A DNA stretch of 39,165 nt from a virus. The DNA lies in the IMG/VR virus record IMGVR_UViG_3300032073_000073, positions 1 through 39,165 of that record. One strand, 5' to 3'. The notes under the pieces were generated by a model. That model was not told the DNA's origin, made no database searches, and worked only from the letters and a program-made list of their open reading frames with translations. This document shows positions 1 to 39,165 of this stretch, in pieces. Numbering within the stretch: the stretch's first letter is position 1; each line of letters begins with the position of its first letter. The position numbers and the translations under genes were made by a program.

Positions 1-44
1 GTCATGCAGGGGGTCGTCTACCCTAAATCGGGGGGTGTCTCATC

Positions 45-181
45 CTGAGATTGAGACAATGATGATGAGAATCATTCTCAATAGTGTCTTATTGAGAATC
101 ATTATCAACAAGCAATTGATATTGATAATGATTATCAACAAGCTATTGAGACGATGATAATGAGAATCATTCTCAATAGTG
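45..181. promoter_or_regulatory. Array of four Fur-box-like 15-bp dyads
   Basis: Four 7-1-7 palindromes lie at 66-80 (TGAGAATCATTCTCA), 93-107 (TGAGAATCATTATCA), 123-137 (TGATAATGATTATCA) and 161-175 (same as the first). The third matches the classical 7-1-7 Fur consensus TGATAATNATTATCA exactly; the others differ only by T/A to G/C exchanges. Copies one and four share the same flank (ATAGTG) on the right, and CAACAAGC follows copies two and three. Extra half-sites (ATTGAGAC) occur near 51 and 146. The dyads are seen directly; iron regulation is inference. They could equally be operators for a phage regulator. No gene start lies close on the plus strand, so the target may be left of the window. 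Confidence 0.6.
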
Positions 182-547
182 AGGTAGTGCCAGTCAAACT
201 GTCACCCCCCCCCATATTGTGGGGCATCCAATCCTGCCCACCTGTGACGCCTCGTGCTGCGTCCTGTGTCATGCCGGTGTGATTACCCATCCTATGCACA
301 GAACGTCACAGAGGGGGCATCCTGTGGCCCCTGATGGGGATATCCTGTGCCCTTTACCCTGTGCCCTGTGGTTATGCTGTGCCCTGTGCCCTGTGCCCAG
401 TTGCACCCCCCTACCCTATGTGGTGCCCCGTATGTGGTGCCCTGCCCTGTGTGGTGCCCTGTGTGGGTTGCCCTGCATGTAGTGCCCTGTGTGGGTTGCC
501 CTGCATGGGGTGCCCTGTGGTGCCCTGTGCCCATACCAACGAAATAA
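182..547. repeat. Non-coding low-complexity CCCTGTG-rich block with 26-bp direct repeat
   Basis: I see no credible gene here. A run of nine or more C lies near 206-214. From about 340 to 530 the plus strand is built of degenerate TGCCCTGTG units. Within it a 26-bp segment occurs twice without mismatch, at 454-479 and 482-507 (begins GTGCCCTGTG, ends CCCTGCATG). The open frames that cross it give cysteine/proline-rich low-complexity peptides in several frames at once, as expected of a repeat rather than a gene. Confidence 0.7.
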
Positions 548-572
548 CCCCGCTAGGGGTTGCCTAGCGGGG
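548..572 (-). terminator. Intrinsic terminator of the leftmost minus-strand genes
   Basis: A perfect 10-bp stem (CCCCGCTAGG / CCTAGCGGGG) with a 5-nt loop lies 30 bp beyond the stop codon of the 603-947 gene. Read on the minus strand the stem is followed by TTATTTCG, a modest T-rich tail; the plus-strand side has none. I therefore assign it to the minus strand. Confidence 0.7.
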
Positions 573-602
573 CTTGCGATCTGTCTGCTGTGCTTTTGGT
601 GG

Positions 603-947
603 CTATGCCTCCCAATACTCATTAAGGTCTATTTCTGTAGCAGAATAGAAGAATATAGCCTGTAAAGCCGTGGCGTCGTCCAAGCAGGCAGCCTTGTGGT
701 CGCAGCCGTCATCCTGCAGGGCCCTACTCATGCCGATAATATCAACGGTATACACTAGGGCATTTGTTTCTTTGCATTGCTCGATGTTTTCCCGTAGATG
801 ATCAGCGATTGAGTACTTGCCAGAAACATGATCGAGCCAACCGGCCTCTTCGTCTGTCAACTGGTACTTTTCACCGTCAACGAGTTGATAATGGAAGTTC
901 TCAAATTTGCAGTCTTGTGATTTCAGTGATTCGCCAGTATGGATCAT
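603..947 (-). CDS. Hypothetical protein, 114 aa
   Basis: I do not recognise this acidic, soluble-looking protein. It has no signal peptide or membrane segment and contains a Cys-Asp-His-Lys stretch (GCDHKAACLDD) in its C-terminal half. The start is preceded by AAGGG about nine bases upstream on the minus strand. It is the last gene of a short minus-strand set with 982-1143 and 1182-1538 and is closed by the terminator at 548-572. Small acidic proteins of this kind are common in early regions of phages, but nothing here gives a function. Confidence 0.6.
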   Translation of the reverse strand: MIHTGESLKSQDCKFENFHYQLVDGEKYQLTDEEAGWLDHVSGKYSIADHLRENIEQCKETNALVYTVDIIGMSRALQDDGCDHKAACLDDATALQAIFFYSATEIDLNEYWEA

Positions 948-981
948 ATCTTTTACCCTTGTTTTGCTGTGCTGGCTGGTG

Positions 982-1143
982 TTATTTGCTTGAGAGCATC
1001 TTGTAAACGGTATCCCTAGTGACGCCTAGAGAGCGGGCAACAGCCGACACATTGCCGCTGAATACTTTCATTCTCTGCTGTGCGACTCGCTTATCGTAGT
1101 TGCGGCGCAGCTCACTGAGGTCTTTAAGTCTTGGATTATTCAT
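982..1143 (-). CDS. Small Fis-type helix-turn-helix DNA-binding protein, 53 aa
   Basis: The translation has a basic N-terminal helix (residues 5-25, rich in Arg/Lys) followed by a helix-turn-helix at about 27-51: GNVSAVARSLGVTRDTVYKML. This matches the GN.s.aAr.LGi.r.TlYr.l pattern of the Fis/NtrC C-terminal DNA-binding domain. GGAG stands eight bases before the ATG. It lies between two hypothetical genes on the same strand and next to the dyad-rich non-coding sequence, so a role as the regulator or architectural protein for those sites is plausible but inferred. At 53 residues it is half the length of Fis and consists of little more than the DNA-binding part. Confidence 0.75.
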   Translation of the reverse strand: MNNPRLKDLSELRRNYDKRVAQQRMKVFSGNVSAVARSLGVTRDTVYKMLSSK

Positions 1144-1181
1144 TGCTTCTGCTCCTGTGTTGTGTTGTGTCGTGCTTGTGA

Positions 1182-1538
1182 TTAAAAGTCGCTGACAATG
1201 TATCTTTCGTTTTCAGCAACCTCGATAACAATTGCGTGATCGTGGAGTGCCTCTAAGAACTCCTCCACAAATTCCTCGCACTCTGCTGCCCATGCCGGAT
1301 CGCTTGGAAGGTCACGCCACTGTATGTGGCCGTACTGCCTAATAAGCTCCTCTAGGGTGTATTCTGTGAACTGGCAGCGAACATCGACCACATTGAACGA
1401 CCAGTCGCCGCTGCAGTCCTCGTGAAGCTCGTCTAGGTGCTCTGCCATCGCACAGGCACCTGCGTAGGTCCAGTTTGCGTTGTCGTCTTGAAACAGTTGG
1501 TTTGCTGCGTCTGCTGTTGAGATAACTTGAAAAAGCAT
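1182..1538 (-). CDS. Hypothetical acidic protein, 118 aa
   Basis: I chose the internal ATG at 1538 (MLFQVISTADAANQL) over the upstream ATG at 1580 because AAGGAA stands correctly before it. The protein is strongly acidic, with EECEEFVEEFLEALHD-like helices and an ending YIVSDF. The layout (short N-terminal strand, acidic helices, C-terminal strand) resembles small phage accessory proteins of unknown role; I cannot name a family. It is the first gene of the minus-strand set that includes the Fis-type protein. Confidence 0.65.
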   Translation of the reverse strand: MLFQVISTADAANQLFQDDNANWTYAGACAMAEHLDELHEDCSGDWSFNVVDVRCQFTEYTLEELIRQYGHIQWRDLPSDPAWAAECEEFVEEFLEALHDHAIVIEVAENERYIVSDF

Positions 1539-1580
1539 GTTTCGGGTTCCTTGGTTACTTGGTGTAAGTGTGAAAAGCAT

Positions 1581-1955
1581 CTTCTAGAAAGTAAAGGTAG
1601 TCCTCTAGTAGTCGTTTTAGTATTTGCATTGAATTTTAATAGTTGGACGGTTGACGAAATAAAAGATCTTGAAAGGGCCTTGTGATGATTGCCCATGCTG
1701 GACTCGCTTAACCATTGTTTTGCATCCTCGTTGGCGGGTGTTGTTTGCTTCGATGGGTGAAAGATATGGGACATATCGAACCAGTGCAAGGGTATTCTCG
1801 AACCTTTTTCCGAAAGTTTTTGTTGGCCGTTCGTTTTTCTCGTGTTTTGCGGTGCGAAACCGTCAAAAGTTTTTCCGAGAACTGTCGACCACAGTGGACA
1901 CAATGTGTCCAGCAGAGTCGACAGAGGGCTTTTTTTAGTCGCTTCACAGGCGATA
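1581..1955. other. Intergenic region with no supported gene
   Basis: Open frames cross this stretch on both strands, but none has a ribosome-binding site or a protein-like composition, and they overlap one another. It presumably contains the promoter of the 1538 gene, for which I could not find a convincing -35/-10 pair. Confidence 0.5.
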
Positions 1956-2090
1956 ATGAAAACACGCAAGGCAGGCGTGACAGCGTCGAACCACGTCGAT
2001 CACTTCGGTGGCAACTGGCTCGACAGCAACTACATCGACTGGCTCGACAGTAACCACATCAACTGGCTCGACTGGAAGGGGGTGAATTAA
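1956..2090 (+). CDS. Possible 44-aa repeat peptide (doubtful)
   Basis: An ATG frame with a weak AGGCGATA upstream encodes a short peptide that ends in near-perfect repeats NWLDSNYIDWLDSNHINWLDW. At DNA level this is a roughly 24-bp tandem repeat (unit begins CGACAG.AAC.ACATC.AC) at about 2018-2074. Asp/Trp alternation is unusual. It could be a real micropeptide or simply a non-coding tandem repeat; the opposite strand reads as a VEPVDVV repeat without a start. No function can be proposed. Confidence 0.25.
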   Translation: MKTRKAGVTASNHVDHFGGNWLDSNYIDWLDSNHINWLDWKGVN

Positions 2091-2097
2091 GTCCAGC

Positions 2098-2142
2098 TTG
2101 ATTCTCAACAAGGAAAGTATGCACTATTGAGACTGATTCTCA
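2098..2142. promoter_or_regulatory. Second cluster of the Fur-like dyad family
   Basis: The dyad TGAGACTGATTCTCA at 2128-2142, read on the minus strand, matches the 66-80 and 161-175 sites plus their ATAGTG flank with one mismatch. A half-site followed by CAACAAG lies at about 2100-2112, matching the flank of the copies at 93 and 123. The same element family therefore brackets the leftmost module in inverted orientation. Confidence 0.55.
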
Positions 2143-2144
2143 GT

Positions 2145-2232
2145 TGACATTTTGGCAGGGGGGGGTAGCAAACCACCCTGTCACTTTGACACTGTCAATC
2201 TGGCAGTGCCATTTTGGCATGCCATTCTGGCA
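2145..2232. repeat. Cluster of 13-bp TGCCA-N3-TGGCA dyads
   Basis: Four related 13-mers occur at 2145-2157 (TGACATTTTGGCA), 2193-2205 (TGTCAATCTGGCA), 2207-2219 (TGCCATTTTGGCA) and 2220-2232 (TGCCATTCTGGCA). The last two are adjacent and palindromic in their arms. A G-run lies at about 2158-2165. The arrangement looks like binding sites for one protein, as in an operator cluster or iteron-type origin; which of these it is cannot be decided from sequence. Confidence 0.55.
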
Positions 2233-2331
2233 GTCGCTTTTTTTCCGAATGTTGGTCCACTTTTGACTTTTCTTCGGCAAAATCTGAGAAACCTCTATTA
2301 AAGCATTTTTCCCAGAGCCGCAAAAAAAATT

Positions 2332-2640
2332 TCAATGACCTTGGTTCAGGTCTCTGTGTCTCAGGTCGTGGCAGTGCCCGCACAGGGACACGAGGTTTTT
2401 CCACTCATACATCAGTGATTTGTCCGTAAGAATCGGCACGATGTGATGTACTTCGCTTGCAGGTGTTACCCTGCCTTTTGCCTCACAGTCTTCACACAGC
2501 GGGTTGATGGTTCTCTTACGCTTGGAGAGCATGTTCCATCTGTGGTCATACAACCTTTCCCTGCCTGCCTGTGAGGGCCTACGACACTCGCTACACTTCG
2601 CTGTGGTGTATGTGTGACCGTTGGGGCAGATCTTCTTCAT
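2332..2640 (-). CDS. HNH endonuclease, 102 aa
   Basis: This is a small HNH-family nuclease. An N-terminal zinc-ribbon-like part (CPNGH..., CSECRRP) is followed by a basic linker with WNMLSKRKR. Then come C-E-D-C, the HNH core EVHHIVPI, NLVSLC and the closing CGHCHDLRH. The His-His pair and the second CxxC are the expected metal/catalytic elements, so it looks intact. In HK97-type phages such enzymes usually sit beside the terminase and assist cos or headful cutting. Here it is separated from terS within the window, but the genome ends may join. RBS is weak (CGAGAC). A free-standing homing-type nuclease is the alternative. Confidence 0.85.
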   Translation of the reverse strand: MKKICPNGHTYTTAKCSECRRPSQAGRERLYDHRWNMLSKRKRTINPLCEDCEAKGRVTPASEVHHIVPILTDKSLMYEWKNLVSLCGHCHDLRHRDLNQGH

Positions 2641-2681
2641 GTCTCGTTAGAATGGCTGTGAGGGTGTGTTGCGTGCGTCTC

Positions 2682-2730
2682 AAAAAGCACCCCCTAGGCA
2701 CCCCCTACCCATTTCTGGGCAGAGGGTGTG
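2682..2730 (-). terminator. Probable terminator after the fibre operon
   Basis: On the minus strand, directly after the stop of the 2747-6619 gene, an imperfect stem pairs CACCCTCTGCCCA with TGGGTAGGGGGTG around a GAAA loop. It is followed, after a short GC-rich stretch, by TTTTT at 2682-2686. A direct repeat CACCCCCTA is embedded. It would end the late fibre transcript before the HNH gene. Confidence 0.5.
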
Positions 2731-2746
2731 GGGACGCTAGGAAGGG

Positions 2747-5700
2747 TTAGCTTAACCCGTTGATGTTGACGTTCTGAATGTCATTGCTAACCATGCTGAT
2801 CATATTCAGCTTGGTGTAGTTCTGATCAAAGTCGTCTACGATGTTGCGGATCATGTTGGAGTATGAGTCCATGTTACCGTCACCCATGAGCCAGATCTGT
2901 GTGGCCCTTCTAGCACCTGAGTCGTACAGGCTAAAGTTAGGGTTGTTGTAGTTGCCGCTGGTCTCTCGGTAGTCGTTACCGATCTTCCACTCATTCAACC
3001 ACCTGACAGGGTCGGAGATCATCAACTCAACCTCTGCATCGCTTGGCATAGATGTACTACGCTTCAGGGTTGTGACGATCATCGAAGCTACCTTGCCGTG
3101 GAAGGATCTGTTAGACCCTCTGCCACCAACAGTGAACTCGCCTAGGATGCTGCGATCCATTCTGCCACCATTGGTAACCCAGTTGCCTGATGTAGACAAC
3201 TCACTGCCCAGTCCACCGAATGGTGTTGACCACTCTGAGCCCATCCTGCGGATACTGAAAGCATCTGCAAGGTTGGCGGCAGTTGCATCACTGCCACTTA
3301 GCCTAGTGCCGTTGTGAGCGATATAGATGCCGTGCCAACCAGTTGTGGTTGATACGTTTCCTAATGCACACTCATTCAATGCACCATCCCGACCCCACCC
3401 GAAGTGAAGGCTTCCAAACGATGATTGCCTGATGTAGATGTTGTCGCCACCAGACCCTTCCCCGCTGTTCCAGATATGCTGATTGGAGTTGTGCTTGTCT
3501 GACCGGAACACGATGGCAGTTGCCCAAGGGCGTGCCTCTGTGTCGGATGACGTATCGCCAGCACTTGCAGGAGCCGATGTGGTTACCGAAAGCCCATCCA
3601 TCATCAAAGGATTAGCCAAGGATGCCCCAGTCACCTGCAATGCACGCTCGGAGGAGCCGCTGAAATCCAGTGCCTTGGTCCAAGGCGTCAGATTGTTCAC
3701 AGGGGCTGAAGGGATGTCAACTAGGCTGATGCCACTCATTGTGAGAGACATCGTTCCGCCAGTCTTGGTAGCCATTACCAGAGGCAGGTCACCTGACTGT
3801 GCGGCATAGTTCTCGTAGCACGAGTATGACTGGAACTGATATTTGTCATGCTCATTGCTGAACTTGCTGACATCAGTGTCTCGCAAGACAGTCAAGTTAG
3901 TGCCATCCCACTCAATCGCGTAGTGGTAGTGAGCATTCGTTGCTGAACCTATGTTCGATTCATGTCTTGCAACAGCATCGCTACCATCTGCAATCGTGGT
4001 CTTATGGGCATTGCTTGATTGCCCTTCCCATCGCATTACTGCATCGAAGTCAGTGTGGAGGTCAACGCTGTTCCAGTTTGCACCAACCTTAGGAACGCCG
4101 ATGTATGCCTTCTCAAGAGGGTTTGTGCAGTATGGAAGAACATTTGCTTCGATCCATGACTTGTTGACCAACAGACGCTTGCCAACAGGAAGCACCTGAT
4201 CAAGGCTAACAACTCCGCCGCTGCCAAGAGTGGTTGGATCATCCATGTCCCCATGCTCTTGCGTGAAGCCAGCAGGAGGATCTCCAGCGTAGTTAATATC
4301 TGCACGAGTGAATGCAGGGATGCGTGTTGTTGTGCTGTATGCAACAGGCACGCCAATCGTCAACGTCTGTGATCCACTGTAGTTGTCTGACGATGTTCTA
4401 ACGAGAACGCCATCGCGGTACAATTCAATAGGACCGTTATCCGAAGGGAACGCCAGCTTCCACTGGATGTTGTCGTTCGACTCAGCATAGGAAGCACTGT
4501 TGCTGTCAGTCCAACCGATTGCCCAGTTGTGGTTTAACGTGCCGGTCCAGATGGTCGCCTTGACCTGCCAGTCCTGCGTGTTGTTACCCAACTGTGTGGT
4601 CATCTTGTCGATGCCAGCATCTGCAATGCCGATCTGAAGATACTGACCAACTCCACCAACAGGAGAAGCATTATGCTGCGTCCAGATGATCTCTGTCCCA
4701 ACATCAAGGCTTAGGTCAACATCAAGATTGACTGCACCGCTGTAGTGGTGAACCGTGTCAGGCGATTGCGTGATAGGGTTCTGACCGTAAATGGTCGTGC
4801 CACTGATAGCGTTCTGAGATACATCGTCTGTGACTGTTAATGTGAACGTGCCTTGGCTTGAACCGTAGGCATTTGTTCTAGTGACAGTTACAACGTAGTC
4901 TTGGTCGCCATAAACGTGGCGAGTAGTTCCTTGTACAGCGAAACCGCCAGTGAAGCTGAGTCCATCAGGCAGGCCAGACACGCTGGTCGTGTAAGACACA
5001 TCTTGTGGAGAAACTTGAATAGCTACAGTATCGCCTTCACTGAATGTGTAGTCGGGTCCACTGAACGGGCTTGGAGCTTGGTCTGCATTTGTCAGTGTTG
5101 TGATCTCTGTCCAGTTGATCGCGTTACCATCGAAGGTCATGCCTTGACCAACAGGCGATATCCCGTGATTCATCTGGTGTGCCGTGTTTGGCATGTACCA
5201 AGTAGTGTTGGTTGGGTCGTCAGGGTAGACGTGCTGATGGCTACCATTGTCAACACCAGATTCGGTAAGCTCGTAGTAATCAGCTTCTGCCTCTGTAGCA
5301 AACAGTGGGTAGCTGTAGTAACCATCTGGGCTTTCAACATACCGGAAGTACATGACAGGTGCAGCAGGCTCAAGCAAGTGAATCTTTGGCTGTGTGTGCA
5401 GACGCCCACGTGTGCCATAAATCTTCACTCCCAGCTTGAACTCTTGACCATCCTGTACAGCGAATGATGAACGCTGGATCTGTTGCCACGATGACTCGCT
5501 AACATCCCAGTAGCTGATCTCGATGTAGCCATTGGCGTCGAGGCCAACCTTCATCTTGATAGGTGCGTCTGCGATGTAGTTGTCACGCTCTTCGCTCGTG
5601 CCGAAGTTGTACCAACCATTGCGGAGCGAAGCAGAAGTGTTCTGCCCGTAATAGGTCCACGGTCCTTTGTTGCCAGAGTGGAACCAGTGGCTGTGCAGGT

Positions 5701-6619
5701 ATCCCCAGTGTGCTGAGTTTGCAACACCGTCACAGAATCTGTTGGGATCGCCATAGCTGTCAACACCGTACTCGACATCGCCGTCAACCTGAACAAGACC
5801 AAAGCCCATTGAATCTGTTACGCGGATATCGAAGGTAAAGTATTCGCCAGCTTGGTCGATAGTATCGCTTGAGAGCCATCCACACTTGTTGTAGTGCGAT
5901 GCACTCGATGCAAGGATGTCGTCACCAACTGGGTTGATCGCATTGTCACCAACTGAGTTGCCGCTGGCGAGCGTGCCGCCAACATCTGCAATCATGGTTG
6001 CGTATGGATCACTAATAACCACACTCTCGAATGCACCAACAGTGAACAGTTCGTTCAGTGCGTTGACAACATCGTTTGGTCCACCAGAGATGAAGTCCCC
6101 GTTGATCTGAAGGTTCTCGTGTGGGCAGTCTTCGTAATGAACGATAGCGTTGCCACTGTGGTCTGCCGACAGGATGTCAACCAAACCATCTGGACCAAGA
6201 ACAGCCTTCAGTGTGTTCACACCGAAGTTCTCGCCATTGTCAACCATGATGGTTGTGCTTGTGGCATCGAGAACGAAGTTGGGATGCTCATCCAATGAAG
6301 GACGCACAGCACCGCCAGCCGAGTAGTTAGATGCCTGCTGGTTGATGTACTCTGCAACTTGTGCAACGCTGTATCCCAAGTCTGCAACAAGGTTCTCGCC
6401 AGCTTGGTTCTGTACACGTGTAGCCTTCAGCCTGCGGAACAGCTTGCGGAATGTAACACCATCACGCTCTAGTCGGTCTGTACGCTGGATGACAATTCGG
6501 TCTGTCTCGTTTGCCTTGACAGTCGCGATAATTGTTCCAAGGAACTTTGGCTCAACAGTCGAGCCGTCAAAGAAGATACAACCCTTGTTGCTATCTCCGT
6601 AGATTTGTACTTTAGCCAT
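2747..6619 (-). CDS. Large tail fibre / adhesion protein with Ig-like and LamG-like domains, 1290 aa
   Basis: This is the largest gene here and the last of the late fibre block. Residues 1-110 form a conserved-looking N-terminal domain (MAKVQIYGDSNKGCIFFDG...). Around 430-480 there is a YPLF..EAEADYYE...HVYPDD...TTWYMPNT segment of the type seen in marine phage fibres. Around 515-605 an Ig-like putative-binding domain is recognisable (SEGDTVAIQVSP...VSGLPDGLSFTGG...TLTVTDD). About 985-1230 looks like a LamG/concanavalin-type jelly roll (ALDFSGSSERALQV...). The C-terminus (residues 1230-1290) is unique and may bind the receptor. A distal host-recognition fibre is the likely role; domain boundaries are estimates. 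Confidence 0.8.
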   Translation of the reverse strand: MAKVQIYGDSNKGCIFFDGSTVEPKFLGTIIATVKANETDRIVIQRTDRLERDGVTFRKLFRRLKATRVQNQAGENLVADLGYSVAQVAEYINQQASNYSAGGAVRPSLDEHPNFVLDATSTTIMVDNGENFGVNTLKAVLGPDGLVDILSADHSGNAIVHYEDCPHENLQINGDFISGGPNDVVNALNELFTVGAFESVVISDPYATMIADVGGTLASGNSVGDNAINPVGDDILASSASHYNKCGWLSSDTIDQAGEYFTFDIRVTDSMGFGLVQVDGDVEYGVDSYGDPNRFCDGVANSAHWGYLHSHWFHSGNKGPWTYYGQNTSASLRNGWYNFGTSEERDNYIADAPIKMKVGLDANGYIEISYWDVSESSWQQIQRSSFAVQDGQEFKLGVKIYGTRGRLHTQPKIHLLEPAAPVMYFRYVESPDGYYSYPLFATEAEADYYELTESGVDNGSHQHVYPDDPTNTTWYMPNTAHQMNHGISPVGQGMTFDGNAINWTEITTLTNADQAPSPFSGPDYTFSEGDTVAIQVSPQDVSYTTSVSGLPDGLSFTGGFAVQGTTRHVYGDQDYVVTVTRTNAYGSSQGTFTLTVTDDVSQNAISGTTIYGQNPITQSPDTVHHYSGAVNLDVDLSLDVGTEIIWTQHNASPVGGVGQYLQIGIADAGIDKMTTQLGNNTQDWQVKATIWTGTLNHNWAIGWTDSNSASYAESNDNIQWKLAFPSDNGPIELYRDGVLVRTSSDNYSGSQTLTIGVPVAYSTTTRIPAFTRADINYAGDPPAGFTQEHGDMDDPTTLGSGGVVSLDQVLPVGKRLLVNKSWIEANVLPYCTNPLEKAYIGVPKVGANWNSVDLHTDFDAVMRWEGQSSNAHKTTIADGSDAVARHESNIGSATNAHYHYAIEWDGTNLTVLRDTDVSKFSNEHDKYQFQSYSCYENYAAQSGDLPLVMATKTGGTMSLTMSGISLVDIPSAPVNNLTPWTKALDFSGSSERALQVTGASLANPLMMDGLSVTTSAPASAGDTSSDTEARPWATAIVFRSDKHNSNQHIWNSGEGSGGDNIYIRQSSFGSLHFGWGRDGALNECALGNVSTTTGWHGIYIAHNGTRLSGSDATAANLADAFSIRRMGSEWSTPFGGLGSELSTSGNWVTNGGRMDRSILGEFTVGGRGSNRSFHGKVASMIVTTLKRSTSMPSDAEVELMISDPVRWLNEWKIGNDYRETSGNYNNPNFSLYDSGARRATQIWLMGDGNMDSYSNMIRNIVDDFDQNYTKLNMISMVSNDIQNVNINGLS

Positions 6620-6631
6620 TGAATGATTCCT

Positions 6632-7537
6632 CTAGGATTGAATGTACCAAGTGAGTGCCCGCATACGCAGCGTGCCTTCAACTGTTGAACGGACTTGGAA
6701 GCGGCACTTACCTGCATCGCCTACGCCATTGGTGTCAATCGTGTCACCAACAAAGAAGGAGAGCATAGGCTCTGCATCGTACTCAAGATCTGCACCGTTG
6801 TTCATGTTCAATGACACATCTGCAATAGGGAACTGCTCACTTGGAGTAGTGCCGCTGTGTCGATCAAACAACAGTCTCGTCTCCAGTTGTGCCTCATCAA
6901 CATCCGGCTCAAATGTGAGCGATGCACGGAAGTTTACGGAAGCACGGGTTGTCAATCCCTCGATCAAGAAGATCACAGGATCTGCGGGTGTACCAGCACC
7001 AGTATGACCAACAGCATTGGCCGCCTTCATTAAGGAAGGTCTGTTATCGAAGTTGCCCAGTGCATCAACATCGAAATTAACATCAACCCAGTTGTCTACA
7101 TCATCTTCACCGATCTCTGTGACGGTTGGCACAGCACCCGTGAAGTAGAAGTTTGTGAGCAGGCCGTAGTAGCCTTGGATGTCGTCTGCAACCAAGTTGC
7201 TGATCGCATCGTTGTCCACGCTCGTGTACTCAGTGCCATTGTGAATGAGAACCTGATCCACGGTACCATTTGGCATATGCTCAGAATCGTGCGATGGCGG
7301 AACAGGTGCAGACCTGTAGGTCAGCTTCTTGAGCAGCACGCCGCCTGAGCTTCTGACATCCAAGATATAGATATTGCCGCCAAGGCTGTCCACGCTAGTT
7401 CCCTCAAAAACACCCGTCGATGTCTCTGTGAGGGCAACACCCGTTTCGATCACCTCTCGGTGACGGGCGTTCCTAATGTCGAGAGTCAACCCCGACTGAC
7501 CTGCCAGACTGGACAGGCTCAAAGTAATAGAGGCCAT
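6632..7537 (-). CDS. Probable virion-associated fibre/baseplate protein, 301 aa
   Basis: I do not recognise a named family. The first 75 residues are beta-rich (MASITLSLSSLAGQSGLTLDIRN..., ending LLKKLTYR), resembling short N-terminal attachment domains. The middle contains a typical virion segment DQVLIHNGTEYTSVDNDAISNLV. The C-terminal part has alternating hydrophobic strands ending TLRMRALTWYIQS. Low Cys and high Thr/Asp/Gly suit a structural protein. The gene lies 12 bp before the 1290-aa fibre and just after a strong terminator, so its expression must depend on read-through or an unseen promoter. AAAGGATT precedes the ATG. Confidence 0.65.
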   Translation of the reverse strand: MASITLSLSSLAGQSGLTLDIRNARHREVIETGVALTETSTGVFEGTSVDSLGGNIYILDVRSSGGVLLKKLTYRSAPVPPSHDSEHMPNGTVDQVLIHNGTEYTSVDNDAISNLVADDIQGYYGLLTNFYFTGAVPTVTEIGEDDVDNWVDVNFDVDALGNFDNRPSLMKAANAVGHTGAGTPADPVIFLIEGLTTRASVNFRASLTFEPDVDEAQLETRLLFDRHSGTTPSEQFPIADVSLNMNNGADLEYDAEPMLSFFVGDTIDTNGVGDAGKCRFQVRSTVEGTLRMRALTWYIQS

Positions 7538-7554
7538 TAAAGAAATCCTTTAAC

Positions 7555-7586
7555 AAAAAAAGAAAGCCCCTGAACGCTCAGGGGCT
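7555..7586 (-). terminator. Strong intrinsic terminator inside the fibre operon
   Basis: A perfect 9-bp stem AGCCCCTGA / TCAGGGGCT with a 4-nt loop (7565-7586) is followed on the minus strand by TTCTTTTTTT. It stands 18 bp after the stop of the 7604-9181 gene and before the 6632-7537 gene, with no recognisable promoter in between. Confidence 0.88.
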
Positions 7587-7603
7587 GTGGTTTACCGTAG
7601 TTT

Positions 7604-9181
7604 CTAGCCAATCCAAGGCACGTCACAACCGCTTGGAGGTGAGGTGCTTGTCAAGCTAAAGACCGTCTGTGCTGGGTCGCTTGATGTTATAGTCAAGACC
7701 TGACCCGTAGGTGTGTCATAGTTGGCAGGCGGTAACAGGTTCAGCAGGTAGACCCCGCTGTCCAGATTAAACACCACCTCACCATTGACGCCCGTAGTGA
7801 GCGACAGTGTTGTCCCATCCACATTGATCCTAGCACCTTGAAGTGCTGCACCATTGCTGTCCTGAACCCTGACAGAGGCTTGGAACATGCCCACACCGCC
7901 TGCTGACTGGTTCGTCAGATCCGTTGTGGTGTCCACCAGCGTGACTCTGGCTACAGTGTCGTTTGCTGGATCGAACGTGCTTAGACCGGCTGTGTCGGCC
8001 TTGAATGCGTCCTCACGGGTTCCATCCGTGAAGTAGGTGTAAATGTCAGCAGCCGAAGCACCGCCACCACCACCGCTCTGGTTGGTCAGGTCTGTGGTCG
8101 TGTCCACGAGGGTCACATGAGCCACAACATCCAGTGCTGGGTCAAAGTCGTTCAGGCCAGCGATGGCTGTTGTGATAGCCCCCTGAGCCGCTGTAACGTC
8201 CGCTGGCGTTGCGAAGCCTGTTGCGGTCGCCCAGTCATTCTGGTTGCCCTGAAGCTCGTTGGTATCTGCAAGGATGGCTGCAACGTCTGACGAGACATCA
8301 ACAGGGGTCACGGTGTTAGCTCCGTCCGTTCCACGCATGTTGTTAGCCGAAACGTCACCAGATCCGTCAGTTGCCAGCTTGTTAGCTGGAGTGACAAGGA
8401 TCAGGTTAGCAACGTCCTGAGCCGTGTGGTTTGACCCACCCCCGCTAGCAGGGTTGCTTGTTGTGACCTTACCAGCGTCAGCACCTGTACCGACGATCAG
8501 TGTTGACCAGTTGGCAGGAGCGTCAGCAGCAAGCAGTGCGTTATCTGTTCCACGCATGTTGGACGCAACAACCTGATCGCTGTTGTGGTCGAACGTGGAC
8601 AGGCCAGATACATCAGCCTTGCTAGCGGCTCTTGAGGCGGCGTCTGTGATCACGAGGTCCGAGGATGGGTCAAACGTCGAGAGACCTGCTACATCGGCTT
8701 TAGAAGCGTCCCTAGAGGCTGTGTCGGTGATCACAGCGTCTGCCGTGTGGTCGAATGTGCTAAAGCCAGTTGCTGTAGCCCAATCGCCTTGGTTCTGCTG
8801 GAGTTCGTTAGTGTCTGCTAGGACAGCAGTAACGTCAGACGACACATCGACAGGAGCGACAGTGTTTGCACCGTCTGTACCACGCTCTGCTGCCTGAGCC
8901 TCAATGCTCCATGCGTTCTCGTATGCTTGGGCCGATACTGTAGCTGTCTCTTCGATTGTGAAGCAGTCACCCTCGGCCTCACCGGCTGGGTTATAGGAGC
9001 AGTCGTAGATGCCCGTTGTGGCAGCACGCTTGGTGACAGCCACAGAGTCGTTAACCGATGCACCGTTCTTCCGCACAGCAACGCTAGGAGTTGAGTCTGC
9101 ATCGACCAACACGCCAGCATCTGTATACGTCCTGATTGTCCAGTAGACCGTATTGTCTACTTTGAATGTTGTTGGTCGCAT
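7604..9181 (-). CDS. Repetitive fibre protein with C-terminal carboxypeptidase-regulatory-like domain, 525 aa
   Basis: An N-terminal beta domain (about 1-95) is followed by a repeat region. The unit RGTDGANTV.PVDVSSDV occurs at about 100-140 and again at 283-323 (40 residues, few changes). GLSTFDP/GLSTFDH units recur near 166, 193 and 399, and VTLVDTTTDLTNQS near 356 and 413. Residues 436-500 (VRVQDSNGAALQGARINVDG...GVYLLNLLPP) look like a carboxypeptidase-regulatory/PEGA-type beta-sandwich. Such GLSTFD repeats are, to my knowledge, frequent in Planctomycetes and phage fibres. Long Ser/Ala/Asp repeats suggest an extended shaft. Its start overlaps the preceding stop (TAATG). Confidence 0.75.
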   Translation of the reverse strand: MRPTTFKVDNTVYWTIRTYTDAGVLVDADSTPSVAVRKNGASVNDSVAVTKRAATTGIYDCSYNPAGEAEGDCFTIEETATVSAQAYENAWSIEAQAAERGTDGANTVAPVDVSSDVTAVLADTNELQQNQGDWATATGFSTFDHTADAVITDTASRDASKADVAGLSTFDPSSDLVITDAASRAASKADVSGLSTFDHNSDQVVASNMRGTDNALLAADAPANWSTLIVGTGADAGKVTTSNPASGGGSNHTAQDVANLILVTPANKLATDGSGDVSANNMRGTDGANTVTPVDVSSDVAAILADTNELQGNQNDWATATGFATPADVTAAQGAITTAIAGLNDFDPALDVVAHVTLVDTTTDLTNQSGGGGGASAADIYTYFTDGTREDAFKADTAGLSTFDPANDTVARVTLVDTTTDLTNQSAGGVGMFQASVRVQDSNGAALQGARINVDGTTLSLTTGVNGEVVFNLDSGVYLLNLLPPANYDTPTGQVLTITSSDPAQTVFSLTSTSPPSGCDVPWIG

Positions 9182-10509
9182 TAACCAATTCTCCGTGTAT
9201 AGTTTGGATTGAATGTTTTGCTGCTGAATGGGTCGTAGAACCCGCTTGGAGGGTCTGGTGGATCAGGCCCATCGTCTACCAGTTCGCACCACACTGCCGA
9301 GATCACGCCATTGCCACCTGCAAGGGATGTGTCTCTGTTGATCGTGAAGTGATCGTTGGTAAAGGTATGCTCAACGAAGTTCTCGTTGGCGTAGTCAAAC
9401 CCGCTCACAGATTGGCGAGTATTCGTGATGTCAACGTACTGCGTGGTAGTTGTGGATTGGCTTAACGTGGCGAACTCAGTGCCTGCATCGCCGTCCTTGA
9501 ATCTCCACCCAGTGTTCTGCCCAGCGGCTTGGTCAACGCCTGCGAAGTAAACCCTGTACTTTCCTGCACCAGAGGGTAGGTCCATGCGGAACACAGCAGA
9601 ACTGTTGTTGTAAAACATGCCAGCAAGCTGTGGTGCGTTACTGCTGTTTCTGTTACGGAAGTGAGTTCTAGTGTATGTTCCGAAGTAAAACCCAAATCCC
9701 TGATCAGCGGTGTACCAGTCAGAGAATGGCGGCTGTCCCGACTGCGTGTTCGGTTGACATGGTGAAAACAGGTTGGTGTCTGTCACGTAAGTAAGTGTCT
9801 GACGAACCGCAACTCGTCTGAATGTCGGTGAACCTTGGATTCCGCGTGAAGTGGATATATGCTCGACATCTGAATCAGACAGCGACCTAGTAAAGAGCCT
9901 GACATCGTCGATGAGGCCGAAGGCACCCTTATTGAAGCCACTGTTAGTTCCGCCACCAATATTGAACTCAAGACCCGTGCGTCCGGTATCGTCGTCTACT
10001 CCCATGTACTGGAAGAATGTGAACGGGATGCCATCAATGAAGCCAGCGTAATAGCCCTGATCACTGTTGATCACAACAATGCAGAGGTGGTACCACTGGC
10101 CTGCGGTGAGTGAAGTAGTGAGGGCCTTTACATAGGTTGTGCCAGAGTCTGCGATGGCAAGCATGTAAAGCCCAGCATCCTTCTGCGAGATCATAATGTT
10201 CGCATTGACATTTCCACTAGCGAATGCACCGAAGATTCTTCTGTCAGATCCACCAGTGCTGTTCGAGTCAGGCTTGAACCAGCATGCGTAGCTATAGGCT
10301 TGATTGCCAAGCAGGATGTCCTGATCTAGCTGCACGCCCTTAGTGAAGGCGTCGATGTCATACGCACGAGAACCACTGGCACCAGTGTCGGCAGTCGTAG
10401 AAAGACCGCCAACATAGGTTCCGTGGTTCGCGTTGCCGCTGATGTCATTCGCAGAGTCGTCGAGGCTTGGGCACCACCAGCCCCATTCGTCACCTAATCC
10501 TGTAGGCAT
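9181..10509 (-). CDS. LamG-domain virion adhesion protein, 442 aa
   Basis: Residues about 10-225 form a LamG/concanavalin-like domain: DDSANDISGNANHGTYVGG, YSYACWFKP, AGQWYHLCIVV, GFIDGIPF and FGLIDDVRLFTRSLSDSDVEHIS are the characteristic strands. Residues about 240-420 look like a second beta-sandwich (RKVYF...WRFKDGDAGTEFATLSQ...YVDITNT), similar to carbohydrate-binding modules in general layout. The ending YDPFSSKTFNPNYTRRIG is shared in style with late phage fibres. Glycan binding is inferred from the fold. The gene starts in a TGATG overlap with the upstream 188-aa gene and is coupled to the next fibre gene. Confidence 0.8.
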   Translation of the reverse strand: MPTGLGDEWGWWCPSLDDSANDISGNANHGTYVGGLSTTADTGASGSRAYDIDAFTKGVQLDQDILLGNQAYSYACWFKPDSNSTGGSDRRIFGAFASGNVNANIMISQKDAGLYMLAIADSGTTYVKALTTSLTAGQWYHLCIVVINSDQGYYAGFIDGIPFTFFQYMGVDDDTGRTGLEFNIGGGTNSGFNKGAFGLIDDVRLFTRSLSDSDVEHISTSRGIQGSPTFRRVAVRQTLTYVTDTNLFSPCQPNTQSGQPPFSDWYTADQGFGFYFGTYTRTHFRNRNSSNAPQLAGMFYNNSSAVFRMDLPSGAGKYRVYFAGVDQAAGQNTGWRFKDGDAGTEFATLSQSTTTTQYVDITNTRQSVSGFDYANENFVEHTFTNDHFTINRDTSLAGGNGVISAVWCELVDDGPDPPDPPSGFYDPFSSKTFNPNYTRRIG

Positions 10510-11075
10510 CAGTTACTCCAGTTGGAGGCCATTGCTTGAATACCTGCGATAATGTCGGCATCGCTACCTGAGCCATCCATGAGGCCGGAAACATGCTCGT
10601 TGAACAGAGCAGAGAACTTAGCGTTATCGCTGTTACGCTTCACTCTGACAGCCTCTTCGTCACGCAGTGCCTGAACAGCCGATTCATCGAGTTCTGGGTT
10701 CAGGTAGCCGCCAGCCAGTGCCACAACGGAATCAGTTAGTGAGAAGTTGATTGCACCGGCTTGTTCAAGACCTGCGAGAAGCCCCGACATCTTGCCCGCC
10801 CAAGGCTGAGTGTTCGTGTCGATGGTCATACTGCGTGGCTTGTTCAGGTGACTGAACAATTCCCCAAGTCCTTCGCTGAGTGCAGGTATTCCAATGACAT
10901 TCATAAAGTCAATCAGGCTGCCTTCCCATGCACCAGAAACAGCATTGCGTTTAGCAACGCCTGCCCAGTCCAGTAGATTCTCAAGGTCTCCGCAGGGAAT
11001 GTAGGAAACAGTCAGTGGGCTGTAGTACGCTACCGCCTCTTCGTTGGTCATGTCCTTAATGTCGTCGTAGTTCAT
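10509..11075 (-). CDS. Hypothetical late protein, 188 aa
   Basis: I do not recognise it. It is predominantly helical, has no signal or membrane segment, and ends with short Gly/Ser-containing linkers (HVSGLMDGSGSDADIIAGIQAM). It contains a patch AVAYYSPLTVSYIPCGDLENLLDWAGV near the N-terminus. AAGGAA stands before the ATG, which overlaps the preceding stop (ATGA). Its place between the small membrane protein and the LamG adhesin suggests a tail-tip or fibre-assembly role, but a chaperone-like role is equally possible. Confidence 0.6.
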   Translation of the reverse strand: MNYDDIKDMTNEEAVAYYSPLTVSYIPCGDLENLLDWAGVAKRNAVSGAWEGSLIDFMNVIGIPALSEGLGELFSHLNKPRSMTIDTNTQPWAGKMSGLLAGLEQAGAINFSLTDSVVALAGGYLNPELDESAVQALRDEEAVRVKRNSDNAKFSALFNEHVSGLMDGSGSDADIIAGIQAMASNWSN

Positions 11076-11272
11076 AGTTCCTTAATCTCTTTGCTCGCTG
11101 GGTGAATTGAGTACATTGCTTTCCAAAGCCTCTCGCGGTCTTCGACGCACTCTCTGTGTTCAGATTTCAGCTCTGAGTAGTGACTCGAAAGCTGCTTCCA
11201 CAGGTATGTGACGACTCCCGCCAGTGTTGTGATTGCCGCTATAAGGAGTCCGTTAGTTGTTGGTTCTGCCAT
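11072..11272 (-). CDS. Small single-pass membrane protein, possible holin/spanin-like, 66 aa
   Basis: Residues 7-26 (NGLLIAAITTLAGVVTYLWK) form one membrane helix. The rest (residues 28-60) is a charged helix able to form a coiled coil (SHYSELKSEHRECVEDRERL). This N-in/C-out or N-out/C-in single-helix layout is typical of small phage lysis membrane proteins such as class III holins or i-spanin-like proteins. Its start lies inside the 3' end of the thioredoxin-like gene (20-bp overlap). Function is inferred from topology and position only. Confidence 0.6.
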   Translation of the reverse strand: MAEPTTNGLLIAAITTLAGVVTYLWKQLSSHYSELKSEHRECVEDRERLWKAMYSIHPASKEIKEL

Positions 11273-11651
11273 CTTCGGGGTACCCTAGTTGTTTCATCTT
11301 GCTCTTGAGTGTTCTGTAGAACGAAGACTTGCTGCCATAGCCAGACCAAGAAAGTCCCTTGCCATCAATTACAAGTCTGAAGGATGGGTACTTCTTACCT
11401 ATGTTGGAAACATACTTTATCTCCCAACCGAGTTCCTCCAATTCAGCAATGATCCCTGCTGCCTTAAATTTCTTGCATGGCGTACACCAGTCAGCGAGCT
11501 GGAGTTCTATGGTTCCCTTTACTTTGACCTCTGGCTCTACGTCTTCTATCACGACCGGCTGTGGATTCACGGCCTGAATATCGTCCGAAAGCGGCACGCA
11601 GAAAATGTGTGCTGCTATAATAAAAAGTATGGCGATGGTAATCTCTTTCAT
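11253..11651 (-). CDS. Membrane-anchored or exported thioredoxin-like protein, 132 aa
   Basis: I chose the ATG at 11651 because AGGAG precedes it; the longer frame has no such signal. Residues 1-20 are a signal anchor or signal peptide (MKEITIAILFIIAAHIFCVP). Residues 48-60 carry the thioredoxin active site ADWCTPCKKF (Cys56, Cys59). YPSFRL near 88-93 supplies the expected cis-proline, followed by VIDGKGLSWSGY. The fold therefore appears complete but short, and the domain would lie in the periplasm. It sits directly downstream of the papain-like protease gene, so a thiol-disulfide role for that protease or for virion disulfides is plausible (inference). Confidence 0.78.
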   Translation of the reverse strand: MKEITIAILFIIAAHIFCVPLSDDIQAVNPQPVVIEDVEPEVKVKGTIELQLADWCTPCKKFKAAGIIAELEELGWEIKYVSNIGKKYPSFRLVIDGKGLSWSGYGSKSSFYRTLKSKMKQLGYPEDGRTNN

Positions 11652-11652
11652 C

Positions 11653-12450
11653 TCAATTGCTCCTAGGTTTAACTGATCCAATTCTGATTGATTCGTAAGG
11701 GACAGCCTTGTCTCCAAGTAAAACTCCATATCCTCCGCTCTCCCCCCAATCCTTGCCCCACGAGTTGGCAAAGATAACTCCCCACTGACCTTGGTATCTG
11801 ACAGCCTTCAGTAGGATTACCAAGTGGCCCCACCAAGTAAAACCGCCAGTAACAGGTGCAGGATGAAGTGGGTCGAGAAGAACGCTCATCATCTCATCAA
11901 AGGCGTTTACACCAAGATCCTCAAACTCGATAAGGTCATGCTGGTGCATATCCTCTCTGACGCTTGGAAGCGAGGGGAGCTGCCTATTAAATGAAACATT
12001 GGGCCATGTGTCTGTGGTTGCAATGCCGTGACGCTGGATGCCGTTACATGCCTGACTACCCCAGCCGCCCTCGTTCTTAAAGCCTTTGATCATGCAAGCA
12101 GTGGATGCAGGCGAGAACTCAGGTGTATTGATTCCAGTCTTGGCGTACTGCGTAGCAACTCCAGCAACAGTGCCGAAGCACCAGCAGAAGTTTGTCTGCC
12201 GCTGGTCCATTATCTCGACCCCATCACGGTGCCAATCAAGTGGGCTGGACTGGTTCTTGTCTTGCATAGCCATCAACTCAGGCCACTCCTTGCGGTCAAA
12301 CACTCGCCCACCAAACGATGGGATGAGGTTACCAACTGGATCAGCCTTGAAGTCTCTTCTCTTGTATCCAGTGCCGAACGCTCTCTTGCCCCTGAGAGCC
12401 TCAGATCGCGTCAGGACGCTGTTAACTTCTCTCTTTGATTCGTATGTCAT
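11653..12450 (-). CDS. Papain-family (C1) cysteine protease, 265 aa
   Basis: The start at 12450 overlaps the upstream stop (ATGA); the longer frame lacks an RBS. Residues 1-70 resemble a propeptide. SPLDWHRDGVEIMDQ at about 69-83 matches the mature papain N-terminus. The active site is complete: oxyanion Gln83, nucleophile Cys89 in NFCWCF, His209 in WWGHLVILLKAV, and Asn229 in FANSWGKDWGESGGYGV. There is no signal peptide, so exit would need membrane permeabilisation. Encoded among small membrane proteins and before the fibre genes, it could be a lysis protease, a virion-maturation protease or an ejected effector. C1 peptidases are uncommon in tailed phages; no lysozyme or amidase is visible nearby. 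Confidence 0.85.
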   Translation of the reverse strand: MTYESKREVNSVLTRSEALRGKRAFGTGYKRRDFKADPVGNLIPSFGGRVFDRKEWPELMAMQDKNQSSPLDWHRDGVEIMDQRQTNFCWCFGTVAGVATQYAKTGINTPEFSPASTACMIKGFKNEGGWGSQACNGIQRHGIATTDTWPNVSFNRQLPSLPSVREDMHQHDLIEFEDLGVNAFDEMMSVLLDPLHPAPVTGGFTWWGHLVILLKAVRYQGQWGVIFANSWGKDWGESGGYGVLLGDKAVPYESIRIGSVKPRSN

Positions 12451-12884
12451 TTGGTCACTCCGATGAGTGACAGAGCCTCTGAGATGGTCTGTGGTATCTC
12501 GTAGCACTTGCCAGCACCGAAGGCATCGACAACGACGATACAGGGACAACCGAAGTTGACTGCCTGCTTGTGCATCTGGCGGACCCACTCCTCTTCTTGG
12601 AAAAGGTCGCTCGTGTCCTTGTATGATCTGAACTTCAGGCCAGCTTTTTTGCAGGCACGATGCAGTGCAGTACTATTAATAACCTGCCCTTGACCGCTGC
12701 TGATCTTGCTTCCATCCTTGAGGACGATCATGAGTGCAGGCTCAGAGATGAGGGTAACATGGTCTGCCCGATTCTTTCCAGCAACAAAGCCAGCACCAGC
12801 AAACAGGGACAACACGCCCCCTTTTGCCAACACTTCCAGCACTTCCCTGCGGTCCACTTTTGTCTTTAGATTAACCTTCGTCAT
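12447..12884 (-). CDS. Hypothetical protein with Tat-like N-terminal membrane segment, 145 aa
   Basis: I chose the ATG at 12884 (GGAGAG upstream). Residues 10-36 read VDRREVLEVLAKGGVLSLFAGAGFVAG, that is, a twin-arginine followed by a hydrophobic stretch, like a Tat signal or N-terminal anchor. The remainder alternates strand and helix and contains FGCPCIVVVDAFGAGKCYEIP near residues 112-130. This looks like half a thioredoxin fold with a CPC pair, though I cannot confirm the family. It precedes the protease gene with ATGA coupling and overlaps the upstream membrane-protein gene by 14 bp. A redox or protein-handling role is speculative. Confidence 0.6.
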   Translation of the reverse strand: MTKVNLKTKVDRREVLEVLAKGGVLSLFAGAGFVAGKNRADHVTLISEPALMIVLKDGSKISSGQGQVINSTALHRACKKAGLKFRSYKDTSDLFQEEEWVRQMHKQAVNFGCPCIVVVDAFGAGKCYEIPQTISEALSLIGVTK

Positions 12885-13299
12885 TTTTACTCTCCAAGTT
12901 GCTGATTCTGGATAGGATTCGACCCAGAACATTCTCAAGCTCAGTCAGGTCCAACCCTCTTGGTGCAGGAGACATCTGACCGTCAAGCTCGTACAAGTCA
13001 ATTCCGTATGACTCCAGTTTCTTGTCGAGAAGGATAGCCAGCTTCACACACAACGGACGAACCAGACGCCAGATGAAAGTCAGGAAGGTGAGTGCGATAA
13101 TCCCAACGGTACAGACTGCATCAACAACCAGAGGAAGTGCCGACCAGAACAGGTCGAGTACACTGTTTCCGAAACCATTGAGGTCGCTCGGAGATGAGAA
13201 GACAGACGCTGCTGCCGCGAACCATCCCGCCGAGTGCAACTGGTACGTGAGGTAAATGACTAGGCATCCGGCGATGAATTGTAGGCTTTTGTTTTTCAT
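12871..13299 (-). CDS. Two-helix membrane protein, holin candidate, 142 aa
   Basis: The start at 13299 follows GAGGAAG and overlaps the preceding stop (ATGA). Hydrophobic segments lie at about 5-35 (FIAGCLVIYLTYQ...AGWFAAAASVF) and 48-82 (LDLFWSALPLVVDAVCTVGIIALTFLTFIWRLV). A hydrophilic C-terminal tail follows with a helix LTELENVLGRILSRISNLESK that could form a coiled coil. Size, topology and position in a late cassette make a holin or antiholin reasonable, but no sequence signature proves it. Confidence 0.6.
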   Translation of the reverse strand: MKNKSLQFIAGCLVIYLTYQLHSAGWFAAAASVFSSPSDLNGFGNSVLDLFWSALPLVVDAVCTVGIIALTFLTFIWRLVRPLCVKLAILLDKKLESYGIDLYELDGQMSPAPRGLDLTELENVLGRILSRISNLESKNDEG

Positions 13300-13568
13300 T
13301 TTGCTTCCTCGAATTGTTGTGGCACGTTGTATGAGAAGAGTTTGTCTTCGATCCATCCCTCAATGTATTTGACAGCCAGCTTAATCATGAGCGAGATCAG
13401 AATGCTGGAGATGATTCCAGTGCCGAACTCCTGCTTGATTTGTCGCTGGGAGGCAGAGATGGCTCGAAAGGCCAGAAGCTCACGGTCGCCCTTTTGGGTT
13501 ACGTAATTCTGACGGGCAATCTCCCGAATCCTCATCCGAGTTTTCTTTCGCAAAACCTTTCCAAGCAT
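13296..13568 (-). CDS. Small membrane protein, 90 aa
   Basis: The N-terminal half is very basic (KVLRKKTRMRIREIARQ). Residues about 48-72 (FGTGIISSILISLMIKLAVKYIEGWI) form one membrane helix. A shorter start (ATG at 13535, residue 12) is possible because the listed start lies deep inside the 13480-13665 gene. Together with its neighbours it forms a run of three overlapping small genes at the head of the late cassette. Membrane permeabilisation is the likely theme, without proof. Confidence 0.55.
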   Translation of the reverse strand: MLGKVLRKKTRMRIREIARQNYVTQKGDRELLAFRAISASQRQIKQEFGTGIISSILISLMIKLAVKYIEGWIEDKLFSYNVPQQFEEAK

Positions 13569-13665
13569 TTTGTTTGACCTTTTTTAGCGTTTCTTTGCCT
13601 AGTATCCTGCCAATGCGGTCAGTGCCTGCCTTCAGATTCTCGTTGAGTTTATTGAGATCAAACAT
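13480..13665 (-). CDS. Small basic hypothetical protein, 61 aa
   Basis: I start at the ATG at 13665 because GGAG lies five bases upstream; the longer frame runs through the terminator hairpin. The protein is a basic amphipathic helix region (FDLNKLNENLKAGTDRIGRILGKETLKKVKQNAWKGF) with a Pro/Ser-rich tail. It is the first gene downstream of the late-type promoter at 13790-13806 and overlaps the next gene by 89 bp in another frame, which is unusual for this compact phage. The role is unknown. Confidence 0.55.
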   Translation of the reverse strand: MFDLNKLNENLKAGTDRIGRILGKETLKKVKQNAWKGFAKENSDEDSGDCPSELRNPKGRP

Positions 13666-13684
13666 GACTGCTCCTTTGCTCCAT

Positions 13685-13728
13685 AAAAAAAAGACTGGGG
13701 CCGTGGAAGGAGCAACACCACGACCCCA
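13685..13728 (-). terminator. Intrinsic terminator of the early/replication block
   Basis: On the minus strand TGGGGTCGTGG pairs with CCACGGCCCCA (11 bp, one G-T pair) around an 11-nt loop. GTCTTTTTTTT follows (T-run at 13685-13692). It lies after the helicase gene. Because the late promoter at 13790 is upstream of it, late transcripts must also cross it, which suggests antitermination. Confidence 0.8.
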
Positions 13729-13789
13729 CCCCACCACCATTCGGATAATGGCACAGATCGGTGGGGAGGCACTTGCCTGTCTGTGACAC

Positions 13790-13806
13790 ATTATAACCTG
13801 CCTTAA
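13790..13806 (-). promoter_or_regulatory. Late-type promoter, lysis/fibre block
   Basis: On the minus strand the sequence is TTAAGGCAGGTTATAAT, nearly identical to those at 38570 (terS) and 34469 (capsid). TATAAT is a perfect -10; no -35 hexamer is present, and AAGGCAGG directly abuts the -10 region instead. Transcription would start near 13783, before the 61-aa gene. Confidence 0.72.
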
Positions 13807-15458
13807 AATGGCAACTCCTCCATGTCCTCGCTCGCAGGCTTTTCGCCCACATAGTGCTTGACAATGCGGTCAAACTTGCCGTCTGGCCTGATGTCGATCT
13901 CTAGAGTCTTGGCAAGACCCCCTGCACCGATGATGGCCATACACTCTGCAATGGTCTCAGGAGGCGAGGTGCTGCTTCTGGCGTTCCACCATGCCTCAAA
14001 TTTCTCGCGAGCATAGCCCTTGTGGTTGACACACAGCCACTCGGATGCCCACCGCTTTTGACCACCAGTAAGTGTCCTGTCGTCGTCCACAGACAGCTTG
14101 TACTGGACACGCAGGGTAGGCAGCTTGTTCTCGTCCTTGGGAACCCACTCCTTGAATGACTCGTGAACCACGGTCCTCCGCTCAGTCTTCACGGTGATCG
14201 CAGCCTTGGTGCTGACCATGACCTTCTCACGCTCTGGAAGCTCCAGACCGCACTCAGGACACACTCTCTTGCCAGCGGCGAAGATTGCGTAACACTTCGG
14301 GCAAACACGCTTAGGCGGCTCTCCTGTGCCGTCTGTTGGGTCTTTGATGAACCCCTCACCGAATGTCTCGGAGTCGATTGGCCCGAATCTCTCGATGTTG
14401 CCACCGAAGTCGATAATATGGCACTCGTCCTTGTTGGGATACAAGCGAGTCCCACGACCTACGATCTGTGCGAACAGCCCAGCAGACTGGGTGCCACGTG
14501 CAATCACGATAGCATCGCAGCACGGTGCATCCCAGCCAGTGGTTAGGCAGTCCACGTTGACGATCCAGCGTAAGTTTCGGGTCTTGAATCTCTCAAGCTG
14601 GGTCGCTCGGATGATTGGGAGAGTCTCGCCGGTGATAACAGCAGACTGCTCACCCAGAGCCTGTAGCTCGTGGTGGACAAGCTCCGCATGGGCAACACCC
14701 GAACAGAACACTGCGATTGACTTTCGACCCTGCTCGTTGGCTGTCTGTACAATCTCTCGCGTCTTCTGCTCTGTCGCCCAGTATGAGAGGAACTTCGACT
14801 GCTGCTCACCCTGATTGAACTCCCCTGCCGTCACCTTGACGCCTGAGAGGTCCACAGACTTCGTTGGAAGGGTGACAGGCTTAGTTAGAAAGCCATCCTC
14901 AAACATGCGTGAGAGAGGGGCTGTGTAGCTCATGCGATCAAACAGGGAACGCTTGGAGCCGTGTATAACTCCATTGGTCCTGAATGGTGTGGCAGTCACG
15001 CCCATGAACTTACAAGCAGGGTTGATCTCCCGAACACCCCTAATAAGTTGCTGGTACTGACTGTTCTCTTCGAAGCTCACTTGATGTGCTTCGTCAACGA
15101 AGACTAGGTCAATCTTTCCGAACTCTTCTGCACGTTTGAACACAGACTGCACGCCAGCAAACGTGACCTGCTCGCTGGTCTGTCTGATGCCGATGCCAGC
15201 AGAGTACACGCCGGACCTCGACAGACCATCTGGATCGACTTGGCAGTACCTCTCTTGGTTCTGTGCCACCAGTTCCTTGCTGCGATGCAGGACAAGCACA
15301 CGACCACCACGATCAGCAACAGCCTTGCAGATGCCTGCGATCACAACGGACTTGCCAGTACCTGTTGGCAACGCACCAAGCAGGTTCTTGGTCGGATACT
15401 TCCCTGCGTCACTGATGAATGAGTCAATACACTCTTGCTGATACCATCTTAGCTTCAT
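13803..15458 (-). CDS. SF2 DEAH-box DNA helicase with zinc-ribbon, 551 aa
   Basis: Start at 15458 (TGATG overlap with the preceding stop, GGAG upstream). An early RWYQQEC Q-motif-like segment is followed by Walker A GALPTGTGKS (about 28-37), DEAH (122-125), motif III VTATP (about 154-158) and motif VI QIVGRGTRL (331-339). After the helicase core a four-cysteine knuckle (CPKCY...CPECG; Cys386, 389, 400, 403) probably binds zinc. The C-terminal 150 residues are unassigned. This is the DEAD/ResIII class that phages use in replication or recombination, typically next to Sak4- and DUF669-type proteins, as here. It is the last early gene before the terminator. Confidence 0.88.
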   Translation of the reverse strand: MKLRWYQQECIDSFISDAGKYPTKNLLGALPTGTGKSVVIAGICKAVADRGGRVLVLHRSKELVAQNQERYCQVDPDGLSRSGVYSAGIGIRQTSEQVTFAGVQSVFKRAEEFGKIDLVFVDEAHQVSFEENSQYQQLIRGVREINPACKFMGVTATPFRTNGVIHGSKRSLFDRMSYTAPLSRMFEDGFLTKPVTLPTKSVDLSGVKVTAGEFNQGEQQSKFLSYWATEQKTREIVQTANEQGRKSIAVFCSGVAHAELVHHELQALGEQSAVITGETLPIIRATQLERFKTRNLRWIVNVDCLTTGWDAPCCDAIVIARGTQSAGLFAQIVGRGTRLYPNKDECHIIDFGGNIERFGPIDSETFGEGFIKDPTDGTGEPPKRVCPKCYAIFAAGKRVCPECGLELPEREKVMVSTKAAITVKTERRTVVHESFKEWVPKDENKLPTLRVQYKLSVDDDRTLTGGQKRWASEWLCVNHKGYAREKFEAWWNARSSTSPPETIAECMAIIGAGGLAKTLEIDIRPDGKFDRIVKHYVGEKPASEDMEELPF

Positions 15459-15847
15459 CACTTGCTCCACTTGTCATAGTTCTCTGATGCACCTTTGATG
15501 TCACGCCAACCCTCCGGTGTAGTCCACCCGAAAGCGTTAAGCGTCCTGTCAATCTCCTTGTTGCTGACGCCACCCTCAGCGAGCAGTATGAGCAATGCAC
15601 AGGGATGCACGCAATCCCATGAACTGTGGTTGCTCTCAGGCTCTGGCGGTGCGTCAGCAAAGTGAACAACCTTGCTGGCAGAGACAAGTTGCTTGCACTG
15701 CTTCAAGGTTCCTGTGAACTCCCCAACACTAAAGTTGAACTGGCCGTGACGCATTGCAACGTGGGACTCGCCAGTGTCAGTGTTTGTTATGATGAAGTTC
15801 TTGACCCCATTCTCGTCCAACACGCCTTTAACTTTAACATTACTCAT
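15458..15847 (-). CDS. Hypothetical protein, 129 aa
   Basis: I use the ATG at 15847 (AAGGAG upstream, ATGA overlap). Residues 1-75 form an apparent beta-rich domain (VKVKGVLDENGVKNFIITNTDTGESHVAMRHGQFNFSVGEF). Residues 85-129 are a helical part (LLILLAEGGVSNKEIDRTLNAFGWTTPEGWRDI) that resembles a winged or HTH-like fold. DNA binding is possible but not demonstrated. It is directly coupled to the helicase gene. Confidence 0.6.
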   Translation of the reverse strand: MSNVKVKGVLDENGVKNFIITNTDTGESHVAMRHGQFNFSVGEFTGTLKQCKQLVSASKVVHFADAPPEPESNHSSWDCVHPCALLILLAEGGVSNKEIDRTLNAFGWTTPEGWRDIKGASENYDKWSK

Positions 15848-16047
15848 ATTCCGCTCCTTATGTTTTTCCAAGTCCAAGTGTCTCGATACCCCTTCGCAAA
15901 GTCTGCTCTCTCGCTGGGAGTAGGGAGTTGCTCAAGGTATCTGAAGTATGGCCGACTGCACATGAAGTTTATTGGTGCAGACAGCGTTTCACCCAGCTTG
16001 ACGTACAGTGCCTCTGCTAGGTCTGCTCCCTTCTCGTATGCGTCCAT
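15844..16047 (-). CDS. Hypothetical protein, 67 aa
   Basis: This is a small, mixed-charge, probably helical protein with aromatic content in its second half (RPYFRYLEQLPTPSERADFAKGYRDTWTW). The start overlaps the preceding stop (TGATG). I see no motif; function is unknown. Confidence 0.55.
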   Translation of the reverse strand: MDAYEKGADLAEALYVKLGETLSAPINFMCSRPYFRYLEQLPTPSERADFAKGYRDTWTWKNIRSGI

Positions 16048-16292
16048 CAGATGCCTCCATTTGGGTTGTGTGTCGCTGCATCGTACTTCTTAAAGCACGA
16101 GAAGTGTACGTCAGGGACATCATCAAGTATCCACTCTGAGATACTTAGTGTTCGCAAGTCCTCCGAGTGATTAGCTCCCTGCTGGCATCCACAGACGATA
16201 CAGGTCTCTGGAATCCACGGGATGCTGACCACCGATAGTGACCACAGCAGGAGCAAGCTCAGGAACGCCAGTGCTTCTAGTGACTTTCTCAT
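16047..16292 (-). CDS. Exported or membrane-anchored Cys-containing protein, 81 aa
   Basis: Residues 1-25 are a signal anchor or signal peptide (MRKSLEALAFLSLLLLWSLSVV). After it come CIVCGCQQG and later HFSC, four cysteines and several histidines that could bind a metal or form disulfides. Its start overlaps the previous gene by four bases (ATGA). An exported protein within an early block is unusual; superinfection exclusion or envelope modification are possibilities without direct support. Confidence 0.6.
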   Translation of the reverse strand: MRKSLEALAFLSLLLLWSLSVVSIPWIPETCIVCGCQQGANHSEDLRTLSISEWILDDVPDVHFSCFKKYDAATHNPNGGI

Positions 16293-16540
16293 TTGACTAC
16301 CTTCAGTAAAGTGTTGGGGGTTTCGATTACTCTTGCACTATCATAGCGTCTTGGGTCAGCAAGTCCAGTGTCTAGGCGGTCACGACTGGTATTATATGTA
16401 CCTTTTTCGTCCCGAAGGCTAACCCACTCGACATCGCCAATGGTTACCTGATCGACAACCATTGACTCGTGACTGCCGTACCGCGATGGTGCTTCAACGA
16501 CTGGCTGGGCTTTCTTCTGTGCTGGTTTCTTAAATGGCAT
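16289..16540 (-). CDS. Hypothetical protein, 83 aa
   Basis: The N-terminus is Lys/Ala/Pro-rich (PFKKPAQKKAQPVVEAP), and the rest has alternating strands ending TLLKVVK. AGGAGCAAGAG stands before the ATG. It is the first gene after the promoter at 16620-16647. No family is recognised. Confidence 0.6.
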   Translation of the reverse strand: MPFKKPAQKKAQPVVEAPSRYGSHESMVVDQVTIGDVEWVSLRDEKGTYNTSRDRLDTGLADPRRYDSARVIETPNTLLKVVK

Positions 16541-16619
16541 CTCTTGCTCCTAGGGTAAGTGAAAAAAGGGTTAGGCAGTTTTGCGTGATACCCAGCACGT
16601 TTGTCCTCGTTATGTCCCT

Positions 16620-16647
16620 ATTCTACAGGTAGTATCGTGCGAGTCAA
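16620..16647 (-). promoter_or_regulatory. Early promoter, CTGTANAAT type
   Basis: On the minus strand: TTGACT, 16 bp, TAGAAT, with CCTG immediately before the -10. It would drive 16540 down to the helicase. It shares spacer length and CTGTANAAT with the promoters at 20269 and 20551. Confidence 0.7.
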
Positions 16648-16676
16648 CAACAATCTTTACATATTCCAGAATTATT

Positions 16677-16961
16677 TTACCGGATTATTATCAGGGCTGG
16701 ACTACGCCAATTCCACCACATGACTGGCGGATTCCTGTAGAGATGCCCATGAGGCATAGCCACGTTCACGTTGCTTCTGTAGCTCAAAGGCGTCCAGCTA
16801 TAATTGCGACCAGACCGTACCTCGGACAATCTGTGCCGTGCCTCAACTCGTCGTGCTTCCCTGCGTGACTGATAGTCCTGCCACTTGGGGTTGTCTCGGT
16901 AGTCGGCGTATGCACTGGCTGGGGTCGCGAGTATCGCGATCAACAAAAAGTTTCTAAACAT
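16677..16961 (-). CDS. Small secreted basic protein, 94 aa
   Basis: Start at 16961, preceded by AAGGAGA (a strong RBS); the longer frame runs through the hairpin cluster. The N-terminus MFRNFLLIAILATPASAYA is a textbook signal peptide with an AYA cleavage site. The mature part (about 75 residues) is Arg/Tyr/Trp-rich (RREARRVEARHRLSEVRSGRNYSW...VMWWNWRSP) and ends hydrophobically (ALIIIR). Periplasmic location is likely. I know no family. Placed between the DUF669 gene and an early promoter, it may be an early-expressed envelope-acting protein, for example an exclusion factor; this is speculation. Confidence 0.65.
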   Translation of the reverse strand: MFRNFLLIAILATPASAYADYRDNPKWQDYQSRREARRVEARHRLSEVRSGRNYSWTPLSYRSNVNVAMPHGHLYRNPPVMWWNWRSPALIIIR

Positions 16962-16995
16962 CTTACTGTTCTCCTTGGTATCAAAAATAGAAAGG

Positions 16996-17079
16996 TGAGG
17001 CGGCAGGACTCGCACCTGCCACGTGGCTACTGACCCCACGGGGTTGGTCAATTATGACTTATGACCAGATGTCGCCTCC
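16996..17079 (-). other. tRNA-like hairpin cluster overlapping the end of the DUF669 gene
   Basis: On the minus strand GAGGCG (17073-17078) can pair with CGCCTC (16997-17002) across about 82 nt, like an acceptor stem. Just inside the 3' strand is a 5-bp stem with a 7-nt loop, GCAGG-TGCGAGT-CCTGC, which looks like a T-arm (GC instead of TC in the loop). TGACC/GGTCA and CCAC/GTGG hairpins lie between. I could not fold a normal D-arm or a 7-nt anticodon loop, and CCA is absent. It may be a decayed tRNA, a tRNA mimic or merely an RNA-processing or terminator structure. Confidence 0.35.
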
Positions 17080-17556
17080 TCCATCGGCTGGTGGAAAGCT
17101 CGTGTCCTCAACCTGACAGTCTTCGCTGCAAGGATTGAAGTAGAAGTCTCGGCTCGGACCCCACTGAGGGTCTTTGCTTGGCTTGGTCTTGATGACCAAC
17201 TCAAACTTGGTGCCGACCTTCTCAAGAAACTTGGGAAGGCTAGGAATACCAGAACCGCCGACTGCTGCCCACAACTGAGCAATACGCTGCTGACCGATCT
17301 CCCCGTGCTTGGGGCTACCACTGTTGGCGTACACCAAGTCGTCAAACTCTCGACGATTGTTGTACTGACCACCCTCGTACTTGAACTGAAACTTCAGGTA
17401 CTCGATCTCGTTACCAGCCTTCGACGTTCGGCTTGTGTCCTCTACCTCAAGGATAGAAGCACAGAACTTCCCGTCTGGTACTGGAGTGAACTCACGAGGT
17501 GCGTTTGCTGCTGAGCTTGCTGCGTCGAACTGCTCTTGTGAAAGATTGAAAGCCAT
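17059..17556 (-). CDS. DUF669-family protein, 165 aa, probable ssDNA-binding partner
   Basis: The layout matches the phage DUF669 family: an N-terminal FTPVPDGKFCASILEVEDTSRTSKAGNEIEYLKFQF strand segment, a central IGQQRIAQLWAAVG helix, and a C-terminal strand region (KFELVIKTKPSKDPQWGPSRDFYFNP). A flexible acidic tail ends GGGDIWS. Such proteins are usually encoded between a Sak4-type ATPase and a helicase, as here, and are thought to act in recombination or replication, with an SSB-like acidic tail. The last 20 bp overlap the tRNA-like structure. Confidence 0.78.
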   Translation of the reverse strand: MAFNLSQEQFDAASSAANAPREFTPVPDGKFCASILEVEDTSRTSKAGNEIEYLKFQFKYEGGQYNNRREFDDLVYANSGSPKHGEIGQQRIAQLWAAVGGSGIPSLPKFLEKVGTKFELVIKTKPSKDPQWGPSRDFYFNPCSEDCQVEDTSFPPADGGGDIWS

Positions 17557-17578
17557 AGTGCTAATGCTCCGATTAAAG

Positions 17579-18295
17579 TTACTTAGAAACGTCTGAAAGG
17601 TAGGACTCGATGTCCGAAAGATTGTAGCTAGGTTTCAAGCCCTGCTTGCGATGCTTGGCTTGATACGCTGGTGTGCCCTCAGTGTAGAGAACACGGTCAC
17701 CTGTTTCAACCCCAACGCTGACCTGCTTGAGACCGACCTGCTTGTTCTGAGTGAGAACGACTGTCTGGGCGAACAAAAGTTCATCGCACCACTCACAAAC
17801 AGATGCTGCTGCATGCTTAGTCAACTTGGGCTGATATGCTGACCAACTTGTTCCGTCTGGTCGCGTGACGGTTTTGATCTCGGCATGACCAATCAAGACG
17901 ACATCTTTGCCTGCGGCGATCACTGAATCCAGTAGTCGTAGGATGGAGGATACTCTACGATTGATCTCCACCGCACCACGTCCGAAGGCGTCTTGAAAGT
18001 TCTCTTTATCAAGATCACGCTGAACCAACTTCTCAGTCCAGTCAATGCTGTCGAGGACAAGCGTATCAAAGTCGCTCTCGCGAACTTCCTTGACTGCTGC
18101 CACAACATCCTTGGCCGATTCTAGCAACGCTGTTCGCGTCACGTCAAGGTCGCCACACCCGTTCTCAGTTGGCAGGAAGATTGGGTTGCCCCACTTGCTT
18201 GCTGCCGTTGACTTGCCAACACCGTGAGTGCCGTATAGAAAGGTGCGTCTCGCACGCTTCTGTGGACCGCTCGTTGTGTTACTCAAAAAACTCAT
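17579..18295 (-). CDS. Sak4-like RecA-fold ATPase (single-strand annealing), 238 aa
   Basis: Walker A YGTHGVGKST lies at 21-30 and Walker B FDTLVLDSID at 76-85; a further strand VVLIGHAEIKTV lies near 135-146. Length and the short RecA core without extra DNA-binding lobes match phage Sak4-type recombinases, which act with an SSB-like protein during recombination-dependent replication. DUF669 follows 22 bp downstream. Its own promoter is at 18326-18353. A generic phage AAA nucleotide-binding protein is the conservative name. Confidence 0.82.
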   Translation of the reverse strand: MSFLSNTTSGPQKRARRTFLYGTHGVGKSTAASKWGNPIFLPTENGCGDLDVTRTALLESAKDVVAAVKEVRESDFDTLVLDSIDWTEKLVQRDLDKENFQDAFGRGAVEINRRVSSILRLLDSVIAAGKDVVLIGHAEIKTVTRPDGTSWSAYQPKLTKHAAASVCEWCDELLFAQTVVLTQNKQVGLKQVSVGVETGDRVLYTEGTPAYQAKHRKQGLKPSYNLSDIESYLSDVSK

Positions 18296-18325
18296 TTTAG
18301 CTCCTGTTGTTGCTTGTGAGATGAC

Positions 18326-18353
18326 ATTATAGCGAATTACCAGATCCTGTCAA
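18326..18353 (-). promoter_or_regulatory. Sigma70-type promoter for the Sak4-like gene
   Basis: On the minus strand TTGACA, 16 bp, TATAAT: both hexamers are perfect consensus. It lies between the 18358 stop and the 18295 start. Confidence 0.82.
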
Positions 18354-18357
18354 ATGC

Positions 18358-18786
18358 TTAACTTCTTTTTTCTTCGTGGTACTCTGAAAGCTCATTCAAC
18401 CACTCCTCGAAGTGGTCTGCAATCTCAACGGCAGGCATGTGCCAGAGGTCGATCACGTGACCGACAAGCTCCCATACCCAGTCTGCACAGGTCTCCTCTG
18501 AATCCATGCCGTCGAACGGGAATGCCGACCCGCTCACCGTGGGGTCAAAGTCGTACTCAACAGCAACAGCAGCAACCTCTTTGATGAATAATTCTGCTAG
18601 TGCCTGCTGCATCGAGTCAACCGATGTGACGTTCACCGATATGAGGTCCTTCAGCCTCTCTGAGGCGTCATACTGGTCACCAGACGCGAGACCCAGAACC
18701 TGAGCCTCTTGCCTCTCATTGATATAAACAACCTGTGCCCGTGTCCAGAAGATCGCTTCCTTTGTCTTGCTGTCTATTCTTCGCAC
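18358..18786 (-). CDS. Hypothetical acidic protein, 142 aa
   Basis: A largely helical, acidic protein with a basic start (MRRIDSKTKEAIFWTRAQVVYINERQEAQVLGL). The Trp-rich helical C-terminus (CADWVWELVGHVIDLWHMPAVEIADHFEEWLNEL) resembles small phage proteins of unknown role. It overlaps the upstream gene by 13 bp. No function is assigned. Confidence 0.6.
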   Translation of the reverse strand: MRRIDSKTKEAIFWTRAQVVYINERQEAQVLGLASGDQYDASERLKDLISVNVTSVDSMQQALAELFIKEVAAVAVEYDFDPTVSGSAFPFDGMDSEETCADWVWELVGHVIDLWHMPAVEIADHFEEWLNELSEYHEEKRS

Positions 18787-19172
18787 TGTTCGCTCCTCTT
18801 TTGTTCCAAGTGTACGTTAATGATCGCTGCTTGCAGTTCCTCGCGGTGAGGTGCTGCCTGTATGAACGTATTATAGCCGAGAGCCTCGTCGCTGTCAAAG
18901 CGTTCAGGTCCGTTTTCGGTCAGCACAGTGACGCTGAAACAAACCTCTTTTCCTAGCTCCTCGTCTTGGAAGTCGTCGAAGATGATCGTGTTGACACACT
19001 CACAGTCTTCATAGCCAACGAGTGCCAGCCCTCGTGAGCCTTGGTAGTCGTACTGGAAGTGCCTAGAGGCTTGCCCGAAGAATCGCCTTCTAGCACGCTG
19101 GGAAGCATCGGGACGCAGCCACTCGTACAGCTTCACAGCTTCGTCAATGTCTTTGGCTTGCTTTGTTATCAT
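18774..19172 (-). CDS. Hypothetical protein, 132 aa
   Basis: N-terminal helices with a basic segment (SQRARRRFFGQASRHFQYDYQG) precede a strand-rich middle (IIFDDFQDEELGKEVCFSVTVLTENG) and an acidic C-terminal helix. No family is recognised. A perfect-consensus promoter sequence is embedded in its codons at 18870-18898. Confidence 0.6.
   Translation of the reverse strand: MITKQAKDIDEAVKLYEWLRPDASQRARRRFFGQASRHFQYDYQGSRGLALVGYEDCECVNTIIFDDFQDEELGKEVCFSVTVLTENGPERFDSDEALGYNTFIQAAPHREELQAAIINVHLEQKRSEQCEE
18870..18898 (-). promoter_or_regulatory. Intragenic consensus promoter
   Basis: Inside the 18774-19172 reading frame the minus strand reads TTGACA, 17 bp, TATAAT, a perfect sigma70 consensus with ideal spacing. 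It could boost the 18358-18786 gene and those below. Chance from codon use cannot be excluded. Confidence 0.6.
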
Positions 19173-19229
19173 CGCTTAACACCTGTCCTTTTCTCTGATT
19201 TAATTTGGTCAATTATGAAACCCAGTTCG

Positions 19230-19370
19230 CTACTTGCTACGTAACTCATCTTCGTCTCTCCATGTGTCCATGTATCGGTCGTCTGTGTGGATGCACCATG
19301 CAACCACCGCCACGGCTGAAAGGATGACCAGTCCATTCAGCACTAGAATTGCCTGAGTGTGTGGGTCCAT
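19230..19370 (-). CDS. Small single-pass membrane protein, 46 aa
   Basis: The ATG at 19370 overlaps the preceding stop (TAATG), a coupling used throughout this phage. Residues 6-27 (QAILVLNGLVILSAVAVVAWCI) form a clear membrane helix followed by a hydrophilic, acidic tail (DRYMDTWRDEDELRSK). The role is unknown; such micro-membrane proteins of early regions often modulate the host envelope or exclusion. Confidence 0.6.
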   Translation of the reverse strand: MDPHTQAILVLNGLVILSAVAVVAWCIHTDDRYMDTWRDEDELRSK

Positions 19371-19702
19371 TAGTTCACCTTGCTTGGTAACGCGAAACCG
19401 ATCCAGCGACCTTTACGCTCAAGTGCATCCAGTGCAAGCTCGAAGGCGATACGCTCTGACACTACATTGCAGTCCAAGCCCTTGATTGCCTCATCTGCTT
19501 CTTTGAAAGCAGCGATGACCTCGTCACGCATCCAGACCTGCCAACACCTACGCTTGGTGCCACATGGATGAGAGACCACCCAGTAAGCCTTCCCATCACC
19601 TCTTGGGTAGCCACCTACGCAGTGGTGGGTGATTGGGAAGTCGTCGCCAGCACTGTGTGCCTGAACGCCGCCTGCTGCAAAGCCGTTGTGTGCCTTAGTC
19701 AT
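19370..19702 (-). CDS. Hypothetical protein, 110 aa
   Basis: Residues 15-60 are rich in His, Gly and Cys (HSAGDDFPITHHCVGGYPRGDGKAYW, SHPCGTKRRCWQVW), possibly a metal-binding patch. Then comes an amphipathic helical part (EVIAAFKEADEAIKGL...IAFELALDAL) and a short strand end. No known family. The N-terminal half could be a compact zinc fold. Confidence 0.6.
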   Translation of the reverse strand: MTKAHNGFAAGGVQAHSAGDDFPITHHCVGGYPRGDGKAYWVVSHPCGTKRRCWQVWMRDEVIAAFKEADEAIKGLDCNVVSERIAFELALDALERKGRWIGFALPSKVN

Positions 19703-19704
19703 AA

Positions 19705-19959
19705 TTAGTTCTCCAATGGAAGGATAAGGTTCTCAAGTTGTTCTAGTGTACGCGATAAGTCTGCAATCTGCAAGTACAGGTCGCTGCATCGAGCTTCGTC
19801 TGCAAAGCAGAGCTTCTCGCCCTCGTCTTCTCTGGCGATGATCTCGCCACGCTCACCGTGAGCCTTCTGCAACTTAATGTTGAAGTGCTTAATGAGCGAC
19901 TCAACACGTGCATTGTGGTTCACGGGATGGTGATAGTTCTGGAGGTGTGCTGCTGACAT
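19705..19959 (-). CDS. Hypothetical coiled-coil protein, 84 aa
   Basis: The sequence is charged and helical, with a C-terminal heptad-like stretch (DLYLQIADLSRTLEQLENLILPLEN) and an N-terminal His-rich segment (HLQNYHHPVNHN). It lies two bases upstream of the next gene. Function is unknown. Confidence 0.6.
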   Translation of the reverse strand: MSAAHLQNYHHPVNHNARVESLIKHFNIKLQKAHGERGEIIAREDEGEKLCFADEARCSDLYLQIADLSRTLEQLENLILPLEN

Positions 19960-19970
19960 CTCAGTATCTC

Positions 19971-20222
19971 CTAGTTACATGGTGTGAATTTGACTTTGAC
20001 CTTGCGTTTCTTGTTGCAGATCGCCTTGGTCTGGTAAACGTCAACAATGTCGATAAGCTCATCAAGCTCGTCTTGGTTCAAGCATAACGCCTCGAAGCGT
20101 CCGCCGTCAACCCCTACGCTGAACCAAATTACTCGATTGTCTGAATTTCCTCTGATCTCATGCTCGACGAACTCGACGCCTCGGATAGAGTAGAACGCTT
20201 GGAGGAGTGTATCTTTTGTCAT
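19971..20222 (-). CDS. Hypothetical protein, 83 aa
   Basis: An alpha/beta-looking small protein with a basic C-terminus (NKKRKVKVKFTPCN). AAAGGAAC precedes the ATG, and its promoter and leader resemble those of the 20505 gene. No family is recognised. Confidence 0.6.
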   Translation of the reverse strand: MTKDTLLQAFYSIRGVEFVEHEIRGNSDNRVIWFSVGVDGGRFEALCLNQDELDELIDIVDVYQTKAICNKKRKVKVKFTPCN

Positions 20223-20268
20223 CTTAAGTTCCTTTGTGGGAGGTAAGTTGTTTCTGCGTTACCCTTCC

Positions 20269-20296
20269 ATTTTACAGATATCGGCAGGAGGGTCAA
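20269..20296 (-). promoter_or_regulatory. Early promoter, CTGTANAAT type
   Basis: On the minus strand TTGACC, 16 bp, TAAAAT, with TCTG before the -10. The leader then carries AAACAAC, ACCTCCCA and CAAAGGAAC, also seen after the 20551 promoter. Confidence 0.7.
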
Positions 20297-20307
20297 GCCG
20301 AATTTAA

Positions 20308-20505
20308 TCAATTTTCTGTTTTTCGCAGAATTTCTTTCGCGAGCTTCGTAAACGCCTCCTGTGACGTTGGACCGCCTTCGAGGGCAAGTTGGTCAATCAG
20401 GTCGTGTGCGGCCCTTACAGCGGCTGCTGGTGCCCCGTATGTGTTTCCTGTGGACCATACACGGTAGGCGAATCGAACACGGGCGAGTTGGTCATCTGAT
20501 AACAT
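20308..20505 (-). CDS. Hypothetical protein, 65 aa
   Basis: I prefer the ATG at 20505 because the promoter at 20551-20578 would start transcripts near 20544, leaving the longer frame without a leader, while AAAGGAACC precedes the inner ATG. The protein is helical (SDDQLARVRFAYRVW...AAAVRAAHDLIDQLALE...EAFTKLAKEILRKTEN). No family is recognised. It is the first minus-strand early gene. Confidence 0.6.
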   Translation of the reverse strand: MLSDDQLARVRFAYRVWSTGNTYGAPAAAVRAAHDLIDQLALEGGPTSQEAFTKLAKEILRKTEN

Positions 20506-20550
20506 GGGAGGTTCCTTTGCTGGGAGGTGGGTTGTTTGTGTCATGCCCCC

Positions 20551-20578
20551 ATTGTACAGGTCTCATCGGCCATGTCAA
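20551..20578 (-). promoter_or_regulatory. First minus-strand early promoter, CTGTANAAT type
   Basis: On the minus strand TTGACA, 16 bp, TACAAT, with ACCTG before the -10. It is divergent to the plus-strand promoter at 20657, with about 80 bp between them. Confidence 0.75.
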
Positions 20579-20656
20579 ACGCAACATTGAGTTTTTTTGG
20601 GATTTCTTTTTTACCCCGTAAATAACGTGGCTCCAAAACAAAGCGATCTAAAGGTT

Positions 20657-20685
20657 TTGACTTATCCGTTCAGATATGTTATCAT
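20657..20685 (+). promoter_or_regulatory. Promoter of the plus-strand island
   Basis: TTGACT, 17 bp, TATCAT. The -10 hexamer forms the first bases of the inverted repeat at 20680-20735. Confidence 0.75.
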
Positions 20686-20735
20686 CTTGTCTTCTGGACA
20701 AGTTGCTTCAATCTTGCCGAGAAGACAAGATGATA
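20680..20735 (+). repeat. 16-bp perfect inverted repeat in the resolvase leader
   Basis: TATCATCTTGTCTTCT (20680-20695) is perfectly complementary to 20720-20735 across a 24-nt loop. It starts in the -10 box and covers the expected transcription start, so it may be an operator; most of it would also form a strong 5' mRNA hairpin. GACAAG recurs several times around it. Confidence 0.8.
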
Positions 20736-20760
20736 CGTATCAAGCAGACCGAGGACAAGA

Positions 20761-21201
20761 ATGATTGACACGAGCAAATTACTGTTCACTGTAAAGGTGA
20801 ATCACAAGCTGAAAAATAACAACAATGGTCAGACAAAACACTGGTCGTCATCACATTCTGAAAGAAAGAAGTGGATGAAGGCACTAGAGACAGCCGAAGT
20901 AGAGACAGAGACTGGCTGCATGTTTGACTACCATGACTTCCTTGCGAACGTACTAGAAGGCGAGCCAATGGCTCAGAAGGTGGGAATAGAGGTACACAGG
21001 GTCTTAGGTCCACGTGAGCGTCACTGGGATGCAGATTCTGTGCTTAGGGGGTCAGCCAAGCAGCTTGTGGATAGCTTGGTGGAAACTAAGCTGTTGACAG
21101 ATGATAACATCAAGTGTATACTGTGGGCGTTGGGAACTCAGTCGGCGGAACGTTCTGCCGAGTCCCACGTCTTGGTTCGCGTTTTTGGAGCAGAAGTATG
21201 A
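20761..21201 (+). CDS. rusA: RusA-like Holliday junction resolvase, 146 aa
   Basis: The C-terminal half shows the RusA pattern: RHWDADSVLRGSAKQLVDSLVETKLLTDDNIKCI, with Asp90, Asp92, Lys100, Asp104 and Asp114/115 at the expected places for the metal-binding acidic cluster and catalytic lysine. The N-terminal 50 residues (NNGQTKHWSSSHSERKKWMKA) correspond to the usual basic lead-in. These enzymes cut four-way junctions before packaging. It is the first gene behind the promoter at 20657 and its stop overlaps the phosphoesterase start (ATGA). Confidence 0.82.
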   Translation: MIDTSKLLFTVKVNHKLKNNNNGQTKHWSSSHSERKKWMKALETAEVETETGCMFDYHDFLANVLEGEPMAQKVGIEVHRVLGPRERHWDADSVLRGSAKQLVDSLVETKLLTDDNIKCILWALGTQSAERSAESHVLVRVFGAEV

Positions 21202-21908
21202 GTAAGGGTTCAAGAGTTTTAGTGGTGCCAGATCTTCACGCACCAGCAGTCCATCCGAAGGCGTTTGATTTCGTCAGGCAGATTCAGGATGAGTGGCAGA
21301 CAGATCGTACTGTGTTCCTTGGAGATGCGTTTGACTTGCACGCTATGTCCTACCACCAGAAGGAATTAGGGACCAAGCGTATCATCGACGAAGTGGACGA
21401 GGCAATGGAGCAACTCCAGCCATTCTATGACCACTTCTCAAGTGGTGAAGTAGACTTCTTGGTAGGCAACCACGATGATCTCATCTGCCGCAAGGCTGTG
21501 GACGCAGAGATCCCCTGCGAGTGGCTGAAGCCCATTAAGGACATCTTTGGTATGCCAGACAACTGGAAGGTCACAGAGCGTTACGGGACCGTTCTGGTGG
21601 ACGGAGTAGCCTATCGTCACGGTGATGCTGGTGCAGGTGGGCAGACTCCTGCTGTGACTCAAGCCAAGCAGGCTATGCAGTCCACAGTCATTGGACACTT
21701 CCACGCTGCATTTGGCGTGAACTGGTACGCCTGTGATGCAATGCGTATCTTTGGCATGTCAGCAGGCTCCCTGTGCGATCCTACGCACCTCATGCAGAAG
21801 TACGGCAAGAAGTACACCAAACGCCCCATCATCGGCATGGGAGTCGTTCTGGACGGTACACACGCCTATTGTGAGGTGATGCCAGTCACCAACCGTGGCG
21901 TCAAGTAA
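21198..21908 (+). CDS. Calcineurin-like metallophosphoesterase, 236 aa
   Basis: Start at 21198 (GGAG upstream, ATGA coupling); the longer frame runs through the resolvase gene. All signature blocks of the family are present: PDLH (Asp12, His14), GDAFD (42-46), GNHDD (90-94), RHGD (140-143) and GHFH (166-169), giving a complete dimetal site. Phage members may act as phosphodiesterases or as phosphatases in nucleotide or DNA-end processing; the substrate cannot be told from sequence. It is co-transcribed with the resolvase. Confidence 0.9.
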   Translation: MSKGSRVLVVPDLHAPAVHPKAFDFVRQIQDEWQTDRTVFLGDAFDLHAMSYHQKELGTKRIIDEVDEAMEQLQPFYDHFSSGEVDFLVGNHDDLICRKAVDAEIPCEWLKPIKDIFGMPDNWKVTERYGTVLVDGVAYRHGDAGAGGQTPAVTQAKQAMQSTVIGHFHAAFGVNWYACDAMRIFGMSAGSLCDPTHLMQKYGKKYTKRPIIGMGVVLDGTHAYCEVMPVTNRGVK

Positions 21909-21925
21909 AAATTTTAATTAACCTA

Positions 21926-21954
21926 TTGACATCGCCTCCTGTGAGGTGTATCTT
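21926..21954 (+). promoter_or_regulatory. Promoter overlapping a terminator
   Basis: TTGACA, 17 bp, TATCTT. The spacer contains a small dyad, CCTCctgtGAGG. Transcription would start around 21961, inside the 5' arm of the terminator hairpin at 21958-21991. Confidence 0.7.
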
Positions 21955-21957
21955 TAT

Positions 21958-21991
21958 CACATCAGAGCAATTTCGCTCTGGTGTGTTTTTT
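21958..21991 (+). terminator. Intrinsic terminator after the phosphoesterase
   Basis: CACATCAGAGC pairs with GCTCTGGTGTG (11 bp, one G-T) around AATTTC, followed by TTTTTT (21986-21991). Confidence 0.88.
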
Positions 21992-22007
21992 CGCTTAGGA
22001 GCAAACT

Positions 22008-22895
22008 ATGAGATTTAGTAAGAACACTGGGAACGGTACATCTGACTCGCCACTCGCTGGTACAGACGTTGCAGGGAGAATTGTCAAGTGGGCAAAGACT
22101 GGCGACATGGATCGCCTCCTCTTTGCTTGCGTGACTCCAGATGCTGCAAAAGAACTGCTTTCCCTATCAGAGAACTGTCGCGACACAAAGCCATCCAACG
22201 TGAAGCGGTTCAAGGACGCAGTCGAGTCTGGCGAGTTTGACAAGTACCTTCGGACAGTGTCGATGAACCCACTTGGCTTGCGGGAGGATGGGTTCCACGT
22301 TCTTTCAGGGATAGCGGAAACTGCCGGTTCCGATGGTGCTGTGCTGAGGTTCGAGTGTGTGCCCGAGGGTACATACCGATCTGCTGCTGCTGACACTGGG
22401 GTCGCGAGGAAGTTGCATGATTTCCTGAAGGCCAATGGACACGACATCAAAGAGAAGCACGCAAAGACCCTAGACATCTTGGCGGCAATCTGCTTTGGTC
22501 ATGGAAAGGACAAGAAGAAGCTGTATGCGGACAAATTGCTGAAGGAGTTGGGCACTGACTACGTTTCTGACCTGTTCAACTCTATTCCTCCATGCGAGGA
22601 TGTCCCCAGCCAGAAGGTTGCACAGATTGCGGCACTAGGGCTGGAGTTGGCTGGCAGAGACACTGAGCAGGCAATGGAGATAGTGTCATACTTCAATGAC
22701 CCGTCACCGCCAGCACCGTGTGAATCAGTCAAGGCAGTGATACGATATTGCAATCGCAATGAACTTAGCCAGCAGGGACACAAGAAGGTTGCTCTGGCAT
22801 ACCTGCTTGCTGCAATCGAGAACCCAAAACTGAAGAGAATCGGCAAGAAACACCGATGCATCCCAGATTGGTTCAAGGGTTCACTCAGCTTCTAG
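22008..22895 (+). CDS. ParB-related (degenerate DGQHRL-type) protein, 295 aa
   Basis: Residues 60-105 (KPSNVKRFKDAVESGEFDKYLRTVSMNPLGLREDGFHVLSGIAETA) follow the layout of phage ParB-like proteins in which a two-helix lead-in precedes ...fd.dG.liDGQHRl.A. Here the DGQHRLxA motif is replaced by GFHVLSGIAETA, so a nucleotide-dependent activity may be lost. The C-terminal half is helical and ends with basic residues (IGKKHRCIPDWF). AGGAGC precedes the ATG. The gene lies directly behind the terminator/promoter overlap and before a second, better-preserved ParB-like gene. The family call is moderate. Confidence 0.55.
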   Translation: MRFSKNTGNGTSDSPLAGTDVAGRIVKWAKTGDMDRLLFACVTPDAAKELLSLSENCRDTKPSNVKRFKDAVESGEFDKYLRTVSMNPLGLREDGFHVLSGIAETAGSDGAVLRFECVPEGTYRSAAADTGVARKLHDFLKANGHDIKEKHAKTLDILAAICFGHGKDKKKLYADKLLKELGTDYVSDLFNSIPPCEDVPSQKVAQIAALGLELAGRDTEQAMEIVSYFNDPSPPAPCESVKAVIRYCNRNELSQQGHKKVALAYLLAAIENPKLKRIGKKHRCIPDWFKGSLSF

Positions 22896-22905
22896 ATCGA
22901 CCTTG

Positions 22906-22933
22906 TTGACACTTAGTCAATGGCGGTTATACT
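22906..22933 (+). promoter_or_regulatory. Promoter of the ParB-like gene
   Basis: TTGACA, 16 bp, TATACT, just after the preceding stop and 42 bp before the ATG at 22975. Confidence 0.8.
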
Positions 22934-22974
22934 ATAAGAACCCGCCTTCATTAAAACGCAACTGGAGAAAAACA

Positions 22975-23739
22975 ATGGCAACTGAATTTGACAGAAAGAT
23001 ACAGGGTGGAACGATAGGCATCCATCCGCTTGCAGATGCTTACCCGATGATGTGCGACCAGACATCTGACGAGGCGGTTGCAGCATGGGACGCACTCAAG
23101 CGTGACATTGCAGAGAATGGGATCAAAGATCCAATCGTCATTCACTGTGGACTTGTCATTGATGGGCGAAACAGAATGAAAGCGGCAGTCGAGACTGGAA
23201 AGTTTGTCAACTGGACAATGTCCAAGAGAATCGACCACGGGGGGCCGAGAGAGTTTGGCCAGATCATGACGTATGTTAATCGCAAGAATAACTGCCGAAG
23301 GATAATGACCAAAGGCGAGTTGGCAATCACTGCCGCGAAGATCGCTGACCTTGCTGCTGCTGATGCGAAGAAGAGACAGTCAGTAATGAATGGCAGAACT
23401 CAGCTTCCGGCAAATTTGCCGGAAGCAAAAGGCGATGCCAGAGACATTGCTGCGAAGCAGACTGGAGTATCTGGCAGGACAGTCAGTGATGCCCAGACAG
23501 CACTCAAGGCAGACAAAAGACTTGAGCCATTGATTGCGTCAGGAAAGGTTGCGGTAAGCAGAGCAGCAAAGGAAGTTCGCTCAGGCAATGTCGATGAGTT
23601 TATCAAGAGCATTGACAAGCCAAAGGTGAAGAAGCCTGCACCTAAACTGACTATTGCACAGAGACTCTACAAGCAGTACCTGTCAATGAGCGACAGACAA
23701 CGAGAAGAGTTTGACTCTCTCGTGTCTGGACACAAGTAG
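22975..23739 (+). CDS. ParB-like N-terminal-domain DNA-binding protein, 254 aa
   Basis: The ATG at 22975 has GGAG upstream and follows its own promoter, whereas the longer frame starts inside the promoter. Residues about 12-70 form a ParB N-terminal domain: GTIGIHPLADAYPMM, ALKRDIAENGIKDPIVIHCGLVIDGRNRMKAA, with an IDGRNR core typical of the ParB/sulfiredoxin fold. A HTH-like region lies at about 155-185 (ARDIAAKQTGVSGRTVSDAQTALK), and the tail is basic. Phage proteins of this type act as partition-like or transcription regulators. A terminator follows. Confidence 0.82.
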   Translation: MATEFDRKIQGGTIGIHPLADAYPMMCDQTSDEAVAAWDALKRDIAENGIKDPIVIHCGLVIDGRNRMKAAVETGKFVNWTMSKRIDHGGPREFGQIMTYVNRKNNCRRIMTKGELAITAAKIADLAAADAKKRQSVMNGRTQLPANLPEAKGDARDIAAKQTGVSGRTVSDAQTALKADKRLEPLIASGKVAVSRAAKEVRSGNVDEFIKSIDKPKVKKPAPKLTIAQRLYKQYLSMSDRQREEFDSLVSGHK

Positions 23740-23755
23740 ACAACAGATCCGACCG

Positions 23756-23806
23756 CCCCTCCCCCTTTCTCTCACGCTGTGCCTCGTGGGGGGAGGGGGT
23801 TTTTTT
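23756..23806 (+). terminator. Intrinsic terminator closing the plus-strand island
   Basis: CCCCTCCCCC (23756-23765) pairs with GGGGGAGGGG (23789-23798), followed by TTTTTTT (23800-23806). It separates the convergent transcripts; the minus-strand operon's last stop codon overlaps the T-run. Confidence 0.88.
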
Positions 23807-24077
23807 ATGCGTTAGCCTTGGCGTTCATGATGGCTTTCTTGAGGAGCTTCTGTGCCCCGATCTTCTTGATAGAATCAGGTACCATTCTGAACACAGGTAT
23901 CAGTCGATCCGACTGTGACATCAGGTGTGCAAGGATGAAGTTCTTGTTCTTGATACATCCCTCCACTCCCCACTTGTCCATGTGGTTTACCATGTTCTTG
24001 CAGCCACATCCTGCCTTGAACTGGACAGCCCAGTCTGGGATCAGCTTTGATAATTCAGTTCCTACTTTCTCGCTCAT
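23805..24077 (-). CDS. Hypothetical Cys-containing protein, 90 aa
   Basis: I use the ATG at 24077, which overlaps the preceding stop (ATGA) with GGAG upstream. FKAGCGCKNMVNHMDKWGVEGCIKNKNFILAHLM near residues 20-53 contains three cysteines in a C-x-C...C arrangement and an aromatic/basic helix. This layout recalls small late proteins in planctomycete-type phages as far as I know, but I cannot name a family. It is the last gene of the structural operon. Confidence 0.6.
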   Translation of the reverse strand: MSEKVGTELSKLIPDWAVQFKAGCGCKNMVNHMDKWGVEGCIKNKNFILAHLMSQSDRLIPVFRMVPDSIKKIGAQKLLKKAIMNAKANA

Positions 24078-25831
24078 GGTTGGCACTCCAAGGTGATGTT
24101 GTATGACCCAACTAGGTCAGATGCGGTAAGGTTGTTGCAGCTTTGAGCAAATGGCTCTTTCCCAGCGATATCTGCTACAGAATCAAACGATCCGGTGAGT
24201 GTGAGAGAGGGGCAGTTACCCATCCCTGACATGCTGATCGGGTTAGTCTTGCACAGCAGCCCGTAGTCCTTGCTGGGTGAAGCCAAGTTAGCCTGATAGG
24301 ACCACAGGATTGTCATCTCTATCTCGTACTCATCATTTGCAAGGAAGTTGATGGACATCTTTGTACCCAGTCCGAGTAGGGTGTATCCACTATACTGACT
24401 GGCATATACTCCGTCACCGAGAATTGCACCATCGTATGTGTCAAAGTCAACAGACTTTGTGAGGGATGTTGTGTAGCTTCCGGTGATAGGATTGGTGTAT
24501 ATTATCAACTCAAAGTTGTTTGTGCAGTTCAGATCAGGGTCGGGTCCGTCGAGGGTTGCTGAGTTAAGAATAACCCTGATAGGTAGAGTTGGGTCAATTG
24601 CCTCAATGGGGCAGTCGCCTTCCACAAACGTGCCCCCAGAGACTAAGCAGAACTGCTCTTCGATATTCTCGCTAGAGACCCCAGCTATTGTGCAGCAACC
24701 ATATGTAGGCTCAATGGTTGTCCAAGTACCTTCGCAAACATCTTCTTCAACACCGGCGGTCACCTCTCCAGTTGTGCTGTCTATGCACCACCCTGTTGCC
24801 GTGTTGCACTCTGCACCCTGAGTGAATGTCCCTCCCAAGTCTGAGCATTCAGCAAGATTGGCAACCTCAATATCTGGCTCACCGTCTATTACACAGCAGC
24901 CACCTTCTCCACATGCCCCGATCAACCAAGCACCATTGATGCTCTGGCAGTAGCCAAGAGTGGTGTCCTCAATTTGCTGACCGCTTGCAAGTACACAACA
25001 GCCAGTTGGTGGACACATCACATCTTGATTCCACACCCCAGACTTCAGGTCACACTCAGCGATCCTGCTGACAATACCACGACGACAGCCATCGTCGTCG
25101 TAGTAGAAGCTGTCAACCCTCTGGACCCCTGTCCCATCCTGCCATAAGCAACACCCCGTTGTGCCACTTGGATTAGTCACGCAGTTGCAGCCCCTCCAGT
25201 CATTTGCCGTCCAAGTTGTGTATTGATCAGTTATGCAACCGATAATTCCGTTGGCATCCGCAGCTCTTAAGCCAAGAGTGAAGGCAGTTACCTGACCGTC
25301 ACACTTGTCTGCCTCTATCAACGATCCGCCATTGGTAATGAGAAAGAAGTCAAAGTTTTGTCCGCCACTCAAGAGAGCCAGAGCGTAAATTTGTGTATCT
25401 GGCGAGGTGGGCTGGGTGACCTCATCTGGCCCAGTGTTGGCTGGGAAAGTTTGCGTGAAGTGCCTGCCAAGGATAGCAACACCTGTCCCAGTACCAGATG
25501 CCCATGACACTGGGATCGCGATAGCTGGGCCGGTCACGTTGGCCTCACCTAGAACCGAGGTTCCTGTGTCACCGAACATATCGCTTGACGTGACCCAGAA
25601 GCTGTCCCCTGACTGAGTGACCTCCAGCCCTTCCCCCACCTGACTAGATGGTCCAGAGAGTGCGTATGACGAGAAACTGGATATGGGATTGACACTGTCG
25701 GTTCCTCCAATGGGGTGGCACCCAGAACTCCAGCCGAATGATGGAAACTGGCAAGGGCAACCAACTGGCTCTGTGCCATTGCATCCACACTTCGGGCAAC
25801 CGATGCCTCTCCACTTCATTCCTGTACTCAT
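24074..25831 (-). CDS. Cysteine-rich tail-tip protein with repeated GCC modules, 585 aa
   Basis: The N-terminus is a Cys cluster (CPKCGCNGTEPVGCPC, residues 12-27). Residues 40-200 are a beta-rich domain. Residues about 226-408 contain about five modules of the form GCC..(x)..C...GG.(W/F)...C: GCC at 226-228, 277-279, 311-313 and 378-380, plus a GWC variant at 347. The last 170 residues are beta-rich (LPIRVILNSATLDG... to NITLECQP). The GCC modules resemble extracellular repeats of Planctomycetes as I know them, so a host-binding tail tip is likely. It is translationally coupled (TAATG). Confidence 0.65.
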   Translation of the reverse strand: MSTGMKWRGIGCPKCGCNGTEPVGCPCQFPSFGWSSGCHPIGGTDSVNPISSFSSYALSGPSSQVGEGLEVTQSGDSFWVTSSDMFGDTGTSVLGEANVTGPAIAIPVSWASGTGTGVAILGRHFTQTFPANTGPDEVTQPTSPDTQIYALALLSGGQNFDFFLITNGGSLIEADKCDGQVTAFTLGLRAADANGIIGCITDQYTTWTANDWRGCNCVTNPSGTTGCCLWQDGTGVQRVDSFYYDDDGCRRGIVSRIAECDLKSGVWNQDVMCPPTGCCVLASGQQIEDTTLGYCQSINGAWLIGACGEGGCCVIDGEPDIEVANLAECSDLGGTFTQGAECNTATGWCIDSTTGEVTAGVEEDVCEGTWTTIEPTYGCCTIAGVSSENIEEQFCLVSGGTFVEGDCPIEAIDPTLPIRVILNSATLDGPDPDLNCTNNFELIIYTNPITGSYTTSLTKSVDFDTYDGAILGDGVYASQYSGYTLLGLGTKMSINFLANDEYEIEMTILWSYQANLASPSKDYGLLCKTNPISMSGMGNCPSLTLTGSFDSVADIAGKEPFAQSCNNLTASDLVGSYNITLECQP

Positions 25832-26430
25832 TATGGGGTCTCTGGGGTTTCGGTGTCATCTTCTTCTGGGCAGGATACCTGAATCACTATATAGTATGCG
25901 TTGCTTGAGTAGCACGTCATCATAGAACCAGATGCTATAGCTTCTTCCCATGGGTTCCTGATGTTTAGCTCTGTGCCATCTGATATCAACTGTGAAGCAT
26001 CGTTAGATAGCTTCAGCTTGTTTCCTAGCCCCTGCCCCAAGGTTGTACCGCTAGCTGCCGTTATCTCTGAATTAGCCAACACCTGACAGACACTTGAGCC
26101 GCCGCCACCAGATATTGCTACCCAGTCGATCCCGATCTTTGCTGCTTGGAAGAACGAATCTGCTTCTATGTCTCCGCCAGACATATTGAGGACTGGCAAC
26201 TCAATGCTCTCGACTTCCCCAAGCTCGTCACCGTCGATGTATGCCCTAGTGCAAAGACCAGAGCTTATCGTTGTCCCGTCTATCGCAGGGATTGAGGAAG
26301 AGGGTGCCTTGACTGTAATGACCTCCCTGCCTAGTGCAGAGACCTCTACGCCAAGACCAGCACCCCTTGAGTGTGCGTAGTCTCTTAGGAACAGTGCAAC
26401 CTGTTCGCTGCTGAATGCGTATCCTGACAT
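25831..26430 (-). CDS. Tail protein of unknown type, 199 aa
   Basis: It begins with a helix (SSEQVALFLRDYAHSRG) and continues beta-rich with Ser/Gly linkers (ISGGGGSS). The ending is acidic and proline-rich (CPEEDDTETPETP). It lies between two tail genes downstream of the tape measure and overlaps each by TAATG/ATG coupling. A tail-tip or distal-tail role is inferred from position. Confidence 0.6.
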   Translation of the reverse strand: MSGYAFSSEQVALFLRDYAHSRGAGLGVEVSALGREVITVKAPSSSIPAIDGTTISSGLCTRAYIDGDELGEVESIELPVLNMSGGDIEADSFFQAAKIGIDWVAISGGGGSSVCQVLANSEITAASGTTLGQGLGNKLKLSNDASQLISDGTELNIRNPWEEAIASGSMMTCYSSNAYYIVIQVSCPEEDDTETPETP

Positions 26431-27587
26431 TATGGGCGTTCCTGTAAGAAGTCGGAGAACTCTATTTCTGCTACCGTGTCATACCTGACATAGTCTGGAC
26501 TGTCATCCTGATTGGTTTTCGCCACGCCTTGGAAGTCAACCAGACCAACTGTGCCAATGCCAGCCTTTGAGTGAGTGAACTGCTTTGCCTGACCTTCTAA
26601 ATCTGGGTTCTCGCAGTAGTGCCCTATCATTGGGACAGCGGCTGCGTGTCCGACAAACAATGAACCTGTGCTGTTCCGTACAGTGTAGTTGTCAATCAGT
26701 ATTGTGTACGTGACTCTGTACATCTCCTTCTGCTCGACCCCACCCCCAGCCTTCTTAACAGTCACGCTCTGCTTGACAGCATTGATTGACTTTATCATTG
26801 CAGACTTCTTGACGTAGGTGGGGTCAGCAGGGTCAGAGCCGGTGTCCCAGTCAGTTAGGTTCACAGCGTAGCATCTTGACAGCAGGTTTGCGTCCGTGAC
26901 ATTACCCTCAAATTGAGTTATGGTCAGGTTTAACATTGGCTGCTTGTACGTGATCGGCTGATTGATCTCGTTTCTCAACTCCAGATTTGGTTTGCCAGCT
27001 GTCACTCGTGAATTGTTGTCAACAGGAAGGTATCGGGTTGGGATGGGCTTGGGTGAACCATCAGCGTACTGTCCAGCCAGTGCCAACGCAGTGTCGGAGG
27101 AATCGTATGCTACGGCACTATAGAGAACGATGTCCCTTCCTGTGACCGACCTTGTCCAAACTGGAGTGATGTCATCTGCATCCTCGATGTCTTCAGCCTT
27201 CTGAGGCTCTGGGGCACCACCAGCCCCACCCTCGACGCCCTGAGATTGTTTCCCGCCTTCTGTTTGGAATGTGCATGTCACCTCAAAGACGGTTCCGTTC
27301 TCCTTCAGCCTTCTGACGCTCTTGCTTTTGCACACTGCCATCGGCACAACAACTCCTGTTGTCTCGTCGTACCAAGTGTGGTAGTTGACGATAGGTATGC
27401 CATCAGCAAGTGCAACATGATAGTCAGTTACACTAGAGGGACCAAAGTTGTTGTCTGCTGGGTCAGTGACCTTTACGAGAAACTTCTTCGTGAGTGTCGT
27501 CTGTGTAGACTTCTGACCTTCGCTGTTATTTGCACTGGCAGTGTAGGTTGTGTCCCTAAGCTGACAGACATCGTATGTAAGAGCCAT
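26430..27587 (-). CDS. Probable distal tail protein, 385 aa
   Basis: The first gene after the tape measure on the minus strand, the slot of distal-tail or tail-tip proteins in siphoviruses. It is beta-rich throughout (MALTYDVCQLRDTTYTASANNSEG..., SVRRLKENGTVFEVTCTFQTEGG, KEMYRVTYTILIDNY) and has a disordered Gly/Pro/Glu insert near 120-140 (GVEGGAGGAPEPQKAEDIEDADD). No catalytic signs. AGGATT precedes the ATG. Confidence 0.65.
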   Translation of the reverse strand: MALTYDVCQLRDTTYTASANNSEGQKSTQTTLTKKFLVKVTDPADNNFGPSSVTDYHVALADGIPIVNYHTWYDETTGVVVPMAVCKSKSVRRLKENGTVFEVTCTFQTEGGKQSQGVEGGAGGAPEPQKAEDIEDADDITPVWTRSVTGRDIVLYSAVAYDSSDTALALAGQYADGSPKPIPTRYLPVDNNSRVTAGKPNLELRNEINQPITYKQPMLNLTITQFEGNVTDANLLSRCYAVNLTDWDTGSDPADPTYVKKSAMIKSINAVKQSVTVKKAGGGVEQKEMYRVTYTILIDNYTVRNSTGSLFVGHAAAVPMIGHYCENPDLEGQAKQFTHSKAGIGTVGLVDFQGVAKTNQDDSPDYVRYDTVAEIEFSDFLQERP

Positions 27588-27597
27588 TTTGAAAATC

Positions 27598-29583
27598 CTA
27601 TACTAAATTCATTTGTGATGGTCCGCCGCTGACTGCGTTAGCAATCCCGATAATCAAATCCTGAACATTTCGTTTCTCTTCTCGGAGCCTCTCCTGATGC
27701 CTCTCGTCCTCTCTCCTCTCGCGTGCTTGCTGGTCCCTAAGCTCCTTCATGTAGACCCACTCCTCGACACTGTTCTGCTTCATCTCTGTGGGTAGCTTAA
27801 TGTTGAGTGCATCTTCGGTGACCTTCTTCCTTCGATCAGCGTCCTTTTTGTCCAGATCATCCATTTTCTTGACAAGGTCATTGATCTTCTTCTGCTTCTC
27901 TGCTTTTGCCTCCAAGAGTTGCAACTGCCTCTCTTCTTGTGCAATCCTTCTTCCTGCTGACTCTCCATACTTCTCGATCATCTCAAGTTCCATCTTCTGG
28001 AACTCAAGTTTCTTCTCCAGCTTCTCCAGCTCTGAGCTGTCGCCAGTCTCCAGAGCTTTCCTTTTTGCCATCTGAAGTTCAAGCATCTCCATTCTTTTCT
28101 TAGCAAACTCCTCAGCCTTCTTCGCTTGATCTTCCGCACGTTGGTCTGCCTTTGTTATTGCTTCAGCAGCCTTCTGCTCCTGCTCGGCTCTCATCTTGGC
28201 AAGATTAGCTGCCTTTTCTTCCTGATCGGCAGCTTTTTTCATCCTAGCTGCATAAACAGAGACCGCTGGACTGATAGTGTTATCATAAAGGAACGCAATA
28301 TTTTTAATTACAGGCAAGGTTCTGATGGCCGAACTTGCTATCCCCCTCATGCTGTCGAGAGCAATCTTGAGGGCACTGAACTTGTTGTCCTCTGCCTTAC
28401 CTGCTGACCTGTTCAGTGCGTCAAGCATCTTATTCAGTGTGATCGCCATCACCTTCATGTCATCATTGACCCCAGAGATTTCAGCAATACTTGCTTTCAA
28501 TCTTTCAGCAGCCTCACTGGCGGCTTCCATCTGCCCAGTGAATGTCAGTAGACCAGCTTCGTCGATAGCACCGAACCTCTCTGCTATTGCCTTGACAGCC
28601 TTATCTACCTCCCCGAAACCAATCATGCCAGCCTTCATCTGGTCCTTGACCTGTTGTGCAGAGAGTCCCATCTGTCTCTGCAACTGAAGGAGCAGCGGGA
28701 CACCTTGGTTAGCAAACTGCCTAACCTCGGTTGCCATCAGCTTGCCTTGTGCCTTCACATCGCTATAAGCCTTGGCGACCAACTTCATCTTGGCTGGATC
28801 GCCAAAAGAGAGCCTACCAAACTGCTTGATAGACGTGACTGTTTCTTTTGCACTGAACCCAAGGGCACGCAGTTGGACAGCAAGTGCCATTGTGTCATCA
28901 ACACTGAAGGCGGTTCGCTGGGAGTATTCCTCCAGTTCTCGACGCAAACCCCTAGCAACTTCTTCGTTTCCGTTATAGAGAGACGTTAATGTTCGCAACG
29001 CCGTTGCTTTCTTGTCCGCAGCCTTTGTGAAGCTCACCAAGGTCCCGAATATCGCATGAAGGTTCTTCTTGAACAACTGGAAGCCAACAAACAGGGGGAA
29101 TAGCTTCATGGTGAGCTTTCCAAGCTCAGATGTCATATCTTCTACGATGCCTCCCATCTCCTTATATGCTTTCTTGTTTTGGGGGTTTGCCATCCCAAAC
29201 ACAGGCCCAACAGTTTTCGCAGAAATCGGCGTAGTAGGCCGGAACTCCATTCCACGCAGCTTGCGTCTCTTGTTGATCTCAATCAGCAGAGCTTTGGTTC
29301 TTTTCTTCTCTTGTCGGATGTATTCAACCTTAGCCATTCTGGTCAGTTGAATGCCCTCCTGAACGCTGATCTTACGAGCCATGACCATCTCTCGGATAAA
29401 CTTCTTTTCTTTTTCAAGCCTATCCTTGTTGGTCATGCTTTTTTCGACAGCCTTTTGTTCACGCTTGATGATATCAGCCATCTTCTTCTGTTCAGCCGTA
29501 ACCCTAGTGGCCCCCTTAGCAAATTTATTGGGGTCCAGAATGATCTCGTAGTAAAGTGAACCGACTCTGCTATTTTTAGCCAT
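27598..29583 (-). CDS. Tape measure protein, 661 aa
   Basis: Residues 200-360 match the tape-measure N-terminal domain: TSLYNGNEEVARGLRRELEEYSQRTAFSVDDTMALAVQLRALGFS..., ATEVRQFANQGVPLLLQLQRQMGLSAQQV. A hydrophobic stretch near 150-190 may act at the membrane during DNA entry. Residues 450-640 are a long Lys/Glu/Ala coiled coil. By the usual rule of about 0.15 nm per residue the tail would be near 100 nm. Its ATG overlaps the chaperone gene by 8 bp. Short for a tape measure, but complete. Confidence 0.9.
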   Translation of the reverse strand: MAKNSRVGSLYYEIILDPNKFAKGATRVTAEQKKMADIIKREQKAVEKSMTNKDRLEKEKKFIREMVMARKISVQEGIQLTRMAKVEYIRQEKKRTKALLIEINKRRKLRGMEFRPTTPISAKTVGPVFGMANPQNKKAYKEMGGIVEDMTSELGKLTMKLFPLFVGFQLFKKNLHAIFGTLVSFTKAADKKATALRTLTSLYNGNEEVARGLRRELEEYSQRTAFSVDDTMALAVQLRALGFSAKETVTSIKQFGRLSFGDPAKMKLVAKAYSDVKAQGKLMATEVRQFANQGVPLLLQLQRQMGLSAQQVKDQMKAGMIGFGEVDKAVKAIAERFGAIDEAGLLTFTGQMEAASEAAERLKASIAEISGVNDDMKVMAITLNKMLDALNRSAGKAEDNKFSALKIALDSMRGIASSAIRTLPVIKNIAFLYDNTISPAVSVYAARMKKAADQEEKAANLAKMRAEQEQKAAEAITKADQRAEDQAKKAEEFAKKRMEMLELQMAKRKALETGDSSELEKLEKKLEFQKMELEMIEKYGESAGRRIAQEERQLQLLEAKAEKQKKINDLVKKMDDLDKKDADRRKKVTEDALNIKLPTEMKQNSVEEWVYMKELRDQQARERREDERHQERLREEKRNVQDLIIGIANAVSGGPSQMNLV

Positions 29584-29872
29584 TTCTTTGTCTCACTAGG
29601 TTGCTTAGATATTCTCCTGCTTCGGCAGGGTCCATCTCTTTGTTTTTGCCCGTGTTCTCGTAAGCCTCTTTTTCCATGTCGTGGCAATGAGAGTTATAGG
29701 CAATCCACCAGTCAATAACGACTGGCTTAGTGTTATTCATCCAGTAGATTGGGTCATCAATCCCGAGGTCCTTGCAAATAGAGAAGACATGCTGCAACCT
29801 TGCGTTGCAGCTTATCTCTCCCTTGAGTTTCTCTATTTGCCCTTTTGCTTTCCCTCGCGTTGATCTGCCCAC
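29576..29872 (-). CDS. Tail assembly chaperone T-domain, expressed as a -1 frameshift extension
   Basis: This frame lies -1 relative to the 30183 chaperone and overlaps its last 13 codons. Its own GTG start has no RBS, so it is probably read only after slippage at GGGAAAG (29848-29854), giving a fusion of about 202 residues (30183 to 29576). That is the lambda G-GT arrangement, immediately before the tape measure. The translated part is mixed helical with an IYWMNNTKPVVIDWWIAYNSHCHDMEKEAY core. Confidence 0.7.
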   Translation of the reverse strand: MGRSTRGKAKGQIEKLKGEISCNARLQHVFSICKDLGIDDPIYWMNNTKPVVIDWWIAYNSHCHDMEKEAYENTGKNKEMDPAEAGEYLSNLVRQRNG

Positions 29873-30183
29873 TCCTCGATAGCACCGATGAGGACATCCA
29901 GCTTCATTGCGTCAAGTGCCATGATGTCGTTGATGTCTTTCTCAGTGAACAGTGCAGCACCTTCTTCATCGCAGAGATGGTCGACGATTGTAAGGCATCT
30001 TGCACGCTGGAGTGCGTCCGTTCGCATCTTCTCTTTCTTCATGTCGTACATCTGTGCCATTCGTCGTGAGCGTTGTAGCTCACTCACGGGCTTGACGTAG
30101 ACGGTCTCTCCAAAGAACTCACCGAGAATCTCGGGCTTGGAGATAGCTGCTGCTTTAAGTAAAGTCGCTTTCGTTAAACTCAT
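29833..30183 (-). CDS. Tail assembly chaperone (G-like), 116 aa
   Basis: An alpha-helical, charged protein (LTKATLLKAAAISKPEILGEFFGETVYVKPVSELQRSRRMAQMYDMKK...). It has the N-terminal strand/turn and basic helices of phage tail assembly chaperones that coat the tape measure. The ATG at 30183 lies inside the preceding gene's 3' end. Position between the tail tube protein and the tape measure and the frameshift signal at its end support the call. Confidence 0.75.
   Translation of the reverse strand: MSLTKATLLKAAAISKPEILGEFFGETVYVKPVSELQRSRRMAQMYDMKKEKMRTDALQRARCLTIVDHLCDEEGAALFTEKDINDIMALDAMKLDVLIGAIEEWADQREGKQKGK
29848..29854 (-). other. Programmed -1 frameshift heptamer GGGAAAG
   Basis: In the chaperone frame it is read G GGA AAG, the canonical X XXY YYZ order and the same heptamer as lambda G/GT. 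It lies six codons before the zero-frame stop. Confidence 0.8.
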
Positions 30184-30469
30184 CAAAATAACTTTCTTCT
30201 GGTGGGTGGAGTAATTCTTCTGGTATATCTGGGCAGCTTACGTATTCAGCTTCGATTGACATCTGGCGTGAAACCTCTGCCCTGATCTTGTCTTCGCTAA
30301 TTGGATCAATTGGACTTGTGAACAACAGCTTGCTGCCTTCATTCCATCCAATCAATCCAACGAGCTTCATCTTATCTGGATGCCCTTCAAAGACGAAGTA
30401 TTGCTGAAAGCACTCTTCTTTTCTTGTGATGACGTTTGTTCCGATGTGCGGTACTAACTTAACATTCAT
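30155..30469 (-). CDS. Hypothetical tail-module protein, 104 aa
   Basis: Between the tail tube and chaperone genes. Mixed alpha/beta: VKLVPHIGTNVITRKEECFQQYFVFEGHPDKMKLVGLIGW, then an acidic C-terminal helix/tail (EELLHPPEESYFDEFNESDF). Several phages carry a small unknown gene in this position. GGAG is about ten bases before the ATG. It overlaps the next gene by about 30 bp. Confidence 0.6.
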   Translation of the reverse strand: MNVKLVPHIGTNVITRKEECFQQYFVFEGHPDKMKLVGLIGWNEGSKLLFTSPIDPISEDKIRAEVSRQMSIEAEYVSCPDIPEELLHPPEESYFDEFNESDFT

Positions 30470-30496
30470 TTCGGGCGTCTCCTGATATCTGTTATT

Positions 30497-30931
30497 TTAC
30501 GATACGAGTACTGATGCGTAGACAGGTCCCGTTTCACCATCGTAAACGAAGGTGAAGGTCTGCTCCAGCAGCCCACCGATTTCGATGCTCGGAAGGGTTA
30601 CTTCGCTAATGAAGCCCGTCCCAGTGAGTGATCCCTGCTTCTCTGTTCCGTTGTCATCGTACTTTGGCAAGAGGATCGTCAGCGTATCTTGTACGCCATC
30701 TGGCGACAAGGGGCTATCATTCGCACCAAAAACAACGGTCACTTGAACGCTGCCAGCGTCCACAAGGTCTCCAGCAATCTTCTTGCTGAATCCAGTATCG
30801 CTGAGGCACGATGCATCGATGGACTCCATTGACCACGTTGGAAGGGTGATCGAGCGGGCACAGACAACTGACGCCCCGCTGGTGAGGGTGACAGTTGTCC
30901 CCTGTCCCGTTGTACCTTGAATGTTTGACAT
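30497..30931 (-). CDS. Major tail tube protein, 144 aa
   Basis: I use the ATG at 30931 (A-rich upstream). ITLPTWSMESIDASCLSDTGFSKKIAGDLVDAGSV is the recognisable lambda gpV-like/HK97-type tail tube segment, followed by the beta strands QVTVVFGANDSPL, TLTILLPKYD, GFISEVTLPSIEIGGLLEQTFTFVYDG. One beta-sandwich; no Ig-like extra domain at the C-terminus, hence short. Position after the tail terminator supports the call. Confidence 0.82.
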   Translation of the reverse strand: MSNIQGTTGQGTTVTLTSGASVVCARSITLPTWSMESIDASCLSDTGFSKKIAGDLVDAGSVQVTVVFGANDSPLSPDGVQDTLTILLPKYDDNGTEKQGSLTGTGFISEVTLPSIEIGGLLEQTFTFVYDGETGPVYASVLVS

Positions 30932-30948
30932 TTCTTTTTTATTCCTGT

Positions 30949-31365
30949 CTATAGGACTCGTCGATAGTGAACTTGAAAATCTTGAGAGCAAACAAAGGCT
31001 CTCTGGTCTGAACCATCTTTAGGGTTCAGGACTTCCCAGTGGATGCCACCGTCAACGGTGATGCCCTGAATGGGGAAGCTGGCATCAGTCGAACTGAAGC
31101 CATCTAACACATCTTCAATCGCTTCGATACACACTTCTGTCTGGGCACGTGTCTCGGAAACGATGTCTATTGTGATACGAGCAGAGTACGCACGCACTTG
31201 GCAGTTACTCACTGTCCCGTGTGCGATTGTACTTGTAATTGTCATCACCACAAATGGCTCGTCTACGCCCTGTGGTGGATAGTCTGCGAACACCTGCGTC
31301 CCAACAATAGTTGAGACTGCTGTGTCGTCTTTGAGTTGTTTGATTATTTGTGGTGCTATTCTCAT
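30949..31365 (-). CDS. Tail completion/terminator protein (DUF3168-like), 138 aa
   Basis: The ATG at 31365 overlaps the gp10-like stop (ATGA). The N-terminal helix IAPQIIKQLKDDTAVSTIVGTQVFADYPPQGVDEPFVVMTI, then strands with QVRAYSARITIDIVSETRAQTEVCIEAIEDVL, matches the gp17/DUF3168 tail-terminator family, ending in strand pairs. Last of the head-tail joining genes. Confidence 0.78.
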   Translation of the reverse strand: MRIAPQIIKQLKDDTAVSTIVGTQVFADYPPQGVDEPFVVMTITSTIAHGTVSNCQVRAYSARITIDIVSETRAQTEVCIEAIEDVLDGFSSTDASFPIQGITVDGGIHWEVLNPKDGSDQRAFVCSQDFQVHYRRVL

Positions 31366-32036
31366 GCCCCTGTTCCCCATTTAACGAGTAGGTGCTTCAG
31401 TAGTGAGTTTTGTCTTGAGTATGCCATTGCTGCGGCAGGTTTCATGAAAGGTCTTGCCTTCAGGGGCTTTGCATTGTGTCCCCATGCCTTATGTGCAGCA
31501 CCGAACTCCAGCGTGTGTGCGTAGTTGTAACCGTACTTGCTGTTGTCCTTGTCGTCTTGACCGTATCTTGGCCCAGTGACCGATACCCAACCTTTCCCCG
31601 TCCTCTTTTGTGTCCTTGTTATGATACCTCTGTTTCCGCCACCGCTTTTGGTGTCACCACCGTTGTATGCCATGGTTTTCTTGTCGGTTCCCCTTCTCCT
31701 CAAGACCTCGCCATACCAACCATCTTCAAGGTAGCCAACACCATCCTTTGTGACCCTAGCCCCCTTGTTCCAGTCCTTGCCTCTCGTCTTCTTGTTGTAC
31801 TGAGATCTGCCAACACGCTCTGCTGACGAACCCCTCTTTAGCATCTTCACTGTCTCATCACGCATTATCTTCGACAGACGCTTGGAGGCTTGCTGCAATT
31901 GCCTGCTGTTCAAGTCCTCGACAAGACTCATCATGTCCTCGCCAAAAGTTGTCTGGCTTATTGACGCAGTTGGGCTTTTCGATCTTCCACTCAGGTTATT
32001 AGTAGCACGAGCGGAGATTTTCTTCATTACGCTCAT
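31362..32036 (-). CDS. HK97 gp10-like tail joining protein, 224 aa
   Basis: The C-terminal segment NYAHTLEFGAAHKAWGHNAKPLKARPFMKPAAAMAY is the typical gp10 family end (YA..vEfG......PArPFlrPA). Residues 100-140 are basic and Gly-rich (MAYNGGDTKSGGGNRGIITRTQK), an insertion compared with the about 130-150 residues usual for the family. The start overlaps the adaptor stop (ATGA). Confidence 0.82.
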   Translation of the reverse strand: MSVMKKISARATNNLSGRSKSPTASISQTTFGEDMMSLVEDLNSRQLQQASKRLSKIMRDETVKMLKRGSSAERVGRSQYNKKTRGKDWNKGARVTKDGVGYLEDGWYGEVLRRRGTDKKTMAYNGGDTKSGGGNRGIITRTQKRTGKGWVSVTGPRYGQDDKDNSKYGYNYAHTLEFGAAHKAWGHNAKPLKARPFMKPAAAMAYSRQNSLLKHLLVKWGTGA

Positions 32037-32398
32037 TCAGTCGCTCTCATCTCAACCCTTAGAGACCTGTTGTCACCGGCAACGTCACGAACAGAGACAA
32101 TACCGTAGACAACGCCGTCTATTGTGGCCCTGCACTGTGAGTTGATCGAACCTTTGATGGCAGGGGAATCCCCGATTGCTACCTTCTGGGTGCTTTCTTT
32201 TGTCTGCACACCATCGAGGATTTCCCCTCCACCAAGATCCACAAGCTCGCACCACCAACCGTCGATCACAGTGGTCCATGATCCCGTGGTGTAAGAACGC
32301 TGCCCATACTCGTCGAGTGCCGTTGGAGGGGACTCGATCAGAGCTTGATAGTTGCGGCGTCCGATTCGCTTGCGGTTAAATCCAGTTAACTTAGACAT
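32033..32398 (-). CDS. Head-tail adaptor (SPP1 gp16-like), 121 aa
   Basis: A beta-barrel small protein: basic N-terminus, WTTVIDGWWCELVDLGGGEILDGVQTKESTQKVAIG and a closing YGIVSVRDVAGDNRSLRVEMRATE. The layout is typical of phage head-tail adaptor/stopper proteins that follow the connector. The start overlaps the connector gene by 8 bp. Confidence 0.75.
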   Translation of the reverse strand: MSKLTGFNRKRIGRRNYQALIESPPTALDEYGQRSYTTGSWTTVIDGWWCELVDLGGGEILDGVQTKESTQKVAIGDSPAIKGSINSQCRATIDGVVYGIVSVRDVAGDNRSLRVEMRATE

Positions 32399-32981
32399 AC
32401 TTCTCGCTCAAGAGTTTTCGGACAAGCATCTCGTAAGTCTTGCCATTATCGCTGTTTGACTGATTCTCTTGGGCTGGGTCAAAGTAGGCACGCCCAGTCT
32501 CAAGCAAGATAGCTTGTTTGATAAGTGGGTTCACACAGTCACTGTCTGCCACTCCACAAGTGAAGTTCACAAACACCTTGTCGCTGCGTGTTGCTGCCTT
32601 GACTTCAGGCCAAAGGCTGTCGGACTCGTTGAACACTACCTGCCTCCCAGCGGAGAAAGAGTAGCTGCTTGGGTCCAACGTCTGTGTCACGCTGTCTGAA
32701 TCAACATACGTGATCGAACTGACAAGTGTTGCTGGCTTGACCATCAACTCGATGGGGTAACCCTCTGCTGGAAAGCAGGCCATTGCCTGCTGCCAAGTCG
32801 CTTGGAGGATAGAGCGGTTAATGTCACGTTCTAGTTTCTCGGTAGACGCTTGCACGAGCAATGTGATCTCAGTGTCTTGGCCTGAGCCAGAAACTCTAAG
32901 ATGATTTTTTGCTTCGTCGAGGCTTACTGCTAGACCGCTTGGGTTTGACGTTCTTGTCAGAGTCCAGTCTGGTTTTTGCAT
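32391..32981 (-). CDS. HK97 gp6-like head-tail connector, 196 aa
   Basis: ATG at 32981 (GAGG upstream) is preferred over a GTG five codons earlier. VSLDEAKNHLRVSGSGQDTEITLLVQASTEKLERDINRSILQATWQQAM is the gp6/connector N-terminal helical signature. Strands with SITYVDSDSVTQTLDPSSYSF follow, and the closing helix is PLIKQAILLETGRAYFD. It forms the ring below the portal. Confidence 0.85.
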   Translation of the reverse strand: MQKPDWTLTRTSNPSGLAVSLDEAKNHLRVSGSGQDTEITLLVQASTEKLERDINRSILQATWQQAMACFPAEGYPIELMVKPATLVSSITYVDSDSVTQTLDPSSYSFSAGRQVVFNESDSLWPEVKAATRSDKVFVNFTCGVADSDCVNPLIKQAILLETGRAYFDPAQENQSNSDNGKTYEMLVRKLLSEKYV

Positions 32982-33105
32982 CTTTAACTTCCTCACAAAT
33001 GTCTAAAGAGATCAAGGTTCTGGCTATACCTAAGTTTTCCAGAACCACAACAGCCCCCGACTCGTGATTGAGTCGGGGGCATGGTTTTACAAATCTTACT
33101 TTCAC
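32896..33105 (-). CDS. Small head-region protein, 69 aa, GTG start
   Basis: It starts with GTG six bases after the capsid stop. KVRFVKPCPRLNHESGAVVVLENLGIARTLISLDICEEVKDAK has the beta-hairpin pattern (KP..R...G.vv.l....A..Li..gi.ee) of small proteins found after the capsid gene in HK97-type phages; the tail is Lys/Arg/Ser-rich. It overlaps the connector gene by 86 bp, more than others in the operon. A strong hairpin (33053-33080) lies in its 5' codons. Confidence 0.6.
   Translation of the reverse strand: MKVRFVKPCPRLNHESGAVVVLENLGIARTLISLDICEEVKDAKTRLDSDKNVKPKRSSSKPRRSKKSS
33053..33080 (-). other. Strong hairpin just after the capsid gene
   Basis: GCCCCCGACTC / GAGTCGGGGGC, an 11-bp perfect stem with a 6-nt loop, within codons 9-18 of the small ORF. 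No T-run follows on the minus strand, so it is not a canonical terminator; an mRNA 3'-end stabiliser or partial attenuator after the capsid gene fits. Confidence 0.7.
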
Positions 33106-33110
33106 GTTAA

Positions 33111-34427
33111 TTACGCAAGAGTGATTTTGCTAAGGACTTCTGGGTTAGCCGACTTCAACGCGATACGCTGAGTGCAGATAACGCCAACTTGGTCATTCAC
33201 TGCGAACAACTCGTTGAGAACGCGGAAGTTCAAGCTACGACGATCACCGAAGTAGTGAGAAACGCCAAGGTCACCGAAGACGCAAAGCAGGTCGCCGCTT
33301 GAGTTTGCACCAGCACCTTTCATTGCGTTGACCAAGTTCACTGGGTATCCAAGCAAGGTTGGGCGAACGCCAGCAACCAAGTCAGCTTGGCTGTTGCCAC
33401 CGGCTGCATTGAGGATGTCGCGGACTTGACCGTTCCAAAGCGTTGGGCTCATGTACCACTGGTGGTTCAGGCCACGCTCTTGACCAGCAGCAACAACAGC
33501 AGCCGTCAGGTCGGTGATTGCAAGGTCACCAACAGTTGCCAATGCACCAGCACGGTCGTAGTTGGCAATGTCGCTATCGCCTTCGATTCCGTCAGCGTAC
33601 AGGGAAGCGTGGCCGCTGAACAATGCGTTGTCTTCAGCTTTGGCGAACGACCAAGCCAAGTCACGAACGATAGTGTCAGTCATGCTGATCAAGCTGTCTT
33701 CGCTGATCTCGGTGCTCATCTTCACAAGACCGGCCATTTTCTGTGCCGTCAGTGAAACTTGTGCGAAGGTCAGATCGGAAGCCGTGATTGCTTCTGCTTC
33801 GTTCGGGTAAAAGACAGTTGCGTGTCCAGCCAACTTAGGAACGGTCCAAGTAGGTGCACCCATGACGATTCGACGGCAGACGTTACGACAGACGCCGTAC
33901 TCTTCGATCAAGTTGATCAGCTCGGAAGCCAGAGGCGTTGGAACGGTGTACGAACCAAGCTCAGGATTTGTACCAGTTCCGGCGTCATCGCCAGTCAGTG
34001 CAGCCATGTAGCTTTGGGCTTTGCGGTCGCCAGCGGTGGCGAGAAGGAATTTACCAGCGGTGTAAGCATCGTCGCTCGAAGCGAAAACACCCGACTTGTT
34101 GTACTTAGCAGCGGCAGGGATAAGGTCCATTTTCTCAGTCTCTGTTTCTTGGATAGAAGGTTCGATAGATGCTTCAGCCTCAACGGGGGCATCAGCGGGC
34201 TTGACGCGAGAAGCAACAATCTCGTCGATACGAGCTTGAACCTTCTCAAGACGCTCTTGTTCTGCTTTCAGGTTATTGAACTCAGAGTCAAGTGCTTCGA
34301 TTTGGGCGAGTGTGGCTTCAGCCTCATTGCCCTCTTCGAGAGCAACGTCACTAAGAGCCTCAACCTCGACACTGATTGCCTCAAGGCGAGCAGCGATTTC
34401 AGGAAGTCTTTGCATGGTTAGTTCCAT
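33111..34427 (-). CDS. HK97-fold major capsid protein, 438 aa
   Basis: Residues 1-75 are a heptad-rich coiled coil (RLEAISVEVEALSDVALEEGNEAEATLAQIEAL...), the delta/scaffolding domain that the head protease removes. Around 100-125 is the likely cleavage zone (ETEKMDLIPAAAKYNKSG). The mature part has the E-loop/P-domain pattern of this fold, from GSYTVPTPLASELINLIEEYG through WTVPKLAGHATVFYPNEAEAI to QRIALKSANPEVLSKITLA. The ATG at 34415 has GGAA upstream and is an alternative start. A late-type promoter (34469) lies upstream. Confidence 0.9.
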   Translation of the reverse strand: MELTMQRLPEIAARLEAISVEVEALSDVALEEGNEAEATLAQIEALDSEFNNLKAEQERLEKVQARIDEIVASRVKPADAPVEAEASIEPSIQETETEKMDLIPAAAKYNKSGVFASSDDAYTAGKFLLATAGDRKAQSYMAALTGDDAGTGTNPELGSYTVPTPLASELINLIEEYGVCRNVCRRIVMGAPTWTVPKLAGHATVFYPNEAEAITASDLTFAQVSLTAQKMAGLVKMSTEISEDSLISMTDTIVRDLAWSFAKAEDNALFSGHASLYADGIEGDSDIANYDRAGALATVGDLAITDLTAAVVAAGQERGLNHQWYMSPTLWNGQVRDILNAAGGNSQADLVAGVRPTLLGYPVNLVNAMKGAGANSSGDLLCVFGDLGVSHYFGDRRSLNFRVLNELFAVNDQVGVICTQRIALKSANPEVLSKITLA

Positions 34428-34468
34428 GTGAAAGGTAAGTTTTTAGTTAAGTTGCCCAGACGGGTAGT

Positions 34469-34485
34469 ATTATAGCCTGCCTTAT
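34469..34485 (-). promoter_or_regulatory. Late-type promoter, capsid gene
   Basis: On the minus strand ATAAGGCAGGCTATAAT; same element as at 38570 and 13790, with C for T before TATAAT. No -35. Start near 34462; capsid ATG at 34427. Confidence 0.7.
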
Positions 34486-35117
34486 TTCAGGTTCATCTTC
34501 ATCCGTCTGGCAGTAGCTTTTGCCTTGGCTGAGACAGCCAGCGGCGAGAAAGCGTGTACTTTTGGTAGTTCAGCTTCAGCCTTGGGCCTCTGCTTCCGCT
34601 CGACCTTGTAGATGCTGTCAACAAAGCCCTGAGCCAGAGCCTCTTCTGCATCCATCCAAGTCTCTGCGTCCATCATGGCAAGCAGTTCTGGCTCATCCTT
34701 GCCTGTTCGCTCGGAGTAGGAGGCGGCGATGTCCTTGTCCATCAGCTCCATGACATCTGCGGTACTTCGGAAGTCCTTGCAGTTGCCCATAGCCACGGTC
34801 CAGCATCGGTGGATCATGTACTTGGCATTGCTGTTGATAATGACCTTGTCTGCTGCACAGGCGATGACGGTTGCAATCGAGGCAGCGATTGTGTCGATGT
34901 GGATCGTCACTTCGCCCTCGTGCTGCATGATCGCGTTGTACATGGCAAGCCCATCAGAGACGCTTCCGCCCTGTGAGTCAAGGTGGATCGTCACGTCAGC
35001 ACCAGCGTGGTCCTTCAGGCAATCGCGAAAGTCGTCTGCACTAATGCCACCGTCGAAGTCCCCAATGGGTCCACGCATCTCGATGGTCTGCTTCTCTGGA
35101 TTAGTCTCAAGCCTCAT
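34482..35117 (-). CDS. ClpP-like head maturation protease, 211 aa
   Basis: The ATG at 35117 lies inside the 3' end of the portal gene. ClpP-fold features: IHLDSQGGSVSDGLAMYNAI, nucleophile Ser80 in TIAASIATVIA, His103 in YMIHRCW, and ETWMDAEEALAQGFVDSI near 152-170, the ETW block of phage ClpP proteases. Active-site residues are all present. It would cut the capsid delta domain and itself. The last 30 residues are basic. Confidence 0.9.
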   Translation of the reverse strand: MRLETNPEKQTIEMRGPIGDFDGGISADDFRDCLKDHAGADVTIHLDSQGGSVSDGLAMYNAIMQHEGEVTIHIDTIAASIATVIACAADKVIINSNAKYMIHRCWTVAMGNCKDFRSTADVMELMDKDIAASYSERTGKDEPELLAMMDAETWMDAEEALAQGFVDSIYKVERKQRPKAEAELPKVHAFSPLAVSAKAKATARRMKMNLK

Positions 35118-36387
35118 CGGAGGACTCCTTCTCTTCTTTAGGTTCTTCGGTAGTTTCTTCGTTCTCTTCTGGCTTAGATGCCTCTGCAATCTCCAACGCC
35201 ATCTCGTGCGGCAACTTGTCGCCGCCATCAAGAGGATCAAGTCCGTGCATGAAGCGAATCTCGTTGATTGTTGCAACACCTTGCTGGTTCAGTTGCAGCG
35301 TGTACTGTGCCAAGCTATTTGGGTCACCCTGCATAAGCTGAGTGGTATCAAACTTCGCCTCCAAGCTGCCGTATGGCATCAACTTTGTCTCGATCTCTTC
35401 GGTCCATTTTGCGAACCAACGTCCAAGGCAGTTGTTGATGTATGCCGTGTTACGCTCAGAGATAGAGCGATAGGTCTGTCCACTGTCGTCGCCCATGATG
35501 CTTTCAAGGCCGAACAACAGTGCAATCTCTTCACGCTGGAAGTTACGCTGCTCGAGGAACTGTGCATCGCTTGCAGAGACAGGGAGTGTAGTTGCCTTCA
35601 TGCCATCACGCAAGAGTCCGGCACGACCACTGTTGTCCAGTCCAGCGTGCTTGCTGTTGAATGCGTCAAGGAAAGACTTGGCGTCCTCGTTGCTTCTAAA
35701 CATTCCCTGCGGAGCTTCCAAGAGCAGTGCAGGCTTTCCGCTGTTGGCAATCGTGATCGCAGCACCTTCTTGTCCAGCCTGAGTCAGGCCGAACACATCG
35801 CGTGCCATATCAATCACGTGCATCCCCCAGATGCCATTGTAAGACGTGTTCATCACGTGCATGACATCTCGGTCGGGGATCTTGTAGAACTCGCCAGACT
35901 TCAATTTGATGGGCAGAGCGTCCTGTGTGGTTCCGCTGTCCTGCGTGACGAGGTGCCACTTCTGGCCTTCGACCAACATCGTCTGACAGTTCTGTGGCAT
36001 GATCGGGATAAGACCCACAGGCGTGCCATTGCTGTTACGCTGAATGTATGCACGACCATTACCAGCGATGAGAGCATGAACCATCATGATCTCTTTAAAC
36101 TGGTACGCGGTCATCATCTCGTTAGGCTTCTTGTTCAAGAGCCTGAATGTGTTGTTGTACAGCTTGGGACGAGTCCCGTCAGCGTTGTATTGGCAGATGT
36201 CGATGGGCATCTGAGCAATGTGTCCACTGATCTTGTTTACTGCATAGGTGACGGGAGCCAAGCCAAGTGCTGACTGCACAGTGACGCTCACGCCTGTCTT
36301 GGACTTCCTGATACCAAACGCTTCCATCAGCCACTCGCTGGGGTTACGTGTGTTCGAGAAAGCCTTGAATGCTTTTCCTAATCTCAT
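35107..36387 (-). CDS. HK97-type portal protein, 426 aa
   Basis: VQSALGLAPVTYAVNKISGHIAQMPIDIC, LLNKKPNEMMTAYQFKEIMMVHALIAGNGRAYIQR, RDVMHVMN, and SISERNTAYINNCLGRWFAKWTEEI are characteristic of HK97-like portals. The C-terminus is disordered and acidic (ASKPEENEETTEEPKEEKESSDEA). Start overlaps the terminase stop (ATGA). Confidence 0.92.
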   Translation of the reverse strand: MRLGKAFKAFSNTRNPSEWLMEAFGIRKSKTGVSVTVQSALGLAPVTYAVNKISGHIAQMPIDICQYNADGTRPKLYNNTFRLLNKKPNEMMTAYQFKEIMMVHALIAGNGRAYIQRNSNGTPVGLIPIMPQNCQTMLVEGQKWHLVTQDSGTTQDALPIKLKSGEFYKIPDRDVMHVMNTSYNGIWGMHVIDMARDVFGLTQAGQEGAAITIANSGKPALLLEAPQGMFRSNEDAKSFLDAFNSKHAGLDNSGRAGLLRDGMKATTLPVSASDAQFLEQRNFQREEIALLFGLESIMGDDSGQTYRSISERNTAYINNCLGRWFAKWTEEIETKLMPYGSLEAKFDTTQLMQGDPNSLAQYTLQLNQQGVATINEIRFMHGLDPLDGGDKLPHEMALEIAEASKPEENEETTEEPKEEKESSDEA

Positions 36388-38081
36388 ACGATGAATACAT
36401 CTCCATTGCTTCTACCTTTGGCGTGCATAGCACGAGAGAAAGCCATAAGTAGGGCAATTAACGGGTCAATTTTTTGCGACGAGCTTGCTTTATCCATCAT
36501 CCATCTGTCTGAACGATCCCGAACTGCAACTGCATTACTCAGGCACCACCGCAGCAAGGGAGATCCATCGTGTGTGAATCTTCCATCTGCCAGTGCCTGC
36601 CTGAACTCGGAGATCGGCTCATTGAAATGACGGGTGGTTTGTGGCATCGCCGCGATTACCACACCCTCTTGTTCTACTTGCTCACCAAACTGTTGTGCTT
36701 GGTAAGGGTCAATTGCAGCATCTGAAGCATAGTAGCCCCAGTAGTTGTCAACGAAGTCCGCTTGGAGATCAGTGATGGGTGAGTTAGTCACCTTAATCAT
36801 CCCTGCGTCGATCCAATTGCAGAAAGGAACTTCATTCAGATTTCTGTTTGTGTTTCTTGATATGTACGCCCAAACTCTTCCCTCGTACCTGTAGATGGGT
36901 CTGCTCTCATCATCGCTCTCGCCTGTGTCGAAGCGTGCAACGAATGCCGCTGCTGCAAGGTCGTCACGCCCTCCAAGGTCAATTCCGCCGCCCACTGCCT
37001 CTGCTGTCCTAGCCCAGTCGCTTATCTCGCCTTTGCACTTGTCGAAGTCGTCTAGGTCGAAGATACGCTCTGTGCTACTCACAAGGACGTTAGCATGATA
37101 ACGCTTGAATCTATTGAGTGCCTGCGGGTTGCTCAGTGCGGGCTTGATCTGCGACCGAAGGAACTCGATGTCCATAGACACGCCAAGGTTTGGGTTAGCC
37201 TTGATCCATGTGTCTTCATCAAATGGGTCATCATCTTCATCAAGCTCATATATCAACGCGAACAGCGACTCTTCTTCGATTGACTCTTCCAGTATCTGCT
37301 TGGAGAAGTTGATCTCCTCAAGCCAGATGTGGGACTGGTCGTCACCCGCTGTTGTTGTAGTGATCGTCAGAGGCTGAACACGAGAACCAGATCCGGTCAT
37401 CATCGTGTTGTGGAACTTACGGTGGACCTTGGTGAACGCATGGGTCTCGTCCAGCAAGACAAGAGCGGGGTTCAAGCCATCGAAGGGACGGTCAGAACCA
37501 ACTGCTTGAATGTTGCCACCGTTGTGTGCGAATGTGATAATCTTATTGGCCACATTGCTGCCCTCTCTCAGGAGGTCGCTCTGGTGACGCATGCGGAGGC
37601 ACTCAGCGAAGATAACCTTCTCGCTCTGCTCACGCTTCGTTGCAGCCATAATTACTTGAGCTTGGCCCTCTGGCTCGTTGGTATAGGGGTTGAAGTCAAA
37701 CCCTGCCATGAACAATGCTATGCCAGACGCCAACGTGGACTTACCCTGCTTCCTTGCCATTGTCCAGAATACTCTGCGGAACCTACGGCCATTGCCATCG
37801 TTACGCTGCCACCCGAATATGTTGGCAATACCGAACGCCTGCCAGTCGGACAGGTGAAACTCGTTCTTGGCGTCCTTACCAATCGAGTGCCTAAGACACG
37901 CTGGGAACCATTGGCAGACAACCGCTGCCTTGCTCTCGTCGAAGTGATATGGAAAGCCATCGCTGCCCTGACGCTCTAGATCCCTGCGGTATCTCTCCAC
38001 AGCCAATCTTACGTACTTGCCAACGACAATCTCACCAGACTCGACAGCCTGAGCGTAGCGTTCCCAAGGTGACAACTCCAT
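36384..38081 (-). CDS. terL: Terminase large subunit, 565 aa
   Basis: ATPase motifs: Walker A-like ARKQGKST (109-116), Walker B ALVLLDETHAF (about 206-216), coupling TTTTAGDDQS downstream. Nuclease-domain acids include GGIDLGGRDDLAA (about 367-379) and SSSQKIDPLIALLMA near the end. HK97/Terminase_1 type, full length. The ATG at 38081 overlaps the terS stop (TGATG). Confidence 0.93.
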   Translation of the reverse strand: MELSPWERYAQAVESGEIVVGKYVRLAVERYRRDLERQGSDGFPYHFDESKAAVVCQWFPACLRHSIGKDAKNEFHLSDWQAFGIANIFGWQRNDGNGRRFRRVFWTMARKQGKSTLASGIALFMAGFDFNPYTNEPEGQAQVIMAATKREQSEKVIFAECLRMRHQSDLLREGSNVANKIITFAHNGGNIQAVGSDRPFDGLNPALVLLDETHAFTKVHRKFHNTMMTGSGSRVQPLTITTTTAGDDQSHIWLEEINFSKQILEESIEEESLFALIYELDEDDDPFDEDTWIKANPNLGVSMDIEFLRSQIKPALSNPQALNRFKRYHANVLVSSTERIFDLDDFDKCKGEISDWARTAEAVGGGIDLGGRDDLAAAAFVARFDTGESDDESRPIYRYEGRVWAYISRNTNRNLNEVPFCNWIDAGMIKVTNSPITDLQADFVDNYWGYYASDAAIDPYQAQQFGEQVEQEGVVIAAMPQTTRHFNEPISEFRQALADGRFTHDGSPLLRWCLSNAVAVRDRSDRWMMDKASSSQKIDPLIALLMAFSRAMHAKGRSNGDVFIV

Positions 38082-38563
38082 CACGAGCCCTTCATCGCTT
38101 TCAGAAGTGATGATATAGACTCTTTTTCTTTCTTCCCTGTGTCGCTAGTAGCAACAGAGAGTCTGGCCCTTGACGAAGGGGATAGGCCCAATTCTCCGAG
38201 AAGTTTTAAGTGCCGGTCAGCCAACTTATGGAAGGTAACGCTTTGTGTACTTGTCTTTCCATCTTCGTTCTCATGACCATGCTTGGCGACATAGATTGCT
38301 GCTTTCTTCCACTCGGAGTACGTGACTACGTAATTAGTCAATAGGTGCAGGTCAGTCTGCGAGAGGATTCCGCAATCCTTGAGGACATTTACAGTCTCAT
38401 CCCAGACAGCAGATGCTGTCTCGTCGATTTCAACAAAGTCGGGCTTTACAGGGATGCCATCACTGCCGAGAATAGTATGTGTGGGTCGGCGTGCAGGATT
38501 CTTCTTGTAAGAGCCATTCGACTCGGCCACTGAAGTGGCTAATGGTTTTCGTCCTCGCGTCAT
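38081..38563 (-). CDS. terS: Terminase small subunit, P27 family, 160 aa
   Basis: Start GRKPLATSVAESNGSYKKNPARRPTHT is the usual basic P27-type N-terminus, followed by VKPDFVEIDETASAVWDETVNVLKDCGILSQTDLHLLTNYVVTYSEWKKA, the recognisable helical core, and the LLGELGLSPSSRARL motif. The expected transcript start of the late promoter (38570-38586) lies on the ATG, so the mRNA may be leaderless. First gene of the structural operon. Confidence 0.9.
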   Translation of the reverse strand: MTRGRKPLATSVAESNGSYKKNPARRPTHTILGSDGIPVKPDFVEIDETASAVWDETVNVLKDCGILSQTDLHLLTNYVVTYSEWKKAAIYVAKHGHENEDGKTSTQSVTFHKLADRHLKLLGELGLSPSSRARLSVATSDTGKKEKESISSLLKAMKGS

Positions 38564-38569
38564 GGCATC

Positions 38570-38586
38570 ATTATAACCTGCCTTAA
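38570..38586 (-). promoter_or_regulatory. Late-type promoter, terminase/structural operon
   Basis: On the minus strand TTAAGGCAGGTTATAAT, identical over its length to the site at 13790. The -10 box ends six bases before the terS ATG. Confidence 0.75.
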
Positions 38587-38604
38587 AAAAACTGGATTAA
38601 GCCT

Positions 38605-38633
38605 TTGACACAGCCGATGATATAGTGTATGAT
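38605..38633 (+). promoter_or_regulatory. Sigma70-type promoter for the primase gene
   Basis: TTGACA, 17 bp, TATGAT; divergent from the late promoter with about 20 bp between them. Confidence 0.8.
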
Positions 38634-38670
38634 TCGCGTGTTACATCAATTTACCCTAGAGGAGCAGAGT

Positions 38671-39165
38671 ATGTCATTTGATATAGACCCCGCAGTCTGT
38701 GAATTAAATCCCCGTGTCGTGCCTATCCGTGGCAACAGTAAGGGTCCATCCATTAAGGGCTGGACAGACATCGAGGATCGCGTTGACGACTGGCTGAAAG
38801 AGAATGGTGGTGACCTTCACTTTGAGGAGGATGAATTTCACCGATACGGCATCGTGCTTGATGCGGACATGTGCTGCATTGATATCGACTGTCACGATGG
38901 TGCTGAAAACGGCTACGAGAGCCTGAACCAGATCGTCAAGGCTGGCGGTCCAGACGTGTGGGATCAGGCAGGTCTGGTTGTCCTCTCTCCAAGCGGCGGA
39001 CGCCACCTGTTCTTCAAGAAAGATCCCAGTATCAAGATCCCGAAAAGCTCTAAAGCCTTTCCTGCTATAGACTTACTGAGCAAGGGTGCCCAAGTCATTG
39101 GTGCAGGCTCTAACCACGTTCAGGGTGGCAAGTACAAGGTTGAGACGTGGAAGGGCGAACTGACA
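38671..39165 (+). CDS. Bifunctional primase/polymerase (prim-pol) N-terminal part, truncated by window end
   Basis: GGAG precedes the ATG at 38671. The 165 visible residues run GPSIKGW, GIVLDADMCCIDIDCHDG, SPSGGRHLFF, IDLLSKGAQVIGAGSNHVQGGKY: the motif order of the prim-pol (AEP-type) domain, with the metal-binding IDID and the SGGxH motif intact. The frame stays open to the window edge; a C-terminal helicase or other part may follow. It starts a further plus-strand replication operon. Confidence 0.88.
   Translation, partial: MSFDIDPAVCELNPRVVPIRGNSKGPSIKGWTDIEDRVDDWLKENGGDLHFEEDEFHRYGIVLDADMCCIDIDCHDGAENGYESLNQIVKAGGPDVWDQAGLVVLSPSGGRHLFFKKDPSIKIPKSSKAFPAIDLLSKGAQVIGAGSNHVQGGKYKVETWKGELT

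Follow-up and report, generated by a model that had tools for sequence, protein, structure and literature searches.

The late promoters of phage P1 have a good -10 hexamer, no -35 hexamer and a repeat near -22. Eleven of them share one site for a phage activator (Lpa), in the form of a 9-bp inverted repeat (PMC10695390). In lambdoid phages, the QBE lies between the -35 and -10 hexamers of the promoter (PMC6606751). The middle (MotA/AsiA) and late (gp55) systems of T4 redirect host RNA polymerase to promoters with only a -10, and the promoters of T7-type polymerases carry a short, phage-variable recognition block next to a TATA.

This article describes a putative class of late promoters in a 39,165-nt stretch of viral DNA (IMG/VR record IMGVR_UViG_3300032073_000073, hereafter the window) and in its relatives. 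In logic the class comes nearest to P1 Lpa, as both comprise several late promoters with a -10 and no -35; it differs in having three sites rather than 11, in an element that varies between related genomes, and in lacking the 9-bp inverted repeat, the window element AAGGCAGG being not self-complementary (complement CCTGCCTT) and having no shared upstream arm (within-genome flank identity 0.36). In place it comes nearest to lambdoid Q/QBE, with a site in the promoter spacer that differs between phages; the shared bases at -20 to -14 sit where a QBE would, as a candidate site only and without a -35. The likeness extends, though solely at the third site, to a terminator shortly after the promoter (in the window and in the relative G021), whereas the pause element and the -35 are absent, no Q21 or lambdaQ homologue was found in eight family contigs, and there are three promoters instead of one. 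As in T4, host polymerase would be redirected to -10-only promoters; however, a MotA box at -30 is absent from the window clade, the box of its sister clade is different and lies near -40, and neither TATAAATA nor a sigma-like protein was detected in the genomes searched. The variable block next to a TATA recalls promoters of T7-type polymerases, but the TAnnnT form of the -10 and its distance of 6-8 nt to the ATG of the terminase small subunit gene (terS) fit sigma70. Because P1 Lpa and Q/QBE each fail on a defining feature (the inverted repeat in the one case, the pause element and Q homologue in the other), the promoters belong to neither group and are filed as a separate variant of factor-dependent phage late promoters.

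The promoter element of the window and its setting

In the whole window there are exactly three copies of TAAGGCAGG-Y-TATAAT, all on the minus strand, and each marks the head of a gene block (Table 1): terS-terL-portal-protease, the capsid gene, and a lysis/fibre block that follows the helicase and contains a papain-like protease and fibre-like genes. The core AAGGCAGG-N-TATAAT is exact at 38570-38584, 34469-34483 and 13790-13804, with a T directly before each copy, and all other sites in the window have at least three mismatches to it. This class accounts for three of the eight TATAAT hexamers in the window, and an 8-N-6 word was present three times in one of 30 Markov shuffles and in none of the other 29. 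The first-pass annotation had described a shared 17-bp element at the terminase, capsid and lysis/fibre blocks, with a perfect TATAAT, no -35 and a spacer motif adjoining the -10. The three minus-strand copies and their places were borne out, as was the promoter form, the copies being exact and the best match to TTGACA at the three sites, over spacings of 14-20, reaching only 3/6; the length was not, since -13 is T or C and the element thus measures 16 bp. At two of the late sites TATAATG makes an ATG codon, but neither terS nor the first lysis-block gene starts there; the latter gene has a leader of about 118 nt.

Table 1. Promoters, leader and principal genes of the window, in window positions
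Feature	Position	Strand	Remarks
Early-type promoter TTGACA-17-TATGAT	38605..38633	+	Divergent from terS, towards prim-pol ORF running off the contig
Putative late promoter 1 (terS)	38570..38585	-	TAAGGCAGGT-TATAAT; -10 at 38570-38575; ATG of terS 6 nt on
Terminase small subunit (terS)	38081..38563	-	Terminase_4 PF05119, 2.3e-15; ATG 38563
Terminase large subunit	36384..38084	-	TerL_nuclease/TerL_ATPase
Portal protein	35107..36387	-	PF04860
Putative late promoter 2 (capsid)	34469..34484	-	TAAGGCAGGC-TATAAT; TAA is the head protease stop codon
Major capsid protein	33111..34427	-	PF05065, 1.5e-34; ATG 34415/34427, relatives aligning at the second (34415)
Early-type promoter TTGACA-16-TATACT	22906..22933	+	Precedes ParB-like gene
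Early-type promoter TTGACA-17-TATACT	21094..21122	+	
Early promoter TTGACA-16-TACAAT	20551..20578	-	
Early promoter TTGACA-17-TATAAT	18870..18898	-	12/12
Early promoter TTGACA-16-TATAAT	18326..18353	-	12/12; precedes Sak4-like gene
SF2 helicase	13803..15470	-	PF04851/PF00270; ends the early leftward operon
Putative late promoter 3 (lysis/fibre block)	13790..13805	-	TAAGGCAGGT-TATAAT; TAA is the helicase stop codon
Leader of third transcript	13685..13783	-	Hairpin 13766-13729, then intrinsic-terminator-like hairpin 13727-13685 (GGGGTCGTGG...CCACGGCCCC-AGTCTTTTTTTT)
Lysis/fibre block, first ORF	13480..13665	-	ATG 13665; AAAGGAG upstream

Sites of the form TTGACA-N16-18-TATAAT number six in the window at 11-12 of 12 matches, against 0.1 expected, and all lie in or facing early regions, the early region being incomplete because the window contig stops inside prim-pol. 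With TTGACA at the early-region sites and none at the late ones, early and late promoters are of different kinds within the window genome. The sequence TTTGACANNGCCGATGA is common to the early promoters at 38605-38633 (plus strand) and 20551-20578 (minus strand), so the early class may carry a spacer operator of its own. Elsewhere in the window, the papain-family cysteine protease (PF00112) of the late lysis/fibre block, at 11656-12459 on the minus strand, is kept in relatives, and tandem palindromes resembling Fur boxes (GAGAATCATTCTCA / GATAATGATTATC) lie near the left end, at 60-190; an Rfam search of the window gave no match.

Relatives and their phage-specific motifs

No near match to the window was found among sequenced phage records, nor did a TerL search with a single sequence give one. 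The exact 15-mer retrieved 119 stretches from viral contigs, mostly coding for K-A-G-Y-N (the in-frame reading of AAGGCAGGNTATAAT) and none of them related, and a helicase alignment proved too general, its results being swamped by unrelated phages. A capsid search of viral contigs yielded 55 loci, and a terminase search more. The relatives found in this way are uncultivated, have capsid identities of 48-84%, and mostly keep the order prim-pol / terS-terL-portal-protease-capsid-tail / RusA-phosphoesterase / Sak4-helicase / lysis-fibre; the genomes compared are metagenomic contigs throughout. The window is placed in a little-known aquatic phage group, an uncultivated family of tailed phages. A host and prophage scan of genome contigs gave one short match of 67%, in a binned Chloroflexi MAG, and one of 32% in the planctomycete Zavarzinella. 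The locus concerned (L443), a scaffold of Zavarzinella formosa (Planctomycetes) with identities of 32% for TerL, 29% for the portal protein and 24% for TMP, may give a weak hint of host range.

Upstream of the relatives' capsid genes a -10 stands at the same place, and AAGGCAGG is not kept. The spacer sequence adjoining the -10 is particular to each phage (for example TTTGAGTAG, TTTAACCGAG, TTTAGTGCAC, CTGACGCT, AGATCGTGA or AGGCGCGG), and the terS and capsid promoters, which are about 4.1 kb apart, carry one motif per phage: TTTTGAGTAG-Y-TATAAT in G001, TTTAACCGAGC-TATAAT in L244, TTTAGTGCAC-TATAAT in L213, TTTATCGTATGT-TATGMT in L284, GCTGACGCT-K-TAAAAT in G021, AGATCGTGA-TAGACT in G024, AGGCGCGG-TAGGAT in L300 and TTTAGGCGTGG-TACMRT in G002.

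This sharing was tested with one genome per cluster of >80% terS identity (n = 13; an 18-genome version was also run), each pair being scored by its best match over the 12 bases before TAnnnT plus the three inner bases, to a maximum of 15. Own terS/capsid pairs had a mean of 11.85/15 against 6.5 for cross-genome pairs, the own-pair mean being reached by none of 100,000 permutations in a test that demanded TAnnnT and thus imposed the invariance of -12, -11 and -7, and the own partner was best or tied in all 13 genomes. An 18-mer search without the TAnnnT anchor recovers the same sites. Identity at -20 to -14 was 0.77-1.00 within genomes versus 0.26-0.59 between them; at the inner -10 bases -10 and -9 it was 0.92 within, versus 0.30 and 0.56, respectively, between; in the flanks it was 0.30-0.36. 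Recent copying is unlikely, given short, widely spaced sites with unrelated flanks; selection through one trans-acting factor would explain the within-genome sharing. The sharing is weak in G031 and G032, which were dropped as support for strict sharing, as their terS, capsid and third sites have only T-rich bases and TA(A/G)AAT in common.

A promoter-like site is also present at the syntenic place behind the helicase in the relatives inspected (G021, G003, G004, G031, G032, G033, L427 and L435-L440). In G021 this third site reads TAGCGCTG-TAAAAT, a 12/14 match to that phage's own element, and in G003 it reads GTTTTAGGC-TATAAT, identical (15/15) to the element of its capsid promoter. TTGACA is present in the late promoters of the G004 clade, the third site included. 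The sister clade of the window's (G003, G007, L223, L226 and L427) has TTTAGKC-like bases before the -10 and, exactly 30 bp 5' of it, a GATGTTT box, mismatched at no more than one base, at 8/9 sites (background 0.0014 per position), a typical place for activators overlapping the -35; the window clade has no shared upstream box like GATGTTT.

Ten of the 13 genomes have 6-8 nt between the end of the terS -10 and the ATG; the others are L225 (41 nt), L247 (51 nt) and L248 (21 nt). Sigma70 spacing would put the first transcribed base at or next to the A of the ATG, which makes a leaderless terS mRNA probable. In many relatives (L214, L231, L253, L288 and others) the capsid leader opens with a small hairpin, for example GGCAGGGGACTATCCCCTGCC, which is possibly an mRNA stabiliser.

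Competing readings of the shared motif

A motif that is the same within and different between phages suggests a fast-evolving control protein made by the phage. The reading that we consider probable is of a late promoter class used by host RNA polymerase together with a sequence-specific, spacer-reading factor that the phage encodes and that has diverged between phages. TAnnnT, the A and T of which are the two positions flipped by sigma70-family factors, points to host polymerase; a helper is suggested by the absence of a -35 and by inner -10 bases that are often poor, and a sequence-specific protein by the common bases at -20 to -14. Dependence on a factor, proposed in the first-pass annotation, has been made much more likely by the relatives, in which the element is common within a genome and divergent between genomes.

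The main rival, which we judge unlikely, takes the spacer motif for a phage repressor's operator, overlapping the -10 in the manner of immunity operators, so that late promoters would be kept off early and the motif would diverge with the repressor. Phage-specific, co-diverging sites are indeed typical of repressors, and an operator lying over the -10 would extend the sharing into the inner -10 bases, as is observed. Promoters without a -35 and with a poor -10 (TAGGAT, TAGACT, TAAGAT) should, however, be weak unaided, the second box of the sister clade is at the exact distance of an activator, and there are just two or three sites per genome, all at late genes.

Antitermination of the Q type, in which a Q-like protein on the spacer would make polymerase ignore terminators, is less probable again. 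Besides the QBE-like position of the motif, it has in its favor the third promoter, the transcript of which in the window meets hairpins and an apparent intrinsic terminator within 100 nt. G021 has the same leader layout (L341, 8950-9100), a hairpin and then, soon after the start, a stem resembling an intrinsic terminator, T run included, ahead of the first ORF, and the G004 clade has a related GCGTG...CACGC hairpin with the T run present or absent; there are hints here that the lysis-block leader hairpins may act as a further layer of control or as a small RNA. Against antitermination, no -10-like pause element is found, as TAnnnT is missing from the 24 nt past each of the three -10 boxes; terS is seemingly leaderless, with no early terminator; and lambda pR' has a -35, unlike the late promoters here. 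Proteins of the Q21 and lambdaQ families were likewise not found: PF06530 and PF03589 matched in none of eight family contigs, which are incomplete, the controls matching in E. coli.

Little probability, and marginally less than for antitermination, attaches to plain extended -10 promoters served by host sigma70 alone, the spacer sharing being incidental. Since position -14 is G in 10 of the 13 genomes and several have TG at -15/-14, some promoters might work on host sigma alone, but this leaves unexplained why -20 to -15 is common within and different between genomes, and the window copies have GG, not TG. That the motif is a ribosome-binding site (TAAGG-C-AGG being like TAAGGAGG, TAAGGCAGG equaling TAAGGAGG with one inserted C, and an ATG following at two of the three sites) or a coding coincidence is barely credible and was dismissed, as the capsid copy has no adjoining start codon, relatives have non-Shine-Dalgarno motifs in place of AAGGCAGG, and the sites lie at or past stop codons, in non-coding DNA.

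The candidate factor and its significance

In the favored reading of a phage-encoded factor acting with host polymerase, the sequences show the form and placement of the promoters, a motif common within genomes and divergent between them, and the missing -35, whereas start sites, late timing, factor and mechanism are inferred. Each genome has one putative late class of about 16 bp, made up of T-rich bases, then some 7 phage-specific bp at -20 to -14, then a TAnnnT -10, with no -35, and its three places are constant: before terS, before the capsid gene and, after the helicase gene, before the lysis/fibre block. Host RNA polymerase would melt the -10, and the factor would read the spacer, more likely as an activator or co-sigma touching -20 to -14, or, as a second form, as a small phage sigma-like factor, which would account better for the sharing of the inner -10 bases; the two forms are inseparable by sequence. 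Produced from early operons with ordinary TTGACA/TATAAT promoters, the factor would couple late genes to early expression, and the motif would be constant within a phage and change between phages because factor and sites evolve together.

The earlier statement that no known activator is recognizable held when profile searches were made of the early proteins of the window and G021 and of eight family contigs. The early proteins showed no convincing DNA-binding family, and a scan of the window's proteins gave no activator match. Sigma70 regions 2 and 4 (PF04542, PF04545) were found in none of the eight contigs, with positive controls, a search that a diverged gp55-like factor could escape. No Ogr_Delta zinc finger scored over the cut-off in the eight contigs, controls working, the single match (in G004) being of 12 bits; a search for T7-type single-subunit RNA polymerase gave no match, its control being silent too. 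The ParB-like pair suggested in the first-pass annotation as a candidate activator was rejected because it has no homologue in the family contigs tested, though promoters of the same kind occur there. A weak HTH_38 match in G021 was set aside, the window having no counterpart.

At the same genomic places, the late promoters of relatives are -35-dependent, bipartite (with GATGTTT) or spacer-only. One further reading, possible yet on balance doubtful, is that a new kind of specificity factor reads -20 to about -9, inner -10 bases included, in replacement of the -35, and that its specificity has changed repeatedly along with its three promoters. On that reading late promoters would have moved between the three forms within the family, and the family would provide a natural set in which factor and promoter specificities are paired.

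Knowledge of factor-dependent late promoters usually comes from single phages; here one family gives more than 10 natural versions. Comparison of these genomes could find the factor and its recognition code, and the versions may include orthogonal promoter/factor pairs. In uncultivated phages they would also allow late genes, and leaderless terS mRNA, to be predicted.
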